Virus record (IMG/VR): IMGVR_UViG_3300032084_002789
Span: 1 to 40,325 of that record
Origin: a virus
Direction: 5' to 3' (one strand)
DNA: 40,325 nt
The notes beneath the pieces were generated by a model. The model was not told the DNA's origin, did not search any database, and was given only the letters and a program-made list of their open reading frames with translations. The translations under genes and the position numbers were made by a program. This document shows positions 1-40,325 of the stretch, in pieces; within the stretch, counting starts at the first letter, position 1, and each line of letters opens with the position of its first letter.

Positions 1-353
1 TCTTTAGATCCAATGATATCAAACCTATCTAAGTCTAAAACTTTAATACCTTCTAAATCCCTTTTTTTTAATCTACCCTCAATATTTAGGTAATACACAT
101 GCCTCGGTTTTTTTAAATCTCCTTGATATTCTGATTTTTGTGCGGTGGCTGCTAGATCTAAAGATGTTGTAGTTTTACCGCATTTAGGCTGCCCTGTCAG
201 TACTATAAAGCTACCTTCTGGTATGCCTCCACCTAAAATAATATCTAAAGAGGGACTCAAAGGAATAGTGATAGATTCCCTATCAACTAAAGCTGTAGCG
301 CTTCTCATAATCTCTGTGCCGAAATTTTTCTTTACATCTTCTTTAAGAGCCAT
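1..353 (-). CDS. RecA/UvsX-like recombinase ATPase, N-terminal part (runs off the left edge)
   Basis: Only about the first 117 codons are in the window; the 3' end lies beyond base 1. The protein starts MALKEDVKKN and has a P-loop at residues 54-61 (GQPKCGKT) preceded by a GGGIPEGSF stretch, the arrangement seen in RecA/UvsX/KaiC-type strand-exchange ATPases, where the glycine-rich turn leads into Walker A. A YYLNIEG segment follows at the place where RecA proteins have the strand carrying the catalytic Glu. The start overlaps the upstream gene by 11 bp. It probably supports recombination-dependent replication or repair of the phage genome. With so little visible, a DnaB-like or KaiC-like ATPase is not excluded. 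Confidence 0.7.
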   Translation of the reverse strand, partial: MALKEDVKKNFGTEIMRSATALVDRESITIPLSPSLDIILGGGIPEGSFIVLTGQPKCGKTTTSLDLAATAQKSEYQGDLKKPRHVYYLNIEGRLKKRDLEGIKVLDLDRFDIIGSK

Positions 354-777
354 TGTCGTCTAGTTCCTTGAGTTTAGAAATAATATTTGTTTTAATCTTA
401 TCTTTACGGAATTTATTATTTTTTATGTTTCTACTTTCAGTATAATCCGCAGTTAATCCTTTACTTTGATTAAAAATGTCTTGTTCTGTTTCTATGATAG
501 GTATCAAGTGTGGTGCTCGCAAAGAATAAATTTTACGAGCCTTTGTATTTTTTAGCGCTTTGATAATAGCTGTTGAGTCATATTTTTTAAGTAATTTATG
601 TGCAGACGCTATTTGGCTTCTATAAAAAGATGCCCACTCTTTATTAGTCCAGAATCTATAATGCAAATCTTTTCTATCTTTAATGGCTTTATTTTCGCAT
701 ATAATTTCTGTAATAAACTGAGCAGCAGAAACCAGTTTACCATTTGAATATTTAGATGGGAATGTATTTTTACTCAT
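343..777 (-). CDS. hypothetical protein, 144 aa
   Basis: I do not recognise this protein. It is soluble and basic, with many Lys/Ile/Asn residues and a C-terminal half dominated by charged helices (NNKFRKDKIKTNIISKLKEL). There is no signal peptide or membrane segment. It starts at a TAATG junction with the upstream HTH gene and its end overlaps the RecA-like gene by 11 bp, so all three are probably translated from one message. Position next to the RecA-like ATPase suggests a DNA replication or recombination accessory role, for example a loader, but no motif shows this. Confidence 0.75.
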   Translation of the reverse strand: MSKNTFPSKYSNGKLVSAAQFITEIICENKAIKDRKDLHYRFWTNKEWASFYRSQIASAHKLLKKYDSTAIIKALKNTKARKIYSLRAPHLIPIIETEQDIFNQSKGLTADYTESRNIKNNKFRKDKIKTNIISKLKELDDNGS

Positions 778-1115
778 TAGGAATCATTAGGTCTAAATAT
801 GTGTTCTTCTGTCTTTTTTGCAGAGTTGTTATGTGATTTTTTCTTTAGTTCATCATTTAAAGACGAAGCTTCTCCAGTCATAATCGCAACACTTTTAGTG
901 CGTTTGCTGGACGTTTCAGTAATCATTAAATCTTTTGATTTAGAACTTTGTTTTTTAGAACTTTGTTTTTTAGCTTGAGTTGGCTCGGAATGAGTCCTAA
1001 TAGCAGCTTCAACTTTATCAATAGATATATTGAGTTCCGAAGCTATATCTCCAGATTTTTTATGTTGTGAATGCAACCATAATATAGCATACTCTTGATT
1101 TTGATTTTTTTTCAT
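777..1115 (-). CDS. small helix-turn-helix-like protein with lysine-rich linker
   Basis: 112 aa. I place the start at the ATG at 1113-1115 (MKKNQNQEY) because an AAGGAG Shine-Dalgarno sits 5 nt upstream; a longer reading from 1145 lacks one. Residues 5-40 (EYAILWLHSQ through ASELNISIDKVEAAI) look like a helix-turn-helix of the kind that reads DNA. A Lys/Ser linker follows with the pentapeptide KQSSK repeated. The tail has MTGEASSLND and ends IFRPND, a short conserved-looking motif that may contact a partner. It sits between FmdB-like and unknown genes in the DNA-metabolism operon. A transcriptional or replication regulator is plausible but unproven. Confidence 0.7.
   Translation of the reverse strand: MKKNQNQEYAILWLHSQHKKSGDIASELNISIDKVEAAIRTHSEPTQAKKQSSKKQSSKSKDLMITETSSKRTKSVAIMTGEASSLNDELKKKSHNNSAKKTEEHIFRPNDS
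941..970 (-). repeat. 15-bp perfect tandem duplication inside a coding gene
   Basis: The 15-bp unit (tagaactttgttttt on the plus strand) occurs twice head to tail. It keeps the frame and duplicates the residues KQSSK in the linker of the HTH-like protein. This is likely a slippage duplication in a flexible linker. Confidence 0.9.
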
Positions 1116-1135
1116 TATTGCTCCTTGAGTTTGTT

Positions 1136-1489
1136 CTAACGCCACTTAAATTTTTTAGATGGTTTTTTCATACGAGACATTCCTTTAGGTAGTTCGCTTT
1201 TGTATACTGGGTCTTTATATTCATTATGTTTATGATGTATGCTCACTTTCTCATCATCTGATAATCTGTCGCTATTTCTTTTAGCTAAATCACCCACTGT
1301 TTTCAATTCACTATCTGACTTTTTTACAGACATATTTACATTGAGCGCATCTTCTACATAATTTCTAGACACGTTAACAGATCCACATTTATCACAAACT
1401 ACTTTAGCTTTTTTGTCATACTCACCAAAAGTCATGAAGACTTCAAAAACTTTTTGGCATTCTTGACACTCAAAGGAATATGTAGGCAA
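1136..1489 (-). CDS. FmdB-family zinc ribbon protein
   Basis: 117 aa. The N-terminus MPTYSFECQECQ, with a second CxxC at residues 32-35 (CDKC), is the FmdB/CxxC regulatory-protein signature: two CxxC knuckles that bind one zinc, starting directly at the N-terminus. Cysteines are at 8, 11, 32 and 35. The remainder is charged and ends in a basic tail (KKPSKKFKWR) that could bind nucleic acid. FmdB-like ribbons are common as small regulators in bacteria and phages. The gene ends just inside the 5' region of the HTH-like gene and follows a 138-aa unknown. Its regulatory target cannot be told from sequence. Confidence 0.85.
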   Translation of the reverse strand: MPTYSFECQECQKVFEVFMTFGEYDKKAKVVCDKCGSVNVSRNYVEDALNVNMSVKKSDSELKTVGDLAKRNSDRLSDDEKVSIHHKHNEYKDPVYKSELPKGMSRMKKPSKKFKWR

Positions 1490-1490
1490 T

Positions 1491-1907
1491 TTACTTCAAT
1501 CTCCTATTGATATCTTTTAGCATTCTTGCATTTTTTGTTTTTAAAAATTCTATATATTGATCAAATATACTTTGGTCAACTTCTTGAAATTTTACTTCCT
1601 CTTTGCATACTTTATCTATAAAAGCATTCGTCTTCTTCGTTTGAACTGTGGAGTGCAAATCTATTGGATTATACGCTTCATTATTTTGGTCGCACTGAAT
1701 GTGATACGTATAATAAGCCTTACGGTCTGTTATATGTTTAGACTTTCTACCATATACAGCTTTAGCACAAGCTTTGTTTACGTCTTTAGTTCTGGGGAAA
1801 CCCTTATCGTCTAAAAATTCTTGTGTATCTAACAGTACATAATATTTATCATTTTTACTAGTTATTTTGTGATGGGTTATATTAAATGATTTACTATTAA
1901 TTTTCAT
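1491..1907 (-). CDS. hypothetical protein, 138 aa
   Basis: Not recognised. It is a soluble protein rich in Lys and Asp with aromatic clusters (KYYVLLDTQEF, RKAYYTYHIQCDQN) that suggest a small beta-containing fold, and a helical C-terminus (QYIEFLKTKNARML). It starts inside an ATGA overlap with the end of the HNH endonuclease gene, which implies coupled translation. No catalytic motif, zinc site or membrane segment is visible. Confidence 0.75.
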   Translation of the reverse strand: MKINSKSFNITHHKITSKNDKYYVLLDTQEFLDDKGFPRTKDVNKACAKAVYGRKSKHITDRKAYYTYHIQCDQNNEAYNPIDLHSTVQTKKTNAFIDKVCKEEVKFQEVDQSIFDQYIEFLKTKNARMLKDINRRLK

Positions 1908-2482
1908 TTATAAAATTCCTGGGGTATGAATGTGGACCACTCATCTCTGTATTCTATTCTAGACCAATCAGCGTACCAAGGCAAGTATCTTAAATTAAAA
2001 TTTGGTTGTTTAGGTATATTTAACAATTCCATACCAGCTTCTTTGAGTGTCTTATCTCCCTTTTTACGATTACAAGAGGCACAAGCAGTTACTATATTAG
2101 TCCAAGAAGTTGCTGATTTACGATTATGCCATTTACATTTTGGTATAACATGATCATAGGTTAATTTATTAAAACTATATTTTTTACCACAATATTGACA
2201 TATATTATTATCTCTTAAAAATAAATTTTTACGAGTAAACTTAACACTTTGTCTTTGTGTTTTAACATATCTATTGATTTTAATAACACATGGTAATTGA
2301 AAATTTTTATTAGATCCAATAATTGTGTCATTAGAATAAAATTGTATAATTTCAATAGCTGGGGTTTTTTGATCTTTAATCTTAAAATACCAAGACATAG
2401 CAGTTTTCCAATTAATTATAGATATTGGAGAATAATCTATATTTAAAACCAAACAAGCCTTATGGTTATTGATCGTTTTCAT
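1904..2482 (-). CDS. HNH endonuclease
   Basis: 192 aa. The C-terminal half carries a zinc-finger HNH nuclease core: CxxC at 95-98 (CQYCG), the catalytic DH at 110-111 (TYDHVIP), Asn 129 and a second CxxC at 134-137 (CASCNRKKGD). The N-terminal 90 residues (VLNIDYSPISI, MSWYFKIKDQ) match the extension common to stand-alone phage and bacterial HNH proteins of the McrA-like 5-methylcytosine nuclease type. It could be a homing-type nuclease, a packaging-associated nuclease or a nuclease acting on host DNA; the lack of an adjacent intron or terminase leaves this open. The start overlaps the end of phoH by 17 bp. Confidence 0.9.
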   Translation of the reverse strand: MKTINNHKACLVLNIDYSPISIINWKTAMSWYFKIKDQKTPAIEIIQFYSNDTIIGSNKNFQLPCVIKINRYVKTQRQSVKFTRKNLFLRDNNICQYCGKKYSFNKLTYDHVIPKCKWHNRKSATSWTNIVTACASCNRKKGDKTLKEAGMELLNIPKQPNFNLRYLPWYADWSRIEYRDEWSTFIPQEFYK

Positions 2483-3173
2483 AATTAGACAACCTATGGA
2501 CTATACTTGCTATAATAGGATTACGAACTATATCTGTCGCATATAGTTCAGAAAAACCTATACCTTCAATGTCTTGCAGTCTATCTGTTAACTTTGTAAA
2601 ACCTCCTTGTTGTATTTTTTGTAAATCAGATTGTGCTACATCGCCAGTTAAAACCATTTTACTATCCATACCAATTCTTGTTAATAACATTTTTAATTGG
2701 TCATACGAAGCATTTTGACACTCATCGGCGACAATAAAAGCATTATGAAAACTTCTACCTCTCATCAAACCCAGAGGAACTACTTGTAATTGTTTATTAG
2801 ACTTTAATTTAGAATAATGTTGTATATGTAAAAAGTGGTTAATTTCATCATATAATGGTAAAAGATAAGGGTGTAGTTTTTCTTCTGCGGTGCCCGGTAA
2901 GAAACCTAAACGCTCTCCAGCTTCTACCACAGGTCTTGTTATAACAATTTTTTCTACTTTATCATCAAGCAAATATTCTAAAGCCATGCCAACAGCTATA
3001 TGTGTTTTACCACTGCCAGCCACTCCTTGACAGAAGGTTACAGTGTTTTCAGCTACAGTTCTTATATATTCTTTTTGGTTTATACTCCTTGGTTTTAAGC
3101 GATTTTTGAATCCAACGACAACTTCTTCTGGTTTTGGGATCTTAGGTGTTGAGTTTTTGCTTTTTTTTCTCAA
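2466..3173 (-). CDS. phoH: PhoH-like ATPase
   Basis: 235 aa. Walker A GVAGSGKT is at residues 50-57 and Walker B with the DE pair at 150-151 (FIVADECQNA), followed by a TGD sensor motif (MVLTGDVAQSDL). This is the complete PhoH ATPase core, a superfamily-1-like domain often carried by marine phages. The role in phage is unresolved: RNA metabolism, RNA helicase activity or phosphate stress have all been suggested. The start codon is TTG at 3171-3173, with AAAGG 8 nt upstream; no in-frame ATG precedes the conserved core, so the TTG start is likely real. It lies directly downstream of the ribonucleotide reductase gene, in the same transcription direction. Confidence 0.93.
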   Translation of the reverse strand: MRKKSKNSTPKIPKPEEVVVGFKNRLKPRSINQKEYIRTVAENTVTFCQGVAGSGKTHIAVGMALEYLLDDKVEKIVITRPVVEAGERLGFLPGTAEEKLHPYLLPLYDEINHFLHIQHYSKLKSNKQLQVVPLGLMRGRSFHNAFIVADECQNASYDQLKMLLTRIGMDSKMVLTGDVAQSDLQKIQQGGFTKLTDRLQDIEGIGFSELYATDIVRNPIIASIVHRLSNYENDQ

Positions 3174-3205
3174 TTGATTAGCCTTTCAAGGACAAGGAAA
3201 AAGGA

Positions 3206-5404
3206 TTAAATTAAACAGGCTCCTCCGGCACAGCTAATTTCCTCTATTCCTACAGTGTTATCCTCTGTTTCTAACAGCTGCGTATAATCAACCTTCTGAA
3301 AACTTCCATATAGATCTGTATAAATTTTCCAATTATATACATCTTTCATACAGTATGTTAGTCTTCTAATATCTTCATTAAAGTATTTCTTTGCAAATCT
3401 TTTCATTTTGATAGCAAATAATTTCTTATCATCACCATCTTTGTCTGTTTCTTGGTTTAATGTTATGTAATCGCAAGCAGCCCACAAATTATTATCAAAT
3501 GCATTAAGACCTAATTCTATTAAGCCTGAACACCACAAAGAAGCATCCCCATATTCTTTTGCAATCTCTCTACTAGTATAAACTGTAGTAAAGGGGGCTT
3601 GAGGGTAATCTTTATCTCCACTTTGTGGTATTAAGCTAATACCAGCAAAAAACTTTCTATTATTATAAATAAATTTAGTAACATCTCCCCACTCTTCCGG
3701 TTTCACAGTGACTGTGTTACTTACATTATGACTAAGAAAATCTTGTGTACACAGAGATCTGTTTTTACCAGAATGTACCCAATTCTTTTGAGCATCTTTT
3801 ACAACACCAAGCATTTCTACGGCAGGTAGTTGATTTTTTAATTTAGAACCATCTGGCACTTCTATCGGGAATTTAACAACCTCATCTGTATTATTAGCAG
3901 ACCATGATGATTTCTCGCATGCTTGAGGGTTATAGCTTTTGAAATAAAGATAGGGAGGCTCTAATATATTTGCTTGTACATGACGAATATATCGTTTAGC
4001 ATGATGTGGATGAATTCCAGAGCTTGTACCTAGCATACTACTACTTGTACCTTCAGGTTTTAAGCAAGTAACTCTTGCTGCTTGATTAATATTAATTTGT
4101 TGAGCTAATTCTTTATTGGTGTCAACAGCAATTTTTGCGCCTTTCTTAAGTACTTTTTCTGTTAGCACAAGGTCATGTTTTTCCATGATACCTGTAAGAG
4201 ATACTCCTAGAAGAGCCTCTCGTTCAAAGATAGCATTTGTAATATCTCCTAGATATTCTAAATTGGTAAAACCTGCTTGTAAAGTACCTATAATAGCAGC
4301 GGCTTTACATCTTTCATAAAAATCCTCTTCGTCTACGACAGACGAGCAATTGATAGTGGAAAGATTGCAACCTTGCCACCCAGATTTACCAGACTTTTCA
4401 TCCACAGGCCACATACCCACCTCTACGCATGGGTTAAAAGTCATCTCTGTAGAGTCACTCCAGATAAAACCTGGCTCCCCAAACTCCTTTACGGACTCCA
4501 TAAGAGCCTTAAACTGCTCAAATGTAGTATCATCTTTAAGCAATAACGCAGAATTGTTGCTCCTGGCTCTTTGAGGATTATCTACATACCAATTGCCTGT
4601 TTTAGCTTTAGCCATCTCTTCATCATTAGGGCTAAATAACGCTAATGACGCACTTCTACGAACACCACCAGATAATACAGCATCGCTGCTGTGCATAATA
4701 ATATCATAAGCATCGATAGGTCGTAATTTTTTTTGTTTGTTTTCAACACATTGCTCCAATAATTCTCGAATTTTTTCTAAACCATTTTGTAATGGCTCAA
4801 AACCTGGCGCTTTACCAACACCAGAAGATAATTGAGAACCTTTTTCTCGAATGTTACTATAGTCAAATACAATGTATTTATCTTTATATTCTAAAAATTT
4901 TGATTCACTAGGTTTATTAAAATATGAACTTAATAAAACACCTAAAGCATCTGCCCAGCCTTCAATACTATCTTCTATTTTATACTTTACACCTTTTCTT
5001 TTATCTTTTTTTTCTAATGAAAGATTAGGCAGTTTTGATACATGATGTTTTTGAACGCTAAAACCTGTTCCACTACCACACAACAATAACCAAAAACATT
5101 CTTGGAAAAATCTTAGCCTATCACAATACGAACTTGTACAATTATAAATTTTTGCATGTCTCTTTAGAATGGGTTCTCCGCCAAATTGAAGAGCTCTTTG
5201 ACTACCTAAAACTTTTTTCTTAAACATTAAATCGTAGGACCAGTTAATATCTTCACTAATATTAAAATCAGCATATTGAGTATGCATCATATTTTTTACA
5301 CGATCTACTGCTTCTTTCCATGTCTCTCTTCTGTTTTCACTTTCTATCCAACGAGCGTACTTACTTACAAATGTATAATTCTGTAATTCATTTAATGCCG
5401 ACAT
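3206..5404 (-). CDS. nrdJ: adenosylcobalamin-dependent (class II) ribonucleoside-triphosphate reductase, monomeric type
   Basis: 732 aa, close to the 739-aa Lactobacillus leichmannii enzyme. It reduces ribonucleotides to deoxyribonucleotides using a B12-derived thiyl radical, without needing oxygen. Visible landmarks are Cys89 (IYNCTSSY), the radical-site NPCVE with Cys326, Cys346 (QGCNLSTIN) and the C-terminal reducing pair C725-x4-C730 (SCAGGACLI), matching the known active-site, finger-loop and swivel cysteines. The GxGTGFSVQ loop and LKPEGTSSS motif are also typical. The spacing between the NPC cysteine and its partner is 20 residues, against 11 in L. leichmannii. An AAGGAG ribosome binding site lies 10 nt before the ATG. 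It shares an operon with dCMP deaminase upstream and phoH downstream, consistent with dNTP supply for replication. Confidence 0.95.
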   Translation of the reverse strand: MSALNELQNYTFVSKYARWIESENRRETWKEAVDRVKNMMHTQYADFNISEDINWSYDLMFKKKVLGSQRALQFGGEPILKRHAKIYNCTSSYCDRLRFFQECFWLLLCGSGTGFSVQKHHVSKLPNLSLEKKDKRKGVKYKIEDSIEGWADALGVLLSSYFNKPSESKFLEYKDKYIVFDYSNIREKGSQLSSGVGKAPGFEPLQNGLEKIRELLEQCVENKQKKLRPIDAYDIIMHSSDAVLSGGVRRSASLALFSPNDEEMAKAKTGNWYVDNPQRARSNNSALLLKDDTTFEQFKALMESVKEFGEPGFIWSDSTEMTFNPCVEVGMWPVDEKSGKSGWQGCNLSTINCSSVVDEEDFYERCKAAAIIGTLQAGFTNLEYLGDITNAIFEREALLGVSLTGIMEKHDLVLTEKVLKKGAKIAVDTNKELAQQININQAARVTCLKPEGTSSSMLGTSSGIHPHHAKRYIRHVQANILEPPYLYFKSYNPQACEKSSWSANNTDEVVKFPIEVPDGSKLKNQLPAVEMLGVVKDAQKNWVHSGKNRSLCTQDFLSHNVSNTVTVKPEEWGDVTKFIYNNRKFFAGISLIPQSGDKDYPQAPFTTVYTSREIAKEYGDASLWCSGLIELGLNAFDNNLWAACDYITLNQETDKDGDDKKLFAIKMKRFAKKYFNEDIRRLTYCMKDVYNWKIYTDLYGSFQKVDYTQLLETEDNTVGIEEISCAGGACLI

Positions 5405-5555
5405 ACTTGAGGAACTCCTTGGATTATAGTAAAAATAGAATTTAGCAGATGCCCTTGATGATTAATAGATAACTTCGTTTGATTACTCATATGATAACGA
5501 TCCACAAAGTAAATTACAAGGGTATAATAAATAAAAATAATTTGTTTCCGTTATA
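5405..5555 (-). other. 151-bp leader region upstream of the ribonucleotide reductase gene
   Basis: No gene is convincingly supported here. The stretch begins just after the dCMP deaminase stop, where a GGTGTATA box (5557-5564) overlaps that stop codon. It contains the AAGGAG ribosome binding site of the reductase gene (5415-5420). It is long for this genome, so it may hold regulatory structure or a promoter. I saw no clear terminator hairpin or cobalamin riboswitch B12-box. Confidence 0.5.
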
Positions 5556-6023
5556 TTATACACCGTCGATATTATGTATCCAGCTATAGTCTGGAATAAT
5601 TTTTTCAACTTGCATTTTAGTTTGTTTGATAAATAAATTAAATTTTTTTTCAGCATGTTCGTCGAATAAAATTGTTCCATGTCCTTCAGCCATAACCACT
5701 TTAGAAACACCCTCTTGCCATAAAGCCATAATACAATCATTACAGCATTGACCGGTTACGTACGCTATTCCATTGTCTGGTCTAATTACACAGTTAGATA
5801 AAGCATTTCTTTCTGCGTGAATCATCCATTCGTATTTACCTGGTCTGTCTTTAGGTAAGACATTATCATCCATGCCTTTGGGGAAACCATTATATCCTAC
5901 TCCAATAATTCTATGTTGTTGATCAGTAATTACACAACCGTGCTGGGTGTGTATATCATGACTACGTTGAGCAACAACCTTAGCGATTCCTAAAAAATAA
6001 TTTTCCCATTTTGGTCTTTCCAT
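5556..6023 (-). CDS. dCMP (deoxycytidylate) deaminase
   Basis: 155 aa, the normal size for phage and bacterial dCMP deaminase. It deaminates dCMP to dUMP, feeding thymidylate synthesis. The zinc site is visible as HAERNA (His69, catalytic Glu71) and a second motif GQCCNDC with Cys94 and Cys97; the usual Pro of PCxxC is replaced by Cys93. The GYNGFPKGMDD segment near residues 43-53 is characteristic of dCMP rather than cytidine deaminases. The gene is preceded by a near-consensus sigma70 promoter whose -10 box ends only 7 nt before the ATG, so the message may be leaderless. It stands upstream of the ribonucleotide reductase. Confidence 0.93.
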   Translation of the reverse strand: MERPKWENYFLGIAKVVAQRSHDIHTQHGCVITDQQHRIIGVGYNGFPKGMDDNVLPKDRPGKYEWMIHAERNALSNCVIRPDNGIAYVTGQCCNDCIMALWQEGVSKVVMAEGHGTILFDEHAEKKFNLFIKQTKMQVEKIIPDYSWIHNIDGV

Positions 6024-6029
6024 GTCTAT

Positions 6030-6058
6030 ATTGTAAATCTAGATAAGTGTTATGTCAA
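6030..6058 (-). promoter_or_regulatory. sigma70-type promoter for the dCMP deaminase/reductase operon
   Basis: On the minus strand TTGACA (6058-6053, a perfect -35) is followed after exactly 17 nt by TACAAT (6035-6030, five of six matches to the -10). It lies in the 58-bp gap between the sulfotransferase start side and the deaminase. The start codon lies 7 nt beyond the -10, so transcription would begin at or next to the A of ATG. Confidence 0.75.
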
Positions 6059-6061
6059 CAC
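6047..6061. promoter_or_regulatory. inverted repeat over the -35 box (possible operator)
   Basis: GTGTT-ATGTC-AACAC forms a 5-bp perfect inverted repeat with a 5-nt spacer that covers the TTGACA box. A repressor or activator bound here would control the promoter. It is short, so chance is possible. Confidence 0.35.
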
Positions 6062-6081
6062 AATTTACATTAGAATTTGCA

Positions 6082-6882
6082 TTATTTTAAATTGATATCG
6101 AACGGAAAATCATAATTAAAAAAGTCTATGTCTTTACCGTATATTTTTTCTACCATATCTTTGCAATATTGATTATAAAATAATTTGTATTCAGGTATTC
6201 CCACAGATAAGTCTTGCATATTGATTAAGCCGTTATGTTCACTAGTAAATCTAAAAGGAGCTACAGAACACGACGTGTCGCTATCTTTAGTTGTGTATTT
6301 ACCACTTTGATATGAGGGTTCTACTTCGTTGTCGTTGTAATCTAAATCAAGTCCGTGTGTTTTTTTTAATAAAGCTAAATCATCGACTATGTTCTCTATT
6401 TTTATAATAAAATCGCAATCAATCATATATTGAGGTAAAAAATGATGTTCTAAAAAACTCCTACTTTTACGGCCCCAACGAGTGCTGTTTCCTATTATAA
6501 TTAATTCTAAAAAAGACTGAAAAGATAGAGTAAGATTATTTTGCGCTTGATGTAAGTATTTAATAAAAGAAGAAACAGCTCTAGAATAAGGATTTCTAAC
6601 TAGTTGTATGTTAAAGAAATTTTTATAAAATTGCTTATCTTGATTTGGCATATGAGATAAAAAATCTGCTTTGTCTTTATGTGTCTGTTTTATATTTTTC
6701 GTATACTCATCTCTTTGTTTTATACAACTTCTATTGTGATCGTAGCTGTTAATGTGTATTAAAAACATTCTAGCTATTATAGAGCAACCAGCTTTTGGAG
6801 ACCAGTACATAGCTAGTTTATTTTTCGGGTCTGGTAAAACTCTTGGGCAATACTCAGATTCTTGAATAAAGTTATTTCTCAT
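6082..6882 (-). CDS. sulfotransferase family 2 protein
   Basis: 266 aa. The N-terminal phosphosulfate-binding loop (WSPKAGCSIIAR, residues 27-38) and the second PAPS-binding motif (VRNPYSRAVSSF, 95-106) identify a carbohydrate-type sulfotransferase, which moves sulfate from PAPS to a sugar hydroxyl. There is no signal peptide or membrane anchor, so it is cytoplasmic. It starts in an ATGA overlap with the large glycosyltransferase upstream, suggesting that the two act on the same glycan. The acceptor is unknown. The family could in principle act on a lipid or peptide, but the sugar-gene context favours a glycan. Confidence 0.85.
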   Translation of the reverse strand: MRNNFIQESEYCPRVLPDPKNKLAMYWSPKAGCSIIARMFLIHINSYDHNRSCIKQRDEYTKNIKQTHKDKADFLSHMPNQDKQFYKNFFNIQLVRNPYSRAVSSFIKYLHQAQNNLTLSFQSFLELIIIGNSTRWGRKSRSFLEHHFLPQYMIDCDFIIKIENIVDDLALLKKTHGLDLDYNDNEVEPSYQSGKYTTKDSDTSCSVAPFRFTSEHNGLINMQDLSVGIPEYKLFYNQYCKDMVEKIYGKDIDFFNYDFPFDINLK

Positions 6883-9344
6883 GATATTACTAAAGCTCCT
6901 ATGTATCGTTCTAAAGCGTGTTCAAATTGCAAATCCGGAATACCTTTTAATTTATATTTGCTATAAAGTTGCATAAAGTTAAAACAAGTACCGTCTTTAA
7001 TGAATTTTTGACTAGAAAAATCTATAGGACTGTTTAGGGATTGATTACTATATTCTTGCATATACCTATTAAAGATAGCGTCATCTTTCATACATTCTAT
7101 CCAAAAAGTATCATGTTTTTTAATGCTTGTTAATTGTTTTACTATTTTATCATAATCATCTACCAATGGTTTTAAATTAGATAGTTTTGATATAAAAGTA
7201 GTGCCTTGAATATACTTAAATTGTTTTTTGTGTAGGTTGTGAAAAATATCAGGTTCATTCTCCATTATTTTTCTATTTAAATCATCTGAGAGACAGTCTG
7301 TAGTAAATCTAGATGCTGTTAAAGTATCGTATTTATGTACGTCATTTATATAGAATATAGAGTGTAATATATTTTTCCAAGATTGATTATTTTTATTATG
7401 TATATAGGCTATTTGGGTATTTGTGTTTATAGTTGTGCTTGATGACTCATAGATATACTTTAACCCCTCTAAAAGACCTCCTATATCATATCCACAATTC
7501 TTTCTAAATATAACATATCCAAATTTCTTTAAATTTAGTATACTTTTCTCTAAATAGTTTTTAATATTAGGCCCAAAAACATTTACGTCATCACTACTTA
7601 TGCAAATCACTGGAACAAAATTACATTTTTGTTGTTGACGCACAATAAATTGATTTATTATATTTATGTAATAATCTATTTCAGTTTTAGATATATTATT
7701 AATATACAAAGATAAGATTATAAAATCTTTTTTAGTATTCCTAGAGGGATTGAACATAATCGGTTGGCTATAATTATCATTAATATATTTTGTATTTTTT
7801 TGCGTTAGATTAGGTAACACATTAATTGATAATTCTTGAAATTCTTTACGTATATCCTCATTGGTTTGTCCTTTTAAAATAAAATATGATTCTAGCTTAT
7901 TGGTGTCGTGCGATGTGTGTATATTATTTTCTATAACTATTATTTTTTTATTTAATAATAAAGCTTCTAATACAACTATAGGGCAAGGGTCACTAAGACT
8001 AGTTAATATAAAGTAATCTAATCTCTTAATATATTTGTAAGGATTGTCTGTATTAGGAACCCATAAGAAATTTGAGGGGATAGATGTATCATCATTTGGG
8101 TATAAAATTTGTAATTTTTCTTCAATTTTTTTACCGCCAATCCAAACAAAAATGTATTGCGGATTATCCCTAGCTAATTGCAATAATAGAATAGGATTTT
8201 TTCTTAAAGATAAATCTCCACACATGCCTATGACAGGCTTATCTTTATCTTCTATAATCAAATCACAACCCTCATCAGCTTTTCCTTGTATTATATTTTG
8301 CTTTGTAGTTGGTATAAATGGAGGATCAATTCTAATTTCTTTAAGATTAGGTTTATGCTTTAGAAATTCTTGTTTAATTTTTTCAGAGACAACTGAGATT
8401 GACTGAATGTTATCTATAGATTGTGTGTCTTGATGTCGACTCTGCATAGGTTTAGCGAAATCTTCATATGTTTCGTGTAAATGCACTATGGTTTTATTAT
8501 GCCAATAATTAAATTTATGTAAGTTATATAAATAATAATTTATTGAGTTGGAATATATCAATACAGGCTGAGTAGTTTCAAATATTTTTTTGAGTGATTC
8601 TATTTCGTTGTAGTGGTATAGTTTTGCTGGGTGGTTCGGTAAAATATTATTAGGAAATGGTTCCACTATGTATATATTTTTGTATATATCACTATCGTAT
8701 AAATAATCATAAAGATCATACAGATAAATGGGTGCTCCAGTAAGAGAGATATCATGATTAATTAGCAGTATACTATTCTTATTAATATGGCTATGTGAAA
8801 TATTATCTTTTTGTTGATATATTTCATCATAAGACATGCCCGTATAATATGTTCTATTTTCGTTTTGCCCGTGAGATATAAAATGCATACTAGCTTGAGC
8901 ATTACTCATAGCGGATAGATCAGGATTGTATAGCTTGTAAAGTCTAGCATCAAAATCAATAGGTAATAAATCTGATAGTTTTGTTGAATAAGCTCTGCGT
9001 TCTTGTTTACCATATTCAATATAATGAAGCTTAGCTAATAATTCTGTATTTATATTTTCTTTAGATAAGTCTGGATTTAAAGATAAGTATTTGTGCCAAT
9101 TGAAATCTTTAGGAACAAGAGTGTTAACATAATCTAATTTCATCTCAGGTTTTTTATTTATATTTTCAGTATGTATGTTCGAGTATTGTCTACCTTCATA
9201 TCTGCCATATTTAAGAAAGTGAGCTATTAGATGGTGTTCTTCTACGAAACCTAATCGCTCTAAATCGGAATTTAATTTTTTATAAACCCTCCAATCAAAA
9301 TCAGCTGGAAGATTTGCTCTGTCTTCATCTGTTATCTTAGACAT
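6879..9344 (-). CDS. three-part glycosyltransferase: N-terminal repeats, GT4 domain, RgpF-like domain
   Basis: 821 aa. Residues 12-55, 76-120 and 126-167 are three copies of a ~45-residue repeat with the pattern FDxxxYxxxNPDL...HFxxxGxxExRxY, found in front of many bacterial glycan enzymes. Next comes a GT4-like Rossmann pair: a Gly-containing NHDISLTGAPIYLYDL start near 190, MCGDLSLRKNPILLL in the second domain and EALLLNKKIIVIEN near the donor site. From about residue 545 to the end is a rhamnan-synthesis F-like domain (RKNCGYDIGGL, IHNKNNQSW). It probably adds two linkages to one growing chain. RmlC lies upstream (8-bp overlap) and a sulfotransferase downstream (ATGA overlap). Confidence 0.85.
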   Translation of the reverse strand: MSKITDEDRANLPADFDWRVYKKLNSDLERLGFVEEHHLIAHFLKYGRYEGRQYSNIHTENINKKPEMKLDYVNTLVPKDFNWHKYLSLNPDLSKENINTELLAKLHYIEYGKQERRAYSTKLSDLLPIDFDARLYKLYNPDLSAMSNAQASMHFISHGQNENRTYYTGMSYDEIYQQKDNISHSHINKNSILLINHDISLTGAPIYLYDLYDYLYDSDIYKNIYIVEPFPNNILPNHPAKLYHYNEIESLKKIFETTQPVLIYSNSINYYLYNLHKFNYWHNKTIVHLHETYEDFAKPMQSRHQDTQSIDNIQSISVVSEKIKQEFLKHKPNLKEIRIDPPFIPTTKQNIIQGKADEGCDLIIEDKDKPVIGMCGDLSLRKNPILLLQLARDNPQYIFVWIGGKKIEEKLQILYPNDDTSIPSNFLWVPNTDNPYKYIKRLDYFILTSLSDPCPIVVLEALLLNKKIIVIENNIHTSHDTNKLESYFILKGQTNEDIRKEFQELSINVLPNLTQKNTKYINDNYSQPIMFNPSRNTKKDFIILSLYINNISKTEIDYYINIINQFIVRQQQKCNFVPVICISSDDVNVFGPNIKNYLEKSILNLKKFGYVIFRKNCGYDIGGLLEGLKYIYESSSTTINTNTQIAYIHNKNNQSWKNILHSIFYINDVHKYDTLTASRFTTDCLSDDLNRKIMENEPDIFHNLHKKQFKYIQGTTFISKLSNLKPLVDDYDKIVKQLTSIKKHDTFWIECMKDDAIFNRYMQEYSNQSLNSPIDFSSQKFIKDGTCFNFMQLYSKYKLKGIPDLQFEHALERYIGALVIS

Positions 9345-9834
9345 TATTTAAACAACTACCTTTGTCTTTATTAGATATAATTTCTGGATTTATTGGCCAT
9401 TTAATATCAAAATCTTTATAACAAAACGCCTCATCTGTATTAGGATTGTATATATCTCCCTGCTGGTATAATACTACACTATCAACAGTTGCAAGAAAAG
9501 CATGACCACAAAAACTAGGGATATAAATACTATTTAGTTTTTTTGCATCTAATACCATACCAAAATATTGTCTGTATGTAGGACTGTCGGTTCTGAGATC
9601 TACACAAACATCATAGATTTGACCTTGAACACAGGTAACATATTTTGCATAAGGAGCCCTATGTATACCTCTTAAAACGCCTCTTTTTGAAAAACTATAG
9701 TTAACCTGAGCTATTTTAAATGAGTCTTTAATATGGGGATTTTTAAAAATTTCCGAAACAACACCCCTACTATCTAGATGTATATCAGGTTTTACCCAAT
9801 AGCAATATGGTATATGTGTTTTATTAATTTTCAT
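9337..9834 (-). CDS. rmlC: dTDP-4-dehydrorhamnose 3,5-epimerase-like protein
   Basis: 165 aa, a little shorter than the usual ~180. The cupin signature is clear: VLRGIH with His58 (catalytic base position), YVTCVQGQIYDVCVDLR with conserved DLR, IPSFCGHAF, VLYQQGDIY with the active-site Tyr region, and the closing DIKWP. RmlC epimerises C3 and C5 of dTDP-4-keto-6-deoxyglucose on the way to dTDP-L-rhamnose; relatives do single epimerisations. It is fused by an 11-bp overlap to the RmlB-like gene, so the pair likely works in sequence. No RmlA or RmlD is in the window, so the final sugar is uncertain. Confidence 0.88.
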   Translation of the reverse strand: MKINKTHIPYCYWVKPDIHLDSRGVVSEIFKNPHIKDSFKIAQVNYSFSKRGVLRGIHRAPYAKYVTCVQGQIYDVCVDLRTDSPTYRQYFGMVLDAKKLNSIYIPSFCGHAFLATVDSVVLYQQGDIYNPNTDEAFCYKDFDIKWPINPEIISNKDKGSCLNNV

Positions 9835-10816
9835 TCAGCATCCAATCGATAGTTTTCTGTAATGATTGATTAAAATCTATAGGCTGTTTCCATCCCATAT
9901 TTTGTAATTTAGACCCATCTAGACTATATCTCCTATCATGACCCGGTCTGCTTTTATTGAGATCTACATATTCTAATCTAGCAGGCTTATTCATTATTCT
10001 AGCTATTTCTTTTACCATGTCGTCATTATACATTTCTCTATCACCGACCACATTATAATGCTCCCCAGGTTTACCGTTTTTGAGCAAAAACAGAGTTGCA
10101 TTCGCAGCATTTCTAGCATGTAACCAATGTCTTTGTCCAACATACTCTACATTACCATGATTGTCTAGTTGGGCGTGAATCTTAACTGGTTGATTTTTAT
10201 GAATTAAATCTATAGCTAAAGCTATAAACTTTTCTTTGTGTTGCCTCTCTCCAAAAAGATTCATAGTATACGTATGTATAATTGGTAAATTATATGTATT
10301 GTGATAAGCAATACCAGCAGCACCAGCTCCTGCTTTACTTGCGCTATAAGGATTAGAAGGTCTCCATCTATCGTCTTCTTTAAAATCATAACCATCTGGA
10401 GCAGGACCAAACACTTCGTCTGTTAAATAATTTATAAACAAAGCTTTAGGAGAATATTTTCTATACCATTCTAATAAGTTTAATGTTCCCATAACATTAT
10501 CTTCAAAAAATTGTTTCGGATAATCGATACTTCTCGTAACATGACTATTAGCTGCTATATGCGCTACATAATCTACCTCTCCTATACTTTCTATAATATG
10601 AGGAGGAAAATCAAATTTAAGATCGTGATAAATTATTTTTATTCTTTCTGCATATTTTTGTACATGCAGACTATCTACTATTCTTCGCATATCCCCAACG
10701 TAAGTTAACCTACACAGGGCGATAATCTCCCAATCGGTATTGATCAAAGTTTCTTCTACAAAATGAGAACCTAAAAAACCAGCAGCTCCAGTTATTAGGA
10801 TTTTCTTTTTTGTCAT
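9824..10816 (-). CDS. rmlB: dTDP-glucose 4,6-dehydratase-like SDR enzyme
   Basis: 330 aa. The NAD-binding motif GAAGFLG is at 10-16, the Tyr157-x3-Lys161 pair sits in NPYSASKAG, and the TDE triad motif is at 132-134 (LTDEVFG), where dTDP-glucose 4,6-dehydratases carry their catalytic Asp-Glu. It removes water from dTDP-glucose to give the 4-keto-6-deoxy sugar. The neighbour to the 3' side is RmlC, the next enzyme in the pathway. The 5' end overlaps a glycosyltransferase gene (ATGA). Another NDP-hexose 4,6-dehydratase specificity (CDP, GDP) cannot be excluded, but the TDE motif and RmlC partner favour dTDP. Confidence 0.88.
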   Translation of the reverse strand: MTKKKILITGAAGFLGSHFVEETLINTDWEIIALCRLTYVGDMRRIVDSLHVQKYAERIKIIYHDLKFDFPPHIIESIGEVDYVAHIAANSHVTRSIDYPKQFFEDNVMGTLNLLEWYRKYSPKALFINYLTDEVFGPAPDGYDFKEDDRWRPSNPYSASKAGAGAAGIAYHNTYNLPIIHTYTMNLFGERQHKEKFIALAIDLIHKNQPVKIHAQLDNHGNVEYVGQRHWLHARNAANATLFLLKNGKPGEHYNVVGDREMYNDDMVKEIARIMNKPARLEYVDLNKSRPGHDRRYSLDGSKLQNMGWKQPIDFNQSLQKTIDWMLNEN

Positions 10817-12414
10817 ATGTACAGCACCTTCTGTTTAAGGTTATGAGGTAAAACTCCCGATAAAATTCTTTCCCAGCTATGAGTATAGGTTGGGTCGTGA
10901 TTCTTGAAATAACCAGATTCTAAATTTTGATATTCAGATAAAATAGAAATGTTTAGATCCTCTAAAACATTTACAAAAAAATTATATTTAGCTAAAAACA
11001 TTGTACCTGCAATAAAATATGTATTATCAGAACTTAATTTATATTTAGAACAGATCTCGGATAGTATCGGTTCATTTATTTGATCCATTTGCATCTTGTA
11101 ATTATTAAGACCTACCATACAAGCTTCATTTTCATTCTCTATCATAGTAATATTGTGTAGTAGATTGTCAACCAAGCCCATGAAAACCATTCTACGAAAA
11201 CCATGATTTGTTTTAGTATGCAGTTTTAATATATAATCATATTCGTCTTTTTTGTGGTGGTTGTGAAGACATTGCATGAATGGGCCTATATCCGCTCCTT
11301 TGTTAGGTACTATGTACGGTTTAATATTTAATGATTCAATATTATCGTCCGATGTAATAAAGAAGTCTACATCAATAAATGTATAACTTTGTAATTTGTT
11401 TATTACAGCTTTTATATCTTCTATATGTTTATCAGAAGTATTACCAAGATGTATACAACATAGCAATTTTCTAATACTATCAGGAACTTTATTACTAATT
11501 TTATTAAAATCATAAACTTGAGAGTTTAATATAGGTATCTTATGGTGGTCTGTTAGTATCTTATGTTGTAAAATATTATAAGTAAATAATTCTTTCCAAA
11601 ATATTTCTTTTTCGGTAGAAATATAAAAAAAATAACCAATATCAATATTGTTTTCGATACAAAACTTTGTTATATAATATTCAGAATTATGTCTATTTAA
11701 ATTTATAATATTAATTATTTTTGAAAATAATGTCTTTTTAAAAATAAAAAAATTATTGTTTAGACCGTAAAAAGGTTTATTATTCATCATGATAGAATAT
11801 TTATCATGAATGGAGAAAATATTATATTTAGAATTTAGGTATGTTTGTAAGAATTTATCAATATTTTGATATACCACATTGGTGTTATCTGCATATAGTA
11901 TATCCTCAAAAGATTTAGCTTTAATAATATCAATAGTGCTTTTTAAAGAAAATGTATTTTTATAATATTCTCTTATTTTCCTATAATATTTTGAATTAAT
12001 TTCACCATATATAACAATAAATATGTTTTCTATTGGTATGCTTTGAGAAATATTAGATAAAGATAATAATGCTGTATCTGTAGATAAATCCGAATCTAAA
12101 TAACAATAATACACACAAGCCGTATTACTTGTTTTATAAAAATGTTTTATGTCTATGTGAGGACTTTCAAACCACTTTTTATATTGTGCTCGATTTTCTA
12201 GATAATATTGAAGACTATCATCTTTGGTCTTAATGAACGAGGTGTCTGATAAAACCCAATTTAATTTGCTAAAAAATAAACCATAATCAAAATTATCGTC
12301 TAAGATGCAGGGGTGTGTAAATCTACCGTCGTGTATGCAATCTTCTTGAAATTGTTTAAAGTTAGATGCACAACCATAATATTCATTATAGAATGCAGTA
12401 TCAAAAGTTTCCAT
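10813..12414 (-). CDS. RgpF-like glycosyltransferase with divergent N-terminal region
   Basis: 533 aa. The C-terminal third resembles rhamnan-synthesis F proteins: IVPNKGADIGPF, a YDYILKLHTKTNHG segment and AGTMFLAKYNFF, the same order of blocks seen in the 309-aa RgpF-like protein at 38148-39077. The N-terminus (FYNEYYGCASNFKQF, DGRFTHP) looks like one degenerate copy of the NPDL-type repeat found in the 821-aa enzyme. The middle is Asn/Ile/Tyr-rich and unassigned. It likely transfers a 6-deoxyhexose, because rmlB and rmlC follow directly. There is no membrane segment. The exact linkage and donor are inferred from context only. Confidence 0.75.
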   Translation of the reverse strand: METFDTAFYNEYYGCASNFKQFQEDCIHDGRFTHPCILDDNFDYGLFFSKLNWVLSDTSFIKTKDDSLQYYLENRAQYKKWFESPHIDIKHFYKTSNTACVYYCYLDSDLSTDTALLSLSNISQSIPIENIFIVIYGEINSKYYRKIREYYKNTFSLKSTIDIIKAKSFEDILYADNTNVVYQNIDKFLQTYLNSKYNIFSIHDKYSIMMNNKPFYGLNNNFFIFKKTLFSKIINIINLNRHNSEYYITKFCIENNIDIGYFFYISTEKEIFWKELFTYNILQHKILTDHHKIPILNSQVYDFNKISNKVPDSIRKLLCCIHLGNTSDKHIEDIKAVINKLQSYTFIDVDFFITSDDNIESLNIKPYIVPNKGADIGPFMQCLHNHHKKDEYDYILKLHTKTNHGFRRMVFMGLVDNLLHNITMIENENEACMVGLNNYKMQMDQINEPILSEICSKYKLSSDNTYFIAGTMFLAKYNFFVNVLEDLNISILSEYQNLESGYFKNHDPTYTHSWERILSGVLPHNLKQKVLYI

Positions 12415-12521
12415 TTATGCTCTAATTATAGCTATCGATATTTGGTTATGACTGCTTTAATTATAGTTGTATTTATGTAAAAACCTATTGAAAACTATAT
12501 CTATTTAGCTATGTTTCTTAA
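12415..12521 (-). promoter_or_regulatory. intergenic region with two CTATAATTA boxes
   Basis: This gap separates the membrane/protease cassette from the sugar operon. On the minus strand two similar blocks occur 35 bp apart: CTATAATTAAAGCA (TATAAT at 12465-12460) and CTATAATTAGAGCA (TATAAT at 12430-12425). Both have a perfect -10 hexamer but no good -35 at 16-18 nt. A promoter for the glycosylation operon is plausible, perhaps needing an activator or the phage sigma factor. Confidence 0.4.
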
Positions 12522-12770
12522 CTATTTACTCATTAGTTTATTATATAATAATAACGAAACACAAGCGCCGCCAACGCCAGCAAATATTCCTGCTGGCTCT
12601 ATGGCGGAATATGAGCCTAGTAAGTATAGTCCAGCCCCACCCATATAAGAACCAGCCACTCCTAATGCTATAGTTTTAACAAAACCGAAGTTTTCTTCTC
12701 CAGGAATTATAGCCTTAGTTATAGAACCTACAAAAATACCATAAACACACCAGGTTAATATACTAATCAT
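12522..12770 (-). CDS. GlsB/YeaQ/YmgE-like small membrane protein
   Basis: 82 aa with three hydrophobic segments (about 3-21, 30-51, 58-78). The order ILTWCVYGIFVGSITKAIIPGEENFG, a Gly-rich GVAGSYMGGAG helix and a C-terminal GxxGGACVSLLLY helix matches the transglycosylase-associated GlsB/YeaQ family, small inner-membrane proteins of stress-linked but unclear function. A GGAGGC ribosome binding site overlaps the end of the upstream gene. It is the last gene of a run of membrane proteins and proteases. In a phage, a holin-like or envelope-modifying role is possible; the sequence does not decide. Confidence 0.75.
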   Translation of the reverse strand: MISILTWCVYGIFVGSITKAIIPGEENFGFVKTIALGVAGSYMGGAGLYLLGSYSAIEPAGIFAGVGGACVSLLLYNKLMSK

Positions 12771-13146
12771 TTATTGCCTCCAGTAAAACGGATACTTCTT
12801 CGTCCGTGATAAATTCTCCTTTATTAAATATTGCTTTAGATAAAGAATTACCATATAGTTTATAGTCTTCTTTACATAACTCTCTTCTAATTATTTTTTT
12901 TAATCTGATTCTATTAAACCAGCTTTTCTTTATTGATATCTCTTGAATTTTCTTTTTATAAAAATCTAAATCATGTTTTTCAGACTTATTACATTCTTGT
13001 ATTACTCTGATACCGTTAACAAGTATAGCAATCATCATTATTATCATTATTACACTGCCAAACTTATCTGATGGCAATTCCTGATTAGATAATATGCTTG
13101 AAGCTAAATTTTTTAATTTCTCATCTTTAATTTCATTTTGATTCAT
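12763..13146 (-). CDS. single-pass membrane protein, unknown
   Basis: 127 aa. One hydrophobic helix at about residues 29-47 (FGSVIMIIMMIAILVNGIRV) is preceded by a short polar N-terminus and followed by a strongly basic, helical cytoplasmic-looking domain (KKKIQEISIKKSWFNRIRLKKIIRREL). No family recognised. It overlaps the GlsB-like gene by 8 bp. The topology resembles some phage lysis-accessory or antiholin proteins, but nothing specific supports that. Confidence 0.7.
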   Translation of the reverse strand: MNQNEIKDEKLKNLASSILSNQELPSDKFGSVIMIIMMIAILVNGIRVIQECNKSEKHDLDFYKKKIQEISIKKSWFNRIRLKKIIRRELCKEDYKLYGNSLSKAIFNKGEFITDEEVSVLLEAIND

Positions 13147-13148
13147 AA

Positions 13149-13388
13149 TTATGGCTCACAATACTGACATTGAATTTTTGCTATTCCATCACCACTTATG
13201 TACCATCCTTTACCCTTGCATACGGGACAATCTTTGCGTTTATACTTCGCGTTTTGTTCTGTAGAGTCTACAGCAATTCTGCCTCCAACCATAGTAACAA
13301 CACTAGTTGTGCTATAGTCATACTTTTCAGAAGACCCTCCGTAAAAAATAGCTGCCACTAAAGTACTAGCAAATAAAAGTTTATTCAT
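13149..13388 (-). CDS. small exported protein with DnaJ-type zinc-finger motif
   Basis: 79 aa. The N-terminus MNKLLFASTLVAAIFYGGSS looks like a signal peptide. The C-terminal 26 residues hold CPVCKGKGW and CQYCEP, a CxxCxGxG ... CxxC pair like one zinc knuckle of the DnaJ cysteine-rich domain. It starts within an ATGA overlap at the end of the serine protease gene, so the two are probably co-translated. It may be a periplasmic chaperone-like or structural partner of the protease; this is inference from position. Confidence 0.7.
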   Translation of the reverse strand: MNKLLFASTLVAAIFYGGSSEKYDYSTTSVVTMVGGRIAVDSTEQNAKYKRKDCPVCKGKGWYISGDGIAKIQCQYCEP

Positions 13389-14230
13389 AATTTACCTATT
13401 TTCTCTTTGGGTAATTTATTAAGTTCTTCTAATGTTGGAGCTTTTACACTTGGGTCTAAAGCCCATTCTATATCTTCTGATTTAGACCATTTTTGTATTC
13501 TTCTCATAGGAACAATAAGATTAAATGTTTCACCAGCGCCACGAACTAACATCCCAATATATTCACCAGTGGTTAGGAAAACTCCACCACCAGATGAACC
13601 GGGAAAAGCAGTTACTGTTGTTTGGTCAAATAAAATTTTAGTGCTACTATTCAGAGCAAGCATGCGACCTACCTGACTCATAATACCTGTAGTCATGCTA
13701 TTAGCTCCACTTTCACCTAATAAAGAACCCACATGATATAATTGAGTACCTAAAGGAAGTCCAGAATTGCTTGTATCTTTTTCAAATCTTGCTGATACAT
13801 CTACAAAATCAAACTTTTTAATCATGAGTAAAGCAAGATCCTCTCCATCTGTTGCATCACTATATTTAACAACCACAGCATCCATAGATAATTCCCCAAC
13901 AGTAATACCGTTTTCTATGAGCTTTTTAACTATCTTAACATCTTTAAATACAGGTTTCTTTAGTGTTTTACCTTCAATATCTAAAATACTTCTGACACTT
14001 CTGATACCCTCTAAAACATGTGCGGCTGTCCATACAAAATTTACATTTTTTTCACCATCGTCTGATTGTATTTTTCTCGTAAATATAACACCACTACCAG
14101 AACCTCTATCTGTTTTAATGGTCACGCTAATATCTTGTAAGTATTGACTGACAGGAATCTCTTCTGCTTGTAAAATAGATACTGGTATTAACATTAATGT
14201 GATTATAAATAGTGGGGCTAGTTTAATCAT
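13385..14230 (-). CDS. exported trypsin-like serine protease
   Basis: 281 aa. I start at the ATG at 14228-14230 (MIKLAPLFII): an AAGGAG lies 9 nt upstream and this gives an ATGA overlap with the small gene before it, whereas the ATG three codons earlier has no spacing to the same site. A signal peptide covers about residues 1-23 (cleavage near LQA-EE). The catalytic triad is visible: His71 (WTAAHVLEG), Asp131 (GEDLALL) and Ser213 (PGSSGGGVF), in the DegP/S1C-like chymotrypsin fold. There is no PDZ domain. It likely acts in the periplasm or envelope, or on virion proteins during assembly. Confidence 0.9.
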   Translation of the reverse strand: MIKLAPLFIITLMLIPVSILQAEEIPVSQYLQDISVTIKTDRGSGSGVIFTRKIQSDDGEKNVNFVWTAAHVLEGIRSVRSILDIEGKTLKKPVFKDVKIVKKLIENGITVGELSMDAVVVKYSDATDGEDLALLMIKKFDFVDVSARFEKDTSNSGLPLGTQLYHVGSLLGESGANSMTTGIMSQVGRMLALNSSTKILFDQTTVTAFPGSSGGGVFLTTGEYIGMLVRGAGETFNLIVPMRRIQKWSKSEDIEWALDPSVKAPTLEELNKLPKEKIGKL

Positions 14231-14382
14231 TTTATCCATCTCCTTAGGAAATCTAAAACTGGTCTTTTTTTGTCTGGTACAACATCATGTTGTGTAGGTT
14301 TAAACATTTTTAAAATTGCTAATATAAAATTAGTAATTGTTTTAATCAGGCTATTTAAAGCTATTTTATCTAATAATTTCAT
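14227..14382 (-). CDS. 51-aa small protein between two proteases
   Basis: This short gene fills the apparent gap between the papain-like and trypsin-like proteases. It reads MKLLDKIALNSLIKT, then a moderately hydrophobic helix (TITNFILAILKMF), then a basic tail ending LDFLRRWIK. It starts in an ATGA overlap with the stop of the upstream protease gene and ends in an ATGA overlap with the ATG of the downstream protease gene, the typical junction of this genome, which strongly supports translation. The profile suggests an amphipathic membrane-associated peptide. Function unknown. Confidence 0.75.
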   Translation of the reverse strand: MKLLDKIALNSLIKTITNFILAILKMFKPTQHDVVPDKKRPVLDFLRRWIK

Positions 14383-15305
14383 AAGTAATCTACGAAGCCG
14401 TAGTCCGGGAGTTTTTGTGGTGGAAATCCGTTAAAGTCACTAAAGGCATAAGCTCCGTTTTGCCTTAACATACCTTCTGCAACATCTGCATGTATTAAAA
14501 AAGATCCATCTGGGATTGGACCCCATTCTGGGTGTCCTCCGCTATTAAATTTACCCCAGCTGTTTTGTATAAGAAAAGCAGGCTCATCACCAGTATCGTC
14601 ACAAGCCGTCCAGGCCATCGCATGATTCCAGGACCCACTTTTTCGAGCAAATCCCTTGCTATTTCTTTTGTTAGAAAATCCATAATTACTACAAACACTT
14701 AATCCATACCCATTGGCTAGCGCATCTCTAGCTTCTTCAACAGTTCTAATTAGAGAAACTGTTTTTATTTGATGTTCATCAGCTTTATCTATTACTTTAT
14801 CTGGTAAGCCTCTAGCCCCCCATTTAGCACCCATGCTACCGTTATATTTACTAAAATCTGCTACTCCTGGATAATTTTTACGAACTAATACCCCACCTGT
14901 TTGGCTAACAAAAGTTGCAGCACGACTACAACTCATTCCTTGACCACCATGACCTCTACACCCATAGATAGCCTCCGTAGCGCCTCTAGCAATCCAGCTC
15001 TCTTTATCTCCTTTAACATCTATTTCAATGGCTCTAGTTACATCGCAAGCATTACGAGTAGCATGAGAAACACAATCTCCTGTGGTTTGTCTTTCTATAT
15101 AAGCATTTTTATCAAATTTTAAAACCGACTTAAAAGGAGTTGATAATTTACCTTTACCACTATTTTTAATTTTTTTAGCACCATCTTTGAAATAGGCATA
15201 CTTAGATGTGCTTATTAACTCATCAAAGATATGTGGTTCTGAAATTGAACCTATAAAACCTTTTTTATATAGATTATATAATTGATCTGGAGTCATTCTA
15301 GACAT
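14379..15305 (-). CDS. papain-like (C1) cysteine protease
   Basis: 308 aa. The catalytic set of the C1 family is readable: Gln73 and Cys78 in QTTGDCVSHA, His228 in SWNHAMAW, and Asn248 in IQNSWGKF. The spacing of Cys, His and Asn fits papain-type enzymes, with a ~60-residue N-terminal region. There is no signal peptide. In the cassette it sits with a second, exported protease and several small membrane proteins. Phage C1 proteases are uncommon; this one might process virion proteins such as the Cys-rich pair encoded just upstream, or act on host envelope proteins. Confidence 0.88.
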   Translation of the reverse strand: MSRMTPDQLYNLYKKGFIGSISEPHIFDELISTSKYAYFKDGAKKIKNSGKGKLSTPFKSVLKFDKNAYIERQTTGDCVSHATRNACDVTRAIEIDVKGDKESWIARGATEAIYGCRGHGGQGMSCSRAATFVSQTGGVLVRKNYPGVADFSKYNGSMGAKWGARGLPDKVIDKADEHQIKTVSLIRTVEEARDALANGYGLSVCSNYGFSNKRNSKGFARKSGSWNHAMAWTACDDTGDEPAFLIQNSWGKFNSGGHPEWGPIPDGSFLIHADVAEGMLRQNGAYAFSDFNGFPPQKLPDYGFVDYL

Positions 15306-15808
15306 TATTTTGAACCCTCATAAAAAGCCCAGCTTAAAGCTCTAAAGGCGTTAACAGATTTTTGTCTCGTTGTATTATCTAAGATAACGTCGTCTGAGCC
15401 GATAGCTGTAATAAGTAAATCTTTAGCAGACTCCGCTAAATTTGGATATTTGTCTTTAATATCAAGTCTAAGCATTTTACCAGCTAAACTATTAGCTGAT
15501 TTAATACTAGCGGTATCTTTAATAATCTCATCTTCATTATCTAAAGATATTAAAGTTGCCATATCTGAATATAAAGCAGATAATTTCATACAGTCGCTAG
15601 GCTTGGTTGAATCATTAGATTCTCCAAGTATATTAATTATTATTCTGGCTTTATTTAGTAATTCAGTATCTGCTGGAGCATCTGTCACATATGTCTCCAC
15701 AGAGCACTTGGGTTCTAAAGCAGGAATACTGAAAGAACTTAAATCTGGTTTAAATAAACCTATCGCTACTAATCCTGTAGCTATAAAAAGTAATCCTTTG
15801 TTATTCAT
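15305..15808 (-). CDS. membrane-anchored or exported helical protein, unknown
   Basis: 167 aa. I start at the ATG at 15806-15808 (MNNKGLLFIATG), which has a GGAGATAATA site 5 nt upstream inside the end of the previous gene. Residues 4-17 form a hydrophobic anchor or signal (GLLFIATGLVAIGLF). The rest is polar and helical, with two cysteines (near 37 and 74) that could form a disulfide if exported. No family recognised. The end overlaps the papain-like protease start by one base. Confidence 0.7.
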   Translation of the reverse strand: MNNKGLLFIATGLVAIGLFKPDLSSFSIPALEPKCSVETYVTDAPADTELLNKARIIINILGESNDSTKPSDCMKLSALYSDMATLISLDNEDEIIKDTASIKSANSLAGKMLRLDIKDKYPNLAESAKDLLITAIGSDDVILDNTTRQKSVNAFRALSWAFYEGSK

Positions 15809-16205
15809 TATTATCTCCAGAAAAGGACTGTTTATCTTCACAAATATTTGGACTTAAATACGGAAACATTTGATCAGCGACTTCTACAGCTTTATCACAA
15901 CCACTCTTGACCGCTAAATCTCTTGTTTGCTTCCATGAAACTACAAGATCAAAAAATACATCTCTTTCTTCTGAATTAACCTTTGGAGAAGAAGGAAACG
16001 AGTCTGGAATATCTGGTACTACAACCTTAACACTTTCGGGTATTTGGTTTTTTACGCTGTTAAATAAATTTAAAAGCAATTTTTGAATTGGGCTTAATTT
16101 ATCTTTAAACAAAACCCATATTACTATTCCTACCCCAGCATACAACGCTAAATCTGTTACTCCTAATCCAGCGCTAAATTCTTCAAAACTTTGTGTAAAA
16201 TTCAT
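15801..16205 (-). CDS. single-pass membrane protein, unknown
   Basis: 134 aa. A hydrophobic helix lies at about residues 16-33 (TDLALYAGVGIVIWVLFK), followed by a basic stretch and a Pro/Ser-rich linker (VPDIPDSFPSSPK) and a helical C-terminal domain with two cysteines (SGCDKAVEVADQMF, NICEDK). AAGGAC precedes the ATG. Its arrangement (short N-terminal segment, anchor, linker, soluble domain) parallels the neighbouring 167-aa protein, so they may form a membrane complex. Not recognised. Confidence 0.7.
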   Translation of the reverse strand: MNFTQSFEEFSAGLGVTDLALYAGVGIVIWVLFKDKLSPIQKLLLNLFNSVKNQIPESVKVVVPDIPDSFPSSPKVNSEERDVFFDLVVSWKQTRDLAVKSGCDKAVEVADQMFPYLSPNICEDKQSFSGDNNE

Positions 16206-16215
16206 AATTGTCCTT

Positions 16216-16644
16216 TCATGGTATATATAAAACTGTTACAGATTGATTTTGATAATCTTCATCGTCTAATTGTTTTTTAAGAAAAATACCTGTTTGTCTA
16301 AAAGTAGCAACCAAAGCATCAATACTAGATCCTACTAAAATCATTAAAAATGCTTTGACATATTTGTGAATTATAGGTTCTATGATATTAGGTATTACTG
16401 GTATATTCACAGCTATAAATACTTTATCATAAAAATCTGATAATAATTTTAATGCTAATTCTTTTTTGTCTGGGCTGCTTATATCAGTACCAATTTTTTC
16501 AATAATTTGAATAACACTAGCTGTAACTACTTGTAAAATTTTCCATGCTTCAGCTACTGCGAATCTTTTGACATTTTTCAAGCTATCCTTAACTTGATTG
16601 GTTAGATTGTCAACTTCATTAGTAATTAATTCTTTACTATTCAT
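16216..16644 (-). CDS. amphipathic helical protein, membrane-associated, unknown
   Basis: 142 aa. The start is set at the ATG at 16642-16644 (MNSKELITNEV) because GAGGTAATA lies immediately upstream; a longer reading overlaps the previous gene without a ribosome site. The N-terminal half is a long amphipathic helix; the C-terminal half has a hydrophobic segment (KAFLMILVGSSIDALVATF). No Cys. Not recognised. Part of the membrane-protein cassette between the HhH protein and the proteases. Confidence 0.7.
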   Translation of the reverse strand: MNSKELITNEVDNLTNQVKDSLKNVKRFAVAEAWKILQVVTASVIQIIEKIGTDISSPDKKELALKLLSDFYDKVFIAVNIPVIPNIIEPIIHKYVKAFLMILVGSSIDALVATFRQTGIFLKKQLDDEDYQNQSVTVLYIP

Positions 16645-16651
16645 TATTACC

Positions 16652-17131
16652 TCATGTGTGTATATATTTACGAATTTCTTGATAAATTGAATCACCGATA
16701 CCGTTAATATTAATCAGTTCTTTAATATCTTTAAATTTTTGATTATTTCTATAGTCTATTATTTTTTGTGCTGTAGCAGGTCCTATGTGTGGCAATTGAA
16801 TCAACTCTCCTAAACTTGCTTGGTTTATATTAACTGTAGATATCTTTTTGTCTATTCCTATATAATCTTCTAATTCTTTCCGTTGATTGTCTTGTTCCTT
16901 TTGTTTAGTTATTTCCTGTTGTACTTTTTCTTTTTCTCGTTTCTTAAGATATCTAGATAATACCATACATTGGCCACCCAATAAAATGATACTCTCCACA
17001 CCGTGAGTAACTGCGCTGATAAGATCGTCTTTGGTATCTGGTTCAGTAATTACTCCAATGATAAATAAGCCACTAATAATGAAGCTAACTAATGTAAACC
17101 AGAATTCACTTGTTTGGTAAGATTTTTTCAT
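16652..17131 (-). CDS. membrane-anchored ComEA-like helix-hairpin-helix protein
   Basis: 159 aa from the ATG at 17129-17131 (MKKSYQTSEF); AGAGGA lies 6 nt upstream. The N-terminal half has two hydrophobic helices (WFTLVSFIISGLFIIGVI; GVESIILLGGQCMVL) like a small holin-type membrane module, then a charged coiled region (KKREKEKVQQEITKQKEQ). Residues ~100-158 are two helix-hairpin-helix motifs of the ComEA type (VNINQASLGELIQLPHIG, then ININGIGDSIYQEI), which bind DNA backbone non-specifically. ComEA is the DNA receptor in competence; a phage-encoded, membrane-tethered version could act in genome entry, DNA tethering or exclusion. The leader may be controlled by an RNA hairpin. Confidence 0.8.
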   Translation of the reverse strand: MKKSYQTSEFWFTLVSFIISGLFIIGVITEPDTKDDLISAVTHGVESIILLGGQCMVLSRYLKKREKEKVQQEITKQKEQDNQRKELEDYIGIDKKISTVNINQASLGELIQLPHIGPATAQKIIDYRNNQKFKDIKELININGIGDSIYQEIRKYIHT

Positions 17132-17137
17132 AAGTAG

Positions 17138-17165
17138 TCCTCTGTTATATCTATACACCAGAGGA
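17138..17165 (-). promoter_or_regulatory. SD-sequestering hairpin with a promoter-like motif in its loop
   Basis: In the minus-strand RNA a perfect 7-bp stem, UCCUCUG with CAGAGGA, encloses a 14-nt loop (GUGUAUAGAUAUAA). The 3' arm contains the AGAGGA ribosome binding site of the HhH gene. The GGTGTATA motif (17159-17152) spans the stem/loop edge. A transcript reading through would hide the site; one starting just past the motif would lack the 5' arm and be translatable. This matches the logic known for T4 gene e. Confidence 0.6.
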
Positions 17166-17180
17166 GAACTTATGTATTAT

Positions 17181-17372
17181 TTAGGCTGAGTAATATGTTG
17201 GATCATCAAATTTAGTGTCATATTTAGCTTCTATATCAGCTATAACAGGTTTGTTTGATACATATGTATCTATTTTGTCTTTAGCTGTCGGACCTGTGGG
17301 TTTGGTAGATACTACAATAGTACCATTTTTAATAGGATTAGCTGGTATGCTTTTTTGAATATCGTTTGCCAT
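17181..17372 (-). CDS. hypothetical protein, 63 aa
   Basis: A short, soluble protein with a CAGGAG ribosome binding site directly upstream. It is rich in Lys, Thr and Pro (KPTGPTAKDKIDTY) and ends DDPTYYSA. No membrane segment or motif. It lies between the Cys-rich paralogous proteins and the membrane cassette, so a small virion or connector component is possible. Not recognised. Confidence 0.65.
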   Translation of the reverse strand: MANDIQKSIPANPIKNGTIVVSTKPTGPTAKDKIDTYVSNKPVIADIEAKYDTKFDDPTYYSA

Positions 17373-17400
17373 AATTTATTCTCCTGTTGTTATATTTGAT

Positions 17401-18603
17401 TTAGTCAATACTTATAGTGGTATTAGGATCTGGTTGCCTTGAAATTTTTGGGTTTACACCAGGATGGATCTCCGTTTGAATGAAAGGTCCGTTACCTTTA
17501 GCTCCTTTACCCAGTTGGCCGTTACCATTGCCTTCTTGTGGAGCAGCTGCAAATAGAGGAGAACACGTACAGGATCCAGAAAGTATTTCTATGAAAACTT
17601 TTGATGGGCATTTTTTCTGAGAACAAGAATTAATAAAGAGCGCAGCTTTCTCCATAAACCTTGCAATAGATTTTGCACACCCTTCATTACCAGCGGCTGC
17701 TACAGCTGCTTCGATTGCTGCTGTATAGTCTAGACCTGCAAAAGGATTTGATTGCCTATCATTGTAATAACCTTTACTAAGAGTTACCTCTTTTGATGCA
17801 TATGCTTTGACTTCACAAGCATTTGCTGGAGGAGCTATACCTGTAAGATATTGCCAAGATAAATTAGACCCAGGACAAACAGCATAACCTGGCAGAGCTC
17901 CTTTTGGGTGTAATTGCCATACTGATCTAGTAGGCGCACAACCGCCTTTAATATTTTTCGGCTGTTGGCAACATAAGGTGTAGCCGCCACCAATAGCTGA
18001 TCCAGTATAGCCGTTTGGACATCGCCCTCTAGTTATTTGCATTTCCTGACCAGTGCCGTTGGTTAAGGTATTTTCTCCTTGACAAAATGTTTTTACATTA
18101 GGAGGCGTTGCTCCTACTGGTGTAATACTGCTAAGACCTGGGTATCCATTAGTATCGGTATCATCATCAGTAGCAGTAAAGCAATGTATAGTTATATTAA
18201 CAACGCAATTGCATTGTATGCTTGCAAATCTAGGAGGATCATCTGCACCCGCCCCTTTTGCACTACAATTTAAACCCATAACATTTGCAGCATTATACAA
18301 CTCACTTAAGAATTTTTTCAATAGTTGCGGATTGTCTCTATGTCCTCGAATCACTTTTAGCACTAATGTGCCACTACACAAAGCTCCTAAACCTCTAGGA
18401 TTGCATATAGCTCCTGCTGGTTTGGGTTCACATGTTACATTAGGAGGCACAGCATAACTTATAGGTAAGCATTCATCATAACTACAACCGACTTCAACTT
18501 CTCCTTTAGTTCCGTTTATTTCTTTTAATTTTTCACCATTAAGATCACAATAACTGTGTGTTACTGGCGTATCTTTATTTAGTATTATTGTAACACTACC
18601 CAT
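17401..18603 (-). CDS. Cys-rich structural-like protein, paralog B
   Basis: 400 aa with more than 25 cysteines, including CC and CNC pairs, and little Lys in the core. It aligns with the next upstream gene through shared blocks: YNAANxxGxNCxAKG (103-117), a Cys cluster (QCNCVVNITIHCFT), a CxGxNTL ... GxxLCC block and a NPFAG block. The C-terminus is Gly/Asn/Pro-rich (GNGNGQLGKGAKGNG). There is no signal peptide, so the cysteines would be oxidised only after release, or bind metal. The gene is flanked by membrane, protease and glycosyltransferase genes. I infer a tail-fibre or capsid-decoration protein, possibly glycosylated; no known family recognised. Confidence 0.75.
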   Translation of the reverse strand: MGSVTIILNKDTPVTHSYCDLNGEKLKEINGTKGEVEVGCSYDECLPISYAVPPNVTCEPKPAGAICNPRGLGALCSGTLVLKVIRGHRDNPQLLKKFLSELYNAANVMGLNCSAKGAGADDPPRFASIQCNCVVNITIHCFTATDDDTDTNGYPGLSSITPVGATPPNVKTFCQGENTLTNGTGQEMQITRGRCPNGYTGSAIGGGYTLCCQQPKNIKGGCAPTRSVWQLHPKGALPGYAVCPGSNLSWQYLTGIAPPANACEVKAYASKEVTLSKGYYNDRQSNPFAGLDYTAAIEAAVAAAGNEGCAKSIARFMEKAALFINSCSQKKCPSKVFIEILSGSCTCSPLFAAAPQEGNGNGQLGKGAKGNGPFIQTEIHPGVNPKISRQPDPNTTISID

Positions 18604-18621
18604 ATGATTAAATTTCCTTTT

Positions 18622-19854
18622 TTATATGCCACCTGGATCAGATGGTTCTGGATTAGTCGGTACATCAAATTTAGGGTCAGTAACTGTTGGACCTCCGGGC
18701 CCGTTACCTCCATTGCCGCCGCCATCACCGGGCCAGCCTCCCTCAAGAACCGGATCCGAACATGGAGAACAGCTTACACTGACGCTCTCAACTGACATCA
18801 GTACCGCCGCGCATCCAGGTTTTAACTTCTCGCAAGCGCTGGTAAAACTCTGTAGATCTGGGTCGTTCAGGGCCTCACTTACGGCCTTGTCAGCAGCACT
18901 TTGGGCTGATGGTATACAGCCACTCACTATACCATCTTTAAATGTGTCCGCTGTTATACCAGCAAACGGATTTGCACAAGGTTCTGGAAAATAACCTGAT
19001 GAGCCGCAAAGATCTGAGCCTGCTAATGCCTCAAACCCGCAAGTATCATTAGGTCCAGGTACCGGTGCTAAATATTGATATGATTGCCCATTGTTGCAAG
19101 TCCAAGGTCCTCCACCCGTGTCATGTTTCGTTAACATAAAAGGACCAACATGTAGAGAACAAGCCATGTTTCCGGGTAAACTAGCAGGGTTTTTACAGCA
19201 CAAAATCGAGCCACCTAGAGCCAGAACTGTGGTACCTGCAGGACACTTTGGTGGAATACCCACTGCAGCTGTAATTGCGTTTACATTACCTCCTAAAGTG
19301 TTACCACCAGTACAACTTACAGGCATAGCAGGAACAGCACCACCTACAGGAGATCCATCCTCATCGTAGCCTGATGCCCCCACCTCAATCTGATCCTGCT
19401 CTCCTTCATTAGTATGACAATAAGCTTTTACATACGCTGTTGCATTACAACAGCAATCTTTTAATTTACTAGGATTTCTATTACCGTGACCCTTAGCCGT
19501 ACAATTTGCTCCCTGAGTATTAGCTGCATTATATCCATAATTTAGATGCAGAAGTCTGGTCGCTGGATCCCAGGGGGCATTCAGAATTTTTCTTAAAACA
19601 TTTCCACCACAACCACTCCATTTACTTACACTACAACCACCGGATTGTCTACCTCCTTTTGGTGTGCATGTAATACCACCGTCACCACCCCATTGAATAG
19701 GCCAACAAGCGCCTACCGTTACGCTTGCCATAGCTACTTCCTCATCAATAGTGATTTTATTTCGTTTCATTGCCTCCTTAATACAGGCAGTTTCGGACGA
19801 TAATGATAATTTGATTGAGTTTGTGTTCACACCGAATTCTATGGTTTCACTCAT
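18622..19854 (-). CDS. Cys-rich structural-like protein, paralog A, with Gly/Pro-rich tail
   Basis: 410 aa, paralog of the downstream gene: YNAANxxGxNCxAKG at 108-122, CCCNATAYVKAYCHT, CTGGNTLGG, GGSILCC and CANPFAG occur in the same order. It has over 25 cysteines. The C-terminus is a low-complexity Gly/Asn/Pro tail (PGDGGGNGGNGPGGP) ending NPEPSDPGGI, like a flexible surface stalk. AGGAG precedes the ATG. The DNA is visibly GC-richer than its surroundings (for example 35 of 60 bases at 18721-18780, against 8 of 60 at 21661-21720). That may reflect recent acquisition or selection on Gly/Pro/Ala codons. Likely a virion surface or fibre protein; unproven. Confidence 0.75.
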   Translation of the reverse strand: MSETIEFGVNTNSIKLSLSSETACIKEAMKRNKITIDEEVAMASVTVGACWPIQWGGDGGITCTPKGGRQSGGCSVSKWSGCGGNVLRKILNAPWDPATRLLHLNYGYNAANTQGANCTAKGHGNRNPSKLKDCCCNATAYVKAYCHTNEGEQDQIEVGASGYDEDGSPVGGAVPAMPVSCTGGNTLGGNVNAITAAVGIPPKCPAGTTVLALGGSILCCKNPASLPGNMACSLHVGPFMLTKHDTGGGPWTCNNGQSYQYLAPVPGPNDTCGFEALAGSDLCGSSGYFPEPCANPFAGITADTFKDGIVSGCIPSAQSAADKAVSEALNDPDLQSFTSACEKLKPGCAAVLMSVESVSVSCSPCSDPVLEGGWPGDGGGNGGNGPGGPTVTDPKFDVPTNPEPSDPGGI

Positions 19855-19857
19855 GTG

Positions 19858-20190
19858 TTACTCCTCTATTCTTTTTTCTAGGTTGTCTAATGTTTTGCTT
19901 AAAGTGGCGATGTTGATTTTTAACTCTGTCATCACCTCTGTATTTTTTTCTAAAGCTCTAAATAAAATATTAGTAGCTTCTTTGCTGTCGTTTAATCTTT
20001 CCATGATAAAATTTCTATCTTTGGCATATTGACTACCTTGAGACTGAGCAGCAATCATTTCTTCTACTTCTTTTTTATTAACTAAATTTCTAACAAATGT
20101 AGTCCAAAAACCTATTAAGGCTATAACTACACTTGCCATGTGTGTGGTAAAGTTATCAAAAAAATGACCCACGGTATTAGGATCTGCCAT
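19858..20190 (-). CDS. membrane-anchored coiled-coil protein
   Basis: 110 aa. A hydrophobic helix at about residues 17-35 (HMASVVIALIGFWTTFVRNLV) is followed by a long heptad-type helix running to the C-terminus (EVEEMIAAQ ... TLSKTLDNLEKRIEE). This layout occurs in small phage membrane proteins near lysis or tail genes, such as spanin- or holin-like factors, but also in scaffold proteins. No lipobox or signal cleavage site is seen. The ATG follows the upstream stop by one base. Confidence 0.7.
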   Translation of the reverse strand: MADPNTVGHFFDNFTTHMASVVIALIGFWTTFVRNLVNKKEVEEMIAAQSQGSQYAKDRNFIMERLNDSKEATNILFRALEKNTEVMTELKINIATLSKTLDNLEKRIEE

Positions 20191-20191
20191 A

Positions 20192-20410
20192 TCAATTATC
20201 GCATTCTGTACAAAGACCTAAAATCTTATTCCAAAAATTACATTTTGGTGGTTTAATAGTAGACCAACAATCACAACATTTTTTTAAATCAATATATTTT
20301 TTATTATCAGTAGATAGAGATCGCTCAAAAGCTTGAGCGACCTCGTCTTCTGTTAGTAAAAGATCAATGCATCTATCATCTACATAAACTTTAGTATGTA
20401 TAAATTTCAT
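20192..20410 (-). CDS. small Cys-containing protein, 72 aa
   Basis: Start taken at the ATG at 20408-20410 (MKFIHTKVYV); the two-codon longer reading would need a TTG. The C-terminal third has CCDC and CTEC pairs (KKCCDCWST ... KILGLCTECDN), a possible zinc site. The N-terminus is beta-like (KFIHTKVYVDDRCIDLLL). It may be a small regulator or an assembly factor for the Cys-rich proteins that follow. Not recognised. Confidence 0.65.
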   Translation of the reverse strand: MKFIHTKVYVDDRCIDLLLTEDEVAQAFERSLSTDNKKYIDLKKCCDCWSTIKPPKCNFWNKILGLCTECDN

Positions 20411-20416
20411 AATCAA

Positions 20417-20929
20417 TTACTTTGCTGGATAATTTTGGGAAGTAGGTTTACTAGCATTAGCTTTAAATGTAATACTACCAGGAATAGCAGCGTTAGATCT
20501 AGCAGCATTGTCGTTACCATAACTATCTGAACTAGTAGCAGGATAACTTAATGCAAAATCTCCAGTAAAGATGTTAAATTTACCGGCTCTAATAGCAGTA
20601 GCTGTTAGAACAGTGCTGGCACTTTCTATATAATTAATACTTCTTACATATGCTGGGTATATGCTACCATTACGCAAAGGTCTTTTAGATCCTACAGGAT
20701 CTGATGATCTTTGAGCTATTAAAGTATTGGTATCTTTACCAAAAGCATATCCTAGAATAGCTTTTTGCGCATCGTCGCCATTATGAGGAGTTGAGTCAAA
20801 TACATGAGTCTGATCATAATAATTAGCTGGTTTGTGGATTTTAACATTAGCAGATCCTGAGGAACCTGCAGCGATAGTTGTTTTATTAGACCCTTCTGTT
20901 GACCCAACAACATAGTGAATACTTGCCAT
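20417..20929 (-). CDS. probable virion structural protein, 170 aa
   Basis: Ala/Ser/Thr-rich soluble protein with no Cys, many short beta-like stretches (SASTVLTATAIRAGKFNIFTG) and a small-residue composition common in capsid-decoration or tail proteins. A strong AAGGAG ribosome binding site lies 6 nt before the ATG and a GGTGTATA motif 54 nt upstream, as expected for a highly expressed gene. It opens the run leading to the Cys-rich paralogs. No family recognised; the structural call rests on composition and context. Confidence 0.6.
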   Translation of the reverse strand: MASIHYVVGSTEGSNKTTIAAGSSGSANVKIHKPANYYDQTHVFDSTPHNGDDAQKAILGYAFGKDTNTLIAQRSSDPVGSKRPLRNGSIYPAYVRSINYIESASTVLTATAIRAGKFNIFTGDFALSYPATSSDSYGNDNAARSNAAIPGSITFKANASKPTSQNYPAK

Positions 20930-20982
20930 GATATCTCCTTAATATTCGTTTAGATTGGATGATGATACTGTTTCATATGGTA

Positions 20983-20990
20983 TATACACC
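20983..20990 (-). promoter_or_regulatory. GGTGTATA motif upstream of a structural-like gene
   Basis: On the minus strand GGTGTATATACC, itself nearly palindromic, lies in the 64-bp gap before the 170-aa gene, 54 nt from its ATG. It is one of four exact copies of the octamer that I found on this strand. A phage-specific promoter element is possible. Confidence 0.4.
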
Positions 20991-20993
20991 TTT

Positions 20994-21740
20994 TTATTGA
21001 AAAAGTTTATACCAATCAGAATACTCTTCAGGAGAGATTAGTATGTTAGAGCAGCTAGCGTCCAATTGCGTTCTAGATACAAAATCGGTCCTCACATTCA
21101 CTATTTTGCGAGTAGAACACAATAAATCAAATTTATCAACATTATCAGAGATACAGCTATCTATTTGTTTATATAAGGGAAATATCGTGTTCAGTAATTT
21201 CTTAGCCCCAGTATTAGATAAAACATATCCGTAAGTTCCAGTAATTAACCCCCTAGGTTTTGAAACAATATTATTTATAACCTTTTTTTGAAAGCCGGGT
21301 ATTTCATTACATCCTAAATATAAAATGTCAAAAATATGATTATTGACTTCTATTTCTTCTAATACTCTTGCTAAATCATTATCAAAATTTTCATTAATAA
21401 TAATATCATCTTCTAATACTAAGAAAGGCTTATGGCTATCTTGGCATTCTTGATAAATTAAATGATGAGATAAAGCACAAGCTAATGATCCATAAGTTAA
21501 TGAAATACCATAAACTCTTTGTTTCTTTGCTATAATATCGTTTTTAGCTTTATTGGTAACAATATAATCTGGAACTAATCTGATATCTAAAAATTTACCA
21601 ACTACAGCTTCGTATCTTTTACATGTTTTAGATAAAAACTTAGATTTTTTAACTTCTTTTTCAAAGTATACTTTTTTATTTTTATCTTCATCTAAATTAA
21701 TATAATAATTTTTATCGAAATATGTATATAAGTCTATCAT
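20994..21740 (-). CDS. glycosyltransferase family 25 (LPS-type) protein
   Basis: 248 aa. The GT25 layout is clear: an N-terminal YYINLDEDKNK strand, a YGSLACALSHHLIYQ helix, the metal-binding LVLEDD at 107-112, and GTYGYVLSNTGAKKLL near the acceptor site. GT25 enzymes add galactose or glucose to lipopolysaccharide or to collagen-type proteins. It has no membrane segment. It starts in an ATGA overlap with the GT2-like gene and is the last glycosyltransferase before the structural-like genes, which fits modification of those proteins or of host surface sugars. Confidence 0.88.
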   Translation of the reverse strand: MIDLYTYFDKNYYINLDEDKNKKVYFEKEVKKSKFLSKTCKRYEAVVGKFLDIRLVPDYIVTNKAKNDIIAKKQRVYGISLTYGSLACALSHHLIYQECQDSHKPFLVLEDDIIINENFDNDLARVLEEIEVNNHIFDILYLGCNEIPGFQKKVINNIVSKPRGLITGTYGYVLSNTGAKKLLNTIFPLYKQIDSCISDNVDKFDLLCSTRKIVNVRTDFVSRTQLDASCSNILISPEEYSDWYKLFQ

Positions 21741-22681
21741 GATTTGGTATATTTAAAAATTTCATTTTTCTTTATAAATTGTTCCACAGGGTACTTATCC
21801 CATTTTATAGTTATCTTTTTAGATGCGTCGTTTATTGATATGTTTCCGTGATCATTATTATTCATATTAGTAATTCTATTGTTTATTTTATCTATAAAAC
21901 AGTATGACTCCCAACAAAAATGTTTAAAATAAGCAACTATAAAATCTTGATGCTCTATGTACTCATAATTTTCATCTGTTTGTCGTATTAAAAAATGATG
22001 AGAAGATATATTATTTCCATGTATATTGTAGATAGCGCAATCAATATTGTCTAATACTTTTGATGTAATATTATTATCTCTCCATTTTTGACGCCAGCCA
22101 GCATCTTCAAAAGGGTGAATTCCCTGTAATTCTTTTGTTGATGTGTTTAACAAAACATTTAAAGCTTTTTTGTTAAATATATAACTAAAAGGCATACCAA
22201 ACTTTGTGTTACTGTTTAAATCTTTGTGCCAATAACCACCCACATTATCAAAGTTTCCTGTGTATAATTTATTATTATTTAATTGATATTTAATATTAGA
22301 AGATAATACATCTGACTTATATTTTTTATAATATTTTAACATAACTTCAATGTAATTTAGTTTGTATATATCATCATCATCAATTTTAATAAAAAGATTA
22401 TATTTATTGTAGTTGTTATCATGCTTTATAGGATAAAGATAATTTTCATGTTGACTTAAATTTTTATGAAAACATAAATTAAGACGAGAATCTTTAAGTA
22501 AGTCAGATAATAAATTTTTATAATCTGATTCTTCTGAATCTTGGTCTATAGACACACCTACGCAATACTTAATATTTTGATATGATTGATTCAGAATAGA
22601 TATGATGGAGCTTCTTAAGTGGTAGGGTCGTTTGTATGAAGTCGTAAAACATAATATATTTTGATTTATAGCTTTAAACAT
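21737..22681 (-). CDS. GT2-like glycosyltransferase with C-terminal accessory module
   Basis: 314 aa. The N-terminus NILCFTTSYKRPYHLRSSI and the DDDD at 101-104 (FIKIDDDDIYKLNYI) are the donor- and metal-binding parts of a GT-A (family 2) enzyme. YIFNKKALNVLL follows as the family's inverting-enzyme helix region. From about residue 255 to the end is a module FCWESYCFIDKINNRITN..NDHG..IxIKWD that recurs in the downstream-numbered neighbour and, weaker, in the RgpF-like protein at 38148. It is probably an active transferase; sugar unknown. Confidence 0.8.
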   Translation of the reverse strand: MFKAINQNILCFTTSYKRPYHLRSSIISILNQSYQNIKYCVGVSIDQDSEESDYKNLLSDLLKDSRLNLCFHKNLSQHENYLYPIKHDNNYNKYNLFIKIDDDDIYKLNYIEVMLKYYKKYKSDVLSSNIKYQLNNNKLYTGNFDNVGGYWHKDLNSNTKFGMPFSYIFNKKALNVLLNTSTKELQGIHPFEDAGWRQKWRDNNITSKVLDNIDCAIYNIHGNNISSHHFLIRQTDENYEYIEHQDFIVAYFKHFCWESYCFIDKINNRITNMNNNDHGNISINDASKKITIKWDKYPVEQFIKKNEIFKYTKS

Positions 22682-22683
22682 AA

Positions 22684-23757
22684 CTACTGATGAACACTAT
22701 AGTAGTAGTTACCATTTTCGTGATATTTTTTATAAAATTTTTCCTCGCCCCAAGTGTCCCAAGTAATAGTCATATCTTCATTATTTAATATTTCGAAAGC
22801 TCCGTGATCATCATTAAATATATTATACATTCTATTGTTTCGTTTATTTAAGTATACATATGAGGACCAAAAATTATGTTCAAATATACAAACGGTAAAA
22901 TTATCATCTTCTAAATAAGCATAAGGAGCATCTTCATTTTCTCTTTCACTATATGTATTAACACTATCTGTTTGGCTTTGGTTTGATATTTGATGAAAAT
23001 CTACTTGCTGATGATAATGCTTAAGTAGTGCTTCTAACTTAATATTCTGTATCTTAATTTTATGCTCTAACCAAATATCTCTCCATAAATATAAATCCTT
23101 ACAATCGTTTTTAATTAATACATCTAAAGCTTTTTTATTAAAAATATAATTATAGCTTAAATTATTGTCTTCATTTTTCTCAATAATATTATTGTTAACT
23201 TGACACTTAGAGTCTACACATATAACATCTTTCTTTTTCTTGATATAATTATCAATTAAAGTTGAGATATAGTTCGTTTCAAATATATAATCCATGGTTA
23301 AATGAATATATAAATTATAATTATGATAATCTTTAATGGTTTGTATTGTATCCACTAAATTATCGACAGATGCTGTATTAATATCTTGAAACTGTATCTT
23401 AATTTTAGTATTATATTTATCTAAAATATTAGTAAAATACTTTTTATTGTCTTTAGAAGATACGAAAATATTTAATACATAATCTATTTTTTTATCGTAA
23501 GATTGTAGTTCTATATTATTAATTAATCTAACAATATTATCTATGCTAGCGCTATAAACAGAAATTAAACCTAAAGGTCTAGGTATCATTTTTAAACTAG
23601 TGCTTTGAGCGTTTGTAGTTGATTTTGGTTTTTTTGTTATCTTTTTCTTAACTGGTTTTTTCTTAATTGTTGTTTTTTTACTAATTGATGGTTTTTTATC
23701 TTTAGTAGATTTTACTGTTGTTGTAGATTGTCGCTTGGTGGTTTTTTGTCTTGCCAT
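22684..23757 (-). CDS. degenerate GT2-like paralog with lysine-rich N-terminal tail
   Basis: 357 aa. The first ~50 residues are almost only Lys, Thr, Ser and Pro (KKTTIKKKPVKKKITKKPK), histone-tail-like. The body parallels the 314-aa gene next to it: NLYIHLTMDYIFETNYI replaces NLFIKIDDDDIYKLNYI, YIFNKKALDVLI is kept, and the C-terminal module FWSSYVYLNKRNNRMYN..DDHG..MTITWD is well conserved. The acidic metal-binding cluster is reduced to MDY, so catalysis is doubtful. It may be a regulatory or carrier partner of its sibling, or bind an acidic glycan or nucleic acid through the tail. Confidence 0.75.
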   Translation of the reverse strand: MARQKTTKRQSTTTVKSTKDKKPSISKKTTIKKKPVKKKITKKPKSTTNAQSTSLKMIPRPLGLISVYSASIDNIVRLINNIELQSYDKKIDYVLNIFVSSKDNKKYFTNILDKYNTKIKIQFQDINTASVDNLVDTIQTIKDYHNYNLYIHLTMDYIFETNYISTLIDNYIKKKKDVICVDSKCQVNNNIIEKNEDNNLSYNYIFNKKALDVLIKNDCKDLYLWRDIWLEHKIKIQNIKLEALLKHYHQQVDFHQISNQSQTDSVNTYSERENEDAPYAYLEDDNFTVCIFEHNFWSSYVYLNKRNNRMYNIFNDDHGAFEILNNEDMTITWDTWGEEKFYKKYHENGNYYYSVHQ

Positions 23758-23764
23758 TTTTATA

Positions 23765-25057
23765 CTAAACCTTTATAAGAATTTTTTTAGCCCAGTCGCC
23801 GTCTTTGATGTGCGGTATAATGACACAATGATCAACAGTACCATCGCAAGAAAAACTAGCAGTAAATTTATTGTTTTGCTTTCTAAAAAATTGATGATAG
23901 AAATTATTGTCTTGATTAAAGTCTTGTCTCCAAAGTAGTTTATCATCTTTATCCTCAAAACCGAAAAACCAAAAATCAAAAATAGTATTATCTGGAATAT
24001 CATTATAGTCCCACTCAACAGTATATGATTGACTACGCATCATACCTGCTGCCCATTCTTCCTCAGTCATTACATATGGTTCAGGTATATCTGTAGAATC
24101 ATTAATCCTTGATGCATTTTTATGTACTTTACGGTTAGAGAAATCTAAACCAGCATAAAGTTCATATTCGTGTAATGTTCTTTTTTTACCAAACCCATAA
24201 TGTCTAAAATCAATATTAGATACTTCCATATTAAATAATGCTCGTTGCCTTTGTTTAGACCTTACATTTCTAGCTTCAGCTTCTATACCATCAAAATTTG
24301 ATTTTGCACTAACATGATCTTCCCAGTGTTTATGTTGTTCTTTTCTTAAATATTCATGCCAAATAATAGAGTATGTAGGATGGAACATATCATAGCCATG
24401 CGTATATGCTCTAGCGCTTAAAGTTACCTCCTCACCCCTAAAATAAAGATTAGGATCGTAGATACATTCTCTACAAAACCTACCAGAAGTGAATATAAAA
24501 TGTCCAGATAATAGTCTAGCTGGAATCAAGTTTATATTTTGAGATTTTAAAAATTTATGATTCATAATAAGTTGGGGTCGAGATACAATATCTCCATCTT
24601 CAGCGAAACTATCAAAAGTAATAATACGATACGGCTCATTCTTTAATGGCTTATCTGGTTTATTAGGCCAGTATGTTGTGCCATAGCCGCCTATAATTGG
24701 TTTATCTGAAGAGGCTTCTGTATAAAGTTTTTTAAGATGCTCATCCCAATTTTCTAAAAATCTGTGATGAGAATCTAACTGTAGATAATACTCCTCATTT
24801 GTGTATAAATGTTTCTGTATTATATGCCTAGCCCAACAAGCACCTTTACTGTTTTCCCAAGAACATTCGTGGATTTTTACATTTTCATTATAAGCAAATT
24901 CTTCTATACTCTCTTCTGCTGTTTTTTGCCAGCATATACCTATTCTTAATAATTCTGGATGCTTAGCTTTTAAAAATATATCTCTTAGTGTTGGTAGTAA
25001 CTCAGGGTCTCTATAAGAAGCTATACTTACAAATATTAAATTATTTTTCTGCGTCAT
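23765..25057 (-). CDS. GlcNAc-transferase family protein (Skp1 GnT1-like, GT60-type)
   Basis: 430 aa. The N-terminal block IFVSIASYRDPEL, then AKHPELLRIGICWQ, KGACWARHIIQ and the metal-site LQLDSHHRF (DSH at 95-97) reproduce the order of the GlcNAc (PF11397) family, whose founder adds GlcNAc to hydroxyproline on Skp1 in Dictyostelium. RLLSGHFIFTSGRF and YFRGEEVTLSARAYTHGYD continue the family. The last ~90 residues are a separate beta-rich region. Members in bacteria and viruses are known but poorly studied. It could glycosylate a phage protein directly; acceptor unknown. Confidence 0.85.
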   Translation of the reverse strand: MTQKNNLIFVSIASYRDPELLPTLRDIFLKAKHPELLRIGICWQKTAEESIEEFAYNENVKIHECSWENSKGACWARHIIQKHLYTNEEYYLQLDSHHRFLENWDEHLKKLYTEASSDKPIIGGYGTTYWPNKPDKPLKNEPYRIITFDSFAEDGDIVSRPQLIMNHKFLKSQNINLIPARLLSGHFIFTSGRFCRECIYDPNLYFRGEEVTLSARAYTHGYDMFHPTYSIIWHEYLRKEQHKHWEDHVSAKSNFDGIEAEARNVRSKQRQRALFNMEVSNIDFRHYGFGKKRTLHEYELYAGLDFSNRKVHKNASRINDSTDIPEPYVMTEEEWAAGMMRSQSYTVEWDYNDIPDNTIFDFWFFGFEDKDDKLLWRQDFNQDNNFYHQFFRKQNNKFTASFSCDGTVDHCVIIPHIKDGDWAKKILIKV

Positions 25058-25700
25058 GAGTTTTATTCGAATATTCTTTTATTAGATATAGCGATTGATG
25101 ATGCTGAACGCTCAAACCTATAGGTCTTGCTTTCATAATAATATCGATATGGTTGTGCGTCCAGATATTACCATTAAAGATTGTCTTAATTTTGCTTTTT
25201 TCTTCTAAATACTTACTAGCTAAAATATTATCATATATATTATCTATAAAAAAACCTGTAGATGGATAAATTGATAGGATATTATTTTCTACTAATATAG
25301 AACAAAATTTTGCAAGGATAGCGTGATTGTATTTTCTGTAGTCTATGCAATATCTAATTTCTACATCATCACCAAGTATTTCCTTTATTTGTTTGATCTC
25401 TTTACGGATTTTATCATATTTTCTATTTATTAAATAATACGAAGGGGCTTGTATAGATATAATTTTTAATTTATTAGATAAACTCTCTATGTTTTTTAAT
25501 CTTATATCAGATGAACCTATACCTAAAGGATAATCTATAAAAACATTAATCTTATCATACGAAAAAAAATATTTAGCTAATCTATAATGATGTTCATTAA
25601 TTAGTACAGAATCTATTTTTATAATTTCTTTAGCTTTTTTTAGTGTTTCCTTTACTTCATTATCTGTATAAAAATTGTCTAAATAAAATTCTGTAAACAT
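25041..25700 (-). CDS. DeoC-like TIM-barrel protein lacking the Schiff-base lysine
   Basis: 219 aa. It follows the deoxyribose-phosphate aldolase fold: IDSVLINEHHYRLAK, then FIDYPLGIGSSDIRLKNIE, VEIRYCIDYRK, and YPSTGFF at the position of the DeoC KTSTGF/K motif. A late strand IKTIFNGNIWTHNHIDIIM matches the KxxGGIRT region. The catalytic Lys of KTSTG is Tyr here (SIYPSTGF), and the EIDMV acid site is not conserved, so ordinary aldolase chemistry is unlikely. The lysine of the late strand may remain. It lies between the ClpP-like gene and glycosyltransferases. Function unknown; possibly a sugar-phosphate binding or isomerising enzyme. Confidence 0.65.
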   Translation of the reverse strand: MFTEFYLDNFYTDNEVKETLKKAKEIIKIDSVLINEHHYRLAKYFFSYDKINVFIDYPLGIGSSDIRLKNIESLSNKLKIISIQAPSYYLINRKYDKIRKEIKQIKEILGDDVEIRYCIDYRKYNHAILAKFCSILVENNILSIYPSTGFFIDNIYDNILASKYLEEKSKIKTIFNGNIWTHNHIDIIMKARPIGLSVQHHQSLYLIKEYSNKTHDAEK

Positions 25701-26374
25701 TATGTATAATTTTTCTTAAGATACTCCCGAATGTCTTCTATAGTTGTAAAGGTCTCTGAACCTAAAATACCATCAGCGAAACCATAACTCACACTATCTT
25801 CTGGATAAAGTATCCAGTCTGATTTATTATCTAACTGTGAAATAATATGTTTTTTTACCATAGGTTTTTTCCATTTTTTTTCTTTAACCATAGGAGATTC
25901 AAGCATTTTGTCTACAAATATATTAATCATTTTTACAGCTTGTTCTTGAGACCACTGAATATTTGAAACTGCTACTTTATGATCTCCATCAACATAAGTA
26001 CTTCCATAATGTATTAGCGTGTAAGCGTTAGGCATCATGATTCTAAGATCTGCTGCTTGTAAAATAATACTACCAGAAGACTCAGCTCTAGAATAAACTA
26101 AAATCGCTACAGGTGACTCGCATTGTGATATGGTATCGTATATACTCATACAATCGCACCATTCACCACCGGGGATATGCATATGAATAATGATAGGGTC
26201 GTATGATAATGTGTTTAAGAATCTAATATTTTTTTGTAGAGATATTGCTGAACGAAAGTCTACGCCACTTTCTTCATCTCCGTATGCAGCAGAATGTAAA
26301 TAGATTTCTCTATTTCTTGTGTCTATGTTATAATTATGTAATTGTTCAATTTGATTGTTATAGTAATTTCTCAT
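25700..26374 (-). CDS. ClpP/crotonase-fold serine protease
   Basis: 224 aa. The ClpP landmarks are present: the oxyanion loop HIPGG (PGG at 68-70), nucleophile Ser99 in AESSGSIILQAAD, and His122 in TLIHYGS, with a YGFADGI segment after it like the ClpP YGLVD end. An ATP-dependent partner is not encoded nearby. Phages often use ClpP-like proteins as prohead maturation proteases, and the neighbouring genes (sigma factor, conserved virion-like proteins) suit that. It could alternatively replace or modulate the host ClpP. The start overlaps the upstream gene by 17 bp. Confidence 0.85.
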   Translation of the reverse strand: MRNYYNNQIEQLHNYNIDTRNREIYLHSAAYGDEESGVDFRSAISLQKNIRFLNTLSYDPIIIHMHIPGGEWCDCMSIYDTISQCESPVAILVYSRAESSGSIILQAADLRIMMPNAYTLIHYGSTYVDGDHKVAVSNIQWSQEQAVKMINIFVDKMLESPMVKEKKWKKPMVKKHIISQLDNKSDWILYPEDSVSYGFADGILGSETFTTIEDIREYLKKNYT

Positions 26375-26804
26375 ATAAATTTGTTTGTATGTTTTGCATA
26401 ACTGATCTATCTTGGAACGCCTTTCCTATAGCTACTCTAAATCTATATCTGGTAAAAATATCTAAAATTTCCACACCATCGGTGTTTTCTATCACATTTT
26501 GACATTTTTCTGATAAAGTAAAGTTTGTATGACCTATCCAAAATTTAAAAGTTTTTGTACAAGCTGTCCTTTCATTAATAGGTATCATACCCATAGGTGT
26601 TAATATAGCCTTAGTATTAGTTTTAAACAAAGACAGGTTCTGATCATCATCTACATTTTCTGTTGCATCTTCATATTCATTGCTATACCATTCGGATATA
26701 TCTGGCTCAAGTTCTTCTGTGGGTATATCTTCTAAAACCCTACCTTCTTCAGTAGGTACTTCGTATGGATTTTCCCATTTTTGCCATAGTATCATCTGTT
26801 TCAT
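26358..26804 (-). CDS. conserved-looking phage protein, 148 aa
   Basis: Start chosen at the ATG at 26802-26804 (MKQMILWQKW); the longer reading would run into the upstream gene. An acidic, Asp/Glu-rich N-terminal third (EEGRVLEDIPTEELEPDISE) leads to a compact C-terminal domain (TFKFWIGHTNFTLSEKC, EILDIFTRYRFRVAIGKAF). No known motif. The layout, acidic arm plus small folded domain, is common in scaffold or assembly proteins. It is translationally coupled to the ClpP-like protease, so it might be its substrate or scaffold partner; inference only. Confidence 0.7.
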   Translation of the reverse strand: MKQMILWQKWENPYEVPTEEGRVLEDIPTEELEPDISEWYSNEYEDATENVDDDQNLSLFKTNTKAILTPMGMIPINERTACTKTFKFWIGHTNFTLSEKCQNVIENTDGVEILDIFTRYRFRVAIGKAFQDRSVMQNIQTNLYEKLL

Positions 26805-26808
26805 ATTC

Positions 26809-27213
26809 TTATTGAGGTTCTTGACCAAACACCTTAGAGGGTCTTACTAAAGGGGCTTCTGTTTCTTTCGATGCTAATAGATCAGCTAATATCTCCTTCC
26901 TTTGTTCCAGCAGTGTTATCGTATCTTGTAGCGCTAATTCGTCCGCAACGGATTCAGATTGGTATTCTGAGATAAGTTTCACTATTTCTTCTGTAAAAAA
27001 ACCATATGTTACACCTAGAATTAAATTAGATAAACATGATGGCATTTTATCTATTTTCTCAGCACCCCACTTTACTTCAAAAAAATATTGTTCATCATTA
27101 TCAACTGCTAAATACAATGAACAAATATCATTTCTTGATTGTATTTTTGATGAATCTATTGTTCTTTTAGCTTTTGAAGAACCGAAGAATTTAAATAGTA
27201 GTTGAGATAACAT
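26809..27213 (-). CDS. hypothetical protein, 134 aa
   Basis: AGGAG lies 9 nt before the ATG. The protein has a hydrophobic N-terminus (MLSQLLFKFFGSSK) that is too short for a clear anchor, a central beta segment (QYFFEVKWGAEKI), and a long helical C-terminus (ALQDTITLLEQRKEILADLLASKE). Not recognised. It overlaps the 131-aa gene upstream by 23 bp. Confidence 0.7.
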   Translation of the reverse strand: MLSQLLFKFFGSSKAKRTIDSSKIQSRNDICSLYLAVDNDEQYFFEVKWGAEKIDKMPSCLSNLILGVTYGFFTEEIVKLISEYQSESVADELALQDTITLLEQRKEILADLLASKETEAPLVRPSKVFGQEPQ

Positions 27214-27586
27214 TATTAATCACTCCTAATTCTTCTCGTATATTTATATCATAAATATCAAATGTTTTCCAATAAAAATTAGCTTTTAAAGAAAGTTTAG
27301 GACATACACAACCATATAAGAGATAAAGATATTTATCAGAATCTTCAAAAATTTTACTAATATATTCGTCATTAATACCTATAAATTTAGGATTAGCATA
27401 ACCTTTAGCTAATTGCTCATCTTCAAAAGCGTGATGTATCATAATTTCTTTTGATTTGATATTTAAGTTCTTATAGTCATCAACATCAAAAGAAGGAAAA
27501 ATAATACTATCTTCTCTAAGAGATAAAACATACTTTTCATTTTTTAGAAAATCCGTTGTAACTAAACCAAATGCTAATTTAATCAC
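27191..27586 (-). CDS. hypothetical protein, 131 aa (GTG start)
   Basis: The start is GTG at 27584-27586, giving a GTGA overlap with the sigma-factor stop and an AGAGGTG site upstream. The protein is acidic and soluble, with aspartate-rich and aromatic segments (FPSFDVDDYKNL, DKYLYLLYGCVCPKL). Not recognised. Coupling to the sigma factor suggests co-expression, perhaps as a regulator of it. Confidence 0.7.
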   Translation of the reverse strand: MIKLAFGLVTTDFLKNEKYVLSLREDSIIFPSFDVDDYKNLNIKSKEIMIHHAFEDEQLAKGYANPKFIGINDEYISKIFEDSDKYLYLLYGCVCPKLSLKANFYWKTFDIYDINIREELGVINNVISTTI

Positions 27587-28230
27587 TCTATAACACCTCT
27601 TATAATAGAATAAGCTTTGTTTAAACCTTGTCTTACAGCCTCTCTAGTAATATTAAACTCTTTACCAATTTTTTCAAGTGTCATCTCTTCAAAATAATAC
27701 ATTTTGATATATTGCGATTGTTTTTCTGTCAATATACCGCTATTCAATACCTTATTTATATCGTTTTTAAGTTCTTCAATATTTTCTTTTTCGATAATAT
27801 TTTCAACTATATTTGTATTACTATTAGTTAGAATATTTTTAAGATTAAGATCATCCTGATAATCTTTATCTAGAGATAATGTTTGATTCCTAATTTTATT
27901 TTTAGGTCCATACTGTCTGGTTATATAGCTTTGTATAGACCATATAGCGCATTGATTTCTATAAGAATATCTACTTTTGCTTTGACCTGTAATGGCTCCT
28001 TTACGATTTTTATCCCATCTCCAATCCGCCATCATAATACCATTAGCTACATTTGCTATAGCATCTTCACTAAGCAACATTCTTTTAGATGATCCTTGAC
28101 ATATTGAGTCAGCAAATTTTGCTATATTTTTTTTAGCCAAAGTTAGATAAAAATTTAAAGACTCAAATTGAATAGAATCTTTATCGTTATACTTTGTTTT
28201 ATGGTTTCCAATATCCACAATATCTATCAT
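27583..28230 (-). CDS. divergent sigma70-family sigma factor
   Basis: 215 aa from the ATG at 28228-28230 (MIDIVDIG), which has AAGGATAAC upstream. Residues ~158-213 are a clear sigma region 4: LTEKQSQYIKMYYFEEMTLEKIGKEF followed by NITREAVRQGLNKAYSIIRG, the -35-binding HTH. Residues ~55-105 resemble region 2 (ANGIMMADWRWDKN, SYRNQCAIWSIQSYITR). No sigma 1.1 or region 3 extension. It presumably redirects host RNA polymerase to phage promoters at a late stage. The recurring GGTGTATA boxes in this window are candidate targets. Confidence 0.88.
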   Translation of the reverse strand: MIDIVDIGNHKTKYNDKDSIQFESLNFYLTLAKKNIAKFADSICQGSSKRMLLSEDAIANVANGIMMADWRWDKNRKGAITGQSKSRYSYRNQCAIWSIQSYITRQYGPKNKIRNQTLSLDKDYQDDLNLKNILTNSNTNIVENIIEKENIEELKNDINKVLNSGILTEKQSQYIKMYYFEEMTLEKIGKEFNITREAVRQGLNKAYSIIRGVIE

Positions 28231-28278
28231 GTTGTTATCCTTTTTCAACAAGTCCTAAAAAATTATTTTACGATTTTA

Positions 28279-28656
28279 TTATTTGTTTGGTTGCTTTTGT
28301 TCCTTCTCTTGTGGTTTTGGAGCCTCTGTCTTTTTAGGCTTCTTTTTACCACAACCACAACCAGCAATACTTTTATCGTCATCTGAAGGTACATACTTTA
28401 CAAAATCATGTATAGTTCTCATGTAATCTTCAGTAATAGCTATTTTACCTTGAAGCCAACTAGCTGTCAAGTTATTTTTAACAGTTTGATCATCGAGGGA
28501 AGAGAGGATAGCTTCTGCTGATTTCATAATAGTTTTAAGCGAACCAACATTCATTTTAATAAAATCTTCTTTATATTCTATAAATTCATTTGAGCTTTCT
28601 GTAGCTTTAGTATCCATAGTGTCTTGTATATTATTTAAAATTTTATTTCTAGACAT
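28279..28656 (-). CDS. conserved phage-type protein with Gly-Cys/Lys/Pro tail
   Basis: 125 aa from the ATG at 28654-28656 (MSRNKILNN); AAAGGG lies 6-7 nt upstream. A helical core (MNVGSLKTIMKSAEAIL, WLQGKIAITEDYMRTIHDF) is followed by GCGCGKK and a Lys/Pro/Glu tail. The core resembles small proteins encoded near virion genes in marine phages, from memory only. A GGTGTATA motif lies 43 nt upstream, inside the preceding gene. A structural or scaffold role is likely but not shown. Confidence 0.7.
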   Translation of the reverse strand: MSRNKILNNIQDTMDTKATESSNEFIEYKEDFIKMNVGSLKTIMKSAEAILSSLDDQTVKNNLTASWLQGKIAITEDYMRTIHDFVKYVPSDDDKSIAGCGCGKKKPKKTEAPKPQEKEQKQPNK

Positions 28657-29332
28657 TATGAGCCCTTTCATGCTTAGTATTATATTTCACTATATGTTTA
28701 TACACCTTGTCCACTAGCATAGCTGAGGCTTTATTGTCGCTAGGATAATGCACTCCCTGTATAACCCTAGCTTCTCCAATTTTATCAGCTATTTCAAAAA
28801 AATTGTCCATATATTGAGGGTAATAGTCTGTTAACACATGAGCGGCTAAAATACCATAAGCAGTATGACCAGAGGGATAAGCTGGTGTGCTGTGTGTATT
28901 AGTATACATAATATTAATATCTATATTTAATATCTCAGCTAATTGTTCCGGTCTCGGTCTGTTAAAAGAGTACTTTAGATCTAGAACAATATTTTCTAAT
29001 ATTTTATACAGAGCTGTGAAGTGCTCATATGGCATTTCTAAGTTTTTAGATTTTAAAAAAACATTGAATAGATCTAGAGGTTCTTTATCTGCTATCATTA
29101 CAAGTTTTATATCTTCTGGGGAGCGATTATGAGTCCTCTTAGCGACTTCTTTTATTTCTAAAGCTGTTTGATTACCACTATTTAATGGTGGGCTTGGAAG
29201 CGTTTTAAAATAATTATAGCCAAAATCATGAACAAAAGTTTTGTCTATATGTATAGATTTATTAGTATATACTATATCGTCTAAATGTTTATCTGTAATA
29301 ATTTTATTAACAGCACTTAATAGCTTATGCAT
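28649..29332 (-). CDS. PAP2-family acid phosphatase
   Basis: 227 aa. The three PAP2 signatures are present in order: Kx6RP (KYSFNRPRP, ending at 128), PSGH (153-156) and the RxxxxxHxxxD block (ARVIQGVHYPSD, with His195 and Asp199), the phosphate-binding and catalytic residues. These enzymes hydrolyse phosphate esters, lipids or undecaprenyl pyrophosphate; some are haloperoxidases. No signal peptide or transmembrane helix, so this is a soluble class-A-like member. In this context it could release the lipid carrier used in glycan synthesis, or recycle sugar or nucleotide phosphates. Confidence 0.9.
   Translation of the reverse strand: MHKLLSAVNKIITDKHLDDIVYTNKSIHIDKTFVHDFGYNYFKTLPSPPLNSGNQTALEIKEVAKRTHNRSPEDIKLVMIADKEPLDLFNVFLKSKNLEMPYEHFTALYKILENIVLDLKYSFNRPRPEQLAEILNIDINIMYTNTHSTPAYPSGHTAYGILAAHVLTDYYPQYMDNFFEIADKIGEARVIQGVHYPSDNKASAMLVDKVYKHIVKYNTKHERAHNV
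28699..28706 (-). promoter_or_regulatory. GGTGTATA motif upstream of the 125-aa gene
   Basis: GGTGTATAAACATATAG on the minus strand lies inside the 3' end of the PAP2 gene, 43 nt before the next start codon. It is an exact copy of the octamer seen at 5557, 17152 and 20983. Confidence 0.35.
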
Positions 29333-29336
29333 TTAC

Positions 29337-30089
29337 TTACCATTTTTTACAAGACCAATATCTTGCCTTCCATTTAGGTCCCGGATTGTCGCAATTGTGT
29401 CTGGCTCGAAAACTTTTACGCCTTTCTGGTATATGCTTTTTGATCTTCATATTAGGGTCACCAAATCTAACTATAACTACATTTCCTTTTTCATTTTTGG
29501 TATATACAGCAAATTTTTTAGGACCGTCTGAAGTTCTAAAAGGTTTGTTGAGTTTGACTTTTTTCCCCTGATATTCAGCTGCTCTAATCAAATAAATGCC
29601 ATTTTTTTTATAACTACCGGGTCTATTAAAAGTATAAATTTCTCCGGTATGAGGGTCTTTGTATTTATATTCTTTATCAGATTGTGCTTTTTTAATTTCT
29701 TCTGGACTAGGTCTATCTGGATCTCCGGGTTTAGCCGGTTTATAATTTTTCCCTTCTCTTTCTTTTTTCTTGCGAATATTTTCCCATAGACCAGGTTTTG
29801 CTAAACTTAAATCTACTTCTTCTATATCATCACTATCGTAATCTAAATACTGTGATTCTTGAGGTTCTATATAATTTTCTGCTGTTAATAATTCGGTATA
29901 TCCATATGTATCGATTGAATATTGAAAATCAGCTCGACACATTAAATCCATATCTTCCGTGGCCTTAGATATACACACAGCAGTTCTTTGCGAAGGTTCT
30001 GGAAATTCTTTTTTAGTTTTTTCGTCTGATATGCATCTAGATATAAAGTTATTTCTATCTTCGTCTTTTCCTCTTTTAGGCAGTGGCAT
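29337..30089 (-). CDS. conserved phage protein with basic, Cys/Trp C-terminal motif
   Basis: 250 aa. An AGGAG site lies 6 nt before the ATG. The N-terminus (MPLPKRGKDEDRNNFISRC ... EFPEPSQRTAVC) and the basic C-terminus (RRKSFRARHNCDNPGPKW, then ARYWSCKKW) are two separately conserved-looking blocks that I associate with prohead-protease or scaffold-linked phage proteins. The Cys spacing suggests a small zinc knob. The centre is a linker of Lys/Glu/Pro. The 36-bp gap upstream has an AT-rich hairpin and a GGTGTAAA box. Role: probably virion assembly. Confidence 0.7.
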   Translation of the reverse strand: MPLPKRGKDEDRNNFISRCISDEKTKKEFPEPSQRTAVCISKATEDMDLMCRADFQYSIDTYGYTELLTAENYIEPQESQYLDYDSDDIEEVDLSLAKPGLWENIRKKKEREGKNYKPAKPGDPDRPSPEEIKKAQSDKEYKYKDPHTGEIYTFNRPGSYKKNGIYLIRAAEYQGKKVKLNKPFRTSDGPKKFAVYTKNEKGNVVIVRFGDPNMKIKKHIPERRKSFRARHNCDNPGPKWKARYWSCKKW

Positions 30090-30108
30090 TTGTTTCTCCT
30101 ATGACTTA

Positions 30109-30132
30109 GTGTAACATATTTTATTTTACACC
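30109..30132 (-). promoter_or_regulatory. hairpin and GGTGTAAA box upstream of the 250-aa gene
   Basis: GTGTAA (30131-30126) and TTACAC (30114-30109) form a 6-bp AT-rich stem with an 11-nt loop in the minus-strand RNA. GGTGTAAA (30132-30125), one mismatch from the recurring octamer, overlaps it and the stop codon of the upstream gene. Confidence 0.35.
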
Positions 30133-31148
30133 ACATCTAAATCTTTAGACAGGTTTAGAATTGCTCCTTCAGGAATTTTCTTAGTATAATTTTTGCCATC
30201 GATTTCGTATGTTATGGTCAAGTACTTTCTTAAACCAGGTGCGGGATCTCCGCATAGAGAGTTGTCTATTAATATTTTATCAACTCCTCCTTGATTCAAT
30301 AAATCAATGGCTGGTTTAGCGTCATTAATTATACCAAAAAATGCCTTATGAACATTTTCTTTTACGATCTCCTTTTCTGTCATAAAAAAACTCCATATGG
30401 TTTCTGGGTCTTTAATTGGATGATAAACATGTTTACTTATAGGTCTAATTTGCTGATTACAAAGAGTTTGATGACATATCCATCTTTCATAAGATATATA
30501 TATAGACATATCATCTATTTCTTCTGGTTTTTTATATTGAGATACTTCATAACCTAAATATTTAAGTATAGTAGCAAATTTAGTCTCTACGTATATTTTA
30601 TTAGCATGTGGTATTTCTTGGATATGTTTAATAATCGCTTGAGCAGCATCATCCGAGATCATGTTACTACACAACGGTGTGCATGCTGCGAAATTTAATG
30701 TGGTATAAATATTTTTAATCAAAGGATGTTTTCTTTGAACATCAAACCACCAGTAATGAAATTTTTTATACTTTTCATCAAAAATAGTATTAGCAGAAAT
30801 AATACCATTATGATTCTTTAGTAGTTGGTCATCAATTTGAAAAAAATCTAAAATATCGGAAGCTGCATATGTATCATATTCTAAAATTAGATACTGTTTA
30901 GCTCTTTTATCGGGGTTTGATAAATACCAATACAGAAAAATATTATCAGAACCCCAATACCATATTTCTCCACCTCCCCAATCTGATATGTGTCTATAAT
31001 CTAAAAAATCATAAAAATAATTAATAAATTCATTTTGATGAATTGCATGGACCTTATACCCTCTAGAATTATTAACAATAGAGTTATAAGTTAGATCTGT
31101 TAATTTATCTTTGTTGCTATATATAAAAATAATAGCTAAATCATCCAT
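30126..31148 (-). CDS. glycosyltransferase-like protein with FGDP-type C-terminal domain
   Basis: 340 aa. The N-terminal part looks like a GT-A fold: an IIFIYSNKDKLTDLTYNSI start, DWGGGEIWYWGSDN, and QYLILEYDTYAASDI, where EYDTY sits at the DxD position. The last ~70 residues (DKILIDNSLCGDPAPGLRKYLTITYEIDG) form a beta domain with a GDPAPG motif, seen attached to enzymes of sugar loci. It overlaps the GT4 gene by 8 bp and lies in a glycosyltransferase cluster. Family and donor cannot be named with confidence. Confidence 0.65.
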   Translation of the reverse strand: MDDLAIIFIYSNKDKLTDLTYNSIVNNSRGYKVHAIHQNEFINYFYDFLDYRHISDWGGGEIWYWGSDNIFLYWYLSNPDKRAKQYLILEYDTYAASDILDFFQIDDQLLKNHNGIISANTIFDEKYKKFHYWWFDVQRKHPLIKNIYTTLNFAACTPLCSNMISDDAAQAIIKHIQEIPHANKIYVETKFATILKYLGYEVSQYKKPEEIDDMSIYISYERWICHQTLCNQQIRPISKHVYHPIKDPETIWSFFMTEKEIVKENVHKAFFGIINDAKPAIDLLNQGGVDKILIDNSLCGDPAPGLRKYLTITYEIDGKNYTKKIPEGAILNLSKDLDVV

Positions 31149-32223
31149 ATATTTTTGATCCTATAATCTTTGCACTTTGTTCCCATGAAAATTTATCTGC
31201 CGTTTTCAATCCATTTGAATTACTCTTTATATTATTTTTATACACATATCTCATGTAATCAACACCTTGATCAATCACTTTTTTATCTAAATTAGCCCAA
31301 TTTCCTGTGCTATGAAAAAATTTACCATCTTCAGCTATTTCCATATCTGTGATATTAATTAAATAACTATTATTACTATTAGCATATTCTGTATGAGCTG
31401 AATAATTTGTTAAAATAATAGGTTTATTCATAGCCATAGTTTCTAAAGCCTCGTTATTCCACCCCTCAGCCCTAGCTGGATAAATACCACAATCAGTATA
31501 AGCCATAATTCTAGCTAATTGTTTTTGAGATGGTAATCTCGGAATCATATGTATTTTATCCCCCAGTTTGGTGTTTTTGTACATATTTTGCCACTGTCCG
31601 TTTTCTTTATCTGTTAAAAACGGATTAGTATTAGCCATCCATAACTCTACATTATCTTTAGGTTCGAAAGCTTCATTGAATATGTGTACTAAGATATCAT
31701 GACCTTTGCGTATCTCCCATTTGCCAGCATTAAAGAATACATAATTTGGAGAAACATCAGCTTCATCTATAGAGATATTTTTATCAAATACATTTGTATC
31801 AACACCACAAGGGCATACAGTAATTTTTTTCTCTTCTATACCATTATTAATTAAGATGTTTTTTGCCCATGAACTTGGAGTAAATATGATATCAGAAATA
31901 TCGTATCCAATTTTCTCTACATCAGAAATTGAATCTATTTCAAAGAAACTATAAGTAGCATATATACTATTTTTAGTATGAGGCTTAATCACTAAATCAT
32001 GTGGATGCCATATTTTTAAACATGGGTTTGAAGGTGAATAGATTTGTTGTTGATTTTTTATATCTGAAATAATATTCTCTGTGTTCCAATGTTTTTCTGC
32101 TTCTACCTGACCGACAGGAAACAAAGAAATATTATTATTCTTTCTAAGTGCTTTCCATAAATTATAACCACTGATACCATAACCTACAGTATTAATAGCG
32201 CAAGACAAAGATAGTTTATTCAT
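31141..32223 (-). CDS. GT4 glycosyltransferase
   Basis: 360 aa. A retaining GT-B enzyme: an N-terminal Gly-rich ACAINTVGYGISGYNL (acceptor side), DIIFTPSSWAKNIL ... VCPCGVDTNVF, FNAGKWEIRKGHDIL starting the donor domain, and the donor-binding YPARAEGWNNEALETMAM with the Ex7E pattern. The start overlaps the stop of guaC (ATGA). It is the second clear GT4 in the window, the other being the middle domain of the 821-aa protein. Sugar unknown. Confidence 0.9.
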   Translation of the reverse strand: MNKLSLSCAINTVGYGISGYNLWKALRKNNNISLFPVGQVEAEKHWNTENIISDIKNQQQIYSPSNPCLKIWHPHDLVIKPHTKNSIYATYSFFEIDSISDVEKIGYDISDIIFTPSSWAKNILINNGIEEKKITVCPCGVDTNVFDKNISIDEADVSPNYVFFNAGKWEIRKGHDILVHIFNEAFEPKDNVELWMANTNPFLTDKENGQWQNMYKNTKLGDKIHMIPRLPSQKQLARIMAYTDCGIYPARAEGWNNEALETMAMNKPIILTNYSAHTEYANSNNSYLINITDMEIAEDGKFFHSTGNWANLDKKVIDQGVDYMRYVYKNNIKSNSNGLKTADKFSWEQSAKIIGSKIYG

Positions 32224-33335
32224 GTTTTTTCATATACCTTATTATGAGTATTGTGAACTTTGATAAATGTAGTTTTTTTAGGCAGATCTTTTAAAGACTT
32301 AGAACCAACATAAGTGCAACAGCTTCTTAAACCTCCTAATATATCTAATATAGTATTTTCGGTGGTGCCTTTGTATGGTATCGTTACACATTTACCTTCG
32401 CTGGTTCTATAGTCTGCTACTCCGCCATTATGTTTTTGCATAGCTTCTCTGCTACTCATACCATAAAATTTTAATGACACTTTTCTTTTTTCTGTGTTAT
32501 ATTTCGGATCAAAAGGTTGCCACCATTCTTTATTTCGATTATTGTCTTCGCCTAAAGTTTTACATTTCCATTCATACTGCCATTCTCCTTCGCAACAATC
32601 AGTACCAGCAAGCATACCTCCTAACATAACAAAGTCTGCATTAGCTCCAAAAGCTTTACAAATATCACCAGCAGCTTTACAACCGCCGTCACTACAAATA
32701 TGTCCGTACAATCCATGTGCAGCATCAACACACTCAATAATCGCTGATAACTGTGGATAGCCTATGCCTGTTTTAAGCCTAGTAGTACATACACTGCCGG
32801 GACCAATTCCAACTTTTACTATATCGACACCGCCATGCAATATTAATTCTTCGGTCATTTCTGGAGTAACAACATTACCTGCCATTATAATAATATCTGG
32901 ATACCATTCTCTAATCTTTTTAATTGTTGATACAAATTTTTCATTATATCCATTAGCTACATCTACACAAAGATTAGGCTTGTACTCTAATCTGTCATAT
33001 ACTATAGATAATTTCTGAATATCGGCCTCAGATATTCCTGTAGAATAAAAAGCATACTGCTTATTTGAGGAAAAATATTCGATTAATTCTTCACTCTTGT
33101 AATGCTTGTGTAAACAAGTTATACAATCAAAGCTGGAAAGCGCATCCTCCATTTCCATAGAGCCTGTGGTATCCATATTTGCAGCCATGATAGGTACGCA
33201 GTTGAGTTCTCTTGTAGAATGAGGGAATTTAAAAATTCTATTTAGATCGACTTCAGATCTACTAGAAATATTAGACCTTTTAGGTCTAATTAAAACATTA
33301 TCAAAATCTAACTTAACGTCTTCTATAATTTTCAT
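32220..33335 (-). CDS. guaC: GMP reductase
   Basis: 371 aa, slightly longer than the ~347-aa bacterial enzyme. It converts GMP to IMP with NADPH. The IMPDH/GMPR barrel is complete: FDNVLIRPKRS, MDTTGSMEM, HKHYKSEE, catalytic Cys183 in GPGSVCTTR, and the C-terminal SSREAMQKHNGG block with SEGKCVTIPYKG and ILGGLRSCCTYVG. The HKHY and KHNGGVADYR/SEGK patterns are those of GMP reductase rather than IMP dehydrogenase, and no CBS domains are present. For an AT-rich phage, moving guanine nucleotides to IMP, and thus adenine, is a sensible use. Its gene is embedded in glycosyltransferases. Confidence 0.92.
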   Translation of the reverse strand: MKIIEDVKLDFDNVLIRPKRSNISSRSEVDLNRIFKFPHSTRELNCVPIMAANMDTTGSMEMEDALSSFDCITCLHKHYKSEELIEYFSSNKQYAFYSTGISEADIQKLSIVYDRLEYKPNLCVDVANGYNEKFVSTIKKIREWYPDIIIMAGNVVTPEMTEELILHGGVDIVKVGIGPGSVCTTRLKTGIGYPQLSAIIECVDAAHGLYGHICSDGGCKAAGDICKAFGANADFVMLGGMLAGTDCCEGEWQYEWKCKTLGEDNNRNKEWWQPFDPKYNTEKRKVSLKFYGMSSREAMQKHNGGVADYRTSEGKCVTIPYKGTTENTILDILGGLRSCCTYVGSKSLKDLPKKTTFIKVHNTHNKVYEKT

Positions 33336-33336
33336 G

Positions 33337-34173
33337 TTAATCTACTATCATAATTTGACTTGGGTTATAGTACATTCTAAAGTCATTGTGTAAAATTTTT
33401 AAATTTTTATGTAGCATGACATGCTCGCAACTTTCTCCTGAGTAATTATTTAATTCATAGCATGCTTTATATATTGCTGCACCACCAAATCCGCTAAATA
33501 CAGATATAGGATATGATCCTATGGGTAAATCAAAATATGGAAACCACATCATTTCATAGTATTCCCAACTATTAAGCCTAAAAGCAAAAGAATCATAATT
33601 CCTATAATGATCTTGTGATTTAGAAGGAAAATTTATATAGGAATTACCACATATGGCAGATATATTTTCATTACTTGCTAACCAACCAAAGCTATTTAAT
33701 ATTCCGTTTATGCTGATATCCAAAAAGTCCAAATCAATAACTATATAGTAATCGAAGTCACCTTTTACAGCATTGGATAAATTATAGCATTTATTTCTAG
33801 CATTAGCCATATTTGTTGTTCTGACTTCTGATTTGGATAAAGGCATGTAGGATGTTTTAATTTGCTCACTATACAAGTTAAAATTCTCATAACCCGGTTG
33901 AGATATTTTTTGTTTTATTAATGCGGGCGTGTCGTCTATTGAGTCATTTTCATATATATATACTTTTGAGTCATGATGGAAATTCTCTAACAGTAATCTA
34001 AGTTGTCTTAAGCTATAATTAAATTCTTGTTTGATATTTCTTGCTAAAGAAAAAACTGCTATTTTTTTATCAGTAGCAAAGTTCTTACCACTCTCTAATT
34101 GATTTTGATATAACTCAGTGAATTCTTTGCTTGTGGGAAAAATTTCGTTTATATCGTAAATTAAATTATTCAT
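33337..34173 (-). CDS. CAP59-like (GT69-type) glycosyltransferase
   Basis: 278 aa. KIAVFSLARNIKQ, then VYIYENDSIDDTP, NMANARNKCYN, the acidic DYYIVIDLDFLD, and WFPYFDLPIGSYPISVFSGFGG follow the order seen in the fungal capsule mannosyltransferase family (CAP59/CMT1) and in bacterial relatives. The acidic cluster around DLDF is the likely metal/donor site. No membrane anchor, unlike the fungal enzymes. It probably transfers mannose or a related hexose. That would fit with the GDP-mannose 3,5-epimerase encoded nearby, though this link is inference. Confidence 0.75.
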   Translation of the reverse strand: MNNLIYDINEIFPTSKEFTELYQNQLESGKNFATDKKIAVFSLARNIKQEFNYSLRQLRLLLENFHHDSKVYIYENDSIDDTPALIKQKISQPGYENFNLYSEQIKTSYMPLSKSEVRTTNMANARNKCYNLSNAVKGDFDYYIVIDLDFLDISINGILNSFGWLASNENISAICGNSYINFPSKSQDHYRNYDSFAFRLNSWEYYEMMWFPYFDLPIGSYPISVFSGFGGAAIYKACYELNNYSGESCEHVMLHKNLKILHNDFRMYYNPSQIMIVD

Positions 34174-34175
34174 AA

Positions 34176-34706
34176 TTATATATTAAAAAAATACCATCTA
34201 TTGTAAGTGTTAATGTTTTCGGAAGAGTTTATGTGTTCTAGATAGCCATAAATATCGTTCCAATCAGAATAGATCATTTGATGAGGCACTGTGCCAAAAA
34301 GCCAATCAGGAGCATGTTCTTTACCCTGTGCCATATGTATTATAATAGGTTTCTTCTGTCGATTTGCCCAAAAAATTTCTTCATAAGTACCGCAAGGGTG
34401 AATATCTAAATCTAAGTTTACAATCAAAAAATCACTTATATCTACTAATCTAAGATCTACAGACCTAATAATTTTCATCATAGAGCTTAACTCATCATAC
34501 CTTTTTTTGGATTTGAGTTTGTGTTTAACCATGTGAGTATCACTGTCCTCTAATCCTATCTCTGTGGGCTTCAGTATAGGATTAAATACTAATATGCCTA
34601 AAGACTCAAGGAATGGAGATATTTCTTCTCTCCAACCTCTGCCTTTATCAGACACTCGATCAATTGCTCCTGCTAGATATACTCTTTGATTCTTTAGTCT
34701 ATTCAT
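34176..34706 (-). CDS. nucleoside 2-deoxyribosyltransferase-like protein
   Basis: 176 aa. VYLAGAIDRVSDKGRGWREE, then FLESLGILVFNP, VDLRLVDISDFLIVNLD and CGTYEEIFWANRQKKPIII match the nucleoside deoxyribosyltransferase/DUF4406 superfamily, where the first segment binds the nucleotide and the Glu of TYEE is the nucleophile candidate. These proteins swap bases on deoxyribose or hydrolyse modified nucleotides. It may adjust nucleotide pools together with GMP reductase, dCMP deaminase and ribonucleotide reductase. It shares an ATGA junction with the 31-aa peptide upstream. Confidence 0.8.
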   Translation of the reverse strand: MNRLKNQRVYLAGAIDRVSDKGRGWREEISPFLESLGILVFNPILKPTEIGLEDSDTHMVKHKLKSKKRYDELSSMMKIIRSVDLRLVDISDFLIVNLDLDIHPCGTYEEIFWANRQKKPIIIHMAQGKEHAPDWLFGTVPHQMIYSDWNDIYGYLEHINSSENINTYNRWYFFNI

Positions 34707-34798
34707 TTATATATTGATTGTTTGTAACGAATTATACCGTCTTGAAAACCTTTATAAGCCACCCAGATAAATAAAAAAGCCATCATATTTTCTAACAT
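34703..34798 (-). CDS. 31-aa membrane-type peptide
   Basis: A short gene in the apparent gap between the deoxyribosyltransferase-like gene and the 173-aa gene. It reads MLENMMAFLFIWVAYKGFQD then GIIRYKQSIYK: one hydrophobic stretch (MMAFLFIWVAY) followed by a basic tail. Its start lies 7 bp inside the end of the upstream gene and its stop makes an ATGA overlap with the next start, the standard junction here. That argues for translation. It could be a tiny membrane peptide; function unknown. Confidence 0.65.
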   Translation of the reverse strand: MLENMMAFLFIWVAYKGFQDGIIRYKQSIYK

Positions 34799-35313
34799 AT
34801 TATACCTAATTTCTGATTATATATTTTTATTGTTTTTTGAGCCGATATAGTATTTTGACTAATAAGATTATTAATTTTAGTAGTGTAACTGAGACCAGAC
34901 CATTTATCACATAATAATATTTTGTCGTTGTCATATTCGCTACCTAAAAAACTAGCTAAATTATGATGACCTGAATTTAAGTAGGTCTTTATAAAATCTT
35001 GACTCCATCTGCAAACTTTAAGACAAAAAGGAACTAGTTCCATTGGGAATTGAATATCTATCGGGAGCACTAGACATATTTTCTTATTAAAAACAGATGT
35101 AATATATTCGGTTATATTAGTCATGTTAAAAGCACAGAAAGTATTTAAACCTAATATGTAATCATATTTTGCATCTATGAAATCTTTAAGCAAGCATACA
35201 TTTTTGTTATTAAAAGCTATATTATTTTTAATAGCTATATAAGACATGTGTGCAGCTGAAGCTTTTTCTAATGACTTTTCTTTAGATAAATATTTAAATA
35301 AAATTTTAGACAT
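34792..35313 (-). CDS. hypothetical protein, 173 aa
   Basis: Soluble protein with several Cys and Asn/Ile/Lys-rich composition. Segments such as CLLKDFIDAKYDYILGLNTFCAF and KICLVLPIDIQFP suggest an alpha/beta fold. It overlaps the 120-aa gene upstream by 8 bp. No motif recognised. The operon starting with the macro-domain gene carries it, so it may belong to an early function. Confidence 0.7.
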   Translation of the reverse strand: MSKILFKYLSKEKSLEKASAAHMSYIAIKNNIAFNNKNVCLLKDFIDAKYDYILGLNTFCAFNMTNITEYITSVFNKKICLVLPIDIQFPMELVPFCLKVCRWSQDFIKTYLNSGHHNLASFLGSEYDNDKILLCDKWSGLSYTTKINNLISQNTISAQKTIKIYNQKLGIIC

Positions 35314-35668
35314 GATCTATATCAAATTCAGGTAAAGAATCAAGTGCGTCTTTGCAGTAGACATCATTAATTATAAACATAATCAGATCACTTGTAATAT
35401 TTTTAATATTATTTCGAGTTTCTAATCGCTCTTGTTCTGTATAACCATACGAAAAACTATCCGATGGATCTTTAATTGTATCAAACCCAAGCATATATTT
35501 AGTAATAATTTTATCTATGTTTTTTTCATCTATATTGATGTCTATAAACTTATCCAGTGTATTGTTTAATTTTTCAACTATAGATAGCATTTTAGAATCA
35601 TTAGATTCTTGGTATTTGAATTTAATTCTATTTTTAAGCCAACTTATGTCTTTAACTATGTGATTCAT
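35306..35668 (-). CDS. hypothetical protein, 120 aa
   Basis: All-helical, soluble, acidic protein (LSIVEKLNNTLDKFID, NIKNITSDLIMFIINDVY). A polar FSYGYTEQERLETR segment lies in the middle. No motif, Cys pair or membrane helix. It overlaps the macro-domain gene by 17 bp at its start and the 173-aa gene by 8 bp at its end, so it is part of the same translated unit. Not recognised. Confidence 0.7.
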   Translation of the reverse strand: MNHIVKDISWLKNRIKFKYQESNDSKMLSIVEKLNNTLDKFIDINIDEKNIDKIITKYMLGFDTIKDPSDSFSYGYTEQERLETRNNIKNITSDLIMFIINDVYCKDALDSLPEFDIDHV

Positions 35669-36200
35669 ATATATGTGTAAATGTAGGTTTTTTTAAAGTG
35701 TCTAAAATAAGTTCTTTTACGATATTCCAACTGCAACCAGAAATTCCAGCATTAAATTTAGGAGAGTATATTTGAATAGTTAAATCATTCTCTAGCTTAT
35801 ATTGTTTTAGATAGTGTTGAACTTTATACAAGCAAGATCCTAAAAAGAAATAATTTAAAGGTCTAGGATTTGTTTGCGATATAATACCTGTTTGACAAAT
35901 CATGTTAGCAACAATAATTTCGTTTCTAAATTTATTATTCTTAGAGACAGTTACAAATTGAGTATGTCCGAGAGCTGTTCTGATTTTAGTAGCCCCTAGC
36001 ATGTGATAATTTTCTTTAGCTAAAGGAAAAGCTTCGGCTATTGTTTTATTAAAACCAGCACCGAAAGTATTCATATTATTGCATACATTGAGAATCAGAA
36101 CAGAATTATCTGTTTGCGATACGGTCTGTTTTGCATCGCTAATGATATTATACTTTTTACTAAGTATAGATATATTTGAATTTTTATCTTTGGTGAGCAT
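35652..36200 (-). CDS. macro-domain (ADP-ribose-binding) protein
   Basis: 182 aa. The macro fold is readable: SVLILNVCNNMNTFGAGFNKTIAEAF (the GAGFN loop that grips ADP-ribose), LGHTQFVTVS, IIVANMICQTGI, and IYSPKFNAGISGCSW (second phosphate loop). This is the Poa1p-like/phage macro type that removes phosphate or ADP-ribose. Phages use such proteins to erase ADP-ribosylation or to process Appr-1''-phosphate left by tRNA repair. A strong promoter lies just upstream, so it heads an operon. AAGGA lies 7 nt from the ATG. Confidence 0.8.
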   Translation of the reverse strand: MLTKDKNSNISILSKKYNIISDAKQTVSQTDNSVLILNVCNNMNTFGAGFNKTIAEAFPLAKENYHMLGATKIRTALGHTQFVTVSKNNKFRNEIIVANMICQTGIISQTNPRPLNYFFLGSCLYKVQHYLKQYKLENDLTIQIYSPKFNAGISGCSWNIVKELILDTLKKPTFTHIYESHS

Positions 36201-36221
36201 TTGAATGTCCTTGTTTCTCTT

Positions 36222-36250
36222 ATTATAGCACGAAGATTTCTATTAGTCAA
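36222..36250 (-). promoter_or_regulatory. sigma70-type extended -10 promoter for the macro-domain operon
   Basis: On the minus strand TTGACT (36250-36245), then exactly 17 nt, then TATAAT (36227-36222) preceded by TGC, an extended -10. It overlaps the stop of the small Cys-rich gene. The ATG is about 20 nt downstream, leaving room for a leader with the AAGGA site. Quality is close to consensus, so host polymerase should use it. Confidence 0.8.
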
Positions 36251-36519
36251 TCTGATTTTTTAGCTTTCCAGAAACCTTTAGGACATTCTTGATCAGCCCA
36301 TGCTAATTTATTCATAAATTCTTTTCTATTTGTTAAATTACAACCACATATATTGCATGTCGCGTCCTCACTCTTCGGCTTTTTGCTGTAGTGTTCACAC
36401 GAAGTACATATATTATATCTTTCTAGAATCTCCTCTTTGGAGCATGTAGGAAAGCCTTCTATACAATGCCAAAAAAGAGAGTAAAAAAATCTAGATATTC
36501 TTTTAATTTGTTTGATCAT
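36247..36519 (-). CDS. small Cys-rich zinc-ribbon-like protein, 90 aa
   Basis: Eight cysteines. The pattern CTSCEHYS ... CNICGCN ... DQECPKGFW forms two CxxC knuckles plus single Cys residues, likely a zinc fold. The N-terminus is hydrophobic and basic (KRISRFFYSLFWHCI), but too short for a sure anchor. The gene overlaps the epimerase gene by 17 bp. Such small ribbons occur next to glycosyltransferase genes in aquatic phages in my recollection; function unknown. Confidence 0.7.
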   Translation of the reverse strand: MIKQIKRISRFFYSLFWHCIEGFPTCSKEEILERYNICTSCEHYSKKPKSEDATCNICGCNLTNRKEFMNKLAWADQECPKGFWKAKKSD

Positions 36520-37510
36520 TTTGGGTTTGTTTTTGAATCCATTCGTAAGTAAGCGTAATACCTTCTAATAAATTATATTTCGGTTCCCAGTTTAGTTTTT
36601 CTTTAATTAATCTATTATCGGAATTTCTACCATTGACACCCGTAGGACCTGGTATATTATTAACAGTGATATTTTTACCAGATAAAGTTGCAATCATTTT
36701 TGCAAAATTATTTATGCTGATCATTTCTTCAGATCCGATATTAACAGGACCCATAAAATTATCTGATCTGATTAATTTAATTGTTGCGTCTACACAGTCA
36801 TCAATATATAAAAAAGATCTGGTTTGTTTACCTGTTCCCCAAACTTCAATAGTATCTTCAGAAGAAGCCTCTGCTATTTTTCTACACAAGGCGGCTGGGG
36901 CTTTTTCTTTTCCGTCCTTATAAGTTCCCTCTGGGCCATAAATATTGTGATATCTAGCAACTCTTACATTTAAATTATGATTACGATTGTAAGCAAAATA
37001 TATTCTTTCACTAAAAAGTTTTTCCCATCCATATTCACTATCTGGTGCGGCTGGATATGCTGATGATTCTTCGCATTTAGGATTGTCTGGATCCATTTGG
37101 TTATATTCTGGGTATACACAAGCACTACTACTATAAAAAACTCTTTTAGCATTAAATAGCGTAGCGTATTGGCATGTTAATAGGTTGACAGTAGCAGAAT
37201 TCGTCATTACATTAGCGTCGTTATCTCCTGTAAAAATATATCCAGCACCACCCATATCAGCAGCTAATTGATAAACTTCGTCAAAACTATTTTTATCATC
37301 TTTATGAGATTCTTGATTTGGGGCTCGCATTGCTTTTTGCATCACACTTGGATATCTTAAATCTCCAACAATAAAATCATCAGCTAGGCTTTCGCTAAAC
37401 ATAGGCTTTTTAAGGTCTACAGATCTTACCCAAAAACCTTCTTTTTTTAGTCTTTTTACTAAATGACTACCTATAAAACCACCTCCGCCAAATACTAAAG
37501 CTGTTTTCAT
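36503..37510 (-). CDS. GDP-mannose 3,5-epimerase-like SDR enzyme
   Basis: 335 aa, against ~377 in plant GME. NAD loop GGGGFIG is at 8-14 and the pair Tyr160-x3-Lys164 in SEYGWEKL. The GME-specific residues are present and correctly spaced: Cys131 (SSACVYPEY) and Lys203 (EKAPAALCRK), 72 residues apart as in Arabidopsis (Cys145, Lys217). AADMGGAGYIF, HNIYGPEGTYKDG, TRSFLYIDDCVD and GPTGVNGRNSDN also match. It turns GDP-D-mannose into GDP-L-galactose or GDP-L-gulose. Upstream of it in the message is a sulfotransferase, so an L-sugar-containing sulfated glycan is a reasonable guess. Confidence 0.85.
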   Translation of the reverse strand: MKTALVFGGGGFIGSHLVKRLKKEGFWVRSVDLKKPMFSESLADDFIVGDLRYPSVMQKAMRAPNQESHKDDKNSFDEVYQLAADMGGAGYIFTGDNDANVMTNSATVNLLTCQYATLFNAKRVFYSSSACVYPEYNQMDPDNPKCEESSAYPAAPDSEYGWEKLFSERIYFAYNRNHNLNVRVARYHNIYGPEGTYKDGKEKAPAALCRKIAEASSEDTIEVWGTGKQTRSFLYIDDCVDATIKLIRSDNFMGPVNIGSEEMISINNFAKMIATLSGKNITVNNIPGPTGVNGRNSDNRLIKEKLNWEPKYNLLEGITLTYEWIQKQTQNDQTN

Positions 37511-38136
37511 TATTTTATACCTTTATAATAATTAAATCGATTAAAATCTTCTTCATAAAATTCTATAGCCCTATCTAATAGTGCTTTTCTTTTGAAATAT
37601 TTTTGATAAGGGTAGTGCTCTGATTTATTTAATAGTGGCAAATCATCATCAATGCAAATTTTATCTTTAATAAATTCCCAATCTTGCTGTATCGTTTCGA
37701 ATTTACCTATAAAATCTAAAGACCTATTTATATCTTTTTGCCATCTGTCTACACAGACATGCAGCGGAACTAAATGTAACATTATAGCCATATCCGTTCT
37801 TTGCCATAAATCAGTTTTTTGAATATCTTGAGACACTACGTTAAACATATCGGAAAGTTTCCAATCTAACTTATGTCCTAATTCTACTAAATCTAATATA
37901 TTATTCATTTCTTTGTGTATATTTTTCCATCTCCAAGCGCCCAATATAGAAGCTAGTCTATCTAAAGGGTTTCTAACTATAGTCCAAGTAAAAATATTAT
38001 TAATATTTATTCTTTTTACAGATTTAATATCGTGATAGCCTTGCCTATTATAACATTGTAAAAAATCATATTTGTTAACAATAGCGATTTGACTTGTTCC
38101 AGCTGTTTTAGGTATATGAAAAAAAATACCTTTCAT
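37510..38136 (-). CDS. sulfotransferase family protein
   Basis: 208 aa. FFHIPKTAGTSQI at 5-17 is the classic 5'-phosphosulfate loop and WTIVRNPLDRLAS at 51-63 the 3'-phosphate motif, both needed for PAPS. No signal or membrane segment. It shares a one-base overlap with the epimerase downstream and lies after an RgpF-like transferase. It is unlike the other sulfotransferase in sequence beyond the motifs, so the two probably act on different positions or acceptors. Confidence 0.88.
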   Translation of the reverse strand: MKGIFFHIPKTAGTSQIAIVNKYDFLQCYNRQGYHDIKSVKRININNIFTWTIVRNPLDRLASILGAWRWKNIHKEMNNILDLVELGHKLDWKLSDMFNVVSQDIQKTDLWQRTDMAIMLHLVPLHVCVDRWQKDINRSLDFIGKFETIQQDWEFIKDKICIDDDLPLLNKSEHYPYQKYFKRKALLDRAIEFYEEDFNRFNYYKGIK

Positions 38137-38147
38137 TATTTTCCCTA

Positions 38148-39077
38148 CTATTTTATTGTTATGGATGATCGGGTTAAATATTTATAATTTACTATTGGTT
38201 TATTATCAAAGTGCAACCATTGTATCTGTATAGATCTAGTATTTTTATGTATAATTTTACCATACATATTAACATCTTCTAATAAATAACAATAATCATT
38301 ATAAGTTATGCGTAAATGTAATTTTTTATATTGTTTATTATAAATAACATATGAATCTAATATAGTTGGCAGTATCTTTAACTTTTGATAGGTTACTAGA
38401 TAGCCAAAAATTCTTTCAAGAGAGTGACAAAATGTGCCTTGTTTCGCATATCTGTCATCAACTTTCCCTGTTTCTGTTTTTAGCAATTTGTCTAAAGCAT
38501 TATAGTACTTGCTCAGAATATTTTTATAGACTTGGGTTTTACCCATAAACATTGAACCAGCAGCAAATGCGTGCATAGATAATGTTTCATAATTAATATT
38601 CAATATTTTACAAAGTTGCAGTATCTTATTGTGGTTGTATCCTTCATTATTTTTTAATGTTAAAAATTTGACAGAACACATCCCTACATGTTCTCTACTT
38701 AATAAATTTAAGTTTTTATGTAAATCTTGAGCATTGCCAATTAGACTATCGATAAGCACTGTACCCCAATCAACATGCATTTTTGTTCCCCAGTTAGATT
38801 TTTTTGAATGAACTTTTATGAAAGATGGAAATTTTTGATAATCTAAATCTTTAATTTGTTTTAAAAAAGGAGCAATATCAACACCGTAATTATCATGATA
38901 GTCAATTTTATGAAAAATGAATTTATGTTTATTTAATAAATTATTTAATGTTTGATTATTTTTATGTCTTTTACCTAAAGAAAGATCTATTGGTAGGTTG
39001 CATCTATATGCTAGTTTAATTATATCCTCTATACGATCAATATCATACATAGAGCATAGTATTATTGCTTTATTCAT
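38148..39077 (-). CDS. RgpF-like glycosyltransferase with C-terminal module
   Basis: 309 aa. NYGVDIAPFLKQI, FIKVHSKKSNWG and FAAGSMFMGKTQVY match the block order of rhamnan-synthesis F-type proteins, also seen in the C-terminal domains of the 533- and 821-aa enzymes. Residues from about 240 on (SYVIYNKQYKKLHLR ... MYGKIIHKNTRSIQIQWLHF) resemble weakly the C-terminal module of the two GT2-like genes. It lies directly after the large Cys-rich gene, which may be its acceptor. Confidence 0.8.
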   Translation of the reverse strand: MNKAIILCSMYDIDRIEDIIKLAYRCNLPIDLSLGKRHKNNQTLNNLLNKHKFIFHKIDYHDNYGVDIAPFLKQIKDLDYQKFPSFIKVHSKKSNWGTKMHVDWGTVLIDSLIGNAQDLHKNLNLLSREHVGMCSVKFLTLKNNEGYNHNKILQLCKILNINYETLSMHAFAAGSMFMGKTQVYKNILSKYYNALDKLLKTETGKVDDRYAKQGTFCHSLERIFGYLVTYQKLKILPTILDSYVIYNKQYKKLHLRITYNDYCYLLEDVNMYGKIIHKNTRSIQIQWLHFDNKPIVNYKYLTRSSITIK

Positions 39078-39083
39078 ATTTGA

Positions 39084-40325
39084 CTATCCAGGTAGATCTA
39101 TTTGATCAAATTCGTCGCAATCTAGACAATCAGCATCTGTTGTTAAATTAATATTATTCTCAGTAGGAGGACATCTAAACACATCGCTTGGGTCCGTGTC
39201 ATAGTTTTCTCCGCAGTAAAATAATAATGCTTCGAACGTAACGCTTGCTCTACCGCTTAAATTGTCCATTTTGCATTCTAAATTTTTAATTTCAAAACCA
39301 GTATTATACCGGGGACTCCCGGTTACATTTAATATAGTAATATCGCTACCACTTGGCAACAAGTTTGATCTGTTTTCAGGAATTCTAATATCTCCCCCAC
39401 TATAGACCCATGTAGAATTACTAAATGATGTACTCCTGCTAAGAGGTATATTAATCCATATGGCTTTGGGGTTTTGCCCTCCTTCAGCGACCAAAGGAAT
39501 GTTAATAGATGAAGGAGTAAATTCAGTACCTTCTTTACATCCTGTTTCTTCGTCTATGTCTTCATCACAGCATGTCCAATGACCAACTTGCCTACATCCT
39601 TGAACCCCTTCATCATCACATAATGCATACCAATTACTTAATCTTTCCTGACATTCAGTACATCCTGTTGTATTAATACAAGATTGCTCCAAGCAGTCTC
39701 TTAGGTTGTCAAAAGTTTCGCATGGTGTGGAGCCGTCAAGCTCCCCAGTAAATACACAGTTGCCATCTCCCATTCTGGCTTTATTTTCTTCGCTATTTTT
39801 GATACATCCTACGAATTGTGTATTACCACTATCATCTCGACAAAAATCACAACCAGGGCAAACGTAGTGAGATATAGGATAACATGTATCTCCATCACAT
39901 AATACATAATAACCATGAGACCCACTCTTCCATGTAAAGTCTTCTTTGGGGTTTTCGCATAATTCTGTCATATAATTTGCTTCGCACTCTCTCATAGCCT
40001 GCATTGTAGAACAGGCCGTGTTACCATTAGCGGAGAAAAATTCAGCACCTTGACATGAGCTATGTTCAGATTGCCATAAGTATTGACATTCACTTGAAGA
40101 CCCAATAAATAACGGTAAAGCCTGATTACAACTATTCAAACAAGAAAATCCTTCATCCGGCATGATATTACCATCTATACCTGAAATATCTTCGTGTTGT
40201 AGTATGTCGTCGCAACAGATTGCGGGCGTGGGGGTCAATGTCGCTGCTGGTGGGGTGGTTTGAGGTGGTGGGGGTGGAGGGTGTTGAGGAAGTGGTGTGG
40301 GTGTTGTTATTGTTTCTGGTGTTAT
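39084..40325 (-). CDS. large Cys-rich repeat protein, 5' end beyond the window
   Basis: At least 413 codons; the frame stays open to the right edge, so the N-terminus is missing, and the in-frame TTG at 40236-40238 is not a credible start. The visible N-terminal part is a Pro/Thr linker (TTPTPLPQHPPPPPP). Next come two similar Cys-rich units: CSTMQAMREC ... YYVLCDGDTC ... HYVCPGC, and CETFDNLRDC ... WYALCDDEGV ... HWTCC. The C-terminal ~150 residues (INIPLVAEGG, SFSNSTWVYSGGDIRIP) are beta-rich with fewer Cys. The composition suggests an extracellular or virion-surface adhesin, possibly disulfide-bonded. No family recognised. Confidence 0.75.
   Translation of the reverse strand: MTPETITTPTPLPQHPPPPPPQTTPPAATLTPTPAICCDDILQHEDISGIDGNIMPDEGFSCLNSCNQALPLFIGSSSECQYLWQSEHSSCQGAEFFSANGNTACSTMQAMRECEANYMTELCENPKEDFTWKSGSHGYYVLCDGDTCYPISHYVCPGCDFCRDDSGNTQFVGCIKNSEENKARMGDGNCVFTGELDGSTPCETFDNLRDCLEQSCINTTGCTECQERLSNWYALCDDEGVQGCRQVGHWTCCDEDIDEETGCKEGTEFTPSSINIPLVAEGGQNPKAIWINIPLSRSTSFSNSTWVYSGGDIRIPENRSNLLPSGSDITILNVTGSPRYNTGFEIKNLECKMDNLSGRASVTFEALLFYCGENYDTDPSDVFRCPPTENNINLTTDADCLDCDEFDQIDLPG

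Follow-up and report, generated by a model that had tools for sequence, protein, structure and literature searches.

Gene content of the window

The window analysed here is the 40,325 nt at positions 1 to 40,325 of IMG/VR virus record IMGVR_UViG_3300032084_002789, part of an uncultivated water-dwelling phage with a genome of at least 194 kb. It contains 15 sugar-gene candidates, all on the minus strand, which cover 15,927 of 40,325 bp (39.5%; short gene overlaps enter the sum twice); a preliminary description had put the share at roughly one third. These comprise 10 glycosyltransferase candidates, two sulfotransferases, RmlB, RmlC and a GDP-mannose 3,5-epimerase (GME) (Table 1). The earlier count of about ten glycosyltransferases of at least five types holds up, with five types recognised. 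Five of the 10 exceed curated Pfam cut-offs, four have weaker support (both GT2-like ORFs, the probable GT-A enzyme and the RgpF-like candidate at 10813-12414), and the ORF at 33337-34173 was recognised by eye only, with neither a Pfam family nor a PDB match. The five other enzymes named at that stage are all backed by profile or PDB matches.

Table 1. Features of the window and the evidence for their assignment
Feature	Position	Strand	Evidence or remark
dCMP-deaminase gene, hotspot flank	5556-6023		best PDB match deoxycytidylate deaminase, 6.9e-19
Sugar-cassette hotspot	6024..12521	-	between dCMP-deaminase gene and conserved 82-aa gene
Sulfotransferase ST1 (PF03567)	6082..6882	-	E 3.3e-11
GT4 glycosyltransferase, 821 aa	6879..9344	-	41.6 bits, above curated Pfam cut-off
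RmlC, dTDP-4-dehydrorhamnose 3,5-epimerase	9337..9834	-	E 8.8e-41; best PDB match 3.5e-25
RmlB, dTDP-glucose 4,6-dehydratase	9824..10816	-	best PDB match 7.4e-50
RgpF-like glycosyltransferase candidate	10813..12414	-	E 4e-6 to 38148-39077
Conserved 82-aa gene, hotspot flank	12522-12770
Cys2 and Cys1, paralogous Cys-rich proteins (400 and 410 aa)	17401..19854	-
170-aa fast-evolving conserved protein adjoining block B	20417..20929	-
GT25 glycosyltransferase	20994..21740	-	E 1.2e-21, above curated Pfam cut-off
GT2-like glycosyltransferase	21737..22681	-	20.3 bits, below cut-off 23.3
GT2-like paralogue, Lys-rich N-terminus	22684..23757	-	E 1e-24 to 21737 ORF
GT60-type polypeptide alpha-GlcNAc-transferase homologue	23765..25057	-	PF11397, E 1e-66
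Probable GT-A glycosyltransferase	30126..31148	-	Foldseek E 6e-4, TM 0.36-0.38, model pLDDT 63
GT4 glycosyltransferase	31141..32223	-	above curated Pfam cut-off
Glycosyltransferase candidate	33337..34173	-	by eye only
GDP-mannose 3,5-epimerase (GME)	36503..37510	-	best PDB match plant GDP-mannose-3,5-epimerase, 3.7e-88
Sulfotransferase ST2 (PF03567)	37510..38136	-	RNPLDR motif
RgpF-family glycosyltransferase	38148..39077	-	PF05045, 35.8 bits vs cut-off 25
C-terminal end of 2711-aa Pro/Thr- and Cys-rich giant protein	39084..40325	-	continues beyond window

Both sulfotransferases exceed the PF03567 cut-off (44.2 bits vs 22); ST1 carries SPKAGCS and RNPYSR, which we take to be PAPS-type motifs, and a sequence search of the PDB at E 0.1 gave nothing for ST2. 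RmlB keeps the TDE and YxxxK motifs. Among SDR enzymes the GME ORF is closest to GME, the next enzyme class matching only at about 1e-24, and the Cys, Tyr/Lys and Lys that we assume to be catalytic are all kept in the alignment. The GT25 ORF matches PHROG "glucosyltransferase" families. The C-terminal part of the 821-aa GT4 enzyme looks RgpF-like by eye only, with no similarity to the RgpF ORF by BLASTP, and a separate hmmscan run gave no family for the RgpF ORF at 38148-39077.

The parent genome as a whole carries about 36 sugar-related ORFs, among them NeuB, nucleotide-sugar enzymes and seven sulfotransferase-family ORFs (two in the window, four in G001 and one found by a local profile only). 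It also contains a prolyl-hydroxylase-like PF13640 gene, found in only 4 of 17 records.

The large glycan-building gene set stands; its described interleaving with virion-like genes is not confirmed. In a PHROGs scan of 24 ORFs of the 6082-39077 region (20417-20929 was among those left out), the only virion-type match at E 0.001 or better was a Clp/head-maturation-protease-like ORF at 25700-26374; the terminase and tape-measure genes are on the other strand, 25-52 kb to the left of the window. At E 0.01 neither Pfam nor PHROGs gave a match for Cys1 or Cys2, and BLASTP found no relative of them in eight related records. The third Cys-rich ORF, at 39084, is the cut-off end of the 2711-aa protein (G002:25310-33445) and has a LamG-like match below cut-off.

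Turnover of the sugar blocks

The sugar genes at 6.1-12.4 kb (block A) occupy a hotspot that is 6,499 bp long in the window, empty (4-242 bp) in G009, G011, G012 and G025, and 1.1-23.3 kb long in the remaining 16 distinct contigs with both flanks, where its gene content varies. At least one recognised sugar gene is present there in 15 of 21 contigs, and four of 21 are empty. The RgpF-like candidate of this block has orthologues of 35-36% in near relatives G003-G006. Block B, comprised of GT25, two GT2 and GT60 genes, is kept in the same relatives (48-78% for GT25, GT2a and GT60), whereas G007, G008, G009 and G012 lack it as a block. For the adjoining 170-aa protein the AlphaFold model (pLDDT 42) is too poor for use. 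The preliminary description had also raised the possible absence of the genes from relatives with identical virion proteins; this was checked in part, and the sugar blocks turn over among relatives with about 90% identical RNR.

The GT60 enzyme and Pro/Thr-rich proteins

The GT60 ORF scores 226.3 bits against a curated PF11397 cut-off of 21 and carries DSHHRF and GEE motifs. DSHHRF is invariant in 10 of 10 aligned GT60 sequences and DSH, which we take to be the metal-binding motif of the family, in 11 of 11. PF11397 was matched in 12 of 17 and 5 of 18 lineage records and in none of 14 controls. No solved structure is related to the ORF by sequence (best E 0.67, unrelated). According to the accessible part of PMC8724618, GT60 enzymes are polypeptide alpha-GlcNAc-transferases with which the mucin-type O-glycans of protists begin, and hydroxyproline of Skp1 is modified by an enzyme related to these mucin starters. 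The phage enzyme shares PF11397 above cut-off and the DSH motif with the Skp1 and Trypanosoma cruzi mucin enzymes described there and, like the cytosolic Skp1 enzymes, is without a membrane segment; unlike them it sits in a phage, where its acceptor is putative.

Long Pro/Thr-dense stretches of mucin/extensin-like type are present in the 2711-aa protein, which reaches 88% P+T over 50 aa and has Pro/Thr runs at 389-579, 2029-2099 and 2231-2339. Relative G006 additionally encodes a 1669-aa protein with 681 Pro and 424 Thr. Linkage was assessed on other viral contigs in flanks of up to 10 kb, with Pro/Thr-rich ORFs defined by at least 60% P+T over 50 aa and RNR loci as control; the 81 GT60 contigs are taken as viral, phage identity not being established for each. 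Pro/Thr-rich ORFs lie near GT60 at 41 of 81 loci (68 ORFs, 1,494 kb) and near RNR at 3 of 80 (3 ORFs, 1,366 kb); RNR loci represent the replication module, so part of this contrast may reflect proximity to structural genes. Their density by distance from GT60 is 9.9, 3.0, 4.4 and 1.3 per 100 kb in successive 2.5-kb bins, and 57 of the 68 share the strand of GT60. With GT60 sequences clustered at 70% identity, 10 of 22 clusters show the linkage; at 60% identity it stems from 4 of 14. In the window's own GT60 cluster no Pro/Thr-rich ORF lies within 10 kb at any of five loci; the distance is about 14 kb in the window and in G006. Per contig, Pro/Thr-rich ORFs occur in 10 of 12 lineage contigs that have GT60 and in 5 of the 9 that lack it, which is short of significance (Fisher p 0.33); none was seen in G010 and G024, which have GT60.

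A tail-fibre/head-decoration domain was found in one of 10 scanned Pro/Thr-rich proteins, from relative G009 (E 2e-19, 4e-13); the other nine gave no convincing named virion family. Contigs in which a terminase or tape measure was recognised hold 30 Pro/Thr-rich ORFs by hand count, 21 of them codirectional with that gene. The giant protein of the window clade is encoded on the other strand from the tail module, and neither sign of a virion role was found for the window's own protein. A signal-like N-terminus, at a set hydropathy, was found in none of 58 Pro/Thr-rich ORFs, eight of which are cut at a contig end.

Possible acceptors of the proposed glycan

RgpF, RmlB/C, NeuB and GT25 are frequent in bacterial surface-polysaccharide clusters and would fit a role during infection in which lipopolysaccharide, capsule or S-layer sugars of the host are remodelled and superinfection is blocked; a phage could borrow host export machinery for this, and PMC7029224, in its accessible part, reads hypervariable glycosyltransferase islands of pelagimyophages in this way. 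A glycan on the host is nevertheless unlikely here. A membrane-like segment is absent in 208 of 210 sugar-family ORFs, none of 25 contigs has a credible polytopic membrane protein (flippase, polymerase, GtrA/GtrC type), and the lipid-carrier sugar-phosphate transferase profile PF02397, the one lipid-carrier family searched, matched 0 of 21 records. GtrABC or O-antigen export traits were accordingly not found by PF02397 and the polytopic-ORF scan, and the GT60 family is of polypeptide type. A division of labour, block B acting on phage proteins and blocks A and C on the host surface or on small-molecule sugars, would agree with the different evolution of the blocks: B is retained or lost as described above, and A is a swap hotspot, whereas the GT4 gene at 31141 has a relative in 8 of 8 records compared. 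It too seems doubtful, as enzymes of all blocks alike are without signals and membrane segments and the host target is without positive support.

PF00303, which we take to be the thymidylate synthase/dCMP hydroxymethylase family, matched 0 of 21 records vs 9 of 14 controls, so the phage hydroxymethylase of T-even-type DNA glucosylation was not found (TET/JBP-type oxygenases lay outside the search); GME, RmlB/C and sulfotransferases would moreover be superfluous for DNA modification. Decoration of modified bases of the phage genome is therefore very improbable, although DNA-base glycosylation is an established role of phage glycosyltransferases (PMC12619734, accessible part) and a dCMP deaminase and a nucleoside-deoxyribosyltransferase-like gene (below cut-off) lie nearby.

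Several virus-encoded glycosyltransferases and donor-sugar enzymes without membrane segments, as in cytoplasmic virion glycosylation, are present. The enzymes look soluble, and no credible polytopic protein, PF02397 or PF00303 gene was found, which makes phage proteins a likelier acceptor than DNA or the lipopolysaccharide of the host. The preliminary description is supported in proposing a phage-made, possibly sulfated glycan beyond the needs of DNA glucosylation; of its two sites, virion or host, the virion is favoured. The data suggest a more specific acceptor than it named, in Pro/Thr-rich and not Cys-rich stretches.

Proposed pathway

We see about an even chance that the phage encodes a cytoplasmic glycoprotein pathway in which GT60-started, extended and partly sulfated glycans are built on Pro/Thr-rich fibre-like proteins and swapped by cassette. 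Soluble enzymes would supply unusual sugar donors: RmlB/RmlC may yield 6-deoxy-4-keto-hexoses and GME GDP-L-galactose or GDP-L-gulose, with NeuB, elsewhere in the genome, adding to the supply. Giant fibre-like phage proteins would receive their first sugar, probably alpha-GlcNAc, from the GT60-type enzyme, which would attach it to Thr/Ser (or hydroxyproline) within their Pro/Thr-rich stretches. GT2/GT25/GT4/RgpF-type enzymes may then lengthen the glycan and sulfotransferases cap it. The coat, presumably displayed on the virion and of benefit to the phage, could be exchanged by cassette at the hotspot, like serotype switching. A narrower reading, possible but rather less than probable, is that planctomycete-type large phages make giant Pro/Thr-rich virion fibres as GT60-primed mucin-/extensin-like O-glycoproteins, containing L-galactose or deoxy-sugars, sulfated and cassette-swapped, mucin-type O-glycosylation having been invented or captured by phages. 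This reading includes a phage prolyl hydroxylase making hydroxyproline in some genomes.

If such a pathway operates, virus fibres would share chemistry with protist mucins, acceptor identity would gain a genetic handle, and the roughly 39% of a 40-kb region spent on sugar genes would be explained. Soluble O-GlcNAc initiators, sulfotransferases and rare-sugar enzymes would be candidates for biotechnology.

Comparison with known systems

Few cases of phage-made virion glycans are known and, to our knowledge, mycobacteriophages have no large nucleotide-sugar set. A GT60-started phage pathway on Pro/Thr-rich mucin-like stretches was not found in the open-access literature (subscription papers and preprints lay outside the search). 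In mycobacteriophages virion proteins are glycosylated and phage glycosyltransferases implicated (Freeman 2023, cited in the accessible part of PMC12619734), but these are few, e.g. two in phage Maravista (PMC11256854, accessible part). Closer in gene content is capsid glycosylation of chlorovirus PBCV-1, for which the accessible part of PMC7019647 gives at least eight putative virus glycosyltransferases that lack ER signal peptides, nucleotide-sugar enzymes encoded by the virus and, in the reference list, a viral prolyl 4-hydroxylase. PBCV-1 differs in being a eukaryotic virus with N-linked glycans on its major capsid protein; that part of the article does not mention GT60, and the amino-acid analysis of PBCV-1 particles in its reference list reportedly found no hydroxyproline.

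The host-recognition cluster of pelagimyophages, likewise large aquatic phages, is also a hypervariable island with glycosyltransferases, and the term "sulfotransferase" is absent from the paper (PMC7029224). That island sits in the structural region between VrlC and gp14, together with tail fibres, whereas the window hotspot adjoins dCMP deaminase and RNR genes on the strand opposite TerL and tape measure.

Phage genome and relatives

The window comes from IMG/VR as a virus record of 31% G+C in which the main genes all lie on the minus strand. Two related records extend it: G001 (165,940 b) overlaps it over 1-22288 with 99.99% identity and continues 143.6 kb leftward, and G002 (36,240 b) overlaps it over 13775-40325 with 99.98% identity and continues 9.7 kb rightward, giving by coordinates a phage genome of at least about 194 kb. 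The PhoH, RNR, HNH and sigma factor genes of the window, its dCMP deaminase (top PDB match 6.9e-19), the N-terminus of a RecA-type recombinase with which it opens (top PDB match 2.4e-104, over a RecA fusion), and the terminase large subunit (TerL) and 4205-aa tape measure encoded in G001 are all consistent with a phage. No close isolate was found among 50,697 phage records, matches to PhoH (3,563 records) and RNR (1,174 records) falling below 60% identity. RNR relatives are common in viral contigs, with 556 encoding stretches, the best 80 of which were used. The moraphage lineage, compared by its description, was set aside as a candidate for this lineage; its main text mentions neither planctomycetes nor sulfotransferases, and gives predicted hosts as mainly Bacteroidota (PMC12619734).

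Coordinates of individual features in the window and in related records
Feature	Record	Position	Observation
Sugar-family ORF	window	6879-9344	the 1 of 15 window sugar ORFs with a hydropathy segment; RgpF domain set aside (seen by eye only, no BLASTP match to the 38148 ORF)
Trypsin-like protease	window	13385-14239	hydrophobic N-terminus; no BLASTP match in 8 relatives compared
Weakly papain-like ORF (below cut-off)	window	14379-15305	73-92% conserved in 8 relatives; adjoined by small proteins with one membrane-like segment
Cys-rich pair	window	17401-19854	paralogues, about 30% identity; no match in 8 relatives compared
170-aa protein	window	20417-20929	folded as a test of virion-like character; model pLDDT 42
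GT60	window	23765-25057	PF11397, E 1e-66
Conserved 219-aa ORF	window	25041-25700	DeoC-like by eye; no Pfam or PHROG match
Weaker glycosyltransferase candidate	window	30126-31148	predicted fold GT-A-like, TM-scores low
IMP dehydrogenase/GMP reductase-like gene	window	32220-33335	within sugar block; common to all 8 relatives compared
Weaker glycosyltransferase candidate	window	33337-34173	unassigned (glycosyltransferase by eye only); no family or PDB match
Nucleoside-deoxyribosyltransferase-like ORF and nearby macro-domain-like ORF	window	34176-36200	the former under Pfam cut-off and at 71-94% identity in 8 relatives
Third Cys-rich ORF	window	39084-40325	last part of the 2711-aa protein that G002 encodes in full
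Subtilase-family protease	G001	9643-10572	PF00082, E 3e-58; relatives in G006, G007, G008, G009, G012
Volactin-family actin-like protein (L089)	G001	10882-11886	PF25216, E 3.8e-67; relatives in G006, G007, G008, G009 at 78-97% identity
DUF1501, DUF1549/DUF1553/PSCyt1 and DUF1559-prepilin-type genes, planctomycete-type (L091, L090)	G001	51662-52957, 53580-55952, 25084-26091	
TerL and tape measure	G001	91-118 kb, plus strand	25-52 kb left of window
GT60	G005	20016-21311	intact
GT60	G006	101134-102418	in pieces
Pro/Thr-rich protein	G009	82375-84675	strong PHROGs match (tail fibre, head decoration)

Sugar genes and the apparent exchange of the first block

The large glycan-building gene set of the preliminary description is genuine, with 15 candidates covering 15,927 of the 40,325 bp of the window. 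Its ten glycosyltransferases are a fair count of candidates; five of them exceed a curated threshold. Local profiles, seeded with the window phage's own genes, recognise 36 ORFs of sugar-related families in G001 and the non-overlapping part of G002, including five GT4, four GT2-type, two GT25, GT11, GT92, NeuB (E 4.6e-61), six PF03567-type and one Stf0-type sulfotransferase, and one prolyl-hydroxylase-like ORF. Two of the seven sulfotransferase ORFs in the window and four in G001 are assigned by family match, and that at G001 89454 by local profile only. Since the profiles were built from the window phage, sugar-gene counts in relatives are lower bounds. Relatives found by the GT25 scan are confined to the window clade.

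In this uncultivated lineage of phages, the first block of sugar genes forms a glycan module that can be swapped. Its flanks, dCMP deaminase and an 82-aa gene (or, where the latter is missing, the next conserved gene), are kept in 21 distinct contigs, counting the window and G001 once, G005 and G006 once, and leaving aside G002 and G019, which lack a marker. Between the flanks 4 of the 21 are empty (4-242 bp), in 15 one or more sugar genes are recognised, and in two (G023, G024) there are unrecognised ORFs only. Content ranges from ST-GT4-RmlC-RmlB-RgpF in the window and GT4-SDR-SDR-RgpF in G005/G006 to NeuB with sulfotransferases in G013 and a block of 23 kb in G010. Where the RNR is complete, in G003, G004 and G005, it shares 90-93% identity with that of the window, but the SDR enzymes in this block of G003-G006 reach no more than 22-29% identity with the window RmlB, and the best matches of RmlB (67%) and the GDP-mannose 3,5-epimerase (64%) lie elsewhere in the G009 genome, at 180-183 kb. 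Judged from these gene sets and identities, the interval looks like a hotspot at which cassettes are exchanged, much as at serotype loci. Long stretches of G005 and G006 share 99.6-99.98% identity, but this falls to 80-93% at 16.5-28 kb of G005, where GT60 and the second sugar block lie; the differing state of their GT60 genes may reflect recombination, loss or an assembly fault.

Possible acceptors of the glycan

Three destinations may be weighed, namely DNA, an exported glycan and a phage protein. Modified DNA would call for a hydroxymethyl base, and the usual maker is missing, PF00303 (the thymidylate synthase/dCMP hydroxymethylase family) being found in 0 of 21 lineage records, many of them fragments, as against 9 of 14 controls. 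Export of the glycan could use host exporters; the phage brings no recognised machinery of its own, since PF02397 (lipid-carrier sugar-phosphate transferase) was found in 0 of 21 records versus 10 of 14 controls and no convincing polytopic membrane protein is encoded in any contig: one of the four matches is the tape measure, and the other three are short ORFs of doubtful status. By a hydropathy test (a 19-residue segment of at least 1.6), 208 of 210 sugar-family ORFs in 24 contigs minus G002 and G005, the window being excluded, lack such a segment. By exclusion, a phage protein made in the cytoplasm would be the simplest remaining acceptor. The reading with the best support is putative self-glycosylation, with Pro/Thr-rich proteins of the phage as acceptors, and we regard it as about evenly balanced between right and wrong.

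The GT60 gene bears on this reading of self-glycosylation. According to PMC8724618, CAZy GT60 comprises the polypeptide alpha-GlcNAc-transferases with which protists initiate mucin-type O-glycans, and a related enzyme modifies hydroxyproline in Skp1. Scanning with an alignment of ten GT60s gave at least 590 viral relatives, the best 80 of which, with locus L008, make up 81 loci. A Pro/Thr-rich ORF (at least 60% P+T over 50 aa) lies within about 10 kb at 41 of these 81 loci versus 3 of 80 RNR loci, and at 300 bp or less at 19 of the 81. Across the same 81 loci the density of such ORFs drops with distance from GT60, 57 of 68 neighbours share its strand, and after dereplication a neighbour is found in 32/64 clusters at 90%, 10/22 at 70%, 4/14 at 60% and 2/4 at 50%. 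None of the five loci of the window's own GT60 cluster (L004-L007, L238) has a Pro/Thr-rich ORF within 10 kb. Within the lineage, co-occurrence per contig is not significant (Fisher) in a table that keeps incomplete contigs, leaves G021 and G026-G034 outside, and omits W (the window), G001, G002 and G005 as overlaps, duplicates or fragments, and hence the window's phage. Among the 39 GT60 contigs that reach 50 kb, 31 contain the pattern TPTPT; this count covers GT60-bearing contigs only and is given no weight as proof.

By eye, several of the neighbours combine fibre-protein-like starts with TPTPTP tracts. Among ten Pro/Thr-rich proteins scanned against PHROGs, the G009 protein has the one strong named virion match, a second matches a tail fibre weakly (E 0.0019) inside its Pro/Thr tract, and the remainder match unnamed or unrelated families or nothing. 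G009 (55-130 kb), G011, G014, G015 and G025 carry 7-9 Pro/Thr-rich ORFs per contig; those of G009 all share a strand with terminase and tape measure. Of 58 Pro/Thr-rich ORFs examined for a signal-like N-terminus, eight are cut off at the 5' end. In the open-access literature searched we found nothing linking phages to GT60 or on mucin-like phage fibres.

The hydroxylase-like family PF13640 has matches in 4 of 17 records (G001, G006, G007, G016). Read by eye, the G001 protein at 15380-15961 keeps an HAD...H...R pattern; among solved structures it comes closest to prolyl 3- and 4-hydroxylases (E 1.7e-6 and 1.2e-5). A hydroxyproline route would be possible, though not general across the lineage.

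Virion-like and Cys-rich genes

The interleaving of virion-like genes with the sugar genes, as first proposed, was not borne out: among the 24 of its ORFs that were compared with PHROGs, a single one, Clp/head-maturation-protease-like, gave a virion-type match at E<=0.001, and TerL and tape measure lie outside the window. Three stretches of the 2711-aa protein are dense in Pro/Thr, and a LamG-like match reaches 26.7 bits, just under the 27.6 cut-off. Against G006, identity is 80-81% in two long central parts and 36% in the Cys-rich C-terminal part, which would be consistent with a shaft that is conserved and a tip that diverges. Upstream lies another giant protein rich in Pro/Thr, 1669 aa long in G006 and incomplete in G002, and between the two are an FGE-like protein (below cut-off) and one small protein.

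Host and additional genes

Orthologues of all three kinds of planctomycete-type gene in G001 (DUF1501, PSCyt-type and DUF1559-prepilin) also occur in G006 and G008. In one DUF1501 scan, which carries the host assignment, all three confirmed loci in genome contigs lie in MAGs with planctomycete titles, at 41-44% identity. Kuenenia and Singulisphaera, to which these titles point, are planctomycetes. The host phylum is likely Planctomycetota. No paper on a planctomycete phage was found in the open-access literature searched.

The region of the papain-like ORF is possibly a lysis-type module. Near the nucleoside-deoxyribosyltransferase-like ORF lies an ORF that by eye resembles a macro domain (PHROG 335 "phosphatase"), and these genes may possibly serve nucleotide or ADP-ribose counter-defence.
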